Below, piece after piece: positions 1 to 64,000 of a DNA stretch of 64,000 nucleotides. The position numbers and the translations under genes are program-made. Numbering within the stretch: the first letter of the stretch is position 1; the number at the start of each line of letters is the position of its first letter. The stretch is from Planoprotostelium fungivorum. Its lineage: Eukaryota; Evosea; Variosea; Cavosteliida; Cavosteliaceae. The stretch lies in assembly GCA_003024175.1 (NCBI GenBank), contig MDYQ01000017.1, positions 141,276-205,275 of the forward strand, given 5' to 3'. The notes beneath the pieces were generated by a model. It saw only the letters and a program-made list of their open reading frames with translations. It was not told the DNA's origin and searched no databases.

Positions 1-256
1 CCCCAGAGTGATACATCTTGGATGTTTGTGCACACAGATAGACGCTCAGAGATTTTGGTTAGGCTCTCGTCACCCTCAAAGTCTCTGTATTCTAATCCTA
101 CAAACCATCAACTGACTCTCAAGAAATAGTTATGCAACAATTTCTAGTCACATTCTTCATGAACACATACCTATTACTTGCAGAGGAGGAGTGATGAGAT
201 TTAGCACAGTCCTACTATTTTTTTAGATTTGCTTTTGTGTGAGACTGTTAAACCAC

Positions 257-508
257 TCACGAAAATGTGATCTGAGCCCAGGGGCATTGGTGTATGATCA
301 GTGATCTCAACTTGGTCCCTGAAGGCAAAGCTTTCAAAAATTTGTCATAGTGTGTCCTCAAGAAGACTGAATTTTCCCCATAGTCCTCAATATTCTCCAA
401 TTGAAGCTTTTCCAAAGAGGTGAAATGAGAAAAGACAAATGTAATGTCTTCCACTTGTGACTCCTTCTCGAAAATCATGTCTTTGCTCCACCGTGTCAGA
501 CACACCAA
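257..508 (-). CDS. LRR-protein exon fragment (partial)
   Basis: This is an open stretch of about 83 codons on the minus strand with two leucine-rich-repeat-like segments (SLEKLQLENIED and KLRSLIIHQC) spaced about 40 residues apart. The reading runs into a stop at the low-coordinate end, so it could be the last exon of an LRR gene whose other exons lie elsewhere. The style matches the LRR exons at 4.6-7.6 kb, and both could belong to one family of NLR/LRR_RI-type genes. No NACHT, TIR or other partner domain is visible nearby. The exon limits are not fixed by clear splice sites, and the function is only a family-level inference. Confidence 0.4.
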   Translation of the reverse strand: MVCLTRWSKDMIFEKESQVEDITFVFSHFTSLEKLQLENIEDYGENSVFLRTHYDKFLKALPSGTKLRSLIIHQCPWAQITFS

Positions 509-1576
509 GTAGAGTACTCATATCAGGCTGTGTACACAACGTCAAAAAGAAACAGAGTCAACAGAAACAGGAGGTTACGTGATCTGTTTCAAAGGATGAG
601 ACCACATGACCTTTTGATAAAATCACAGCTCGCTGAAAATTCTGTCACTCGCTGGGAGGCATCTCAATGTGGATGGTTTCAGAACATGATTCTGTGCCAA
701 CTTCTTTATCGTACGACTTACTGTGAAGATTTCATTGTTGCCTTCGATCTTCATTTGGACCCTTCTACCCTTCAACTCTGTGTGTGACATCACCTTGGTT
801 GCTGATGTGGATTCAATCTTCCTCTTTGTTGTTGCTTTGTAAGCGCCTTGGATTGCATGAATTTGTCAATCACTGCTGCATCACTCTCACTAATTGTGAT
901 AGTGAGCAGAACGATCATATCTCACCTTTGTATATGTCATAGTTTGTATGACCCTGGCTGTGGACGAAGTTTGCGACCCAAAACTTCTTCTAGAACTTGA
1001 TTATATTAGTGACATTGTCAATGGTTTGGACTGGAGAAGTTCATGAAGATGTTACTGTGTCAGATGTGGAGTAGTTTGTGATGTTTAACAACCAAGGAGT
1101 TCAGAAGGGATTTTAGGTTGCTCACACTGCTGACAGAAGACATTAGTTGCTTGGATTGTAATTGTAGGTATATGTTAACATTTAAAATCAATATTTGATA
1201 TCACTGAGTGTCTCTGGGAACATTGCACTGAAAAATCAGCCTCAGATGAAACCAGATTTGGGTGAAAAGATGTGCTGGTGAGATGACTGTAAGCCCATCA
1301 AAGCAACAAGTGAAGACCTGGTCTAGCAAATGTATGCATTATAATGGTAAGGAGACTGCTGTTATGTAAACATAGAAATACTCTGTTTAATTTTAATATT
1401 CAAAACTAATTTTAAATTTCCTGTTCATTCATGTTCAGGTTTTATTCAGATATCATCATCTCATCATTGCCCAATGACTGCCATGCCATAGCTTGCAATT
1501 CCTTTGTTCAGACTCCCATCTGTACATATCTCCAGATGTTCTGGGCTCTCTATTCTCGTATTATGCGACTCAAATC
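509..1576. other. AT-rich stretch with no recognised gene
   Basis: Short open frames occur on both strands but none has recognisable domains, splice context or repeats. A phrase ending GGTTTTATTCAGATATCA at about 1438 recurs at about 2157, just before the inner inverted repeat, so the right edge of this stretch may be flanking DNA of a mobile element. Confidence 0.4.
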
Positions 1577-1887
1577 AAACTATTTTTATCTCAAAAAAAC
1601 AAGCACCTTTTTTTGCAACCACTTGCTGTCTCCTTTTGATTTTCTAGCAATCTTACACTTCATAATGCCATATTCTATTAAAATTGATCATGTTATGTTG
1701 TTTTGCAAAATCATATGGTCAACTTTGGTTTAGGTGATGATGATTGTTAGGTGATGGAACAAAATCGAAAGATCTTTGCTGATACATCACTAATCAATTG
1801 ACAAATACAATAGACGCATAAGAAAAGTTTATGTAAAATCAGAAAACAATTAAACAAATTCACAGAAAAATACCAAATTGTTACTCA

Positions 1888-1901
1888 CTGCGCGCGCGCA
1901 G
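1888..1901. repeat. CG-rich palindrome, copy 1
   Basis: CTGCGCGCGCGCAG is a perfect palindrome in AT-rich DNA. Related copies occur at 3919-3932, 4241-4254 and 4341-4358, each inside a copy of the inverted-repeat element. Confidence 0.7.
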
Positions 1902-2175
1902 ACAGCTCAATTGTGGCATATTTTTCTGTATTTTTTGCATGCTTCATTGATAATTTATGTCATTTTTTGTCATATAATGCATCAACAAAGTTCAAACATT
2001 TAGATTACAGTTGGTTTCAACAATAGAATTACTTAATTAATTAGTAAGTCAATTCTGACACAAGATTAAATTAGCAGTCCTAACACCTGGCTGAGAGACA
2101 AACATTTCTGAACATAACATACATACTTTTTTATATCCTGGACTGGTTCAGGTTCAGGTTTTATTCAGATATCAG

Positions 2176-3400
2176 TTTGACCCCGTGTGTTTAGGGGCTA
2201 CTAAGCCATTGCTGGCCAACTGATAACTTTGAACTCTGCAGTCCAGTGGGGAAACCCAAAAAAAAGTAGCATAAGAGATATATGTGAATTGGTGAATTGA
2301 GGTAGTAGGAGGGGTATGGCAATCCTTCTGGACATCTGTGCACGGTGGATAGAGGCAAGCTTGGGTGGTGTGGGGTCCCTGAGTCCATTGGGAGAGAGCC
2401 TATAATATGTTTTGTCCAGCTTTTTAGCTTTTAGCCAAGCTATTTCTGAACAATCAATTACAAAAATCATGACAGGGACAATTTGGTAAATACTTTGGTA
2501 TATCCTTCTAAATTGCATTTGCTTCACCATAGGTGCATAAGAAATCAACAAGGTTGTAAAACTTCTTTAATTACTACCACAGTATGGATGGCCCTGTGCC
2601 ATGTCCTATACCATCCTTGTAATAGTGCAATGGCTGTCAAACAGTCAAACACCACTGGTGTGTATCTCCTTTAGCAATGGTTCAGTGTGTTTTTTATTTC
2701 TCCCATGCCATAGTTCTGTTAAATAAAAAATGACATCAGGATTGAGCAGTTGTGAACTACCTTATGGGACACGTGCTGGACTGTCAGAAATGCTGATTAC
2801 TCTTTTAATATGAATGTAAAATGTAATAAAAAAATTCCTACTATTATACCTGTTGATCTGTCAGTAGATTAATCAAGAATGAGCATCTATAACCAAGAGG
2901 TTTCTTTTTAATGCATGTGTGGTGGCATTGTGGCTTTGTGTGTTTACCCACACATTGGTTGTTACATAAAATTAATAATTACAAAAATCATGATGGGGAC
3001 AAATTTGGATAAACAAGAGAAAGAAACAATACAACCTCACAGAGGATGATAGATGTAAATTCTGTTCTGATATAATGGAAGAAAGTATTGTGGACTCCCA
3101 CCAACACGCTCTGGGAGAATATATTTTCACTAGAGAATTGGACAAATCATACAATAGGTTCTCTCCTCTCATTTTATTCTTCTCAACAACAAGGGGTCAA
3201 CTCCCCACCCCCAGTGGACTCAGGGACCACCACCACCCAAGCAAAACTCTTAACCATATCAGAAGGATAGCCATACCCCCCCCCCAGCATCTCAATTCAC
3301 CTATATCTTTTCTGCTACTTTTTTTTGGGCCTCCCCACTGGACTGCAGAGTTCAAAGTTAACAGTTGGCCAGCAATGGCTTAATAGCCCCTAAACACATG
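2176..3400. repeat. Second inverted repeat nested inside the first
   Basis: Positions 2176-2450 and 3120-3400 are reverse complements. Both contain the AGCCATTGCTGGCCAACTG phrase, the CCAGTGGGGA phrase, and a GGACTCAGGGACC / GGTCCCTGAGTCC pair. A further matching pair (about 2530-2585 with 3612-3668) belongs to the outer structure. The nesting suggests insertion of one element into another. Confidence 0.65.
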
Positions 3401-3918
3401 GATACTCGCATTCAAAGCGCAGTTTCCGTTTTGATCACTGGCCACCCCTATGCAGAAGAGATGATGACAGATATTTCGCACTTTAATCTCCAAGCTTCCT
3501 CTTCGTTCCCCTCTCTTGATTGTTTTTGAACACACTTACACGTGCAAACCTCAACTTATTGTATCGGACCATTGAGAAAAAACAAGAATGCATAGGAATC
3601 TGCAAATGCCAAAGTGGTAGTAATTAAAGAAGTTTTATAACCTTGTTGATTTCTTATGCAGAAATGGTGAAGCAAAATGCAATTTAGAAGGATATGACAA
3701 ACTATGTATGTTATGTCCAGAAATGTTTGTCTCTCAGCCAGGTGTTGGGTACTAATAATCCAATCTTGTGTCAGAATCGACTTACTCTCAATTCAGTTGT
3801 TGAAATCAACTGTAATCTACATGTTTGAACTTTGTTGGTACATTATATGACAAAAAATGACATAAATTATCAATGAAGCATGCAAAAAATACAGTAAAAT
3901 ATGCCAAAATTGAGCTGT

Positions 3919-3932
3919 CCGCGCACGCGCGG
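3919..3932. repeat. CG-rich palindrome, copy 2
   Basis: CCGCGCACGCGCGG, nearly palindromic, is flanked by AGCTGT and TGAGT as in copy 3. It could form a GC hairpin at the core of the element. Confidence 0.7.
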
Positions 3933-4240
3933 TGAGTAATAATTTGGGATTTTCTGTGATTTTTTCTTGATTTTACATAAACTTTTCTTANCGGACAGCT
4001 CAATTTTGGCATATTTTTCTGTATTTTTTGCATGCTTCATTGATAATTTATGTCATTTTTTAGGTGTTGGGCACTGCTAATTCAATCTTGTGTCAGAATT
4101 GACTTACTCTCAATTCAGTTGTTGAAATCAACTGTAATCTACATGTTTGAAATTTGTTGGTACATTATATGACAAAAAATGACATAAATTATCAATGAAG
4201 CATGCAAAAAATACAGAAAAATATGCCACAATTGAGCTGT

Positions 4241-4254
4241 CCGCGCACGCGCAG
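4241..4254. repeat. CG-rich palindrome, copy 3
   Basis: CCGCGCACGCGCAG has the same flanks as copy 2. It lies in the part of the right arm that is duplicated around the N at 3991. Confidence 0.65.
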
Positions 4255-4340
4255 TGAGTCATAATTTGGGATTTTCTGTGATTTTTTTTATTTTTTTGTT
4301 GATTTTACATAAACTTTTCTTATATGTTGAAGTTTATGAG

Positions 4341-4358
4341 GACCGCGCACGCGCGGTC
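4341..4358. repeat. CG-rich palindrome, copy 4
   Basis: GACCGCGCACGCGCGGTC is close to a perfect 18-bp palindrome and lies near the outer end of the right arm. Confidence 0.65.
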
Positions 4359-4587
4359 TGTTGTATTTGTCAATTTGCTCTGATGTATTAGCAAAGATCT
4401 TTCGATTTTGTTCCATTACCTGATTATCAGATCTGATTTTGCAAAATAACATGACATGTATCAATTTTGATAGAATTTGGCATTGTGAAATGTAAGATTG
4501 CTAGAAAATCAAAAGGAGACAGCAAGTAGTTGCAAAAAAAGGTGCTCGTTTTTTTGAGCTATTAGGTTTGTATATTCTTGTTTTATC

Positions 4588-7500
4588 TCAACGGTCCAAT
4601 ACTTGTTTCACGGCTGAAGCAACAGTTGCCTTCACTGCAGATGCTGGTGCCTCTGCTTTGACAAGTGCCATTGATGGAACATGAGGTTTCATTGCAGTCT
4701 TCTCCTTGTCTTTGTCTTCCTTGTCCAAATTGTTCTCATCAGCCTTTTGTCTGCACATTGTGAGATGCTTCACCTGACTGTCTGTGCGTTTGTTGCCACA
4801 TTAAGAACATTGTCCTCTTCTTCTTCTATATCAATGTCCTTGTCACCTGTGGTCTGTGAGAAGCTGAAGAGGGTGAACAGTGTTTCAATGGGAAGAGACT
4901 TACCATCACTAATGTCCACTCTAGACAAGTCAAAGAGGTAGGACTGTGCCACAAGGTATCAAAGAGGATGATTTGTAAAATTGTATTCATATAAACCCTT
5001 TGTTGACTATTCTAATTGTATCTTGCCTTTTCAACATCCTCCTATCCAAAATCTCTTCAATCAATGAGGAGTCCATATCATATTCATCAACAATTATCTG
5101 GAGTGTCTTATGTCTTCTGGTCTTGTACTTAAAAGTTTGGTAGAGAGCTTGTATGCCACTTGTCTCTATTGTGTTACCTGTTATATTCAGAATCTATATA
5201 ACTGCCATCATGTGCTGGTGTCTACCTTTCAAAATCATTTTTGTAAGGGTTGTGTCTCTCCTCAAGAAGTCTGCCATCATTTGAGCTCCTTCTGTTCCAA
5301 TTCCACAATCTGAATCAATCATCACTATTTACTACTAAGGATTATGAAAGGTTACATGATAAGTTTAGGACTTCCAGACAGTTGTTTGAAGAAAGAGTTT
5401 CTATCAGGTTATTGATATCATCTAGGTTCATATTGTCATTACCTGAGCCTGTTCATATGATGCTCAGTAGTCATTGTAAATATCACCAGCCAAATTGAGA
5501 TATACAAGTTTGGTGGATTTCACTTGCAACATATTGATGAGCAGAGACAACATCTCTCTCGTCAATCCATTCCCTTATCTTAGTTTTAGTTTATTGTGCA
5601 TACTGACATCATGACTTACCACTGAGAGACAGAGCAGATAGCTTTTCTTTTAAACTGGAAACTATTGTGTCTATCAAAGGCAAGATGTGTTCTGGTGGTG
5701 CTTCAATGCAAACTGTATAAATTCATCTCCATGACAACACTGATCAGCTTATACTGTTCATATGTAATTTGGTCTGCACTGGACGGTCTTTCAATGCATT
5801 TAACACTACAGCTATTCCGCCTGTGCTCAATGGATTCTCTACACAAGTATCATCATGTTGTCCTAATCAAATTGATGCATGTCAACTCACCAGATATATC
5901 TAATTCTGTCAAGGAGCTGTTACTTTTTAGATATGAAGCAATGGTCATCCCATGCTCAGTATCAATATTGTTTGCTGGGATATATCAATGGATATATATC
6001 TAACAGCACAACCTTGCAGATTGAGCACTTGCAGTTTGGACTTTGCTTTCAAGGCCTTGAGAATGCCCTCAATACTATTACCCACATCGTTTCCTGCAGT
6101 TTCATCATCATGTGCTTAACATCAATCACTTGCTACAATACCTGCCAGAACCAACTCAATCAGAGATGAATTCTCCCCAAGACCATTAGAAATGGCCTCT
6201 CCACCCTTCACGCCAAGTCTAGTATCTATCATGTACAATTAGTTATCCATTTGTATAGGATTGCATTTGATATATCTACCTGTCAGATTTAATATCTGTA
6301 TTGTCTGATTCCTCTTCAGACATTCACCAATCTCAGTGGCCTCCCTCTCATCAATACAGCTTCCTGTCAAGTCCAGATGAGTGATTGACGTGTTCAATGT
6401 CAGCCCAGCATATATGATTTCTGCTTGTTGTCCCTTCAAGTTGTCTGCATTAATCAATCATACTGTACACATTGCAAAATATTACTTGTCAAAAATTGAA
6501 GTTCTCACCTCTCAACATCAAGGTCTTGATATTCTTGTTGTTTTGGATCGCCAGAGAGAATGATCTACTGATCTCTGCTCTTCCTATGCATTGTCTCAAT
6601 CCAAGGACTTGCAAATGCTTCCATTCAGAACTACTGAAAACAAGACTTAACCCTCCCTCAGTGATGTTATTATCTGTGATGGTCAATCATGTAGCCCTCC
6701 CAATCTTAATTGCAATAGAAATAGTTGCAGTCTGAAACAAAACAACCTCTCACCACATAGATAAAGTTCTGTTATTTTGGATTGGATGTTCTGTGCCTTT
6801 AAAGTCTCCTCCGTCCCCTCGTTACCTAAATGTTTAATACTCTGCAGGGGTACAGCTGATTATACCTTCCAAGTTTAGATGTGTTAAGCTACTATTCTTC
6901 TGCAAGCAGCCGGCCAGCATCATGGCTCCCTTACTATTCATGCCTACCTCTTCTGGACGTCAATACTGATAAGAATACCATTCAATTACCGCTCAGTACA
7001 AGACGAGACAGTGTATTATTTGTCGTTTTCAATGCTTCACATATATGCAAAACTCCTTCGTCCTTCAGTCTGTTATCTATATAGTTCAGATATTTTGTCA
7101 AATTGTAAACGATCTGGAATGTTGGTTGCATGTGATATCAACTTCACAGAAGTTGACATCCCAATCATACACACTTGATAAGTCAATCTCTGTCAGTGTC
7201 TGATTTTTTCGAAGACCTTCCGCCAGCCACCTTGCTCCTTGAGCCGATATCTTGTTAATTATATGAATGTTCAGCATATAAAGGTGTGAGGGGAGATTAT
7301 ACATACTCGAAAGATCAAGACTTGTGACCTTCTTATTCTTGGAGAGCCCGTTGGCCAAGACCTCTGCATCATAATCACCCATCTGAAGCCCTAACAATCA
7401 TTAGGCATCACCAACGGATTTGAATCAACGATTCAATTGCATGTATGATTAACTACCTGAAAACTTCAGCCTGGTTATGTTGTCATTTCTGCGGAGGGCT

Positions 7501-7600
7501 TTGGCCAGATCTTGCAGAGTATCCTCCCATTCACTTTCTGCACATCATCAGTCGTGAAGATCAATTTGTTTGCCTCCTACTCTTTAGAGTACGTGCCATG
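4588..7600 (-). CDS. LRR_RI-type protein, multi-exon, N-terminus not found
   Basis: On the minus strand a series of exons each encode about one leucine-rich repeat of the ribonuclease-inhibitor (NLRC-like) kind. Examples are around 7470-7545 (NDNITRLKFS), 7098-7397 (VTSLDLSS, then KNQTLTEIDLSSVYD), 6489-6690 (HLQVLGLRQC), 6239-6457 (SITHLDLTGSCID, then TIQILNLTG), 5990-6120 (KLQVLNLQGC), 5755-5845 (STGGIAVVLNALKD), 5500-5570 (STKLVYLNLAGD) and 5215-5312 (GTEGAQMMADFLRRD). Two less certain exons near 4588-4952 are Glu/Asp- and Lys/Ala-rich and end in stops, and may be the C-terminus. Such LRRs are protein-interaction surfaces, often in immune receptors, but no effector or nucleotide-binding domain is visible. 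One repeat per exon and introns of 100 nt or more contrast with the compact genes after 11 kb. Confidence 0.6.
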
Positions 7601-8680
7601 TTTTCAGAAGATCAGTGTTTGATCCCGAGTAATGAAAAAAAAATATACCGCACGCAAGGTCAGTAATCGGTCTCATAACAGGACCGTTTCTTGAGAAGAA
7701 ACTCTTCACGCAGAGGGATTCCTTCCAATTGGAAGGAAGAAGATTAGAAAGAATTACATTTCTAAATGAAGGCAAGATCGACATGCAGTATACTTCTCCT
7801 GACTTCCATTGCAGGCGTTCCATTCATACCAAATGCTCGCCATTATTCGATTCTTTGAGATCAAAGGATGGACAGCGGAATAAAGATTCGTCTTTGACCC
7901 AAGCCAGATCACAGTGCGTCTAAGAAGGTGATGGGCATCTGCCGTTCTAATGTCACCCTCTCATGTAGTCTTATTGATCCTCTTCAGAACATGGAGAACA
8001 CCACGAACAGGGTTCCATCTCTCTATTAGGGTTGACAGTTGCTGTGGGAGAAATGACCTCGAGATCGAAGACCCACCCACACTGGACGACAGCTTCTCTA
8101 GCATGAGTGAGGGGCATAGGCGGATCAGAGGTACCATCCATCTCCCCGGAGAAGAGGACCGATACCTGGAAGAATGGCGTCATTGTGTTTGGTAGGGTGA
8201 CCGACATGTTCCGCATGACTTCTCACCTCTGCAGACTTCCTTCAGACATCGGTCGTGTATTGGAGCCACAGACTGGCAACAGCCTTGATCTCCAACAGCG
8301 AATTGTGGTGCCTCGCACTGCACGCGCAGGCGAAGAACTACCCGTCGGTCGAGCTGTCAATCCAAGTTTCAGCCAACAGAGATACACTCCGTCTGCTTCT
8401 ACCTTGTGCACATTCAGAACACGATGGAGATTTAGGAGGGTGATCAATTTGATGAGGGAGTACTGAGCGGAGTAGAACTGAAGGAGGAGTACCAATCATC
8501 GCTGGATCTTGAGCCTTCAATCCGCTTGATGGATGATGAAGGGAACAGATGATGCCATGCATGATCCCTCATCGCTGGTGGAGCGATCCACCATCCGTAA
8601 CGTGTGTCACTTCTCACACTAACCACGGTGAGGCAGCCTGGAGCCTCTGTGGACTTTCACTTACATTGTATCAAGAAAAT
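7601..8680. other. Unassigned region, probably decayed coding DNA
   Basis: Base composition rises here towards that of the rest of the window. Several overlapping frames are open on both strands, but none is long or has a recognisable domain. Because an eEF2 pseudogene follows directly, part of this may be other decayed coding sequence. Confidence 0.35.
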
Positions 8681-9180
8681 TCAGTCTGACCGACTCTCTC
8701 GTTGCCGCCAGTATCATCGCCAGGGAAGTCCGTCTGACAACACCCGTACCCACGAGGAGCGGAGAATCGCCATCAAGTCAGTCAGTCTCTCCCTCTTGTT
8801 CAAGTTCTCTGAGGAGTTTGGAGCCCTCTGTGCCGATGCCAAAGGAAAGAGTTTTTCCATCAACCTCACGGACTACCTGGGTCACGTCAATTTCTCCTCT
8901 GAGGTCACTGCCCTCCGTATCCCTGAAGGAAGTCTCGCCGTCGTCGACATCTAGGGTGTGTACAGACTGAGACCCTACTGCGTCAGGCTCTCGGAGAGCG
9001 TATCATCTCCGCGCTGACTATAAACAAGCTCCAGCTCGAGCACGGTGGAAGGCAACGATTTCCTTCTAACACGGCCACCGTCAACAAGTGCCTCAACGTC
9101 ATCGGCATCCCCCTCTCCGCCATCTTGACCATTGGGTCTAGAGCTAAGGAGTTGGTCATCAAGAACGATGATGGGCAAAA
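8680..9180 (+). pseudogene. Translation elongation factor 2 (eEF2) pseudogene fragment
   Basis: The plus strand reads as fragments of the eEF2 GTPase domain in shifting frames. LTDSLVAASIIA near 8690 corresponds to the segment after the P-loop. After a frame change, IKSVSLSLLFKFSEEFGA follows (switch I region). YLGHVNFSSEVTALRIPEGS near 8870-8930 corresponds to the G3 SPGHVDFSSEVTAALR segment with the DxPGH motif damaged, followed by a stop just after the VVD motif. GVCT-like and ALGERI-like pieces and LTINKL (G4 NKxD region, damaged) come next in other frames. Real eEF2 is about 840 residues and highly conserved, so frameshifts, stops and lost GTP-binding residues show this copy is dead. The P-loop and domains II-V are not seen. 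Confidence 0.8.
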
Positions 9181-9309
9181 AGACCGAGCTGAGGTGAGAT
9201 TACACGTTCATTTCAGCGGGTGTCAACGATGTGGAGCAGAAGACATGCTCTTCTGTGGCGACCCTTGTATGATCAATAAAAAATTGGTTGTAGTTTGTCG
9301 ATTTTAGTG

Positions 9310-10440
9310 CAAGTTAAAAAGAAGACGATTTGGAGAAACACTAACATTACGATTCATCGGCAAATCGACCCTCTATAACTTGCGGTTGCTATGCTAGCAA
9401 AAGTGGTCCATAATGCTAATTTTCGGCCTAATTAGGAACCGCTCAATAGGGACCAGAGTATCTCCGTATGCTCGTTTCTCTCTATCATCTGAGGGACAGA
9501 AAGGTTCATCTATTGCTGTAACCGCCCTCAAGGACAAGACCGGATGATCCACAAATGGTCAAAATCATGGTGTCACATCAACACTGGACATGGAGGCTCA
9601 ATTGTTATATAATAAAACAATGAGGAGTGAGGCATTTGTGATGTGACTATGGTGGCTCGATCGTGGGTGGCCCAGCTCGAACGCTGGAAAGTTCTATGAA
9701 ATTGTCAGTGTGAACAAAATGTTTGACGAATTCTGGCAGGTCTCTTCCGAATCGTCGGATTTGAGGAAGGTATTCATGAAAGATTCCAATTATGACTGAC
9801 GAACAAGACACCTTAGACTGGGGTGGTGAGTGTTTTCAGAGCGGAGTGTTCTCTTACATCAATAGACGAGCACTGTGAAGATTGTGACGTGAGGATATTA
9901 GTGGAGGTCATGCAAAAGTCACCACCAGCAAGGGTGCGTTATAGGGGTGATTATTAATGGTGAGACTGAATAGTGAATAATTTTACAAAGGAAACAAGGT
10001 GGGCAAAGAGGGTGCATGTTGTGCCCAACATTTGACATCACTGACGAATTGGAAAACTCGGAGAAATCTCAGAGAAATCTCAGCAACCAAGAAACATATT
10101 CAATGCACATTCATTGAAAAGGAACTCCTTGGCTTTCTTTGGTTTGAAATCATTCTTTATAAACAGAGACTCATTGAACTGTTTGGTTCTTATGTGGTGA
10201 CCATACACCACAGGGCACAACACTTGGCCACCACCCTTTTTTACTTTTTCATCAGTGTAGTGTTACCCTAAACCTGATCACATCATCATCAAATGACTTG
10301 TGATTGCTGACAATGCTAGGCTGGGAAATAGAGAAAAGATTGTTTCTCTTTATCAAAATTAGACCCACTGTTTGATGCATATCTCTTGTCAGCATATTGC
10401 TATGATAACTTTTTATATGTTGATCTTCAGTTTGGCATTA
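9310..10440. other. No recognised gene
   Basis: Between the eEF2 remnant and the 137-bp tandem repeat I see no domain, splice pattern or RNA gene. Composition becomes AT-rich again from about 9.95 kb. A plus-strand frame around 10.0-10.27 kb is open for about 90 codons but has no recognisable features. Confidence 0.35.
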
Positions 10441-10443
10441 GTA

Positions 10444-10854
10444 GTGTTGCTTGCAAGCCTCTGTGCAATTGATGCTGCTCCTGCTGCCTCAATATCATTG
10501 GCTACATCCATCATCAGTCATTCTGTCTATATGCATTCTCATTGCATCACTCACTAATGAGATTAAGAGAAGTCAGAGTTGTGTTGCTTGCAAGCCTCTG
10601 TGCAATTGATGCTGCTCCTGCTGCCTTAATTTCATTAGCTACAACGGTCATCAGTCATTTTGTCTATATGCATTCTCATTGCATCACTCACAGCCAAGAT
10701 GAAGAGAAGTCAGAGTTGTGTTGCTTGCAAGCCTCTGTGCAATTGATGCTGCTCCTGCATCTCCAATTCTATTATCTACATCTATCACTACATCTATCAT
10801 CAATCATTCTGTCTATAACATTCTCATTGCATCACTCACTAAAAAGAGCTGCTA
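10444..10854. repeat. Three tandem copies of a 137-bp repeat
   Basis: The phrase GTGTTGCTTGCAAGCCTCTG starts at 10444, 10581 and 10718, giving an exact period of 137 bp. Each copy continues through GATGCTGCTCCTGC and ends near TCTCATTGCATCACTCAC. Copy 3 is the most diverged and has an internal duplication around its CATCTATCA sequences. The plus strand is partly open through the array, but repeat-generated openness is expected here. Confidence 0.9.
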
Positions 10855-11249
10855 TTTGTGTTTGATTGAGGATGAACTGAACCTTTAATAGATCTGTTAG
10901 CTTCTATATTGTTGAAGATTAAAAACAACCAAAAAAATTAATAATGAGAACACACCCACTCTCAACACATTGCCACTCTTAATTGCATTAATTAGAATTT
11001 GGTTTTGGAGATAAATATGTAATGTGTCAGCTGCATGTTTATGTCAGTGGCTTATTTGTATTGTCTGATTCACCACATCTTACAGACATTTCTCACTCTC
11101 ATCCAAGTCTCTGTCGTGTCCTCTTTCTTCTCTTTTGGAAACAGAAGGGAGAAGATGATACGAGTGACATCAACAGATTGGATTATTCCATTCCAAGCAT
11201 CTCTTCCATCAGCCATTTTCACTCCTGAATATCCAGATAGTTCTTCAAG

Positions 11250-11554
11250 AGGTGATTCATCGTATCATTGAACTTTTCAAGGAAAGACATGTGATGATAC
11301 ATGTTGAAGACCATCAAGATGGATTAGAGTATAGATTCTTGTATCGTTACCTTGTGTCTTTTGAAAAAATTGTTGCTATGATCAATTGGTTTCGGGCGCG
11401 ATGTTCTGGCAACTTTCCTGTTCTACAATTCCCTGGAAAGCAGTTCATCGACTTTGAGGCCATTCAGAGAGAGCTGTCATGTCACTGCATGAGAGAGGAC
11501 AGTGCCAGAGGAACAGCTCTTGTTTACCGGAAGACACATCCGAACAAGAGATGA
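11250..11554 (+). CDS. Unrecognised ORF (about 95 codons, upstream exons unclear)
   Basis: An open frame runs from about 11.24 kb to a stop at 11554. It reads as an amphipathic helix-rich protein with a VIHRIIELFKERHVMIHVED stretch and a C-terminal HCMRED segment with two of its few cysteines. I do not recognise a family. It lies at the transition from AT-rich to compact DNA. A short intron upstream is possible but its sites are not convincing. Codon use and charge pattern look protein-like; function is unknown. Confidence 0.4.
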
Positions 11555-12055
11555 CCAAAGGTATTGTTTGTTGGTTTTGAGTTACTTGAACCACAGTATG
11601 TATATTCTGCACGAGAAGTTCTGTGGTGGCTTCTTTCCGGCCTGAGACTACGCTGCTAACCCAACTTCTGAAGGAGCGGCCATCCTATCGGTAGATCACT
11701 AATCGAATGACGTTGTTCGCTAATATTTGAATGACTTCGGGCGTTCGACTCAACTTTTATCTGTTAACCTCTTATCCCTTTGGAGGAGATTCACCATATC
11801 GATTCCCTCATTCTGACGATTCTTCAACTTAGTCTTTCTGAAAGAGGAATTGGCACATTAAATGATGGTCGTAAGATCACCTTTTTTGCACGTAGGATGG
11901 CGGAATACTCCTCTTGTCAACTCTTATGATGTGAGGTCTCTGGTGCGGTGTCGTGCCTCCTCCACTTGCTTTCGAAACGATTCGTCTGTTGGCGCCATTT
12001 TCCGGTGGTCTGGTGCTCCTAACCATATACACTCATCATGGTGTGCTGTTATGTA

Positions 12056-12430
12056 CCAATGTCTGGTGGTGTAAATCTATCTCTGGAACACAGTGAGTCA
12101 TGATGAATCATGATTGATTGTCTCTCACCAGCGTGTGTTTCTTGTCCCACCACAGACCTTGACCCAACAGCGGAGGGTACGCTGGCTCTTCTCCCACAGG
12201 CTCAAAGTCGTAATACCATCGATGTATCTCCACGATTCTTCCGTTCTCGTGTGTGATGGCTTTCCTCTTCCTCATCCTCACAAGTCTTCCATCACGAAGC
12301 ATGAGCCATTCAAACAGATCCATCGGCAGGCTTCCTGATTCACGTTAACATCGATGGAGGAGAGATGAGATGGCTCACCTAAGAATATCCTTCCTCTCTT
12401 GAAGAATCCAGACTGAAGTCGAGACTTCTT
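12056..12430 (-). CDS. Unrecognised protein, paralogue of the plus-strand gene at 12.9-14.4 kb (C-terminal exons)
   Basis: Three minus-strand exons can be joined. A 5' exon contains LQSGFFKRGRIFL. A 44-nt intron (GTGAGCC to AATCAG, about 12323-12366) follows. The next exon starts GSLPMDLFEWLMLRDG, continues through PPLLGQGLWWDKKHTL, and after a second short intron ends at a TAG near 12058. The neighbour on the other strand has LQSGPFLKTGTFIIG, GSMPYDLFEAFLFRDG, FPLLGQ and PWWERYY in the same order with the same intron position, so the two are clearly paralogues. I do not recognise the family. Upstream exons were not resolved, and a possible frame break lies about 12430-12460. Confidence 0.55.
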
Positions 12431-12857
12431 TAACGGAGACGAGAGTGACTCTCAGAGTAATAGTTGACAAAGAGAAGGACCTCAGCCATCCCAGAAGACA
12501 TCTGCACCGACGTCAGCGACATTCGTCAAGAAGGACAAGCCAACAGACCTGACTTGTCCAAATCCCCTTCTACAATCTGGGGCGTATCGCCCCCTCATCC
12601 ATCCTCTCACCTAGTCTCAGCTCCACCTTGCTTTCAGAAGTGGCTATTGACTCACCGTGCTTGTCTGCGATGCATATAAAGGCATTGCGTTCTGCACCCT
12701 CCCTTAGGCCAACCGTCGATCAACTGCCCAAACAAGACAGCAGGAGATCCGCTTTATGCATCCGCACCTTCGCCTCCGATGCAAGATGACCCGACTTGTT
12801 TTGTTGTGATGATCGTGGGACGGAAATAGCGTTGTAGATCTCAGGGTAAGAGAAGAT

Positions 12858-14427
12858 CATGGAAGAACAATGCGCCGCCAAAATGAGAAAATTGCCAAAT
12901 GTAGACCTTGAGAGGATTTGACAGGGACGGGAACAAGGCCATGGCTCGCGTCGAAGTCATTTTGCAGCTGCACACACACAGAGAAGGTCGATATGAAACG
13001 ACAATATGGTGAGTAGGTCGCATATGAGGTGACACCTACTGATTGAACATCAGACGATGGATGGCAATCGTATCTGAATGATGTCGAGGAGTCAGAGACA
13101 ACTGATGTCATTGAGGAATGCATACGACGACACATGCGAGAGAAGAACAGTCGCATCATAATTGGACCCGATCGGACACGCATTCAGTCCCAATTAGATT
13201 GCAACGACGACACCTTTAACCACGCTTATCAACGAGTGTTAAGAGAATGGTGGGAGAGGTGGCAGGAGCACCTGAATAAGAGAGAGCCACACCCCACATT
13301 ATATGTGGCACCTCTATCGGAGAGGGCCTATCAATCTTTCTCTGCGCAACAGCTCTTGGAGTGGTATGTGCGGAATGTGGACGATGTGGAGTCAGGGGTC
13401 AGACCGACAAGTGAAGACCGTCAACTTCTCTGGAGCATCTCAGGCTGGAACGACAAACAGATCGACACTCTCTTTCGGCGAGCTCATAACCAACTGGTTC
13501 CTCGAGTGACACAGGCAGCCAGAGGACATGTGAGAACCATCTTGTGTGCTGAGATGATGGAATCATCACTGACGTCAACAGAAAGATGAGTCGAATGGAA
13601 TCGCTGAGTTCTTCAAAGAATATCTATGTGGCACAGTCACTCAGAAACGAAAGGTGAGATCTCGCTGGATGATGTCACCTCGCTGAAAGACACAGAGGAG
13701 GAAGACCACCCTCACGACGCAATCGGTGCGAGACATCATGGACACGATCTATCACTCGTCGCAGTGGTCATTGGATGTGTCACAGGACGAGCTGCTGTCG
13801 GGCATCTGCTCTTCTTATGAACAGAGCGAGGCTGAAACCATACGGAGACGACAGCGGAAGTTTGGATTGGAGAATAGAGTTGTGGTGAGTTGTCATCTCG
13901 TTTAGTCTTCAGACTAACACCTGGTCACAGATCACGAACCAAGACATCCACGCCGCAAAGATGTTGGGAAGACGGGACTCACCCACTCTCCATCACATAA
14001 GAGTCTACCACGCGTTAGAGGCGTTCATTCCAATGCGGATCATCCTTCGAGATCGTTTGCAATCGGGGCCTTTTTTGAAGACTGGGACGTTCATCATTGG
14101 TGAGATGTCTTTCACGGTTGAGAGTGACTAATCAGAACACAGGCAGCATGCCGTACGATCTATTTGAAGCATTTCTATTTCGAGATGGAACGATCGGTGA
14201 CATCAGCGATCAGAAGGGATGGAGGTGGATTGAGGGAAAGAGGGACGAGACACACCGCTACGTATTCAAATTCAAACAAGGAGGATTTCCGTTGCTAGGA
14301 CAAGCGAAAGACTGCAACACGCCGTGGTGGGAGAGATACTATCGAGACAGGAGTGAGCGGAATTGTTCATCAGGTTCATCGGCTAATGTGTTCGAGATAA
14401 TCAGATCACAAAGCATTACTATACTGA
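12858..14427 (+). CDS. Unrecognised multi-exon protein with a DLFE/LLGQ/WW C-terminal module
   Basis: The main exon (from about 13058) begins in DDGWQSYLNDVEESE, runs through a Trp-rich helix (VLREWWERWQEHLNK) and reaches an intron at about 13528 (GTGAGAACC to GTCAACAG). Four further exons follow, separated by introns of about 42-58 nt: KDESNGIAEFFKEYL; TTLTTQSVRDIMDTIYH; ITNQDIHAAKMLGRRD to FIIG; and GSMPYDLFEAFLFRDG to the end. The last splice (after YYRDR) gives a short tail ending at the TGA at 14425-14427. The first exon is uncertain; an ATG at 12858 is possible. The last two exons are homologous to the minus-strand gene at about 12.1-12.4 kb. No catalytic motif or membrane segment is visible. 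Confidence 0.6.
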
Positions 14428-14581
14428 AGTGGATTTCCGCATCTGCTCAAAAACGTTCATCGTCTGGGCTTCGTGCACATTTGAGTCCCGGTTCCAAGAC
14501 AAAGTCCTTTCCAACGCTGGTATAGAACGCTGGTTACCAACTGCTTGATAATAAAGGTTCTACTGGCCGATTGTTGCCGAA

Positions 14582-16673
14582 ATGTCTGTTAGAGGTTCGT
14601 GTCAGAAGCTGTCCCGCAATGAGATCACCAAAAAAATCCCAAAAAGAGCTCGTCTCAATCTTCTTTGTCAGCAATTGCGATGTTGCGCTGCAGACACGTT
14701 AAGAGTGCAGAGACGCATGGAAACCACTTCAAGATCTGCCACCATTACAACCGGTTTCTGTCTATTTCTGTTGCACTCTCAGCCAATCACACAAATTACC
14801 ACCATGTCTACGAGCTGTGATGCTCAATGGTGTATCAGTACTGAGACTATTATTTATCTGAACGAACAGTTATGTTGTGACGTCACGAAGTTATGGAGGG
14901 GTCTAACCAAACCTTCCAAAAGGCCTCGAGAATTCCTGAGTGCCTGTTTGAAGATACACCATAATAGTTCCAATTATTACCCTCTCAAGGATGTCATACC
15001 CTTTATGGCCCTCAAAGAAGAATTGATTGGAAAGANAGACTATTATTTATCTGAACGAACAGTTATGTTGTGACGTCACGAAGTTATGGAGGGGTCTGAC
15101 CAAACCTTCCAAAAGGCCTCGAGAATTTCTGAGTGCCTGTTTGAAGATACGCCATAATAGTTCCAATTATTACCCTCTCAAGGATGTCATACCCTTTATG
15201 GCCCTCAAAGAAGAATTGATTGGAAAGATATTACTACCAGCAATGGAGAAGTACTTCGAGCAGATATTTCAGCAGATGGTGAGAAGAGATCAAGTGATAT
15301 CATTCTGATCTCACATAGCGAATCGATGGCCAATTCACACCAACATGGGGTTTAGGAGATAACACAAAATCATTCACCTATAACGCACGATCCTCTGAAT
15401 CACAATTCCTTATTGGTATGAGAATTTGTAAGAATGTGCTGATGGACATCTCAGGCTCTCATGTCGCCTCAGTTACCAAGCGACCTCTCTCCCACATTAT
15501 TTCTCCAAACATCGCCCGATTTGCCATCTTGCATGGTGAATCTTTCATCAACGTACATATTGACTGGAGTGTAGGTTGCATCTATACCTGACACACTGAC
15601 CGTCTCTCCAACACAAGTTGTTTCGCCATTCAGCGCTGAGGTGTGGGTTCATCATCTATACATCATCTCTGTCTTCACCTTTCAGAATACGGAGCGGAGA
15701 GGAGATTGTCACTGACGATAATGGTGGTCTGGTGCTGAGAGACCAAGAAGGGAGAACGCGCACGTTATTTGGGAAGAAGGCTTCATTCATTCAGGTCGAT
15801 GCCTCAGTGTTGACCGAGAAGCAACGGAGGCAAGCCAATTCCATCACATCATCTCTGACATCACGTAGAAAATATCGACGCCCAAGATCCGGGAAGGAGC
15901 GTGCGGTTTCGAAGTCTGGGACATCTAATCACCCTTCTGTCTACGATGATGTTCCTGATGACGCTTTCACAACGGATCACGCTCAACNTAATGTCCGCAC
16001 ACTATGTCACGATAGTGATGAGCGACAAATACAGAATGTGCTGGGAATACGGAGCGGAGAGGAGATTGTCACTGACGATAATGGTGGTCTGGTGCTGAGA
16101 GACCAAGAAGGGAGAACGCGCACGTTATTTGGGAAGAAGGCTTCATTCATTCAGGTCGATGCCTCAGTGTTGACTGAGAAGCAACGGAGGTAAGCCAATT
16201 CCAATTCATCACACTGAAATCACGTAGAAAATATCGACGGGAAGGAGCGTGCGGTTTCGAAGTCTGAGACATCTAATCACCGTTCCGTCTACGATGATGT
16301 TCCCGATGACGCTTTCACAACGGATCACGCTCAACAAGAGGACGACGAATCCCTGGGCGTCGAGTGGGGAGATACACTCACCAATCTTGTGAGTGACCAT
16401 GCCTTATATGTCTCTAACGTAGATAGACACCACGTCATTCCTTTGATGAAGACGTCATCGGCGGTGATTTCACAGTCATGAACGAGTTTGATCTTTTTGG
16501 GTTCCATCGAACGAGTTCGCCTCAACAACACGCGTGAGTAGTTGACGAAGAGACCACTATTTACTATCTGCAGTTCACCTCCGCAAGATGAGGACTCAAG
16601 ACCGGCTAAAACACGAAGAGCAGCAATTTCTCTGTCCGTTGAAGAGATAATGAGGGATAAGACGGTCAATTGA
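14582..16673 (+). CDS. Unrecognised multi-exon protein, interrupted by two assembly duplications
   Basis: Exons on the plus strand run through [135 protein letters not shown] and [14 protein letters not shown], stopping at the TGA at 16671-16673. Introns are about 38-45 nt. The frame is broken artificially at 15036 and 15987, where an N separates two copies of the same exon. The two copies of the RSGEEIV exon differ at the 5' splice site (GCAAG in copy 1, GTAAG in copy 2) and by a 12-nt in-frame indel after YRR. The C-terminal third is acidic with SP sites. I do not recognise the family. Confidence 0.6.
14843..15228. repeat. Allelic duplication around a single N (15036)
   Basis: Positions 14843-15035 and 15037-15228 are the same about 192 bp with three single-base differences that I can see (AACC/GACC, TTCC/TTTC, CACC/CGCC). 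Such differences fit two haplotypes placed side by side rather than a real tandem duplication. Confidence 0.8.
15687..16340. repeat. Allelic duplication around a single N (15987)
   Basis: The exon beginning AATACGGAGCGGAG occurs at about 15687 and again at about 16049. The copies differ by several SNPs, a 12-nt deletion in copy 2, and different sequence directly upstream. Both are followed by the same splice region, so this again looks like two haplotypes. Confidence 0.75.
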
Positions 16674-16892
16674 AACGAGACTTCTCATCGCAACACACAG
16701 TCCTTTCACAGACGAACGGTCACATTCAGCCGGCAATGAGTTGAATGTCGAGGTAATAAATTAGCCATGGCACACAAGTTTCAACTTCGAATTTATTCGA
16801 TTCTACTCGCCGCAGGTATCCAAAAAGCCAGAAGCATGTTGGCCAGATCATGCGTTCTCGTTAAGAGGTCGTTCCTCAAACAGATTCTGGCA

Positions 16893-16910
16893 GGCGCGAA
16901 ATTTCGCGCC
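16893..16910. promoter_or_regulatory. 18-bp perfect palindrome, double E2F-type site
   Basis: GGCGCGAAATTTCGCGCC is a perfect palindrome made of two overlapping TTTCGCGCC half-sites. TTTSGCGC is the known E2F/DP consensus. It lies between two convergent genes (ends at 16673 and 17022), so its target is not obvious. A small unannotated gene or distal control is possible. Confidence 0.5.
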
Positions 16911-17021
16911 TCGCCTGACGGCCCTGTCATCCTACATTTGTATGGCTGGCGGCGCATTGATTCCGTTGCGATTTAAATATAACAAATTCCTACAGAAACA
17001 CGCGATCCATCATCTCTATCT

Positions 17022-19281
17022 TTATCCCTCTCCACTGGAATTCTCGTTCCAGTTCTCCTTCTCTTCTTCTTCAGACCAATTTGTTGTCTTGAGTAATGTG
17101 ATCTGCTGATTCAATGCATGTGTATCGACAGGGATGTTCCACATCTTTCGACTTCTCGGTGATGGCAAAGAGATGGGAGACAGTTCGACCCTGTCTTCGT
17201 GTGAGAAGAGATGGAGCATAAGAGGATATCACCCTCTCAATTTGAGCGCGGGTCTGAGGGGGGTAGAGACACTGGGTGTGTATGGAGGAGGTGCCTCTGA
17301 TGCAGCTGGTGTGGAACAAGCGTTCCAAAACGATTCTTCTTCTGCGGTCATCTTGTTCTTCTGAAGAAGAGACGTCAGATCATCTTCCATCATGACGATG
17401 ATTGGTTGATGATAGCCCACCTGCATCTGCTTTCTCTCTCTTTCGATCTCATCGTGAAGGTGTCTCTTCTCTTCTTCCAGCTTCTGTCTCTGTTCTGCAA
17501 CGTACCTGTTCATCCAATCAACACAAATCCAAGCAGTTTATAACTCACCTCTTCTCTCTCTCGATGGTCTCGCGTTCGTGTTCCACGGTGGAATGCTCCA
17601 TGGAATATTCTCTGGCAGGTTGTAGATGATGCTGCAGGGACAATCTCAACAGATTATCTTGCTCCCTCACAATCTTCTCCAGCTCTTTCTCTCTCAGCGA
17701 AATCTCTTCTTCTGTATTCCCCATCAGTTCAAACGTGCCTCGTTGTAGTTCGATCCCTCCCAGCCGAAATATCATACAACACGTGATGAACGACACGTGA
17801 AAGATGATGTGGAATCATAGAAGAGCTGCACCTGCAGGTATAGACAGTCTGTCGAGTCTGTCTCTGAGGGCGGCCATGTTGCCTCTCATCTTTTCCTCGA
17901 ATTCGTCTCTGAGAAGATCGAAGGGCAGGTCGATAGCACCATCCAGCCCGTCCCCGTGGAGGCTGATGTCACCGGCTCGTTGTAGATGGCGAACAGCCTC
18001 TTGGTGGGAGTTCATGAGGTCCTTCAGCTCGGACTGCAAGTCCTGGAGCGAACCCCGAAGATCGGAGTTCTCCACTCGGAGTTCCGATATCTTGATGTCG
18101 TACGATTGGATGACCGATCTGTACACGTCATCCTGGAGGGATCAGAGAAATCTCGGTGAGGTTTCGAGTTACGTTTTTGGCGGGCTTTTTCTTCAGGTCA
18201 ATGGGTTTCGCTTCTCTGTTCTTCTCTGCAACGAGTGCTTGCATTCTCTCCTTCAGCTTGTTCATGTTCAATTCCTTCTTTCTCAGCTCATGCTACACGT
18301 TATGTCAGACGATGGTGATCGATCGAGATGGAGATCACCTGATACTGCGTGTCCTTGTAGATGAGGTTGTTGACCTTCTTCTGTAACTCTTCTCTCTCTG
18401 TGCTCCACTTTGTCTCCTTCTGTGAGAACGTCTCTGCGGATAGTCTCTCTTTGATCTTTCTCTGCTCGATCTCTCTCTCCAACTGGGAGACTCTGTCTTC
18501 GAGGCGGTTCTGATGATCGGTTGGACATTGAAACAAGATCGATGGTAAGATCGTGTTATGACTTACCTTTGAGAGGGTGATAGTCTCTCTTATGGCTTGA
18601 AGCTTGCGATTGGCATCGCTGAGATCCTCTCTCGCGGCCTCGGCTTTCTGATATGGTCAGGGGTACAAGAGAATGATCGACATCACCCTCTGTCTCTGTA
18701 AGAGTTCGTAGAGGATGTTGATGAGCTGCGCTTTTTCGTCTTCTGTGACGGACCCGCTCAATCGGATACCNTAAGATCGTGTTGTGACTTACTTTTGAGA
18801 GAGTGATGGTCTCTCTTATGGCTTGAAGCTTGCGATTGGCATCGCTGAGATCCTCTCTCGCGGCCTCGGCTTTCTGATATGGTCAGAGGTACAAGAGAAT
18901 GATCGACATCACCCTCTGTCTCTGTAAGAGTTCGTAGAGGATGTTGATGAGCTGCGCTTTTTCGTCTTCTGTGACGGACCCGCTCAATCGGATACCATCT
19001 ACATTCATCGATGTGAGAGCTTGATTCAAGAAGTTGATGCTATTGGCTATGTTACTCGTTGTGCAAAAGACTGATGGCCTAATTGAAGTAAGTCATACGA
19101 GATTTTATACCGCTCACTCTTGGCTCGTATTCTGAATCTCTATACTAGGCTCATCATACTGACAAACGATTAGCATCTGCGCTGCGAAAATGAACGATAT
19201 CGGAAGCAGAAGATGTGATAAGCAGCTCACTGGCCAAGGTTCATTGTTTGAATCGTCATTCCACTCATCAAACGCTCCCAT
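17022..19281 (-). CDS. SSX2IP/ADIP (Msd1)-like coiled-coil protein
   Basis: The start ATG at 19281 gives [10 protein letters not shown]. Short introns then join exons encoding [37 protein letters not shown], long coiled coil, [54 protein letters not shown] and [20 protein letters not shown], ending with [11 protein letters not shown] and an acidic tail (stop at 17022). The order and spacing match the SSX2IP/afadin- and alpha-actinin-binding protein family: an N-terminal CTEENI..SL..LNQEL motif, then KxYNKLKERLxxLV, then DEMYKxLLxxYExRQ..L..EN. Family members sit at centriolar satellites or spindle poles and anchor microtubules. The exon encoding the ETITLS segment is present twice around the N at 18771. 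A GGCGGGAAA E2F-type site lies about 70 bp upstream. Confidence 0.82.
18541..19000. repeat. Allelic duplication around a single N (18771)
   Basis: About 230 bp before and after the N are the same sequence with about five SNPs (for example TGTTATGAC/TGTTGTGAC and CAGGGGTA/CAGAGGTA). One copy should be removed to restore the SSX2IP-like gene. Confidence 0.8.
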
Positions 19282-19351
19282 ATCTATTCAATGAGGTATC
19301 CTCCTCCCCTTGATGCAAAGATGTGATTCAAAATTGTGGAGCAACGAAAAA

Positions 19352-19360
19352 GGCGGGAAA
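19352..19360 (-). promoter_or_regulatory. E2F-type site upstream of the SSX2IP-like gene
   Basis: GGCGGGAAA (TTTCCCGCC on the gene strand) is a textbook E2F match lying about 70 bp upstream of the ATG at 19281. Cell-cycle control of a spindle-pole gene is a plausible inference. Confidence 0.5.
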
Positions 19361-20330
19361 GACAGGATCGAATAAAAAGCTCTAAATACTCTCATGATTT
19401 ATGTTCGATGCTAGGACTGTACAGTTCGTCTCTTTGAGCTAAAATAGAATGTATCGAGGCAGCGTTGACCAATGGCCAAAAGGCGAAAAATGTTTTGCCG
19501 TGTAGCCGGCCAAAAAAGGGCCCTCAGGATGGTGGATGATCGAGCGTAGTGTGGCGTATATGGGGGACTCCAAGGATCTCTCTCTGTGTCTGCCTGTTTC
19601 TCCCTCTCTCTCTTCGGGCGGGGAAACTCGGCTCCAGGGGATGCTCTTCGTCTCCTCTCAACTCATCTCGATCATCTCTCGACCGCAGGTGATCTCTTCA
19701 GAGGACCATCTGCTCGGTCTCTCGTGGGTAGAAGAATGATTCGCCTTCTTCTTTGTGTTTACTGGAAGCGTTGTGAGAAACTGATTGAGTTATTCATCTA
19801 AGGCGACAATTGCCCCCCCTCAAGAGTGGAAAACCCAACGATCGCCTCCTTATACCATGCCTTATCTAGTAATACACTAGAAAATCCCACGTCTTTCTAC
19901 TAAAAAAGGAATTATACACCGGGAGGTGTACGAACATTCCCGCGAGTTCGTAGGAAGTGCTATGGCGAACACACACCCTGGATTCGTCAGAAAAGAATCC
20001 CACGGGGTCCTCAGGAATTGATCGTTAAGCTGGTCGAGAATGAGCGATAAGTGGATGCGTGTGTATCTTATAGCGGAGGGAAACACAGTAGTTGATGTCG
20101 CCAACACGAGTCTCGCGGCAACTGTGATTTTCCAAACACGATCTATTTTCCCAGGTAATAATCTATTTGAAGTATTCATAGGTTCTATTCTATTCTATAT
20201 ATAATATATGACGCATCATGATTCGATCACACCGAGTTTGAACAATTCGTGACTCTGATGATGCCCTTCCTCACGTCTCTGTGGATTAACGCCAGTTCAA
20301 CTGGCCATTTTCATCCTCGGTGTGACGTCT
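19361..20330. other. Intergenic, no recognised gene
   Basis: Frames here are short and lack splice context. The GCCAATGG-type and GGCCAAAAGG-like phrases near 19.47-19.52 kb could be promoter elements, but nothing decides it. A plus-strand frame at about 19.54-19.80 kb is Ser/Leu-rich and unconvincing. Confidence 0.35.
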
Positions 20331-20712
20331 CATCGATTGCAGGTTTTAGAAAACACAATCGACCTTCGACTGATGATTGCAATCATCCTAATGATCGTTT
20401 GAATAGAGACGATTCGCACCATCAAATTCCATCCACGAACGGGCTCAGGCATCATCACTTCCTATACCCTCAGCTGCTGATGTGTTCGACAGAGTGTCTT
20501 ACCTTTGGTATCTTCCACAATGCATCCTCCTCCTCAGACGGTTCGTCCTCAGCACTCTCTTCACCTGTTCTATCTGAGCCTCCTCTGAGTCCTTCGAGGA
20601 TCTCAACATCGGCCTGAAGAAGGTGAAAAGGTTGTGTGACTTGACCCACAGTACTGACGTCAGCTCCATCATCACCGTCTTCCTCGACATCATCGTCTTC
20701 TTCATCATTGAG
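20331..20712 (-). CDS. Possible acidic protein, two exons (uncertain)
   Basis: On the minus strand a frame beginning about 20712 reads as an acidic segment (NDEEDDDVEEDGDDGADVS, later GEESAEDEPSEEEDALWKIP). It reaches GTAAG, a 41-nt intron ending TATAG, and an exon that ends at the TGA at 20331-20333 with a hydrophobic, basic stretch (LMVRIVSIQTIIRMIAII). Intron size and splice sites match the rest of the window. The start is not located and no family is recognised. Confidence 0.3.
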
Positions 20713-22068
20713 ACACGAAATAATGGATTCTACTGTATCTCTCTTATGATGTAATCATAGACACAATAAAGACGTGCAATTTATTCGTCGACTTGAGCAC
20801 CCATGTTGAGTCAGAAGACTTTCAACGTCTTCACGTCCATCACCCAAATATTCAGAGTCATCACCGATCGAGAGATCCCTTCCCTCTGTCCAGCCATCCA
20901 AGACAACGAGACAATGGAGATGATGTCGCCGTTCATCAGCGTCATCCTCCCATTCCATACCACTACGAACGTGGTGGGTGACTCAGTTGTCGACTATTGG
21001 GAGGCGAGATGATGATGGTGAGTTGAAGATGATAATGGTGGAGAGGAGTACTCTCTCTGTGTCGATCCCCTACAAGATGACATCTCTCAAAGACCTCGCC
21101 TCTAGCCAGTGCTACCGGAGTCTCCTCAGCCCCTTTGGAACATTCTGCTAAAGAGTTCTATCAGCACCCTGTGTAATAGGCTCTCCCTCCTTCGGAGTGA
21201 GTTTAGTCTATCTCATTTGGTCTAAAGATCTGCGGTAAAATCACTGTATCTGTCTGGACACAAATTAGTCTGGAACAAGCTAGCAGACGTATCGAAAGCC
21301 GATGTTGTTATGCAGCTAGTCGGTATGATAGATTCCAACTGTAATCAGGCTCAAGCTCAACTCAATCGTGATGTGTGTTTGTTCCGGTATCGATAAATGA
21401 GAAAAATCACAGACGCAGTCTACAATGACAGCACAGCGTTCAAGACTCTTGAGTACAGCTACACACGGTCAGCTCTCCTCTAAACAAAAAGTATTTGAGA
21501 GTGGTAATGCCAGAGTCTGAATGTCAAAGGTGATTAGGAATGACTGAAGTTGGTGTTCGATTGAAGTCGGAGTGAAATGCTAACGAAGAACACAGAGAGA
21601 CATGTTAGAGGAGTGAGGAGATGAGAATAGTCAACAAGGTGAAGGAAAAGAGGAAAAGATGATTCTTGTAATGGCGCTGCCGAGAGGGAAGGGAGAAGGC
21701 ATCAGAGAGGGAAGAAAGAAGAAGAAGAGAGAGACAATGGAGAGAGCGACAGTGGAGAGAGCGACAGTGGAGAGAGCGAACAGGGACGGTACTGTGGAGA
21801 TGAAAATGAGTCACTTGTACAAGCCGCCATATGTACAATGGGAGGGATGACAGTACAACGATTGTGAGGGTAGAGTGCTGACGTCAGACAGTGGTGGAGG
21901 CGAACAAATTGGGTGAGGACCTCCAATGATCCCCAGGATCAACTCATCACATCAATCGATACGATTATACCTCACATCGTTCAATGATGTCCTCAAAATC
22001 ATCCATGCGATCAACTGAAGACTGATCACAACAGTACGATTGAAGAGGAAGGATCTCTGCTCACATCA
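20713..22068. other. Low-information region with simple repeats
   Basis: Both strands have open frames at about 20.76-21.01 kb, and I cannot tell which, if either, is used. Positions 21715-21780 hold AGAGAG-rich repeats, including three near-copies of GTGGAGAGAGCGACA. The rest shows no recognisable gene. Confidence 0.3.
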
Positions 22069-22890
22069 TGGAAGAGAGAGATCGATACCTCTCTCGATTG
22101 GCTGTCGACATCCAAATGCTCGCCCACAACAAAGTCTTCCACCACTTCTACCATTGGACCTCCCGTCTGCCTTCTCTCGTCATGGAACGGTTGCAAAAGT
22201 GAGCGCCACGTTTGAATTTCAAACTCACTCTGCCAGACACATCCACACGTTGATGGCCATCGGTGCCCCGTGGATCAGATGTCCCAAGATAATCTGTGGC
22301 CGCACTGGGAGAACAAGGGTCTCAAGCAGTTGCTCTCCTTCAAAGAATGAAAGGAATTCATTCGGTCGCCCTTTCCTCTTTCCCATGCAGCCTCCGCACG
22401 AGCCTTCATCGAAGGTTCCCCTCACCTTCTTGAGAAACGAGTATCCGAACGGAGGGTACAGACCGATGGGATGAGAGGAATAAAGTGAAGAAATCGGGGG
22501 CAGAGCAGATGTCAAAGTGGCTGGACGAATATTTGATGACGGATATATGCTCGGGAGGGATCTCGCCGTGTTGGAACCTCTACCGTGATCGAAGAGGTGA
22601 TGATCGACACGTCGATGATGTTGACAATGATGATCAGATTGATCTGTATCTATGGAGTCGATGTACTCACGGAAACCAACTACTTGTATCGAATTCATCC
22701 GACAAAAGCACTTGTCATCGAGGAGAACGCGCCGACAGGTGAGGCTACATCACTCGGTGATGGAGAGGCTGATCAGAGTAGGGAGCGTAGAGGGACAGAC
22801 CACCATCAAAGGAATCGTCTACGAAATAGAAGACAGGCCACAAGAGAGGATCGAGAAGGAACCACCTGGAAGAAATTCGAATCGAAGTGG
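22069..22890 (+). pseudogene. LCAT/PLA2G15-like acyltransferase remnant
   Basis: Two pieces recall the lecithin:cholesterol acyltransferase family. After an intron at about 22200-22237 there is HIHTLMAIGAPW, like the conserved ALGAPWGG segment that follows the lipase serine. At about 22530-22740, GRDLAVLEPLP, a 52-nt intron and then LICIYGVDVLTETNYLYRI resemble the LYGxGxPTxxxYxY region near the catalytic Asp. Between and before them the frame shifts: a GxSxG-like stretch near 22130-22170 reads only partly in each of two frames, and I cannot find an intact catalytic Ser, Asp or His. The family assignment rests on short motifs, so either a decayed gene or chance similarity remains possible. 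Confidence 0.33.
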
Positions 22891-22909
22891 TGAGTGATGA
22901 TCATCAACT

Positions 22910-22965
22910 CTGAGGTAGATGATGATGATGATCATCAACTCTGAGGTTGATGATGATCAGGTGAA
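22910..22965. repeat. Short tandem repeat
   Basis: Two copies of ATCATCAACTCTGAGGT, each followed by a GATGATGAT run, sit in what would be intron or intergenic DNA. Confidence 0.6.
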
Positions 22966-22989
22966 GGGAGTTTGGGTTGTCGTTCGTTG

Positions 22990-23421
22990 AGTTACTGCAA
23001 CAAGTGGAAGGACAAGTTGGAATTAGAATGTAGAGAGCTGAAGAATGTCGAGCACAGGGCCATCACTTGAGGAGAACATTTCATCATGGATGTGATGATC
23101 TGATGATCTACAACGTTGTAGACGCTCAATATTTACAGCCACAAATGCAAAGATGGAGAGGGAGGTGGCTGCTGTCAACGAAAAAGACTTGCGCGGAATT
23201 ATCGGTGAAATCTCGTCGAAACTTCTCGCAACTGAAGGAGAGAAGGTCAAGGTGAAGAGTCTGACCGAGGAAAATACTCGGATGCAAACGGAGGCCCTGA
23301 AGAAGTCACAAATGTCGAGCGGAATTTCTGAGGAACTCACGAGGACCAACGACGATCTACAACGAGCCGAGCACATGGTCACCGTACTGACAGCACAACA
23401 CCCAACTCCTGTCGGAGATTG
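22990..23421 (+). CDS. Coiled-coil protein fragment
   Basis: Plus-strand exons encode CNKWKDKLELECRELKN and then, after an intron that contains a CTACAACGTTGTAG palindrome and ends TTTACAG (23133-23140), a strongly heptad-like exon: KMEREVAAVNEKDLRGI, KVKSLTEENTRMQTEALKK, TNDDLQRAEHMVTVLTAQ, stopping at 23419-23421. No family is recognisable beyond coiled coil. The start is unclear, and it may continue from the LCAT-like region only by proximity. Confidence 0.4.
23106..23123. repeat. Dispersed palindrome (intronic), ATCTACAACGTTGTAGAC
   Basis: This is a near-perfect inverted repeat centred on AACGTT. It is one of four hairpin forms of the CATCTACAACG family and lies in a short probable intron. 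Confidence 0.6.
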
Positions 23422-23719
23422 AACACATGCAGGGGTGAGGCGAGAATTCTCTTCTTCCTCATCACTAACTTGGTGTCCGAGAAGCCAAATATTGCCATGG
23501 ACTTCCAATGGAAGGAACGGGATCTTTTTAATGCTGCTAATAGATTGTATGTTGAATCCTCTCTTCACTTTGCATTGATTCGATCGAGACGATGGTGGTC
23601 TACAATCAGTTTCTATTTTTATGGAATTTCAGTGCAACAGAGATGGCCGATGACTCATTGCAAGAACATACTCTTCATCATCACAATATTAAACGATAGA
23701 AAGACAGTTCAATTCATCC

Positions 23720-24180
23720 ATTCTTTATTACGAAAGGTCGAAAGAGAAGACCAGAAGAGGAGAGAGATAGAGAGAGAAGGCCAGAGGCTGTACCTGGGAC
23801 GTCTGGCCATGTCCTTCATCCTTGACTCACACTCGCCTACCTTCATCGCGCTGCTCCTCTCCAAAGAGAAGAGACAGACACTCCGGTCAGAGCAGACGTC
23901 CGACGCCTGGCTCTGTGCGGTTCCCCCTGCTCTGTAGAGACGTCGCGCAGAAGCACTGGCGCCTGCACAGAACAGCGAGAGTTGTCGGTGAGTCTGACGG
24001 TATCTGCCTCTGTCTCTCGCTCGCCACAACAGTGACAGATAGCTCCACGGTCTTTCTTCGATCTCGTTGACTCGTGAGAGAGAAGAGAGAAGAGCTGACT
24101 GCTGTCGTTTGATGAGGTAGAGGAGCGAAACCTTCTCTTGTCTCTCAGCAACCTGCATCTGTTCGACTCGATCAGTAATG
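23720..24180. repeat. Left arm of a ~450-bp inverted repeat
   Basis: This arm is the reverse complement of about 25135-25590, with small indels in the middle. It includes the GGACGTCTGGCCATGTCCTT phrase. Homology continues more weakly to about 24420, matching about 24890-25135. Reading frames are open on both strands, but the indels between the arms are not multiples of three, so the arms do not look like two conserved coding copies. Confidence 0.8.
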
Positions 24181-24479
24181 TGAAGATGAGAAGATGATCT
24201 GTGGATGATGTTGACTCGTGAGTGGCGGAGGCAAAGAGAAGCCTTGTGAGAGATGTAGATATGGAAGGCCAAGCAGAGTCTGAAGAAGCCGTCGTCGAAG
24301 AGAGGTCATCTTGGGTGAGGTGCAGTGGGTAGCGTGTCCATACCTCTGTTAGAGGCTGTTCGTGTGTGTATGTAGTAGTAGTAGTGGTTGTTCGTGTGGT
24401 GGCTGGACGAAGAATGAAGCTGAGGTGCTGCTTTTGTAAGGCCACGTAACCGACTGTTCGTTCACCGAATGGCATTCAC

Positions 24480-24860
24480 TGAATCCCATTCTCTTAACGC
24501 GTAACTTTGGACGACTCGATTGACAGATAATTGGATGAAATATCGAGGGTAGGAGGAATGTCTGACAGATCTGAGAACGCAAGTGAGATCTATTCCTCTA
24601 ACATCGACGATTTTTTTGATATCGATGGAGCTTCTTCTCAGCTTTATACCTATGAGACACATAGAAGGACTACTTAAGCTGTTAATGAGCACCAAAAGGC
24701 TCGAGAGGTGACACACAAGGACCGGAAGAGACACTTGGATAGGGGCATCGTGCGCATTTTTTTGTTCTTTGCGACGAAATTGGAGTAAAACACGTCACAT
24801 CGGTCACTGATCGAGAAATTTGAAGGAAATTTGGAAAAAGAGCGGCAGCGTTACGCAAGA
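24480..24860. other. Centre of the inverted repeat, no recognised gene
   Basis: This unique spacer lies between the diverging arms. If the arms are genes, it would be a shared divergent promoter. I see no clear TATA box or other element. Confidence 0.3.
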
Positions 24861-25134
24861 GAGGAATCGGCGGTTGAGATCACTTTTCAGCCAGCCACAC
24901 AACGAACAAGCGGCTTCTACTACATACCTACCTTACTACGACTACTATCACTCACACGAGTGCCCTACCTATTTCCCCTCGGCTTCTCTCTTACTCTCCC
25001 CGACGGCTAAGATGAAGTGATCTCTTCCTCGCATCTTCCACTGGCTACCACAACACCGCTTCTACACCTCTTCCGATATGCTGAGAGGACTTCCCAGGCC
25101 ATAGACCCATCATCTTCACATTACTGATCGAGTC

Positions 25135-25590
25135 GAGCAGATGCAGGAAGACGATGGACGAGAGACAAGAGAAGGTTGCGCTCCTCTACCTCATCAAACG
25201 ACAGCAGTCAGCCTTCTCTCTTCTCTCTCACGAGTCAACGAGATCGAAGAAAGACCGTGGAGCTATCTGTCACTGTTGTGGCGAGCGAGAGACAGAGGCA
25301 GATACCGTCAGACTCACCGACAACTCTCGCTGTTCTGTGCAGACTCCACTACTACCGATGTCTGTGCAGAGCAGGGGGAACCGCACAGAGCCAGGCGTCA
25401 CAGGGACGTCTCCTCTGACCGGAGTGTCTGTCTCTTTCTCTTCGGAGAGGAGCGGCGCGATGAAGGTAGGCGAGTGTGAGTCAAGGATGAAGGACATGGC
25501 CAGACGTCCCAGGTACAGCCTCTGGCCTTCTCTTTCTCTCTCTCTCTATCTCCTCTTATGGCCTTCTCTTTCTCCAGGCTTACAATAAAG
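25135..25590. repeat. Right arm of the ~450-bp inverted repeat
   Basis: Reverse complement of 23720-24180. An AATAAA signal occurs at the outer end (about 25586). The ACACTCGCCTACCTTCATCGC phrase (read on the other strand) also has a near copy at about 26829 in unrelated flanks, so this sequence family has at least three members here. Confidence 0.8.
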
Positions 25591-25896
25591 AACGGATGTA
25601 TCGAACTGTTTCTCTCTATCTCTCTCCTATTCTGTGCTTCTCTTCCAACATCTTCGATCGAATAAACATCTTTGTAAAAGATGACAAGAACAACTTGTGT
25701 CTTTAACTTTTGAAAATGCGGATATTCGATTCAGCTACGTCGTCTTCGTACAAAGTCAAGATACTGTGTGAAACCCCCGTGAAGACAACTTTATCTCCGT
25801 GAAGCCATCACTGATAAGCTGTTGTCTCATTTTTATTTCAATGCGACGAATTAAACGCGTCAGCGTGTCAGACAGAACAACAACAACAACAACAAC

Positions 25897-26522
25897 ATGG
25901 CGAAGGAACTGAGCAAAGAGGAGCTGAAGTCTCTGTGGAACCGCTTCGATTACAATGGTAACGGAAAGCTCTCCCTTGCCGAGATCGATAAGGCCGTCAT
26001 CGAGGTGTATCCCGATCTTGGAAAGGACAAACCAGCTCTCATCCGCGCCTACAAGGCCGCCGATACCAGTGGAGTGAGCCGTCATCTTCTCAGACGTATG
26101 GATTGATATGCAAACAGGATGGTTTCATCGAGAAGGGAGAGTTCGCGAAGCTCATGAAGTTCCTGTTTTACTACGATAAACTCTACAAGGACTTCCAGGT
26201 GTGACTATTCCGTCGGTGGTGAAGACGACTGAAATGAACAGCAATTGGACACCAATGGAGATCGTCGTTTGACTTTGGACGAGTTCGTCAAGGTGACCGA
26301 AGGTTACGTCATCTCATTCTCACATCCAACATAGGGCCATGAGATCGCTGGCATCCAAGGAAAACACACCAAGGAGGAGTACAAGAAGATGTTCGACAGC
26401 ATCGACACCAACCACGGAGGTTACATCCTATTCGAAGAGGTGATGAGCACTCGCATCCCATCATGTTGACCTTCTTGCAGTTTACCATCTACGTCGCCAA
26501 ACAGAAGGCCACACAGCACTGA
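25897..26522 (+). CDS. Calflagin-like EF-hand calcium-binding protein
   Basis: Five exons: 25897-26073, 26118-26198, 26242-26292, 26335-26439 and 26481-26522, all with GTG...AG introns of 41-44 nt, giving about 151 residues. There are four EF-hand loops in order: DYNGNGKLSLAE, DTSGDGFIEKGE, DTNGDRRLTLDE and DTNHGGYILFEE. The first two keep the canonical acidic and Gly positions. The third has Arg in place of the central Gly, and the fourth is degenerate. The AEIDKAVIEVYPDLGKDKPA segment and the DKPALIRAYKAAD linker are typical of the flagellar calcium-binding protein/calflagin family found across protists. The protein lacks an obvious N-terminal MGC acylation signal (it starts MAKE). It most likely acts as a cytosolic calcium sensor or buffer. 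Confidence 0.9.
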
Positions 26523-27248
26523 GCCCAATCGACTTGATAAAATTAATACCTATAGACAATGCATCGCCTACTACATCCTCTCTGAGATGATCACAGAAGG
26601 TGGTTCTGTCGATACAACCCACGAATCGAAACGTTCAATTTCTGCGGCAGTACATTTCCAACGTAGGCAGAACGAGTACAGACGAACAAGAAGGAGACAA
26701 AGTTGAAAACATCTTCGATTTATTCCTCTTGTTTGTGATTGAGATCCAGATCCATCACGATGTGAGCCGTCGAACAGGAAAGAACGCCGAAGCTCTGCCT
26801 GGGCTGGGTACGTCCACAACCTCGATGGACACTCGCCCACCTTCATCGCAGAGACCCTCTAAAGGGTTGGCGCGGCAGAATCATCTACCGCCCCTCCGCT
26901 CCAGCCAGAAGAACTGTGTTCCTCCGTGCGGTCCAGCACCATGCACGAGAGTCACAGCTAAAGCATGTCAACTCTCGCAGCATGGCCTCGGTTGGTGGTC
27001 GATCTGATGGCAGCAGTTCTTCACCTCACATCGCTTCGACATGGACGGCAGGTGTGATCATCCTCGACCGTGATGGAAGAGGAGAGCCGAAGCTACTTGT
27101 GATCTCTGTCGTTGGAGGTGGCTGGGGAAATCATCATCAACGGACGACATCTCTTTTGAAGAGGCGATGGAGTGAAGATGTGATGATGATTCGAAATGAT
27201 TCGATCGACACATTCCACATGAAGATGAAGACAGAGACGATTCAACAT
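26523..27248. other. Region between genes, possibly decayed
   Basis: Open frames exist on both strands but none is supported by splice sites. At 26815-26862 a plus frame reads VHNLDGHSPTFIAETL and stops. The same HSPTFIA phrase occurs in both arms of the 23.7-25.6 kb inverted repeat, so this may be a third, diverged copy of that sequence. Confidence 0.35.
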
Positions 27249-30200
27249 TTACTTCTTCTTCGAGGCAATTCTCGCACTCCTCCTCTCAGTCGGGGTATCG
27301 GATGTCTTACGGGGTGTCCCCTCTTCATCATCGACCTCCTGGCTGGCCAGCTCACTCAGTGCCTTTAGAGGTGTCATAGCTACGTCTCTTCAGTTCATCA
27401 TCGTCCAACGTCCACAGAAGATGAGAAGATGGAATCACCTGAGCGAGTGATGGAGGCAGGTCCAGATAGAAGAGTCTTCTTCGTGCTGGGTGCTTGACGT
27501 GTCACCCTCTTTACGCTGGTGGCTGAGGGAGTCTTCGGAACCACTTTCACGGGAGTGGCCGGTGGAAGCTCCACCTCATCGTCCTGCGTTCCATCATCAG
27601 TCGATCTTTAGAACATGATGTCGGTGATGATGATGATCCCACCGAGATGTTCAGGACTGCCGTTTTGGCGGGAAGAGGTGTCGAAGTCGTCTGTGATGAG
27701 GCGGGTGAGCTGCTCTCCTCGATCTCCTTCATCTCCGTCATTGTCGGCTCTTCTCCCGCCCTCAAGGGTGTCCTGAACGGATCAATCTACATCGTTGTAG
27801 ACGGACGCACCTCGCGGTCAATTTCGAACGAGGTGGAGTGGCGCGAGCGGGGGCAGTTTGAACGGGGGTAAGGTTGACGGGTGTGTTGGAGATATCCATT
27901 GGATCGTTGACGTCCGAGGGGTCTGACAGCAGCTTGTTGTAGTCTTCCGATTCCAACTTTTGGATTTCTGCTTCCTCTTCGGCCTCGAGGTGGTCCGACT
28001 TGGACGCGTCAGCGAGATGAAATAAAATGAAATAAAAGACTCACGTCGAATTCTTCGCCGGGGCTGATTCTCGCCTTCTGTGTCGAGTCAGTTGTGGCTC
28101 GTTGTAGATGGAATGATCGTTACGACATCTCACCTTCATGGCTTCTACTGCCTTGGCCTTATCGGCATCAATGGTGAGTGGTGTACCCTTAGCAGACGTA
28201 AACTCCGTCTGTCTACGTTCACTCGATGTCGACACTGTCTGAATCAGCCATCTACAACCTATCATGACTCACGTGTCGATTTAGGGGTGGCAGGGGGTAA
28301 GTCGATGTATCTCCTCACGATCTCCGTCTGTGACGTCACCACTTCAGAGGTCAGATCTAACAGATCCTCCGTAGATCTATCCGAGATCTTCTCCTTGATG
28401 GGGGCAGGAGTGGAGCTCTTGATGGCGATCAAAGGTTTGGCGGGAACGGGTGTGGATGTCTTGGCCGGGGTCGTTGTAGATGGAGCTGACACGGGGGTAG
28501 ATAAGACGGGGGTGTGAGGGAGCGTTATAGATGAGGGTGTCTCTGCGGATTTGGCTTGAGTGTCCTTCTTTCTACCGATCATGGGTGTGACCGTTGTAGA
28601 TGGAGTATCCTTCTCCTACCATGTCATCAGTCATTGCACGAGATTTCAGTGACATTTCACCGTTGTAGATGGAAACGGTGAGGCGTTCTTCACTGCAGGG
28701 GTCTCTGCTCGTGCGGGGGTGGATCTATTTTTAGATCCGAGGGGAGTGGTCTCCTTGGTAGCCTCAACTTGAGCCTGTCTGATGGGTGTCTGCACGTAAG
28801 GCGATGCAATTTCCATCGGGTCATCCATAAACGACACCTCTTCGATGACGTCATCACCTCGAATTTTCATCGAATTTTCTCACCCGTCAGCGGAGTCGCC
28901 GGCCTGCTGGACTTGACCGCCGTCCTCTTTGGTGTCTCGCTCCCATTCTTACCGGGTGTCTCGTTGTAGTTCTTGGCGGGTGTCTCCTGAACCTTGGCGG
29001 GAGTCTTTGCGATGTCTCTCGCGTTGTTCTCTACTGCCCTTCTGGCGAGTGACATCTGTGTGGCTCTCCTGGGTGTCTCTGGTATGGCTGAGAAGAGAGC
29101 GTCAGCCAGCGAGGGCTCCTCGGTGCTGGTCGGAACTTCCGAGACGGTGGCGGCCTTGGAGGGTGCGGGGGACTCGTGGCTGGTTGTAGATCGACGGGGG
29201 GAGCGTGGGGGAGATAAGGCGAAAGCGCTGCGGACTTCAGTTGGCTTGGGTGTTGGCTCTTGAACGTCGACTACCTTGGCGGGAGTCTGGGAGATCTTGA
29301 TGGGTGTCAGAGCTGTCTGAGATGTCTTGACGGGTGTCTGAGCTGCCTTGGCGGGAGTTTGAGAAGTCTTGGCGGGAGTCTGAGATGTTTTGGCGGGAGT
29401 CTCAAAAGTCTTGGCGGGAGTCCGAGCTGCCTTGACGGGAGTCTCAAAAGTCTTGGCAGGAGTCTGAGATGTTTTGGCGGGAGTTTGAGTGAGGGCCTCT
29501 TCTTCATCCACTTCATCCTCTTCTTCAGAGGATTCACCACGGATGACTACCTTGGGTGCCTTCAATTGAGCAGGTGTACCCGTGCGAGTCAAGCGTGACG
29601 ATCTGACAGGTGTCTCAGAGATGAACTGTACGTTCTTCGTGGTGGTCTTCTCGGTCGACGTTGTTTCGTTCGTCGACACCGTGGTGGTGGTGACTGTCTC
29701 GGCCACGATGAGAGAAGCGTTGGCGAGGGAGTTGTTGACTCTGGACAGTAGCTCTGCGGCTCGGTTGGGTAACTCCTTTGTGATGCTCTGCAGTGCGGGC
29801 GTGCTGAATGCCTCTGGCTCAGGGATGACCTTGGCGGGAGTCTCAACTTCTTTGGCGGAAGTCTCAACTATCTTGGCGGGGGTCTGACCGAATTGGGACG
29901 GCTTCACCAGAGTGACTTCTTCCTCTGTGATCTCAACAACGCCAACGGGTGCCTTGGCGGGTGTCTTTGTGGTCTTGACGGGTGTCTGTGCTGCCTTGGC
30001 GGGTGTCTTTGTGGCCTTGACGGGTGTCTGTGCTGCCTTGGCGGGTGTCTTGGCAACTGACTTGATGGGCGTCACCTCTTCCTCTGAAGATGAATCAAGA
30101 ACGATCGCAGATGCCTTGGCGGGTGTCTTGGCTGGGGTCTTGGCGGGTGTCTTGGGTGCAGGCTTCACGGGTGTGACTTCCTCTTCTTCCTCTGACGAAT

Positions 30201-32780
30201 CCACTTCTGCTGCACCGGATGTCTTGGCTGGGGTCTTGACGGTCTCCACCGCAGGTGTGGGTGCTACCTTGGCTGGTGTCTGAGATATTTTGGCTGGTGT
30301 CTCTATCCTTTTGGCGGGAGTCTGAGGCTGAGCAGCCTTCATGGGTGTCGTCGCCTCCACGGCGATCATCTCCTCTTCTTCCACTGCGTCACTTCCAACC
30401 GAGTGATAGCCTTCGTCCTCTGAGCTATCGGCCGTCACGAATGATTGGTCCATGTCTTCTTCGTCTGATGAAGCGACGAGGTCTGCCATGGTAACCACGG
30501 GAGGGACTGATTTGGCGGCTCGGTCGGGACGAGCCGGACTCTCCGTCGCCTTCGGAGTGTCCTCGGATGTTCCGACCTTCCTGGCGCGGGGGTTGACGGG
30601 TGCGGGGAAATCTGCGAAGGCGCTGCGCGTTGTAGATGGATCGGTTGGCTTGACGGCGGGGGTGGCTGATTTGGGAGCAGAGGATGATATCTCGAGGGAT
30701 GTCTCTGTCGTCACCTTGGTAGCTGCCTTGGCGGGAGTCTCGACTTGTACAACGGCCGGTGTCTTCGCTTGTACCTTTGGTGCTGCCTTCGCGGGGGTAG
30801 AGACAACCGGTGTGGGCTCCTCGACTACCTTGGCTGGTGTCTTGGTGGCTGCCTTCACGGGTGCTTGAGCTGCCTTGGCGGGTGTCTTCGGAGCTGGCTT
30901 GATGGGTGTTACCTCCTCTTCCTCCTCTACGGCGGGTGTCTTCGTAGCCTTGGCGGGTGTCTGTGCTGCCTTGGCGGGTGTCTTGGCAACTGGCTGTACG
31001 GGTGTCACCTCTTCCTCCACAGCAACCTTGGCCGGTGTCTTAGCGGGTGTCTTTGCTGCCTTGACGGGTGCTTGAGTTGCCTTGGCGGGTGTCTTGGGAG
31101 CCGACTTGATGGGTGTCACCTCCTCTTCTTCCTCTTCGGTGATAATCTTGGCAGGTGTCTTCGCAGGCGTCTTGGCTGCCACCTTGGCGGGTGTCTTGGG
31201 AGCTGGCTTGACGGGTGTCACCTCTTCCTCTGATGATGAATCGACCACCTTGGCGGGGGTCTTGGCTGGGGTCTTCGCTGCCTTGACGGGTGCTTGAGTT
31301 GCCTTGGCTGGTTTGATGGGTGTCACCTCTTCTGAGGACGACTCTACCATCTTGACCGGTGTCTTTGTGGCCTTGGCGGGTACCTTGGTAGTGGACTTGA
31401 TCGGTGTGTTCTCCTCTTCCTCTGAAGAGGATTCGACCATGCTCACGTTAGATGCTGGCTTGACTGGTGTCTCCTCTTCCTCTTCTGAAGAAGACTCCAC
31501 GACTTGAACGGACTTCTTGGCCGGTGTAGCCTTCTTGGAGGCTTGGGCATTCGGTTTGACGGGTGCCGCCTTCTCCGTCTTCTTCTTCTTCGCCGCTCTC
31601 GGTGCTTCGTCTGATTCCTCCACACTCTCTTCGGCGCTGTCGCTGTCGCTTCCCTTCATTCTCTTGCTGGCTGGCTGTGGCGTTTCTTCCGTGTCAGAAG
31701 CTTCGCTCTCTTTCCTTCTCTTCGGTGCAGCCATTGCGTAGTCTACGCATCGAGTCAGGCGAGAGATGTCGTGGAAAACTCACTGAGAGGCTCGATGGGT
31801 AGAACGATGTTGACATTTGCGATGGCCACTCTCAGTTGGATGACAGTGCTCTTCCTACGATTCTTCAGTGAAATTTTTAAGAGACGTACGAGATATCACC
31901 CGTCACGTAGAGCCACAAATACTGGGTCGGGGTGTTCGGTGTTGATGTACAGTGACAGTAACTTTTTGTAAAACGTCGCAAAGTTGGATTCCATGTTCTT
32001 CAGCTTATCTGTGGGTAATGGTGTCGTGTAGGCCAATCTCAGGGCGGCGATGACGTCGATCGCAGTTTCCTCAGAGAAAGTGTAGAAGAAGGGAGCTTCT
32101 AACACGCCAAGCATATTCAGCAGCACGGGCAGTATGGACTTGTGGATCTGTGGGTGATATCTCAAGAGATGACACAGACCGATCATTCTACGGAGTGATC
32201 TGACTTCGCATGATGACAGACTCTTCATCTGACTCTCTAACTGCGAGGTGTTAGATGAGATGATGGAAAGATGGCCTACCGTTTTCTGATCTTTCTCGGA
32301 GATGGGGTAATGATCGAGAAGTCTCAACACGTTCTCCTCCGCATTCTTCGGTTTCTCTTTGAGTTGAGAGAGAAACTGGAGATGACCGAGGACCGATGGA
32401 ATGATGGGGAGGTGTTGGTGGACGCTGGTGTAATACACGTAGAACGTGTGTAGATCTGCAGCTTGACCCCTGTGAGATGATTTAGAAGGAATGAGAGTGT
32501 CAACCACTCACTTGGAAAATTGATGGGAAGATGCTTGTTGCATCAGCTTGTGAAATGTCTGGGACTGCGATGTATGAGATACATTCACGTGATCGTGACA
32601 CATGTGTGATAATCTCACCAGTTCAATTGTGTCTTCTGTTGCAGATAATGAATTTGTTAAAACTGATCGTACTGCATCGATAAGTGATTGTGCATCACCA
32701 TACCGCTTCTTGTATTTGAGTAGAGTATGGCCGGAGGGGGATACTTTCTCCGCAACGTTCTTTCGTTTCTGTGAAGTCAT
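27249..32780 (-). CDS. Large Lys/Thr/Pro/Ala-rich nuclear-type protein with TPAK repeats
   Basis: I read one gene here. The start ATG at 32780 gives a globular N-terminal ~270 residues (MTSQKRKNVAEKV, LLRLLDHYPISEKDQ-type helices, MIGLCHLLRYHPQIHKSI, AAFFYTF-type segment, ending DPVFVALRDG). Two short introns then lead in frame through STVIQLRVAIANVNIVLP and IEPLNYA into MAAPKRRKESEASD. The huge next exon (31734 to about 28865) encodes tens of variants of TPAK or TPVK separated by acidic SSSEEE clusters. Later exons continue with VSFMDDPMEIAS, SDPSDVNDPMDIS, MTPLKALSELASQEV and a basic end, RRSARIASKKK, with the stop at 27249-27251. Repeated SP/TP sites and alternating acidic and basic patches suggest a phosphorylated chromatin- or nucleolus-associated protein. 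The N-terminal domain family is not recognised. Confidence 0.75.
27785..27804. repeat. Dispersed palindrome filling a 38-nt intron
   Basis: On the gene strand CCGTCTACAACGATGTAGAT occupies about half of a 38-nt intron (GTGCGTCC to GTTCAG) of the TPAK-repeat gene. The stem is TCTACA/TGTAGA with an ACGA loop. Confidence 0.7.
28096..28111 (-). repeat. Dispersed repeat CCATCTACAACGAGCC (intronic)
   Basis: This is an intronic copy in the TPAK-repeat gene. The same 14-16 nt occurs in coding sequence at 17974-17989, 23354-23368 and 35932-35947. Confidence 0.7.
28248..28259. repeat. Dispersed repeat CCATCTACAACC (intronic, inverted)
   Basis: It lies in a 38-nt intron of the TPAK-repeat gene, in the opposite orientation to the copy at 28096. 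Confidence 0.6.
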
Positions 32781-32987
32781 CAGAAATCATTGATATCAAG
32801 CAATGATCATTGGATCTCTCTGTCTTTGGGCAACACAATTCAATTTGCGATCGAATGTAGACCTACCCGAGTCATGTCTATATATTCCCTTGTCTTTCCT
32901 CCTCTCAAATGATCATCTGCGAGGGAGAGATGTATGATAGCATTGTAGTCCGCCAAATTTGTCGAAAAAACAGAGAAGGGTCATTTA

Positions 32988-35900
32988 TCATTCCTCTTCT
33001 ACCTCCTTCTTATTCGAGGAGAGACTTGATTCCTTCAGAATGGTCACGATATCAGCCGGCTTGATTCTCTGTTTGGGTTGTTCGTTCCAACTGTTGACAG
33101 GGTGAGATCCAGATGCATGCATCATCAGGTATCTCACCATCTCTGCATGACGATCGCATGTGGTTCTTTGTCCATCATTTCGAGTCTACCTCCGTTCAAA
33201 ACATGGTCCTTGATCTGTGCAAGTTCAGACGATGTCTCCCGCTCATGCATCACCTCTCTGTTCTTCAGATGCTCGAAGGGTGTCTGTCCTTCGTTCATGA
33301 TCTCCCTAGAGAACATCAGATCCATTCCATCGACAATTCAATTCGATACACACCATAACAGGACACCAAAGGACCACACATCAGAGGCCAAATTGTACTT
33401 CTGCTCGGTCATCACCTCGGGTGCCTGAAGATGATGAGAAATGACGAGGCGAACACAAGGAGAGACTCGCACTCCAACGAACGATCTCGCGATCTGGATC
33501 GAAGGTGGGAGGTCTTCTGTTTCCACTCCACATGGCTTGACCTGATATCGTTCAGAACTGTTTCATCAGGTGATGAATTTACCGAAATCAGCCAATTTGA
33601 CCGTAGTTTCTGTGATCAGAACGTTTCTCGCCGCGATATCAGTGTGGATGATGTCCGACGATTGTAGATACGACATCGCCTGAGCTACTTGTACGGCTCT
33701 GTGATGTCGTCAGAGATGACGTGATGTCTCGTCTCACATGTCGTATCTCTGTGCGAGGGTCAGCTCTTTCTCGGACGATTTCTGCAATTTTTCGAGGAGA
33801 TTTCCTCCCATGAGGACGAATACGACGCATAATTCTCCGCTCGGCTCGTTGTAGTGCGATAGATATTGGATGACGTGGGGATGATGCAATCCCTTTCAGA
33901 TTCAGTCGATGCTGACGTGATGTGACGTCATACCTTCAGCACGTCCATTTCGTTCTTCAAGTCTTTGACTTGTGCTCCTGTTTTCGATTTCTTCACTGCA
34001 ACGAGAGTGGTTCCAGCTTGTAGACCTCTGTACACGACTGAGAGGTCACCCTCTCCAATCTTCTCCTGCAATAGGACGGAAGACTGGATCGATATCAGAT
34101 GGTGAAATTTCGCTGGAATTCACCTGATCGACGGTGGCCAGGGGCATCTCGTTAGGATCGTACTGGTACCAAGTCAGTTGGAGGCTAAATATAGAATCAT
34201 CACCTGTTGTACGTGCCTCTTCTTACGTAACAAGAAGAAGGTGATGACAGCCAGTATGGCCAACAGACACACAACACCCACCACGACACCTATCCATCCG
34301 CCTCATCACATGAAACGTTGTAGATGACTCACCCGCGATGAGTCCCGTCTTGGATGCACCACTGGGAGAAACAACCGGAGATACAGACGAAACAGTTGGA
34401 CTACCTACGGTGAAATTGGTCAAGTGACCACAGATGCATTGGACGGAGAAGGAAGTGAAGTTTTGGATGCTGGTACAGTTGTCACCGCTCCACTTGCCGG
34501 TGGTGACGTTGTAGAACAGACAAACTACCGACGATAATTTCTCTACCGAAGTGATGTTGGTAGGGATGGTGAGACCGATCTGATCTCCCGCTCCACTGAC
34601 CTACCACGTGTCAAAAGAAAGTTGCGAAATCTCCGTGAAATTTCACCTCGATCGCTGTACCATTAGAGTCCATAATCGTGAGTCCGTATATCGCCGCGGA
34701 CAAATTTGCCGGATACTGCGCGAACGACACTGAAGTATAGTTGTACTGCATGAACACTATCATAGCTGGCGCCGTCTGGTTCCTATCTTCTCTCTCCTTC
34801 TTCAACCGATCGAATAGACCATACGTGATGTAGGCAGAAGATGCTCCTCTCAGTCCATCATCTCCCATGGACACCTCTACGTGATCGGAAGAGTTACGAT
34901 CTGCCCGTCTGATGTCATAAGCGGTGAGACCGAATCCTGAGGCCTGAGGTGGTAGCACGATGGGATTTGTAGCGGAGGAATTGGAGAAGAGTTGGGAGAG
35001 GGTGTCGTAGATGTCCTCGGGGGAGAGGGTGCGGTTCGTTCCGAAATCTTGGAGGTCTTGTTTGGCTCGATCGTCTGAGATGGGCTGTTGTGCCTGTCCA
35101 GTGGGTGTAGGGGGTATTACTGTCTGTCCAGTGAGTGTGGGCATAGCTTCTGTCGAGTTTGTGTGGGATAGTGTGGGTGTCGTTGGTAGATCTACTTCTC
35201 CAGATCTCGATGTAGAAGTGGGTATTGTAGGAATGCCTGTGATTCTGCCTGATTCTGAGGTGAGTGAGTAGGAAACCGATGTGGGTGCGATTGTAGAATT
35301 TGTAGATACGGAGGTGTCTGTGAGAGTTGTAGATGTTGTGACAGAAGAGGTGGAAGATGTGATAAAAGAGGGGGTGGAGGTGATAGTGGAAGAGATGGTG
35401 GGGGTCGTGGAAAGAGGGGTAGTAAGGGCCGTAGTGGAAGAGGTGGTAGAGGTTGTGGAAAGAGGGGTGCTAGAGGCTGTGACAGAGGAGGTGCTAGAGG
35501 TAAGGGTGGAAGAGTCGAGAGTTGTAGAGGCTGAGGTAGATGTGTCCACGGATTGCATTGACGCTGGTGCTGGGATCGCACTATCACTTGCTCTCTTTTG
35601 ACGAGATGTGAGAGTATTCTTTTCGAATATGGAATCCCACCGTCCCTCATCCCTTTGGATCAACGTGATCACTGTACCCTTCAGCTCCCTCTTTAACTAT
35701 CCCCTCACCCGAATGATGAGTTCCCTCAATACTGTGACTGTTCCTGACGAAATTTGCTCTCGCGTAAGAGGCGCTATCGGCATGTATGATATCTACCGAC
35801 ACATCAGAATCAGATGATGACGTCATCATCTCACTCTTTCCTAGATTCTCTTCAAAGAGAGCTCCTTTGATGGTAACGTCTCCATTGCTGATGATAAGGT

Positions 35901-37457
35901 TCGAAGACAATTTTCCGTTCTTCCGGATCGTGGCTCGTTGTAGATGGATGTCTCCCGTCGAGCGTATGATCGATCCCTCTTCGTCAGCCGTATTCCCTTC
36001 GTAGTAACTATCCACATCTACGCAATGTCAGATGGATGTCTACGTCGACAACTGACCTTCGATCGTGTGACCATCGAAAACTCCTCCGTAGTTGGCACGG
36101 TTTCGTGTGTACGTACAACGGACCGAAGAGATGTGACCACGTGAACCTGCCTCCTTTAGAATCGATAGAAGAAGAGTTCGACTCACTCGCCACTGCACCG
36201 TTCGATCCATAGTTGTCGTTGAATTTCGATCCACCCAGGTGAATCAGATCGGCCATCAAGAACGACACTCTGTTCTTTGAATTCTCCACACAAGTGTCTA
36301 TGATTTTCACTACGTTACCCCGGATCATAACTGAACGTTCGATCAGCGTGGATGTGACAGTGTCACATACCTCCAGGAGAAGAGCAGTGGGTGAAATTGG
36401 TTCGATCGATGATGACATCACTTGTGGCTCGAATCAATTCACTCGTACACAGTGTGAATGTGCCGTTGGAAACTGGTGGTGTCAGACGTATTGTCGGTCA
36501 CGTGACACACCGGTTACGTCTGAAGCGATGATGACACCCTCGTCGGCTCGGATGCGAGAGAATGTACAGTACGTAGCGTCCACGAGACCGGCCGGAGCAT
36601 CTGTGGGTGGTCAGCGTAGAAGGGAGAGAGAAATGTGGTCTCACAGATCAGTGGCCCTGTGTGGCTGAAGCCATCAAAGATCACGTCCATCAATTTCACG
36701 CTTCCAGTGATCGATCTCACTGCATCGTTGGAGGAAACTGAACGTGAAAGGTTGGAAGATGTGATGGTGATGTTGTGTTGGGATAGCAAAGACACGCCGT
36801 CCAGAGTAGAAGACTCGATGGAGATGTTATCGACGTCGATGTGGGTGCCTCCGATGCTGGATGACTGAGAGTGAAGATCGCAGTCGCCAGTGAGCTGGCC
36901 GTGAGAGATGTTGGATCCGATTAACCGCACAGATGTAGAGTTGTTTGTGAACTGTTGGTAGGGGTGAACAGAGATCTGAGCTTGAGAGATAGAAGAATTG
37001 AAAAAGGAGACGGCCTCGGTGTGGAATGTGAGGCGGACCGGATGATTCCACAGACAACCGATGCATGTGATCTGGCAACATGTGTTATCCTTTCAATCTC
37101 TGACAACCGCTATGTCTAACGGAACCCACCTGACGGATGTTCCTGAAGAGAAGGGAGGCACTCTGATGAACATTGAGTTGTCCTCTGATGTGGAGATTTA
37201 TGGAATCTGGACCGTCATAAATGAGCAGGGAATCCTCTTTCGAAATAGTGTCTAAAACAAGTATCTTGTCAATGCATCGGTGATCTTGAACCAGCGCGTT
37301 GAATGCTAATTAAGATGAGACACATGTAGAAGGTGAAGAAGAGGTCATCACCATCAAGAATGGGAGAACTGCTGTTGAATCGACTGATGGATGTAGCACA
37401 TTCCGCCCGAGTGATTGCTACACCGAAGACGAGTATAAGGAAGACGTTGTTCATCAT
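32988..37457 (-). CDS. Receptor-like protein kinase (TKL/tyrosine-kinase-like) with beta-helix-type ectodomain
   Basis: The start at 37457 gives a signal peptide ([18 protein letters not shown]). A long ectodomain follows with Asn/Ser-rich repeats like right-handed beta-helix or PMP-type proteins ([48 protein letters not shown]), then a Ser/Thr-rich stalk (about 35200-35600), a GAIN-like [11 protein letters not shown] motif, one membrane helix ([20 protein letters not shown]) and RKKR. The kinase has a Gly loop [19 protein letters not shown], catalytic loop [26 protein letters not shown] and [12 protein letters not shown], stopping at 32988-32990. Arg of HRD is Thr here. The ligand and output are unknown. 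Many introns are 38-50 nt, and one (34316-34326) carries CATCTACAACG. Confidence 0.85.
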
Positions 37458-38116
37458 CCTTCCGGTCTAATCTCTGTGGCTAGGCCGCTGCTCTCTGTTT
37501 CCGTGAAAGCCGTCAACTGACACGAGTCAAAAAAATACCCGTCCTTTCTTGGTTTCCCCAGGGCGTTCTGTTCGCAGTTGAACTCAAGTCCAAACATGTC
37601 TCACCAGGCCGGTCGATTGGTTACCTTGATGTGATCACTACCACGCAAGAGTGGCACGTGAAACAATAAGCCCGTTGTCGGCTTCTGTGAGTGGTATGAA
37701 GGACCTTTATGTTGTTTAGATGACGAAACGGTTTCATAGCAACCGTGGCACGTTGTAGACTGATTGGTGCCATACTACATCGAGGAAATGAGAGCGTATG
37801 AGTTTGACAGGTGGATCCCAATTGATCCACAATTCCTCATCGACGCACATCTCGCCACCATAGTTCGAATGAATGCATGTTCGAATTCGATCTCATCACT
37901 TTTATTAGAAGAACGCTGTGCAGCGTAGAGAAGAATGCATCTTCCACCCCCTGGGGTAGGCTGTGGAAGCGTCTTATTTATAGATGAGGATTGTCCTCAG
38001 GGTGTCATTTTGAGCTGTTTGTGTCCTTACGGGGTATTTTAAGAGACACCTCCAGGCCTCTGGGGGATCTGCGCAGGATCTCACCTCCAGATTTACATTT
38101 CCTTCAAATCATCATC

Positions 38117-38584
38117 ATGACGGCACCTCTAAAGACGGTTTTCCCAAAAATCGACGACGAGAGCTTCTGGAGGAAGAGAGCGCCGTCAGAGAGTCTGGGA
38201 CAATCAGCTAGCACGAAGATATTGCCTGTGTTACGAGCAAGTACTGCTTTAGACGTGGGAAGGAATCGAACGAATAGCTCTCCCGTGCCCAGTTCGTTAT
38301 CACCAACGTCTTCTGCTTCATCATGCGACGGCAATGGTAATTCCAGCCCGAGAACTGCCAGCCCCAGGTCACAACAGACACCTCGTAGCCGGTCCAACAG
38401 TCCACTCACACCTCGAGCGGCTGAGAAGATCAGCATTATGAATCAGCACTTCTCACCAGATGATACGAACGTGTCAGAGTATTCATACAGACTAGTGCCC
38501 ATCGCAGAGCTCCCAGCGCGTCTAAGGAGGAGTCTGCCGATTGAGATGCCGATTGGCATCAATTTCCCGTACAAAGATCTGTAA
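38117..38584 (+). CDS. Small Ser/Pro-rich protein of unknown function
   Basis: A single exon of 155 codons starts at the ATG at 38117 (ATCATCATG context) and stops at 38582-38584. The N-terminus (KTVFPKIDDESFWRKRAPSE) and C-terminus (YSYRLVPIAELPARLRRSLP, then PIGINFPYKDL) look structured and conserved-like. The middle is disordered with repeated SPR/TPR sites (SPRTASPRSQQTPRSRSNSP), typical CDK- or SR-kinase-type substrates. No signal peptide or membrane segment is present. The frame stays open upstream to about 37991, but this ATG gives the more natural start. Function is not inferred. Confidence 0.65.
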   Translation: MTAPLKTVFPKIDDESFWRKRAPSESLGQSASTKILPVLRASTALDVGRNRTNSSPVPSSLSPTSSASSCDGNGNSSPRTASPRSQQTPRSRSNSPLTPRAAEKISIMNQHFSPDDTNVSEYSYRLVPIAELPARLRRSLPIEMPIGINFPYKDL

Positions 38585-38821
38585 TCAGCTATTTTATCCA
38601 CCTCTCTGGACGTGAGAACCAACGAGGCTTTTGTATGTATGAGTTATAAATCAGAAAGAAGTGACGACATTCTGCTTATGTGTCATCTCTCATTACATCA
38701 CGCACAGATGATCATCGTCTGCATGTTATATCACCCATTCCACGATACATCACGTTGACGAAACATTTCGCACGATCATCACACCATTGTTACAGAGCTT
38801 TATGTGTTTTTACACGACCCT

Positions 38822-40140
38822 TCAGTTCGTCCAGGTAACAGCGCCAGTCGAATCTTTCAGAGTCAACTTTCCATTGTTATCGAGAGACACCACGAAAGGT
38901 GCCTGTCCCCTCCTGTAGGTTCCACTGGCCCACAAGACTTTGTTCGTGCCGTAGCCGACGAGGTTTCCATCAGACTGCATGACGAGACGGTTCGGTCCCT
39001 GTCCAGAGCTCTTTGTGGACCAGCTCACTCTTCCACTTCCTCGGATCACGATGTTGCCGTCCGATTCGACGGTGAGTCTGTAATTGCAATCTGGAGATGT
39101 GACTCCGCGTCCATCTTGAGATGTGATGGTGCTGGTGCCGGACGAAGAGAGAGATGAGCCGACGGTGCTGTTGCATGAAGAGCGGCTGGCGGTGATGATG
39201 CCCGAAGATCTGGAATATGATGTGAGATGATGGAAGAGGAGATGATGACTTCACCTGCAGCCGTTGGAGGAGGTGCCTGGCTGTCCAGTCTTGAACCAAC
39301 AAGTGGAACCGCAGATATCGAAGGCCCAGGCGTTACAGTCGGATCTCTGGTAGCACTTGGCTTGGCAATCTTCAGAGCTGCCATCACATTAGAACATGAA
39401 ACGGAACATGCATTAGGCACACCTGGATGCAGTAGTCTGTCCTCCGTTGATGTCATTTCCTGCACGATCGATCTTGTCCTCGATCATACCGTAAGGTCCC
39501 TTTCTGGAGTTGTTGTTGGTGTTGTTGCCATTGTTGTTGCCGTTGTTGTTGGAGCACATGCTGGCAGGGAAAGGCTGCTGGCCCATCCAGTTTCCGGGAG
39601 GGTTATAGTTGCAGACCACTGTCACACATCACTCATTGAACCACACATCTTCACAATGTCCTCACCTAACTTGCAAGTGGAGCCACAAGCACAACCGATC
39701 TTGGTGGTGCTCTGCCACAGGACTTGGGTGAGATGTCCACAGTTGGCCCAGCCACCCTTGCAGCCATCTCCCCACATGTCTTTGCCACAGGTCCAGCTCT
39801 TCTCTTCACCAAGGGTCCATCCATCGACGGAATTCTTCACGTCGTCCAGACTGCAGCCTCCACCTCCAGAACTCATCCAGATATTCTGTCCGTAGCCATC
39901 GGCACCTCCGTGCTGGAAGACACATTTCTAAAGAGGATTAATCATTGTCGATGATAAGATCAGCCGAATCGAACTCACATCGGCCCACTTCTGAGCGAGG
40001 TTGGCACCATTATCGTCCCAAGTGACGGGGTTCAATCCGTATTTAGAGCGATAAGCATTGTGCTTCTGGACCCAAGCGTCAGAGAACTGGCTGGCGGTGG
40101 TGAGAGCGACAAAGAGGGTAAGGATGGCGGCCTTCCTCAT
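38822..40140 (-). CDS. Secreted CAP (SCP/PR-1) protein with PAN-like and bulb-type lectin domains
   Basis: The start at 40140 yields a signal peptide (MRKAAILTLFVALTTASQF). The CAP domain follows: WVQKHNAYRSKYGLNPVTWD, a Cys-rich insert, GHLTQVLWQSTTKIGCA (CAP2-type motif with the His ligand) and LVVCNYNPPGNW. An Asn-rich linker leads to a Cys-rich PAN/apple-like segment (GNDINGG, CYQRSDCNAWAFD, CWFKTGQPG), then a Ser/Thr stretch and a C-terminal bulb-type lectin domain (LTVESDGNIVIRG, MQSDGNLVGYG matching QxDxNxVxY). The stop is at 38822-38824. The architecture suggests an extracellular carbohydrate-binding protein. Introns are 40-50 nt. The combination of domains is uncommon, but each domain is clear. 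Confidence 0.9.
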
Positions 40141-40401
40141 CTTGTCTGTGTCGGTTTGTGACGAGAGAAGCCCGTTCGCTCGCAGAAGGAGGAAAGGAAT
40201 CTTCGATGTCAGTAGGATGTTACTTTCTGGTGACAGGAACCTTACTTCAAATGAACTCTTTCTCTTTAGCAGCTCCACGATTCACGTGTGTGTGGTTATG
40301 AATGTAAAACGCTCATACATAAGATCAAGGCTCTTCAGAATGTTCACGATCGACTGCTCAGAATCATCACATCAAGAACAACAGCTCTCGTGTTACTTTA
40401 T

Positions 40402-41637
40402 CTAAAATCTTCCGCTCTGAAAGTCAACGAAGGCTTGTTGGATCTCCTTCTGCGTGTTCATCACAAAGGGTCCATACCGAGCCATCGGCTCGTTCATCGG
40501 CATGGCAGCCGCCATGATGAACCTCGCTCCCTTGTCTCCCGCTCTCACTTGGATGTGATCTCCCTCCTTCTCGAACGCTGTTCGTCCTTCAACTCTTCGT
40601 CTCTTCATGACGTGACTCACCCACTAAGACACCCTCTCCTGCTGCCTTCGTCTGTCCCTCCGGCCCAAAATGACCTTCTCCCGCAAAGTTGTAACAGAAG
40701 ATGTTGTGGCCTTGTGGAACCGCGTGTTCGAATCTGAATTGTGTCAATTCTTTTTTCCACGATGAGAGACTCACTTTTGGTTGGGTTCTAGAGTGACATC
40801 GAATAAGAGGGGATTGGTTGTGATGCCGTTGACGGCACCGACGGTGCCTTCGTATTCTCCCGCCATGATCTGTCATGTGATGAGATGAGATGGGAAGATG
40901 ATGAGTCGTACCTTGATCTTTCCGAATGGAGTCTCACGGATGGGAATCTGATCGGCCTGGTAGTCTTGGTAGCGAGGTGGTATCATCTTATCCTTGGCTG
41001 GTAGGTTGACCCACTGAATCTCGTCAGTTTTCGTTGAATTCAGATTCACCATTAGCTCAAATAGAGTACGATGAGGTGATGGACGATAAGATGATTAGAC
41101 GATGGTGATGGCGGTATAGAAGATGGAGAGATCCTCACGAATTGAAAGCCGTGCATCTTTCCTTCTTGTTGTTGTGGCATCTCAGAATGGATGATGCCTC
41201 TACCAGCCGTCATCCATTGGACCGAACCTGGACCCAAGAGTCCCTTGTTTCCCTTGTGGTCTATTCCCTCCTTCAGTCTCTTCCCTTCTCTCTTCACCTC
41301 ACCTTGATGTAACATCCTGCCCTCCAACATGTATGTCACTGTCTCAAATCCTCTGTGTGGGTGCTCTGGGAATCCTGCCATGTATTGTTTTGGCTGGCAT
41401 CTCTTTCAATCGATGGAGAGAAGATGGGACGACAACTCACATCATCATTGTTGAACTCGTCCAACATGAGAAAGGGGTCGAAGTAGTCTAATTTGGGTGT
41501 TCCTATCGTTCTGTATCATCGTGTCAGATGAAGAACAATGAAGACATGTTGTACCTTCTGATGGTGACTCCTGCACCTTCCTTCATTGGACGTCCAGCCA
41601 ATACGAGTTTCACGGATCTGCATACGTTTGTCGTCAT
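40402..41637 (-). CDS. Pirin family protein (cupin)
   Basis: The start at 41637 gives a short N-terminus with [15 protein letters not shown], then [20 protein letters not shown]. The metal-binding block follows: [15 protein letters not shown], later [18 protein letters not shown], which contains the His, His, His and Glu ligands of pirins. The C-terminal cupin has [36 protein letters not shown] and the end [19 protein letters not shown]. About 300 residues, the usual family length, with introns of about 45 nt. Pirins are Fe(II) proteins; animal members are redox-sensitive nuclear cofactors and bacterial ones can be quercetinases. Which activity applies here cannot be read from the sequence. 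There is no targeting signal. Confidence 0.93.
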
Positions 41638-42176
41638 TTCTTCTTTCTTGTCTTCTAATCTAAGTTGAGCCTCTTCGACGATATCACCATCTATCACCTT
41701 GTGTTGGTTGTATTGTTTCTATCTGTTGTATCTGTTCGATTGTATGATCTTGATCTATACAGTCGTGATGGTCGAGATGTGCTGTTACGCTCAGAGATAG
41801 TATGAGGAAGAGGAAGTAGTGCCCAACTGAAAACATGTTAAGTCGAAGAGGTGACTATGATTCTGCTGACCTGTAAATTATGAGCTCGAGGGGGGCTGAG
41901 GTGAGCACCTACGGGAAGGATCTTGAAGGTTCGCGCAAACCGTCTCAAAAGAAAGAAGCTTCCGAAACATCGGGTCACGTGATGATGAATCTACAATTCA
42001 AAGTATAAATGGGAATTTCGCCTTCTCAGCCGTTCAACTCCACACAAGGCTCACACAAGGAACAATAAGATGGATCGTGAGGATTGAAGGACCAACAATT
42101 TATCAATTGCCACTATCGTGACAGCCATTATCGCATCACGTTCGTAGATGATGCATCATTACAAACGGTTTACGAT

Positions 42177-43930
<1,754 letters not shown>

Positions 43931-44074
43931 GCTGCTTCTTGTCGGACCGTTTGTTGTTTGTAGAGGATCTTTCCATTTTCCCCAGGTGCCAAAACAGTTT
44001 GACATTCCTGTCATCATAGGTAAGAAAAATCAAAATATATTCCGTTTTGACTACAATTGTAGACGTGAGGTGAG

Positions 44075-44085
44075 TTGGCGCCAAA
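44075..44085. promoter_or_regulatory. E2F-type site in the beta-amylase/SKA3 divergent promoter
   Basis: TTGGCGCCAAA contains TTTGGCGCC on the minus strand, an exact E2F consensus. It lies about 28 bp upstream of the SKA3-like ATG (44113) and 145 bp from the beta-amylase start. Confidence 0.55.
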
Positions 44086-44112
44086 GTCGATATTTGAACG
44101 AAGAGCAGCAAC

Positions 44113-46129
44113 ATGACTGCCGAAGTGGCCATTTCTTCTTTCGTCTCTTACTTTGTGAGTTCTGCTTCAAGTTTATCAAGAGACTGCACACAATTGAGAC
44201 AATCAATCGATCTCCCTGCAGTCACAGAAACCAGCAGCGCTTCTGTCCTTCTGGAGCAGGTGATTGATATATTTGTTACGTTCTGACTAATGTTCTTTGA
44301 CTAACGATTGCATTAGTTGAACGACAGAGCTACAAATTTGAATGATGAAGTTCAACAATTGTTGAATTATCCTGGGTTGATAGAGCCTTTCAGTTTCGAT
44401 CACATCATCTCAACATGTGAGACGATGTGGTCTCTCAACCAGGCCCATCTTGAAAAAGTCGAATCGAAATTGATTCAATACGGATTTAAGAACGATTTCA
44501 AACCGAAGAAGCAGATACAAGAGCGTCCTGCGAAGAAACAGACGATCAGGTATGGTTGATGATGTGATCACCATTCCATCTCAACCTCTTACAGAAGTGA
44601 CAATCAATCCACCTTCATCAGAAAGCCAACTGTCACCGATGTCTCCGTCTCATACAAGATCGGATTACCACTCTCCGTCGCCCCAATAGAACCCACATCC
44701 GCCGTCGATGATTTCGGTCTCGAAGATGATCTCGACGACGACATCCAACAAGTCCAGATCTCATCATCTACCATGGCCCTCCTTGCGGAAGCATCGAGAG
44801 GTGATCTCAGCTCCCTCTCCATCAACTGATTGACATGTCTCAGCCAAAGCCCTCGCAGCGCAGAAGGCCATCTCATCCGCGGCTCCATCTGTGATGGAGA
44901 ATCGTCCCACCACCTTCACCTCCCTTCCCACCCGTCCATATGTACCTTCTACCGCAACACAACCCACCGTCGCCCCGGTAACCACCACGATCCAAGCCAC
45001 AATCCAGCCCGTGATGACCATCGGCGTTGTACAAACCACGCGAGAACCATCATCGAACGTCTCTACGCCAGATCACAGCGAATCGTTCACCGAAGAGGAA
45101 GAAGAAGAAGCAGTCCCCACCTCCCTACGTCGCCCGGTGACCGTTTCGGAGTGAGCGAAATCGATCGATGACGTCATCTGACGTCATCAGATTATCTCCG
45201 GCCTCGAAGATGTTGGCCATGATGTCACCCGTGGACGATGAGCCGGTGCCTTATAACCCTCCCTCTCTGCAACAGATACTGCGCCCTACTGTCGTCGCTC
45301 AGCCGCCCGCTGCACTTCCTGCCTCAGCGAAGGATCGAACGAAAGGCCAAGAGAAATCTTCCGCTGCGGTGGCTAGACATCCAAGTCCACCAAAGAGTCA
45401 AGTGAGACATGCATCAACATGATCGATCGCAATGATCATGATCATCTGACGGGTGACAGAACGTCCCTCTACCCTCCCCTCCCGTCTACAACCGGCCCAT
45501 CCTCAAACCCACTCAAGCTACCTACGACATCTCTCAGAGAGGATCCGTGGTGAGACCTGTAGACGAAGAGAACACGATGGACCTCATGAGGCTGTGTCGG
45601 AGTGGTATGGATGAAGGTTGGACTTCACCTGACAGAGTGCCTCCCACTCCAATGGAGTCGAGAGCGAGACCCGTCAAATTCACCGGGAGAAGGTGAGTCG
45701 TTCCGGGGATCCTCAGGGTGACGAATTTTCAGCGGGATTTCCGTACCCACGAGACCGATCGTCCAACAGAAAGTTGAAGTACAGACGGATGCACCCAAGG
45801 TCGTTGCCACGGCGACGAGCGTTGTAGATGGATCGAAATCGAATGCGAGGCACATTCAGCCCGAAGAGATGAAATCACTCTCCTCTTACCTCCTCCAACA
45901 GTGTCCCCTCCAAGTGATAGAATTTGAAATTTGAATATAACTGACATACGAATAGGAGCTGAACTCTCTGATCGACGCGATGTCCACGTTCATGAGGGAG
46001 AAGAATGTCGACTGCGTACCACGTGGAGTGATACCGCAACTGACGACTATGAAGCCCACTACAATGAACATGGCTCTGAAGAACTTGGGCCGTGTGGACA
46101 TTCGAAACGATTCGTATTATTTCGTATAA
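44113..46129 (+). CDS. SKA3-like spindle and kinetochore protein
   Basis: The start at 44113 (MTAEVAISSFVSYF). The first exon is an N-terminal helical hairpin (FVSSASSLSRDCTQLRQS, LNDRATNLNDEVQQLLN, TCETMWSLNQAHLEKVES, KLIQYGFKNDFKPKK) that aligns by eye with SKA3, including the YxQKYGYxPxxKK-like turn. The DDFGLED motif (SKA3 has LSDFGLE) follows, then a long Pro/Ser/Thr-rich middle with SP/TP sites, as in SKA3, and a C-terminal structured part (SLSSYLLQQCPLQELNSLID, REKNVDCVPRGVIP, MALKNLGRVDIRNDSYYFV) ending at 46127-46129. SKA couples kinetochores to microtubules in mitosis. SKA1 and SKA2 are not in this window. The coding copy of GTTGTAGATGG at 45820-45831 is read as VVDGS. Confidence 0.75.
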
Positions 46130-46455
46130 AGTGTGCTCGTCTGTCTTTGTTGAAGATATCTCATGTGAACTTTCATGCGATACACATCCTCGTGATGATG
46201 AAAGAAGGGGCAGGACATCTCACCTTCGTGTTAGAGAAAGACTTTCAAGAAGATAGACGATAGGTGCAGAGAGGAAGAAGAGCCTTTTTAGAGGACGCAA
46301 CGGTCTCAAACGATTATTTGAAATTTCCGTGGGTCTTCCGAAAGCAAGAACAAAATAAAATTTAACTTCCGTGGAAAATCCGCCATTTCGGAATTTGCAG
46401 ATTGCACAGGCACCATCACACAATCACCAAACGCATACGAACAACAACCAACAAC

Positions 46456-47121
46456 ATGATCAGCAACCTCTCTAAGACACTCAGAGCCGCCCCAATCCGA
46501 CAAGTACCACGAGCGACGGCCTTCCCACTATCACGCCGCTTCGCCACTGAGGCCAACAATACTGAAGTCATCAAGAAGGGCGAATCAGACGTGCCGGTGT
46601 CCACTCGAGCGACCAGCGACAAGCCTGCCACCGTCGATCACTCCCATCACAACCGCCGTCTCAGCACGCAGCGCCAGCAGCAGCAGCACCCGGTCAATCA
46701 GCTCTTCGATAGCTTCTTCAACGATCCCTTCTTTCAGGACCCCTTCTCCCGTCACGGCTTCGGTCTGCGACCCACCTCCGCCCTTCCAAATTGGATTGAA
46801 CGTGTCAGACAACCCGAGTTTCACGGAATCCAAGAGACAGACAATGGCTACGAGGTAGAGGCAGAGATGGCAGGAGTTCCGAAGGAGAACGTGCAAGTTC
46901 AAGTGAAGAACGGGGTGCTTACCCTCAGCGGACAGCAGAAGACGGAGGAGAACAAGGAGGGTATGAGGAGATACAGCCGCAGCAACTACCACCAGTCCTT
47001 TGCACTTCCAGATGATGCGGATGAAGCCAGTGTCAAGGCCAAGTATAGCGACGGTGTCTTGAGAGTCACCATGGACAAGAAGGCAGTCGATGATGATGTG
47101 AAGAAGATCGACGTGGAGTAA
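46456..47121 (+). CDS. Mitochondrial small heat-shock protein (Hsp20)
   Basis: A single intronless exon from the ATG at 46456. The N-terminus (MISNLSKTLRAAPIRQVPRA, then PLSRRFATEA) is an arginine-rich amphipathic presequence with no acidic residues and an RRFA-type cleavage context, so mitochondrial import is likely. A Gln/His-rich linker and FDSFFNDPFFQDPFSRHGFG precede the alpha-crystallin domain (about residues 115-210): GYEVEAEMAGVPKENVQVQV, GVLTLSGQQKTEE, FALPDDADEASVKAKYSDG and the GVLRVTM beta-strand. It acts as an ATP-independent holdase. An AATAAA lies at 47134-47139. A TTCAAGAA pair at 46244-46251 is a weak heat-shock-element candidate. Lack of introns, unusual for this window, fits genes expressed under heat stress. 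Confidence 0.93.
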   Translation: MISNLSKTLRAAPIRQVPRATAFPLSRRFATEANNTEVIKKGESDVPVSTRATSDKPATVDHSHHNRRLSTQRQQQQHPVNQLFDSFFNDPFFQDPFSRHGFGLRPTSALPNWIERVRQPEFHGIQETDNGYEVEAEMAGVPKENVQVQVKNGVLTLSGQQKTEENKEGMRRYSRSNYHQSFALPDDADEASVKAKYSDGVLRVTMDKKAVDDDVKKIDVE

Positions 47122-47273
47122 AAGGTGTTATACAATAAATGTCTCGAGAATCATCGGTTCGTGTTATATATGCCCTTAGCCTGCCCAGAAACGTGTGAAA
47201 CCTCTTTCAGCGGAAATGCGCATAGAGGGGGTCCCGCTGACACACCCTTTCCTGGAAGGGTTCCCAGCCAAAG

Positions 47274-47868
47274 GTGGAGTTAACTGGTCTGTTCTGTGCA
47301 GTTCAGATCCATCGGGCTGCGAAGAGGAGTGTGGCAGTGCATCAGAGCGGAGAGCAAGCGTTTACGATGGCCACCGGCTCGACGATCTCAGCCAATTCTT
47401 CAGACGGTGCTTGTGCATCGCCGCAGAAAGATGGAGATGTCTCAATCAGCCGCGTCGATCTGCATAAAGCTATCGTCGTGTTGATGGGGCAACTGCAAGG
47501 CACTTACATCTTACGATACAGTTCAGAGGTAGGTCACTATGCCCTTTCTGTCGTCATCAGTTCTAAGATAGGTGAGGAGACCATTGAGAATCATCCCGCT
47601 GGAATGATTCGATGTACGATGGAACATCTGAAACTCTTCAGGTCATTTTCGTATACGACATCTCGTCGACAGCATGAGAGACGATCCGATCTACATCTTG
47701 TTGCTGCAGAAGGGCTTACGATTATATTTCACATCTCTGAAAGAACTCATCGAAGAGTGCACGCACAAGGATATCTTGAGTTACAAGAGCGGTTCAGAGT
47801 TCAAGTATGTGCGTCTCACGTCACCTCCCCCATCATGGGCCTGGCAGAATGCATCTGGAGGGTCTTGA
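47274..47868 (+). CDS. SH2-domain protein
   Basis: Two exons. The first (ATG at 47364, or an in-frame start further upstream) runs through a Ser-rich N-terminus to HKAIVVLMGQLQGTYILRYS and SEVGHYALSVVISSKI. A 70-nt intron (GTGAGG to CTTCAG, about 47571-47641) joins to GHFRIRHLVDSMRDDPIYIL, then GLRLYFTSLKELIEECTH and the end at 47866-47868. This matches an SH2 domain: GTYILRYSS keeps the phosphotyrosine-binding Arg of FLVR, GHYALSV is strand C, HFRI is strand D and FTSLKELIEE is the C-terminal helix. No kinase, phosphatase or other partner domain is fused. Together with the tyrosine-kinase-like receptor at 33-37 kb it suggests phosphotyrosine-type signalling, but no direct link is shown. Confidence 0.8.
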
Positions 47869-47995
47869 ACATAGAAGAGGTCGTCATTCAACTTGATCAG
47901 ACAAAAACAAAGAGAGACATGTGCATAAGAAGAGGACAGATGACTCGATAAATTCGCGGGAGGTTATAGAGGTTATTGTGTCCACATAATGGCGC

Positions 47996-48402
47996 TTAAA
48001 AGTCCAGCAACATCTGTATTGCAACCTGTGTCGCAAAGGTTCAATATAGTTGTCGCAGCTTGTCTTACCTTCTCCAAATGGGCCTGAAATAGATGTGAGG
48101 TGGTTTCATACAAGAGTGTTGTGAACTCACCGGTTCGATTCTCTGTGATCCCTCTACGGAAGCAATCTCATGGGCTCTCCTTAGACATTCTTGAACAAAG
48201 ATCTGTACATAATCGGTGGCGACTATCAGTGCCTCTTTCGATACTCGCAAAAGTCAGAACTGATACATACATAGACTTACTTCGGGTAGAACCCTCTCGC
48301 CAATGCTTCTGCAAAAGTAATTTGATGTTGTTCTGTGTAATTGTAAGCCCTTTCAGGGGGTTATATCTCTATCACTGGGTCTAGGTTGGCGTCGTCATTC
48401 AT
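47996..48402 (-). CDS. CENP-X/MHF2 histone-fold protein
   Basis: The start at 48402 reads MNDDANLDP, then a 44-nt intron, NNIKLLLQKHWREGST, a second intron, RISKEALIVATDYVQIFVQE, CLRRAHEIASVEGSQRIEP, a third intron, AHLEK, a fourth intron and VAIQMLLDF followed by TAA (47996-47998). The result is about 80 residues, the same size as CENP-X. The RISxxAL, FVxEALxRAxE and HLEKVxxQxLLDF blocks match it directly. CENP-X pairs with CENP-S both in the kinetochore CENP-T-W-S-X tetramer and with FANCM in DNA repair. Four introns in a gene this small explain why a simple ORF search would miss it. The CENP-S partner is not in this window. Confidence 0.93.
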
Positions 48403-48409
48403 TGAGAGA

Positions 48410-49300
48410 CACTGATCAATGATATGTGCGCGGTTTGATCTGCTCGCTTCTTCCTGGAAAAACACAAACGAATGACTCATTACGTAGCGATCAATCTCTC
48501 AGACATCGATTCAGTATTTATAAAGTATCTTTCGTAGCGCTTGGTGGCCCTCTTTAGTTGCATTCCTGTTTCCACTTCCACATGTTGTACAGTGTGTGTG
48601 TGATCACTCGGTGAGTAAAGGGTTCCTCTCTTTGCGTATTCTCAGATGTTGTTTGTATTGTTCATGGTGAATAATGTGAACGTCCATACGTCCATGTATT
48701 CCACTGGGCAAGACGCCCGATCGTGCTACAGCCTCTCTATTGTATGTGTGCAAAGTTTCTTTTCGTTCGTCATCGTCTATACATTCCGTTCTCGTGTGGG
48801 TGCTCGATGCTTTGGTGTTGCGGTTCTGTTTAGGATTGCTTCTGAGAAGGGCCAATGTGTAACTCCGGGGCCGTCTGGAATACATCGAAATCTCATCCTA
48901 ATCCCCCTCGTTTGAAAGCTTACAACGTCAGCTTGTGTCAGTCACCTTTCTCTTATTTACACACCGGGCGCATAGAAAGCTTCCGTTGGGCTGAATCCGC
49001 GAACTCTCTGCAACTATTCTGAGCGTTGGATAAACGGGCAGGGGCGCGTGGAGAATCTCCGTAAGAACAGACTCGGATGGCTCCCAGACTGTACGCTCCG
49101 CTCCCTCTCAGCGGAGTTGCGGAGTAGGAGGAGCTCGGACCAATGGGCTTGCTGATGGTGTGCGTTTCTCGTACGTCTCTTGTGGATCTTCCTGGATTCG
49201 AGCGGAGTCTCCAGGAGAGACGTGGTGGTGACGATGACGGTAACGACGCCGATGATGAAATCAGGATCATCATCCATCTGGGTGGATTTGCGGAAAGAAA
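48410..49300. other. Intergenic, no convincing gene
   Basis: Frames are open for 60-139 codons on the minus strand around 48.95-49.42 kb, but they overlap the plus-strand Pro-rich exon and show no domain. A run VVTVIVTTTSLLET could be a membrane segment if real. Otherwise I see only AT-rich spacer upstream of CENP-X. Confidence 0.3.
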
Positions 49301-49303
49301 GAA

Positions 49304-49743
49304 ATGGGTCCATTTCAGGAGGTTTGGGAAGACCAAATTTACGCAAATTCTGAATCGCAGATAGCCTATCATCCTTGCGTGCCCGCTCCTGAAGTTCCAA
49401 GCGAGGGCGGCCCGCCACCACCGCCTCCTCCCGCAGTGAAGAAGAGTGAGTCCAACGTCATCTGTCTCACTCGATCACCACGATGCGACGTGAATCTCAT
49501 CGTCTAAAACATCTCACCTACCTATCACAATATCACCATTATCGTCACCACACGATCTGAAAATTCATCATAGAGCCACCAACGGAAGGTACGACGACAC
49601 CGAAGAAGGCTCCACCCCCTGCAGCAGGGATGCAGATGTCCGAGTTGACTCAGAGGATCGTAGACTGGAGTACTGCCCAAAGACGCCTACTCTACCACGA
49701 AAAGAGATCACACCACCACCGGCCGCGACCGATCCAATGGCCG
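49304..49743 (+). CDS. Proline-rich exon pair, possibly 5' part of the F-box-like copy
   Basis: A plus frame has QEVWEDQIYANSE and then GGPPPPPPPAVKKS up to GTGAGT at about 49446, an intron to ATCATAG, and an exon with TTTPKKAPPPAAGMQMSELT or, in another phase, RKEITPPPAATDPMAELR. The second exon runs straight into the F-box-type sequence at 49752 but out of frame with it. Poly-Pro followed by short helices is all that can be said. It may be an unrelated gene truncated by the arrival of the F-box sequence. Confidence 0.3.
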
Positions 49744-49751
49744 AGCTGAGA

Positions 49752-50778
49752 ATTCTTCTCCTTGCTATCAGACAGTCCCATATCAACCACAGTCAAGACA
49801 GAAGAGTGGAACAGCTTCTTTGCTTTTCTGCGACTCCAAGATCTGTTCAAGAGAATGATCAACGAGATGGCCGTCAGTGTTTGTCCAATACACATTTGGT
49901 CCGAATACATGGATTCGTATAGAAAAGACTACGCCCTGAGAACGAAAGCGGCATCAGAATGCAAGATGGATAGTCTTAATCTGGACACCTTTCCCGCCGA
50001 AGTCATTGACCACATATGCGCCTTCCTGTATCCCAAAAGCAGCTTGTTACCTCTGGCGATTGAACCCAACATCTCGTTTTATTCACCGTGACAGATGAAA
50101 GTCAACAGAGCGCTGAGATCCATAGTGATTCCCGCCCACCGAAGGTTTCGGCTGAAACATCTCAATTCATCCTCCCGTGACAAGTCTGCCCTATCCTACA
50201 TCAACAGGAACCCTGAAGACACAACCCACCTAACCATCAAGAGTGTCGTTAAACCCTCACTCACCAGCACTTTCTCTCGTCATGATTTATTTCCGAACTT
50301 GGAGGCGCTGGTCTTTCATGCGACATCCCAAGCGGATCATTTGTTCATCGAACAATTGAGGTGCCGACATCTCAAGGATTTAAAACTCAGCCAGTGCATT
50401 TCGGTGCCTGATGTCCCGACCTCGAGTCTCTCGATGTAGACAGAAGCTCATATCTACCCGTAGTCACGTGAGTTCATCGTCCATCATCAGCAAACCAACG
50501 CACCTTACAGCTTTCCACACCTACGAAAGTTCTCTCTATCCGGAAATCGCACCGGATTTCCCAATTTGTTCTTGGAGAAGAACGAGAGCATCTCATGTTT
50601 CAGCATGGACGACACATTTCGACCTCGAGAGGACGTGCTATCCAATTTGACAGAGGCCAACATCTCTGCAGTCACCTGGGATTGGCTCGTTGCTCCCATG
50701 ATGACCAGAGGAGGACTACAGCGTCCTCCAAAGAGGGTCACCCTCTGTTCCAAATACCATGGTCCCACGTATCAATAA
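49752..50778 (+). pseudogene. Truncated F-box/LRR paralogue
   Basis: This copy matches the intact gene at 60502-62637: EEWNSFFAFLRLQDLFKRMI, LNLDTFPAEVIDHICAFLY (F-box), RALRSIVIPAHRRFRLKHLN, FSRHDLFPNLEALVFHA, FFLEKNES-like, then LTEANISAVTWDWLVAPMMT and a stop at 50776-50778. Signs of damage: no start codon of its own (a stop precedes the homologous frame at about 49747), a 5' splice site of GCGATT where the intact copy has GTGAGT (about 50059), a frame change around 50420 before DLESLDVDRSSYLPV, and loss of the C-terminal half including the acidic tail. The first ~120 nt are identical to the intact copy although later parts are diverged. Confidence 0.7.
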
Positions 50779-50806
50779 CGCAACGAAAGCATCAGATATA
50801 TGTCCA

Positions 50807-50817
50807 CATCTACAACG
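50807..50817. repeat. Dispersed repeat CATCTACAACG (intergenic)
   Basis: An exact 11-nt copy just past the end of the truncated F-box gene. Confidence 0.5.
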
Positions 50818-50947
50818 ATAAAAAGTCCCATCGATTCATCCTGGTGATTCTCTCTTCAGATGTCAAAAAACTCTTTCTGCTCGTCTGTGACGAGTTTCGA
50901 GTCATACAAGGTAATATCATTTGACAAAGTAAAGAAGTTTGGTCTGT

Positions 50948-53900
50948 TTATTCTACCATCTTGTCGGCTACTTCTTCTTCGGCTTGTTCTTGTCTCTTCT
51001 TCTCCTCCTCCTTTACAGGATCAATCCAAAAATTCTTCCAATTCATCTTCATCTCTTCTCACCATTCTCCTCGTTTGGAACCTCTGAAACACTTTGGCAA
51101 AGGAATCTCGAGTGACAAACTCTCTGTTTTCCGGCAGTTTCAACTTGTTCTTCTTGGCCTCTTCCACTTCCTTCTTCACCTTCTCTGTTCTCTTCTCCCT
51201 CTCCTCCTCCTCTTTCTTTGCTTCCTCCCTGCTCTTCTTCTCTTTCTCATCCTTGGGATCCAGCACAACTTGGATATTATCTGTCTGCAAGCAGTGTCCG
51301 TTGTATCCCCATCCGTCTTGGTCAGAATCGAGTCTCTCCAACGTCTTGCCCTCTTCTTCCTCCTCCTCTTCCTTCTCTTCCTCTTCTTCCTCCTCTTCCA
51401 TTTTGTCTTCTACTTCTTCCTTGTCTTCATCGTGTGTCTCATTCTGCAAGCTGTAATCGAAGAGTAACATTCCAACATTGTTCTCTGCAACTCTTCAGTT
51501 GATTCTGCTTTCTATCTCTCACCTCTGCTCTGCTCTTCCTCCTTGGTTTTCTTTAACAACAGAGCGAATGTATCGGCATGGGTGGACATCGCAGCATTCT
51601 CCAAGGCAGTGAAACCTGCATCTATGAGAACCTCTCTTCCACGCATCACCTCACCCTCAGCGTCACGGTCGTTGATGTCAATGGTACCGTCAGACAGTAG
51701 GGCATGCAGGTGCAAGACTGAACGTGTGAGGAGAGTCCAAAGGTACACACTCACTCTGTCCTTGCTGGGCGGCTACTGTGAGGGCGGAACGACCTTCAGA
51801 ATCCTTCTGCTTGATGATCTTACTTCCCGATGCCTTCAACACGGAGTCCAACATCTTTACATCGTTCTGAAGTGCCGTGTGGATGAGAGGTTGACTCTTC
51901 TCGTCACCTGATCCAATCAGCCGTGTTCATCTATCAAAGACATCTCACATCGGAGGGTTGCACCCTTCTCTACCAACAAGTCGAAGGTCTTCGAGTCAGA
52001 GGATCGAGCGGTCCTCAGGAGAGGATATTCGCCCTTATCCACCTTGTCCAGGAATTCGGCTGTGACAGTGAGAGACTTCTCCCAACATCTTCTCACTCTT
52101 TCTCTTCTCATCTTCATCGATCAACTGAGACAAGAACGTTCGTCTCTCTTCTGTGTTGGCGGTTTGGACGAATCTGTCGATGATGCCCTTTCCAATGTTA
52201 TCCCACTGCAGTTGAATCACCCAGCCTCCATCGTTGTCCTTGTGACCCTTCTTCGTGTACTTGTCGAAGAGATGCTGAGCCATCTCCAGTTGTTTGTTGT
52301 CCAGGGCCATGAGGATGGGATTCTCCTTGACCACCTACTCGTCTCATCCATCGCTCTTTGTTCCTCCTCACCTCTTTCTGTGCTCCCTGGTATTCACTCG
52401 CCCACTGTGATTTCTTTCCAGCCTGGGCCAGTCAGTTGAAGATTGATATTCCAAGGAGAAGATGGAGAGACACTCACGACGTCGAGACCCTCGTACTGCT
52501 CCACCTTCTCCACGATGGGGATCTTGGTGGAGTACTCGATGATGAGATCGATGGCCTCTTTGTTCTTGTTCTGAACGGCATACGTCAAGGGATGTCGCTT
52601 GAAGATTTGGTGTAGCCATCTCTCGTTGTCTGTCTTGGCATCTAATATGGCCTTGAACATCTCCACCTGTTATCTCTCCGTTCATATTCGATGTGTCTCT
52701 CATCTCTCACGTTCTTGGAGTCTTTCAATGTGAAACGGATCAGATTATCATCCAAGGCCTCCTTTGGGTTGACATCGCAGTTGATTTGGTATTCTCCCGC
52801 AGCGTTCTTCTTTCCCTTCTTTCCCTTCTTCTCTCCCTTCGAATTCAGATAATCTCCCGGTCTCATCTACAGATGGAATCAGTTCGATTCAATCTACACG
52901 AACTCACGGAAGATAATTTCGACAGATCAAAGTTATTCAAGGCTGCCTTCTTGGCTGGGGATGCCTCTTCTACGTTCAAAGGAGTGAACTGTACGTGCGC
53001 AATCTCGATCAACTGGAAGAGTGAGATGTGAGATCGGTCATGAGGATCACCTTCTTCAGCATGGGAGCATCAGAAGCCAAGAGTAGAGGAGATACACGAG
53101 AAGAGGTGGGGTCTTGGATGAAGGCCATCACGTGTAGCTGTTGTCCGATCGGTTTCTTGATGGTCAACTCTTCCACTGCCGCGACATCTCCCTTGACGAT
53201 GGCTTCAAAGAGAGATTCGTATTTCTTCTGATCCTCTTCACTGATCTTGAACTTGGACGACCAGGGATAAGTCACACTGAGCTGGAAGGGTTCCTTGGAC
53301 TGACGAATGAGCTTGAGAGAGTTGAGAGACTCACCGGTTGATCAAAGGACCACTTGTACTCTCCCGTCTCTTCCAAGAGACCTCTGTCCTTCCAGTACAA
53401 TCCAGTCAGCACTAGGAATCTACTCCTCTCAGTCTTCGTCTCCTCTCCTTCTCACCTGTCCTGGAATTCCTCCTTTGCCTCTTGGAAGTCATCGAATGAC
53501 TTTCCATCCTTGTCGTCTGTTGTCACGAGGTAAGGTTGTTTGTTCTTGTGGGTGTTGATCAATTCCAGCCGGAGTGTCTTCTTCTTTTTCGTCAGAAGTG
53601 CCTCCATGGCTACATCCTTTCCTTCTTCTCCGTGTCAGTCTCTCCTCTCTCTCCCTCACTCACTCTGTCCCTTCTTTCCTGTGTTCGTCTTCGCCTTCTT
53701 CGGCTTGGGAGCTTCCTCCTCCTCCTCTTCATCTTCGCTCTCACTACTCTCGGATCGCTGTCTCTGTTCTCCGGTGTTAGGTCATCGTGCCATCGGTATA
53801 TTCACCTTTCCGGCTGTCTTTCCTGCCTTTCGCTGGTTCTGCTGGTACACGAGATCCTCGTCGGTCAACTTGAGATCCACAAATGCCTTCGCCTTCTTTC

Positions 53901-56900
53901 CCAACAGCTTGATGATCTCCTTGTTCTTCTTCTCTGCCTCACGGACTCTCTCGATGATGCTTCCGTCGGTCACTCTTTGTCCATCATCTTCTCTCACCGT
54001 TTGGCTAATCTGACTCTCTTCTCTCGAATTTGAACGTTGTAAACGGTTGATGTGTCTTGATCGTGTCTGTTCGACTCATTCAATCTCCTACAGAGGGTTA
54101 TTCTAGGTTGTAAACGACGTAAGATCACTTGATGACTCGATGTTTCCAGCTCTTCTCGTCCGTGACGCTGAGCTGATAGGCACGCTGGCGCATGAAGGAC
54201 ATCTGTTGATCGTACCACTGATGCTCGTCTGAAGGAATTCTTCCCTCCCTCTCCACCAATCTCTCGTGATCCTTCAACTGAGACGGGTCAGTCTCTCCCT
54301 CTCCTCTCCTTCACCTTCTGCTGCAGTCGATCTCTTCTATGGTGACAGGTGTCCAGTGGAGTGAATGAGTTGTGGATGCAATTGACATCAGCACCGTTCT
54401 GGATGAGGTACTCCACGATCTTCACGTCGTTCATCTTGATGGCCTTGATGAGAGGAACTTTTGGTTTCCGTTGTCAGAGCTGTGTACCTTGGCCTGTACA
54501 CACAGTGAGGCGGAGATGAGAGAATGGACTCACTCCTAGATCTTCAACGAGGATCTGAATGAAATGGAGGGGATCTTTCGAGATGTTGATGGCCGTACAG
54601 ATCAACGGCTCCATGTCTCTGTCGTAGATGGGTGTCTTGTTGTCCTTGTACTTTTTGATGTAATCTACCAACACACGGAAGAGCTTCTTATGACCAGAAG
54701 ACAGTGTCGATTGGATCAGCTGGTGTCTGACGTTCTTGTCCTCGTCAGAGAAGAGAGATCCCACTAATTTGAGGACAAATGAGAGCAAGCGAGGTGTCTT
54801 GATGTTCTCATTCTGGTAGTTTTGCACGACGAGTTTTCTGAAATGAGCTGAATTCCGTCAATCGATGTCTGTGGGTGAGAGAGGGTCACCTCTCTTATCT
54901 GGGAGAGCATTCCACAGCATCTTTGCGATATCGAAATGGCCGAAATCAATGGCAGTGATGAGAGGGATCTTTCCTTCATCCCAATCTGTGGCTTCTAGAT
55001 CCAGTTGATCTTCTTCTTCCTTGTCATAATCTGTCTCGATGAGTCCATCTCCTCTGTACATCCTCACCATAGGCGTTCTTCTCCTTGTTCTCCGCTGCTT
55101 CCTTCTTTCTGGCATCTACGATACTCTTGATGGATTCAAAGTCTCCATCCTCTCCCTCATCATCTTCCCCTTCTTCCTCCTCGTTCTCTTCTTCTCCCTC
55201 TTCTTCCTCCTCGTTCTCTTCTTCTCCCTCTTCTTCCTCCTCGTTCTCTTCTTCATCCATGGGGTCGTCCTCTTCTTCGTCTTCTCCCTTCTTGCCTTTT
55301 CCTCCCTTCTTCAATGGCTTCTTCTTCTCCTTCTTCGGAGCTGACTTCTTCTCTTCCACCTTCTTCACTTCCGCTTTCTTCGGCTTCTTCTCCTTCTTGG
55401 CAGCTGGCTTCAACTCCACCCTTCTCACGGCCCTCCTCTTGTTCTCGTCGTCATACCTCCTCTGCATTCCAATCACTTCACTCTCGTGAGTCACCGTCTG
55501 GTATTGTCAGTCCATTCCCCTCCCCTCTCTCTCACGTTCTTCTTGAACACTTTGAGGATCTCCTGGTTGTCCATGGAGAAGTCGACGTATCTCTCGTCGT
55601 CCACTTTGCACTGCTTCTCTCCCGCTGAATAGCTATCTTCGAAGATGTCGTACAACTTCTGGTCGAACTTGGTCCATTTTCCTTTGTCATCTCTCCAGTA
55701 CCACTCGGTCTCCGCTCGACTCTCTTCCTCCAAAAGATCAAACTTTTCGAGGGTCTGTCTCACGAATTCGGTCCTTCCGTAGGCTGTACACCCTTCAGTC
55801 CAATCGAACGGATTCATTTCTACTCACTGGCGGCAATATGGAGAGATGTTCTGCCGTCTGTCATACGTGCAGACACACGAGCACCTGATTCTAACAGAAA
55901 CTGTATAAATGGTCAGTTTGTAAGGGAAGAACGATGATAGATTCACCTGAGTGCACTTGTTGGCACCAGCAAAGGCTGCGATCATGAGGGGTGTGCGTCC
56001 CACGGCATCTCTGCTGTTGAGCATCTCCTTCTTCTTCTCGTCGTCTTTCTCATCGAAGATCTTCTTCAGAGCCTTCACATCATCACCACTGATGTCCTTC
56101 ACAATCTGCTCCGTATCGTCCAGGGCGTAAGCTCCCTCAGTCCAGTCACCCTCTGTTCACCTTTCAATCCCATTCATCTCGATTCACATGAATCACCTGT
56201 GATGGGATGGAAAGAACCGATCTTAGCCTGTGATCGAGTGAGAAGGAATGTTATAGACAAAAGAATCGAGTGATCGAGTGAGAAGGAATGTCATAGACAA
56301 AAGAATCGAGTGAGAAGAGGGCACAGAGATGAAGAACAAAGGGATAGAAAGATCTCTCACCTGAGCTCCAGGATTGACAGTGACCCAAGTGAGAATGCCA
56401 GAGACAAAGGGGGCATCAGGATCCACCTATAGAATCAATCGAATTCTTCTCGTAAACTCACATGTTCTTCCGGAACGGGGGGACAATGTCCACAGCAGTC
56501 TCTGAGAATCTCTGCAGCAGTTCCAAAGAAGCAAGGATGTGTGTGGAATCCCTTAGAAGGGTCGTACCACTTGGAGTTGAGAACCATGTCCTTGGTGTAC
56601 ATCAACTTTCTGATTCTCTCCGCAGGCCATTCAGGGTCCCATGGCATGAACACGCTGGAGTAGTCTGATCTGGCTTCCGCAGAGTCTTCATCGTCGTCAC
56701 TGTCCTCTCCCGTCAAGTCCATCATGAGGGAGCCTGACTGCGTCATTCTTCATCTTCCCATCTCCTCACCTCTCCTGAACGACTCCGCTTCTCTTCCCTT
56801 GCGTTCCCTGACGAGATTTCTCCATTGCTGTCTCGCTTCGGGTGTGGGCAGTGCTTCCAAGAGGAGAAGTCTGGCCAATCCTTGCAGTTGATCGTATCTC

Positions 56901-59031
56901 CTCTCCAACAACTGTAAGATTCAATTCAAACTCACGAGAGGCTGACGATCACCTGAAGATCGACGCGTTTACGATCGAGAGTGGGCACCAAGACAGAGAA
57001 GCCTCTCTGGGCGTACTTGAATAGTCTCATCTCATAAGAGGGAGATCTCCTCTCCATGTCCACGGTGTTGTATCTGTGGGTCAACGCTCGGTGTGCTCTG
57101 GGTGTCATCCATACTTTGCTTCCGTCGTATCCCACACTGCANAACAAAGGGATAGAAAGATCTCTCACCTGAGCTCCAGGATTGACAGTGACCCAAGTGA
57201 GAATGCCAGAGACAAAGGGGGCATCAGGATCCACCTATAGAATCAATCGAATTCTTCTCGTAAACTCACATGTTCTTCCGGAACGGGGGGACAATGTCCA
57301 CAGCAGTCTCTGAGAATCTCTGCAGCAGTTCCAAAGAAGCAAGGATGTGTGTGGAATCCCTTAGAAGGGTCGTACCACTTGGAGTTGAGAACCATGTCCT
57401 TGGTGTACATCAACTTTCTGATTCTCTCCGCAGGCCATTCAGGGTCCCATGGCATGAACACGCTGGAGTAGTCTGATCTGGCTTCCGCAGAGTCTTCATC
57501 GTCGTCACTGTCCTCTCCCGTCAAGTCCATCATGAGGGAGCCTGACTGCGTCATTCTTCATCTTCCCATCTCCTCACCTCTCCTGAACGACTCCGCTTCT
57601 CTTCCCTTGCGTTCCCTGACGAGATTTCTCCATTGCTGTCTCGCTTCGGGTGTGGGCAGTGCTTCCAAGAGGAGAAGTCTGGCCAATCCTTGCAGTTGAT
57701 CGTATCTCCTCTCCAACAACTGTAAGATTCAATTCAAACTCACGAGAGGCTGACGATCACCTGAAGATCGACGCGTTTACGATCGAGAGTGGGCACCAAG
57801 ACAGAGAAGCCTCTCTGGGCGTACTTGAATAGTCTCATCTCATAAGAGGGAGATCTCCTCTCCATGTCCACGGTGTTGTATCTGTGGGTCAACGCTCGGT
57901 GTGCTCTGGGTGTCATCCATACTTTGCTTCCGTCGTATCCCACACTGCACGCGTCCACGTCGAATCCCTTCGAGAAATCGTCAGTCAGGGTCATTCATTC
58001 TTATGATGGTCACCATCAAGACTTCAGCGGGAGACTTGTACAGTCTGAGGATGATCTGGATGTGACGATAGGGAAACTGAGAGACAATGGAGACGGCGTG
58101 CTTGCTTCGGAAGCAGATGCAGTTGTAGGGTACCGTCTCTTTGATTCCGTGATAAATCTCCTCCAACTTTTTGTTGGCCTTCTCCTCGTCCAGCCCGTAG
58201 ATGAACAGATCGATGTCTGACTTGTCGTATTTCGCTTGGTAATACAGTCTGCGGCTCTGATTATCTGTTGAGTGTCAATGGATGGTAGAGTTCGTGTCGT
58301 GTACCCTTTCCAGCGACATCTGGGAGAGGACTGAGAGCAGCGAGGATGGAACCTCCGGCAGCAAAGACATTGTCCCAGTTGAACTGTCTGAATTGTCCTG
58401 AACAGATCAGCTCCTCGTACACCGCAGTTCAGAGTTCATTCTACCTTCGGTGAACACGTCGAAATTTCTCTGGAAATTCTTGATGTCCACGATGGTGCTC
58501 TGACTTCCCGAGTTGGTGGCGGTAGGCTTGAGACCCTGAACAAATCCATCAGATTGAAAGAAACAGCCTGTGACTCACGGAGATGGCCTTGAGGGTGTCC
58601 TTCTGTTCACCGGTGATGTGAACCTTCTTTCTTGGATCATCGTCTCTCAAGAAGGCAGGGATCTCTACCGTCGAGGTCGGGCCTTCAGAGAACAGACGGG
58701 GGATGGCCTTTTCCTTTTCATCCTCTTCGTAAACGTTGAAGAAGGAGGATGGAGTAGCATGAACGTCGATCAGATTGAGGTGAGGATCATCCAAAATGGA
58801 GGAGTCCCTCTTTTGAGCATACAACTCTCGGTACCTGCGAAAACGTTCAGTTTCGTTGTAAGGTCTTACACACCAGTTCTCTTCGGTGCATAACTGGTCG
58901 AAGAGCTTCAACTTTGTCGAGCTATCATTCAAAACCTAGAGCGGATCAGTACTTCAACAGAGAGATCGGTGTGATACCTTTGGGTACTCTACCACGTAGT
59001 CCTTGCTTGGTCTCTCGGTGAGTTCCTTCAT
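50948..59031 (-). CDS. Giant ankyrin-repeat protein with nucleotidyltransferase-like and WWE domains
   Basis: Read from the ATG at 59031 (MKELTERPSKDYVVEYPKV) through many short introns to the stop at 50948-50950. Domain order: an N-terminal globular part; FNWDNVFAAGGSILAALSPL followed by KSDIDLFIYGL and FDVDACSVGYDGSKVWMTPR, a pattern like the GG/S and DxD motifs of polymerase-beta-type nucleotidyltransferases; an ankyrin repeat (GRTPLMIAAFAGANKCTQ, DGRTSLHIAAS); a WWE domain (EWYWRDDKGKWTKFD, then VDDERYVDFSMDNQE); a Lys- and Glu-rich linker; further ankyrin units (PLIKAIKMNDVKIVEYLIQN, NPILMALDNKQLEMAQHLFD, GFTALENAAMSTHADTF); a second acidic linker; and a C-terminus MNWKNFWIDPVKEEEKKRQE. 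WWE domains bind poly-ADP-ribose or mediate ubiquitin-system contacts. No PARP or E3 catalytic domain is seen. The gene contains an 808-bp assembly duplication. Confidence 0.78.
55171..55258. repeat. Three 30-bp coding repeats (acidic)
   Basis: TTCTTCCTCCTCGTTCTCTT-type units start at 55171, 55201 and 55231 and encode repeats of EENEEEEEGE in the ankyrin/WWE gene. The exact period suggests recent slippage. Confidence 0.85.
56232..56311. repeat. 40-bp tandem repeat inside an intron
   Basis: Two copies of GATCGAGTGAGAAGGAATGT (with AC for AT late in copy 2) plus 20 nt start at 56232 and 56272. They lengthen one intron of the ankyrin/WWE gene well beyond the local norm. Confidence 0.8.
56335..57950. 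repeat. 808-bp duplication around a single N (57142)
   Basis: The sequence from 56335 is repeated from 57143. The two copies look identical over about 807 bp. The join cuts an exon (…CACACTGCA-N) and makes exons of the ankyrin/WWE gene appear twice. Unlike the other N-flanking duplications, I see no SNPs. Confidence 0.85.
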
Positions 59032-59157
59032 CTTTGCTTCTTGTGAAACAAATTTTTATGTTGAGTGACTGCCATTGTGTAAAGGTCCGGTTTGTTCGCT
59101 GAAAGATTCGCACTACCTGGAAAAACTCGCAAACAACGAGATATTTTATGTTCAATT

Positions 59158-60212
59158 TTAATCGAGGGAATCGGCAGTCTTGGCCTCTATCTCTGAGTTT
59201 GATGAAACGATAGAGACAACCTTTCCACCATATCTATCTGGTAGTTGAGAGGGATCGATTCTCTCTGTCATCATCTGTGTGACACTCCCTTCGCTGCAGA
59301 CGACAAACTTCTTTCGAGTTGCCTCGGAGAGGATGGGTCGAAAGACCTTGAATAAGAATGCACCCCACCTGATATCGTGTGAGCTGATCACATGTCAGCA
59401 TGAGCTCACGTTGGGATGTTGATGAAGAATTTTGTGGCCTGGAAGTTTGTAAGGGTGAAGAGTGCTATCGAGGGCACACCAGAAATTCAGGGTAATTGTC
59501 CTGCATGATTTTGATGGTCGCAGAGGAAGCGTTCTTCGTCGTTGAATTGGAAGAGAAGAAGCTGACGCCCTTGTAATCGTGGACTTGTACCATGTCCGTC
59601 TTCTTATCGAAATCCAACAGTTGGATACCTGAGGGTGTCAGAATTCACCAATACACAAGATTCACGATGACGTACCCTTCTCCATCAATTGGACCCTCCA
59701 TCTCAGAAATCGGTTCAGATCACCAAAGACCTGCTCAAAAGATGAACGACGTTCATTGGAAGATGGATGAGGTGTCACCGTTTCTGGGTCGAGGCCACCG
59801 TACATGTTATAGCACACGGGTCTCCCTTCTTTGTCCTCTCCCTGAATATAACCAACACCGTTGAATACCTCTGGTGGGAATTCTTCAGTGAGGATGGTGT
59901 CTGCCTTGAATGATGCGCGCCACTTGAGAGTGTTCAAAAGCATTGCTCGGGCTTGCTCGACATTAGAGTTTCTGCCGTATCACATTAATGAGGCTGATTG
60001 TCATTCCCTACTCGCCTGGCTCGAATGAATTTGATCAACAAAACTGGTAATCTTGTGTCTTCAGATGTGCTGGATAATGAGATCCCCCACAGAGAGTCTT
60101 TGATAGATGCCCCTAACTCAGGATCCTCTTTGGCAGACTTCACGATGTCATCCAATTGCGACTTAAGATTGGCGATCGCTTGTTGTTCAATGGGAGTGTA
60201 CGATGAGCTCAT
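59158..60212 (-). CDS. CRAL-TRIO (Sec14-like) lipid-binding protein
   Basis: The start at 60212 reads MSSSYTPIEQQAIANLKSQL. The N-terminal helical CRAL-TRIO-N domain has DTRLPVLLIKFIRARR and, after an intron, VEQARAMLLNTLKWRASFK. The lipid-binding domain follows: PVCYNMYGGLDPETV, LNRFLRWRVQLMEKG, VQVHDYKGVSFFSSN, IMQDNYPEFL, a KFFINIP segment, FKVFRPILSEATRKKFVV and LPDRYGGKV, where the Tyr-Gly-Gly motif is typical. The stop is at 59158-59160. About 290 residues, the normal family size. It most likely transfers or presents phosphoinositide or another lipid; which ligand is unknown. No GOLD domain or membrane helix is present. Confidence 0.9.
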
Positions 60213-60501
60213 CGTTGCGATCGTATTTATTTTGAATTTCTGTTGATCGCTTCCGACAACAACAACTATGGGCTGAGAAAAATAAATTTTACACTATTAC
60301 AAGCTGAGTAATTTCATAGTAAATCACAAGTGCATCCTTTCAGCGATTTAAATAGAAGAGCTTCAGTTAAGAGTGAACTGTTCTCTGTGTGCGTCAGCAG
60401 CTGGTGGAAATCCTCTTCCGTAGATATTTTTTTTCTGAATAGATTTGGTCTTTTTCTGACTTCCTGCCTAAAAGTCCATTTCTTTCGGCATCGTCACAAA
60501 G

Positions 60502-62637
60502 ATGGATGATGATCCTCAGGCAAAGATCTTCTTCTCCTTGCTATCAGACAGTCCCATATCAACCACAGTCAAGACAGAAGAGTGGAACAGCTTCTTTGCT
60601 TTTCTGCGACTCCAAGATCTGTTCAAGAGAATGATCAACGAGATGGCCAGCAGTGACTGTCCAGCAGCCAAATGGATACATTATATGGAGTTATACAAGG
60701 AGGACTATGCACTAAGGACATCGTCACCTGGCAATCTCGACCATCTCAATTTAGACACGCTTCCCGCAGAAGTCATTGACCGAATCTGTGCTCTGATTTA
60801 TTACGACGGCCTTGACTTCAACAAAGTAGACGGTCTGTTCCCTCTGGTGAGTCCTCTTTCACAATAATACCTGGTTAACTGTAACAGATACGAGTCAACA
60901 GAGCACTGAGATCTACAGTGACTGCCATCCACCGAAGGTTTCGGCTCAAACGACTCACTCTGTCCTCGATCGACAAACCTCTCCTGTCTTATCTGGACAG
61001 GAACCCCAATGACACTCGCTTCACTACCCACATGGACATCAAGGACGAACATCTACCTCTGATCTTCTCACATCACGATCTATTTCCAAACCTCGAAGCA
61101 CTCAAATTTCAAGCTGTGACACCCTACGATCTCGAATTCTTCAAACAATTGGGGTGTCAGTGTCTGAAGGTTTTGGACATCAGCTTGGCTTACTGCTTTC
61201 CCGTAGAGTGAGAAGCGCACATCAGGTCCCATCTCATCCACTTTAGAGCTCTGGCGAAGCTATTGACCCCATCTCTTGAATCTCTCACCCTCGATGACGA
61301 GGGCGATCTGAACCCATTTCTCCCTCAATGCCCCAATCTCAAGTCCCTCGCGGTAACCAACAGCTCCAACTTACCCGCGATCACGTGAGCCCATCCACCC
61401 GTTCTACCTGACATACTCACAGCTTCTCACGTTTAGAACGGCTCACACTGTCCGACGGATGTACTGATCCGCCGGCTTCATTCTTGGAAAAGAACGAGAA
61501 CATCGTCTATCTCAGCATGCACCACAACATCCAAGTCCACGAGGATATGTTACCTAATTTAACGGAGGTCAACGTCCCCTTACGTTCATGGGGATGGCTC
61601 ATCGCTCCCATGACATCCAGAGGAGATGTACAACGGCCATTGAGGAAGGTCACTTTCCCGCCAAAAGATGAAGCGGAGGAGCACCACGTGGATGGAAATA
61701 CCGTCAGGCACATGTCTACCCTACGACGCCTCGTCAAGATCAAGTGAAGCATCCATCTACAACGATGTAGACCACCGTTCTGACGCATTCCAGGAACTGT
61801 CCTACCACCCACGATTGGACGCAGAATCTTCCATCCTCGATCCAGAAGATCCGATTCAACTGCATGGACCTCAATTCCATCCAAGTACCTCACCTACCCC
61901 ATCTCACTCGCGTCGACGTCAAATCGAATAGCTCCATCAGCCTCCTCCCCTTGATTCAACAGCCCATTGGATTCGAATGCGGTGCTACCGTCAAAATCTT
62001 CCTCTGGATCAGGCAATGGATGACGGCTGTGCCTTCCATCAGGAAGATGACGATCAAGCCGTCAGCGGGGCAAGAGAAGAGGGTCGACGCTTACAGATCA
62101 TCAGACGTGGTAAGGGTGGTCGTATCCAAGGGCAGAAATGTGGCTTGCATCTCGTACCTCCAACTGCTGCGTGACGAAAGAATGGATGAAATTCACGGCA
62201 TGATTCTGACGGAGAGGATGAGAATGCCAGGATTCGAGGACGAGTGGTTCGGTAGGACCAATTGCCGCTTCCAGACATTGGAACTGAGGGACTTGAATAT
62301 TCAGTTGTATGCATATGGATACGAGGAGACCTTCATGCCAGGGTTGGTACATGAAGACGACGAGGAAGAAGAAGAGGAAGAAGAAGAGGATGAAGAAGAA
62401 GAAGAAGAGGAAGAGGATGAAGAGGAAGAAGAGGAAGAAGAGGATGAAGAGGAAGAAGAAGAAGAGGATGAGTGGGATGAAACGCAAGAGCCAGAGAACG
62501 ACGAGGCCACGATGCAAGTGTACTTTGATGAGATACGGCAGCTCTGTGAGGAATTCCACCACATACAAGACGAAGAAGAGGAGATCATCAGAAGAGAAGA
62601 CGATCACGAGGCGCACATCGGCATAGTCAGATGGTGA
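60502..62637 (+). CDS. F-box/LRR protein with acidic C-terminal tail
   Basis: The start at 60502 (MDDDPQAKIFFSLLSDSP). The N-terminal helix EEWNSFFAFLRLQDLFKRMI is followed by the F-box (HLNLDTLPAEVIDRICALIY), an intron (GTGAGTCC to GTAACAG, about 60846-60888), then LRR-like segments: HDLFPNLEALKFQA, CLKVLDISLAYC, SLESLTLDDEGD, PNLKSLAVTNSS, RLERLTLSDGC and LPHLTRVDVKSN. A further intron (61746-61795) holds the CCATCTACAACGATGTAGAC hairpin. The last exon carries RNVACISYLQLLRDERMDE and a run of about 50 Glu/Asp with few breaks (62355-62470), then EHIG-like end at 62637. F-box proteins recruit substrates to SCF ubiquitin ligases. The substrate is unknown. Confidence 0.8.
61753..61773 (+). repeat. 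Dispersed palindrome in an intron of the F-box gene
   Basis: CCATCTACAACGATGTAGAC forms a TCTACA/TGTAGA stem with an ACGA loop, inside a 50-nt intron. Confidence 0.7.
62355..62475. repeat. GAA/GAG/GAT trinucleotide tract
   Basis: An imperfect purine-rich tract encodes the Glu/Asp tail of the F-box protein. The other strand is open as poly-Ser but is only a shadow. Confidence 0.85.
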
Positions 62638-62743
62638 TCCACCACAACGACACGCTTACGAAACATGGAAGACGAGTACGAATGGATTTGTGTAAAGAAA
62701 TCGAATCGATAAAAGTTGAAAATACGAACGTGTCTACATGTAT

Positions 62744-64000
62744 TTACAATGACTCCACCATAGGTAGATTCTCGTCAAAAAGCAGCAAGAGAGAGCTGAA
62801 CAACTCTACGATCTGGAAGGTCCCCTCTGGAATCGTCTGGTCCACGTTCTTGATTCCCAGCCACCTCAACACTTTGTCTAGAGAAGGTGTCGAATCTCCC
62901 AGGAAGCTGAGCGTGGGGGACAGTTGAAACTTTTGTCTGCGGTAGATCTTCACGGGTCCCGGGAAGGCCGTGGGCTCGCTGGCAAAGGTGGTGGATAAGG
63001 TCTTGACGTAGTTGAGGGCGACGTCTTTGAGGAAGCTGTAGAGGTTGATGTTGAGAGCCATGACGATGGAATCGTTGAATTCGGTTAAAAAGTAAAAGTC
63101 GATCTCGGGGGTGTCGTGGAATCGAGTGGAATAGAGGATGAGAGTGGAGACGGGGAATCGCATGATGGACTGCTCATCGAAAGTTTCTCCTTTCTCGTCC
63201 TATTCGGGTCATCAGCAATAATCGGATGATGTGATGTGATGATTGAAAGAGATATCTTACCATCTTCGATACCCTTCCACCACTCAAAACCAGTGACAGC
63301 TGACTCATCAGCTCGTCTTCCTTTCTGCTCTGCTCTAATTTGACCTCACACGTGTTGATGTTGATGTAAGCAGAAGAGGGATCTTTCAAACTGAACTCGA
63401 ACAAGAACGCGGAGAAATTCGTTGCCCTGACGATGACCGAGCCTATCGGCCAATTTTGGTTCCTCTTCTTCGTCAGAGTGCTGAAGCTGCGTGCCGCAGG
63501 CTGGCGTCTCAAATCTTTGAGACCGTGCTTGCCCAGCATCTTGAGAGCCTTGTTGTGCTCGTTCGATATTCCCTCTACCACTCTGAGGAGTGTCAGGGCA
63601 CGAATATTTGTGACACCAGACTCACCTCCTGGCTATAGCTGCGGCGGAGGACGCCGTCTCACAAGAGATGTGTATGCTGATATCTTTCAAGGAAATTTCC
63701 GCGTCGACACGACGATTGTCCGATCTCCGAACACAGGCGACCACGCTGACATCTTGCGTCCATCCACCTGAAATTTCTCAGAAAAATAGTCCATCTACAA
63801 CGATGTAGATCACCTTTGACGCTGAGAATAGGGGAGAGGTTGTGGGACGCCTCCATGGCAACCGTTCCGATCAGAATTCTCCACACGTTGGGCACACTCT
63901 TTGGATTTTCTGCGAAATATCGCGCGGGATTCAGTTCTGCCTCGATGTCCAAGAGACTGACCGTGGCGTCGAGTTGTAGATTGCCACGAGATCTCAACGA
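62744..64000 (-). CDS. C-terminus of a large protein, possibly BLTP1/Csf1-like lipid-transfer protein (partial)
   Basis: The gene enters from the right edge. Exons on the minus strand: NLQLDATVSLLDIEAELNPA to SPILSVKG; an intron holding the CTACATCGTTGTAG hairpin; GWTQDVSVVACVRRSDNRRV, SLKDISIHISCETASSAAAI; VEGISNEHNKALKMLG, LKDLRRQPAARSF, VIVRATNFSAFLFEFSLKD; and the last exon STLILYSTRFHDTPEIDFYF, TEFNDSIVMALNINLYSFLK, then FQIVELFSSLLLLF, ending at 62744-62746. Beta-strand-rich segments followed by TEFND..ALN and a helix are reminiscent of the end of bridge-like lipid-transfer proteins of the BLTP1/Csf1 type, but that is from memory of style, not alignment. A generic large beta-rich scaffold is the alternative. 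Confidence 0.45.
63791..63811. repeat. Dispersed palindrome in an intron of the right-edge gene
   Basis: CCATCTACAACGATGTAGAT, the best hairpin of the family (7-bp stem ATCTACA/TGTAGAT), sits in a short intron that also contains GAAATTTC. Confidence 0.7.

Follow-up and report, generated by a model that had tools for sequence, protein, structure and literature searches.

Transcription-factor sites are usually sought in intergenic DNA. The CRE (TGACGTCA), the E-box and the HSE are dyads of homodimeric transcription factors, and in bacteria Chi, the uptake sequences and HIP1 are dispersed signals that tolerate any strand or context. Within genes, the nearest precedent that we found for the sequence described here is the Arabidopsis intron motif TTNGATYTG, which, in the accessible part of its description (PMC6760150), needs no splicing, works in introns as well as in coding sequence and is active only up to ~1 kb past the start of transcription. 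Introners, as presented in the available portion of PMC9860276, resemble each other almost as far as the exon-intron boundary on either side, and some families carry terminal inverted repeats. The sequence signatures of the MSL complex in Drosophila coding sequence are gene-body signals with a 3′ bias, involved in X-chromosome dosage compensation (PMC3355045, in the text available).

The motif reported here, approximately CCATCTACAACG, resembles each of these in part. As with TTNGATYTG, it is short and over-represented in introns, but the sequences differ (PMC6760150, same part). None of the 19 sites placed within predicted genes lies in the first 35% of its gene, unlike the promoter-proximal placement of intron-mediated enhancement; this count omits YN-type sites (among them 43621, near the beginning of g10), any site beyond the gene models and the gene g19, which the end of the window truncates; it draws 8 of its 19 sites from one gene and relies on predicted gene starts. 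Like introners (PMC9860276, as available) it recurs in many introns, but its copies share mostly 12–20 bp and occur in exons as well. The MSL signatures are likewise gene-body signals biased to the 3′ side, but they are composition signatures in an animal and not this word (PMC3355045, available text). With the homodimeric dyads the motif shares inverted half-sites at one spacing, of different sequence. No description of the motif was seen among the literature matches listed by topic or among those listed for its 11-mers, the latter judged by title and the start of the abstract, and four 8-mers and the palindrome gave no literature match as whole words.

The whole analysis concerns one stretch of DNA of 64 kb, here called the window. 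In it, CCATCTACAACG occurs exactly 10 times (minus strand: 17978, 28100, 28472, 28592, 28661, 30628, 35936 and 45820; plus strand: 61753 and 63791), against a mean of 0.01 in dinucleotide shuffles, none of 100 reaching 10, and an order-4 Markov expectation of 0.03. With at most one mismatch there are 17 matches (shuffle mean 0.24, maximum 2). The recurrence in the window described in an earlier note made from the sequence is real, and the 18 places listed there are present in substance, although some coordinates were off by a few bases (27785 is 27793, and 28096 is 28100) and the copy at 23106 has two mismatches while contributing to a perfect palindrome of 14 bp, CTACAACGTTGTAG. The same note had described the first 11 kb as AT-rich and without visible copies; no match with at most one mismatch is found there, but CTACAACG is present at 10639, and the region, mostly at 36–41% GC, reaches 49% at 8–10 kb. 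After low-complexity filtering, 18 different 12-mers have at least 6 copies; three are the motif and its overlaps, one is GATGACGTCATC, and the remaining 14 are overlapping words from TPAK-type protein repeats. Gene models came from a custom, self-trained HMM, and their splice sites and gene starts are predictions. By these models 7 of the 17 matches fall in exons, 8 in introns and 2 outside genes, and predicted intergenic DNA holds few copies. The copies and cores in sequence that is coding by prediction or by eye are as follows.

17741–17748, minus strand: core CTACAACG, intronic in the gene model, coding ELQRG by eye (uncertain)
17978–17989, minus strand: exact copy, exon of the coiled-coil-like gene g2, frame HLQR
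23353–23364, plus strand: one-mismatch copy outside predicted genes, coding DDLQRAE by eye
28472–28483, minus strand: exact copy, g6 exon, frame PSTT
28592–28603, minus strand: exact copy, g6 exon, frame PSTT
28661–28672, minus strand: exact copy, g6 exon, frame PSTT, immediately adjoining intron 28616–28660 at its predicted 5′ splice site
29183–29190, minus strand: core TCTACAAC followed by CAGCCACG, g6 exon, frame STT
30628–30639, minus strand: exact copy, g6 exon, frame PSTT
35936–35947, minus strand: exact copy, exon of the kinase gene g7, frame HLQR, followed by AGCCACG
37751–37759, minus strand: core TCTACAACG followed by TGCCACGG, outside gene models, possibly coding STT by eye
45820–45831, minus strand: exact copy, antisense in a g11 exon, frame VVDG

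Predicted coding sequence (first gene models) contains 7 copies, against a mean of 0.01 in synonymous-codon shuffles, none of 500 reaching 7; leaving out the Thr-rich gene g6, 3 copies stand against 0.01 (0 of 500). Protein content and codon usage therefore fail to explain the motif. Under family-wise control, the top coding 9-mer, ATCTACAAC, is the motif core, with a score of 23.3 against 8.1 for the best among 60 shuffled sets. The motif can be read in sense as PSTT, HLQ or IYN and in antisense as RCRW, VVD or with a TAG stop; the frames found, PSTT (28472, 28592, 28661, 30628), HLQR (17978, 35936) and antisense VVDG (45820), are those previously described, and the exonic LQR copies use the rare Leu codon CTA (7%).

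Predicted introns amount to 5.9 of the 64 kb yet carry 8 of the 17 matches. The top intron 8-mer, TCTACAAC, is observed 8 times against 0.17 expected and scores 23.2, whereas the best of 200 shuffled sets reaches 13.0 (family-wise). In 8 of 8 predicted match-bearing introns, which are only 42–64 nt long, CTACAAC starts 9–26 nt from the 5′ splice site. Five of these introns hold a match outside any dyad, three in sense and two in antisense, in agreement with the claim of both orientations in introns, and the two g10 introns that hold a copy are backed by beta-amylase protein homology.

28100–28111, minus strand: exact copy, sense, g6 intron 28078–28133, followed by AGCCAC
28248–28259, plus strand: one-mismatch copy, antisense, predicted g6 intron 28209–28272 (by eye possibly only 38 nt)
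34316–34327, minus strand: one-mismatch copy, sense, 43-nt intron 34290–34332 of the kinase gene g7
42403–42414, minus strand: one-mismatch copy, sense, 42-nt intron 42383–42424 of the beta-amylase gene g10, homology-supported
42857–42868, plus strand: one-mismatch copy, antisense, 44-nt g10 intron 42840–42883, beside ATCACGTGAT, homology-supported

Inverted half-sites are found at one fixed spacing, as expected for a homodimer site. Exact CTACA/TGTAG dyads number 4 at a spacer of 4 (CTACA-N4-TGTAG), 1 at a spacer of 2 and 0 at the nine other spacers between 0 and 10; with one mismatch allowed, spacer 4 again has 4, and the counts at the other spacers range from 0 to 2. All four spacer-4 dyads sit in short introns, of which three are predicted and one was assigned by eye. 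The dyad with its 4-bp spacer and the intron enrichment are absent from the earlier note.

23108–23121, no strand: perfect 14-bp palindrome CTACAACGTTGTAG in the 47-nt GTGATG..CAG stretch 23092–23138, an intron by eye, unpredicted
27787–27804, minus strand: dyad CTACAACGATGTAG with a one-mismatch 12-mer, predicted g6 intron 27761–27810 (3′ splice site uncertain)
61753–61770, plus strand: exact copy extended to the dyad CTACAACGATGTAG, 50-nt g18 intron 61744–61793
63791–63808, plus strand: exact copy extended to the dyad CTACAACGATGTAG, 46-nt g19 intron 63768–63813

The motif is enriched at the DNA level, lies on both strands in introns, forms a dyad of a single spacing and has a sharp 5′ edge with no larger shared element. 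Constraint on DNA regardless of strand and frame is also what a homodimer site predicts (intron strands 3:2, small numbers), and the proposal that a match is kept across frames, strands and intron/exon status is borne out by the synonymous shuffles and by the coding and intron word controls. The reading that we favor, with moderate confidence, is that the motif serves, within gene bodies, as the recognition site of a DNA-binding protein that is sequence-specific and probably dimerises; of the readings offered before, a protein-binding motif is supported and an introner is not, nor is a longer mobile element. One such protein would recognise a double-stranded site close to CCATCTACAACG, probably as a monomer on single sites and as a homodimer on CTACA-ACG(A/T)-TGTAG dyads. 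Sites would be kept in gene bodies, with the highest density in very short introns, in which nothing stands in the way of the full dyad, and coding DNA would host them in whichever frame the protein sequence tolerates. From sequence evidence, we infer that binding in the transcribed region may modulate transcription of the host gene, the motif being an intragenic regulatory element. Several observations go against the binding-site reading, among them the clustering in g6, which holds 5 of the 10 exact copies and 7 of the 17 matches, the small number of copies in predicted intergenic DNA, the overall excess of sense copies and an alignment gap at one copy, both described below, and the fact that just five introns underlie the finding of both strands there.

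A wider version would make the motif a gene-body address code, with one protein reading CCATCTACAACG and its dyad at many places in transcribed DNA, strongly enough for the amino-acid and codon choice of unrelated proteins to be bent around the motif genome-wide. We offer this tentatively and consider it rather doubtful. If true, the address code would give eukaryotes a counterpart to the dispersed DNA signals of bacteria, placed in exons and introns instead of promoters. If genome-wide, the coding sequence of this lineage would bear, in unrelated genes, a second code at the level of DNA, very short introns would be free space for the full dyad, and there would be a testable case for the working of intragenic binding sites and for the constraint they place on proteins, an issue that both intron-mediated enhancement and the binding of transcription factors in exons bring up.

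The excess of sense copies leaves room for an RNA-level signal, in which an RNA-binding protein or a small nuclear RNA would recognise CCAUCUACAACG in pre-mRNA and act in splicing, stability or surveillance. By hand count, the 14 non-dyad matches with at most one mismatch are oriented 11:3 in favor of sense (p 0.057; two of the 11 lie outside predicted genes and were assigned by eye), and a looser, hand-picked set of cores 16:3 (p 0.004), chosen from the 37 CTACAAC matches in the window with YN-type, dyad and unplaced matches excluded and three members placed by eye. Consistent with such a signal, 15 of the 17 matches lie inside predicted gene bodies. However, the five non-dyad introns are split three to two and are joined by four dyads, and an excess of sense copies in exons fits, and is expected from, coding constraint on the tolerated frames. 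Distances to splice sites in exons have no evident fixed value, and introns show no excess of RNA folding (mean z −0.04 over 110 introns of at most 90 nt, including an 8-base stub where the window stops); this argues against a hairpin, and an RNA hairpin in introns is unsupported. We regard an RNA-level element as unlikely. A splicing motif, another earlier suggestion, is somewhat disfavoured, also as a position-specific signal, on small numbers, because copies in introns lie in either orientation and several of those in exons sit mid-exon.

Tiny insertions of a mobile element or introner could also have brought a 12–20 bp sequence into genes, and the dyads do resemble inverted terminal repeats. 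The introns at 61744 and 63768 are alike over ~35 nt in inverted orientation (91%), the longest match among motif-bearing introns, running across a splice site into an exon. One further copy bears on this question.

50806–50817, plus strand: one-mismatch copy in a diverged g18 paralogue (no predicted gene), past the end of BLAST-level similarity

At this copy MAFFT opens a 9-base gap against the paralogue, compatible with an insertion, but an alternative alignment to the paralogue's CCTACGACG is equally good by eye and BLAST-level similarity stops ~80 bases upstream. Elsewhere the flanks of copies are unrelated. Pairwise identity beyond the motif is 0.22–0.29 at the 17 sites, unlike copies of a transposable element or MITE, which have defined ends and share more than a few bases of sequence. 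The left flanks of 30 anchors resemble one another no more than those of random anchors do (0 of 433 pairs scoring at least 12, null 0.3%), and the 8 of 433 right-flank pairs that reach this score are led by the dyad and by GCCACG-like extensions; a longer shared element is unsupported by this anchored flank extension. In all-against-all intron BLAST the other matches among motif-bearing introns cover 12–29 nt without spanning introns, and neither this nor the flank extension found likeness to near both splice sites, the shared sequence stopping short of them, contrary to an introner. A mobile-element or introner footprint is accordingly quite improbable, and a very small insertion is disfavoured but keeps some probability, given the 9-base gap at one copy and the one intron pair.

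A chromosome-maintenance signal, such as a recombination hotspot or a replication or chromatin-loading site tolerant of strand and context, would account for a motif dispersed at the DNA level on both strands and in several frames, but not for the concentration in introns and the sparse predicted intergenic copies, and we consider it very unlikely. That the motif is a coding or compositional by-product of the preferred codons ATC TAC AAC (I-Y-N) and Thr-rich repeats is least credible of all: eight CTACAAC in predicted exons do encode Tyr-Asn by preferred codons (27936, 28963, 33848, 34508, 42963, 43621, 45486 and 58122) and g6 is rich in Ser/Thr/Pro, but the exact copies in exons encode STT, LQR (using rare CTA) or antisense VVDG, introns are enriched independently of coding DNA, and the synonymous shuffles, with or without g6, reject it for the 12-mer, leaving it to the YN subset.

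Beyond the motif itself, no Rfam family at gathering score and no tRNA was found in the window. The 18-base dyad ATCTACAACGATGTAGAT has 8 matches in genome contigs of unrelated bacteria and archaea, with ~7.5 expected for 257 billion bases; in viral contigs the 19-base dyad has 0 matches and the 18-base extended form 1, and a beta-amylase query found no relative there. The CRE word TGACGTCA, which may resemble a bZIP dyad, is concentrated in introns here too (6 of 11 copies) and is not enriched in coding sequence (1 against 0.82), unlike the motif. Its extended word ACGTCATC scores 13.4 in introns, where the highest shuffled value is 13.0. Two further words, GAAATTTC and TCACGTGA, neither of them among the 12 top intron 8-mers, have 4 of 8 and 3 of 7 copies in introns.

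The earlier note had called attention to the unusual recurrence of a 12-nt motif, and dinucleotide shuffles of the window bear this out: 10 exact copies were found where 0.01 is expected, and 17 with at most one mismatch where 0.24 is expected. These counts come from one 64-kb window in which a single gene holds five of the 10 exact copies. A filtered k-mer scan returned 18 12-mers, comprising the motif and its overlaps (3), the palindrome GATGACGTCATC (1) and overlapping words from TPAK-type protein repeats (14).

That protein content does not account for the match was also proposed in the earlier note, and synonymous-codon shuffling of the first-version gene models agrees, with seven observed copies against 0.01 expected and none of 500 shuffles reaching seven. 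Seven of the 17 hits with at most one mismatch lie in g6 (27249-32543), a gene for a long Thr/Pro/Ala/Lys repeat protein with TPAK and TPVK units and acidic stretches; with g6 removed, three copies remain against 0.01, a count again reached in 0 of 500 shuffles. Among all 9-mers of the second-version coding sequence, the core ATCTACAAC ranks first with a score of 23.3, while the highest score over 60 shuffled data sets was 8.1. Exact exonic copies are read as PSTT, HLQR and, antisense, VVDG, the three readings described previously. A subset of hits to the shorter core CTACAAC reads Tyr-Asn in preferred codons and is ordinary coding sequence.

The motif is also concentrated in introns. Predicted introns make up 9% of the window and contain eight of the 17 hits, and TCTACAAC is the leading intron 8-mer, with eight copies where 0.17 is expected and a score of 23.2; the maximum across 200 shuffled sets was 13.0. 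The density of TCTACAAC falls from 1.35 per kb in introns to 0.58 in exons and 0.19 in the remainder, a class which by eye includes some missed intron or coding sequence. Four copies are extended by an inverted partner into the dyad CTACA-N4-TGTAG:

27787, spacer-4 dyad in a predicted intron
61757, spacer-4 dyad in a predicted intron
63795, spacer-4 dyad in a predicted intron
23108, spacer-4 dyad in an intron assigned by eye

Across spacers of 0-10, exact dyads occur at spacer 4 (four), spacer 2 (one, at 44051) and none of the other nine. Some exonic and intronic copies (28100, 29183, 35936) have a GCCAC-like continuation instead of the dyad.

On the most economical account, the motif would be recognised as double-stranded DNA by a single DNA-binding protein, which would act inside transcribed DNA, as a monomer on single copies and as a dimer on dyads. 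Gene-body elements of this kind do exist: PMC6760150 describes TTNGATYTG of Arabidopsis as active from introns and coding sequence without splicing, although that element differs in sequence and is promoter-proximal.

The introner-like sequence or mobile-element footprint offered in the earlier note does not fit the flanks. The left edge is sharp at CCAT, outside which 17 sites compared in pairs are no more alike than background; among 30 anchors, none of 433 left-flank pairs scored at least 12 (random pairs, 0.3%), and eight of 433 right-flank pairs did so (random pairs, 0.3%). Residual hints of insertion are that introns 61744 (in g18) and 63768 (in g19) are alike over ~35 nt, dyad included, and that MAFFT, aligning the diverged paralogue of g18 that contains the 50806 copy with its counterpart, places a 9-base gap at this copy, where the alignment is ambiguous.

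Relative to the host gene, non-dyad hits with at most one mismatch are 11 sense to three antisense (p 0.057; the 11 include two whose placement was judged by eye), and the five remaining predicted introns with a non-dyad hit divide into three sense and two antisense. Antisense frames apart from VVD carry a stop or RCRW, and an exonic sense bias is thus expected under a recognition site read in DNA. Sites are skewed to the 3′ two-thirds of predicted genes: of the 19 counted, none falls within the first 35%. Eight of the 19 are in g6, the gene starts are predicted, and the count leaves out Tyr-Asn-type hits.

Gene models came from a self-trained HMM gene finder in two versions, the second giving 20 genes and 115 introns (median 46 nt), which amount to 25.7 kb of coding sequence and 5.9 kb of intron. 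Because short GTGAG...AG introns are numerous, the window was taken as eukaryotic. In a Pfam scan of nine model proteins or fragments, six matched families (EF-hand, CAP/PAN, pirin, glycosyl hydrolase 14, CRAL-TRIO, protein kinase) and three matched none. Residues 20-438 of the beta-amylase model align to solved beta-amylases, without gaps at the positions where two motif-bearing introns interrupt the protein (the A of HFFNAWYFN and the E of an 11-residue stretch). The other models are weaker, single-N joins duplicate sequence, and a gene near 23 kb was probably missed. Single Ns lie at 3991, 15036, 15988, 18771 and 57142; those at 15036, 18771 and 57142 sit exactly between near-identical direct repeats (98-100%), and the other two directly follow the first copy of a repeat with 92% identity. 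They probably mark places where contig ends were linked through a single N and the overlap was left uncollapsed, so that coding sequence is duplicated and gene models are broken.

Further intron words exceed the family-wise 95% level of 8.9, namely ACGTCATC (13.4), ATTGAAAG (11.1), TGACGTCA (9.4) and CTTCTCAC (9.2). Introns contain 36 palindromic 8-mers, an excess over the shuffle mean of 21.5 that equals the highest value in 200 shuffles; exons, with 68 against 76, show no excess. The commonest in introns are TGACGTCA (6) and GAAATTTC (4). Six of the 11 copies of TGACGTCA are in predicted introns (e.g. 21879, 28846, 33923, 35818, 45169, 45179), a density of 1.0 per kb compared with 0.04 per kb in exons. 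GAAATTTC (4 of 8) and TCACGTGA (3 of 7) are likewise intron-concentrated, neither with family-wise support. RNA folding of 110 introns was at background level (mean z -0.04).

Other repeats were also seen. The AT-rich start of the window (1587-4561) has inverted and direct repeats nested in one another, with 78-98% identity, and zero predicted genes. An inverted repeat of ~500 bp (23695-24189 and 25110-25620; 89% identical, ~900 bp apart) possibly represents the ends of a mobile element. The paralogues at 49753-50222 and 60529-61015 are ~72% identical and share an identical stretch of ~120 bp, as after recent gene conversion.
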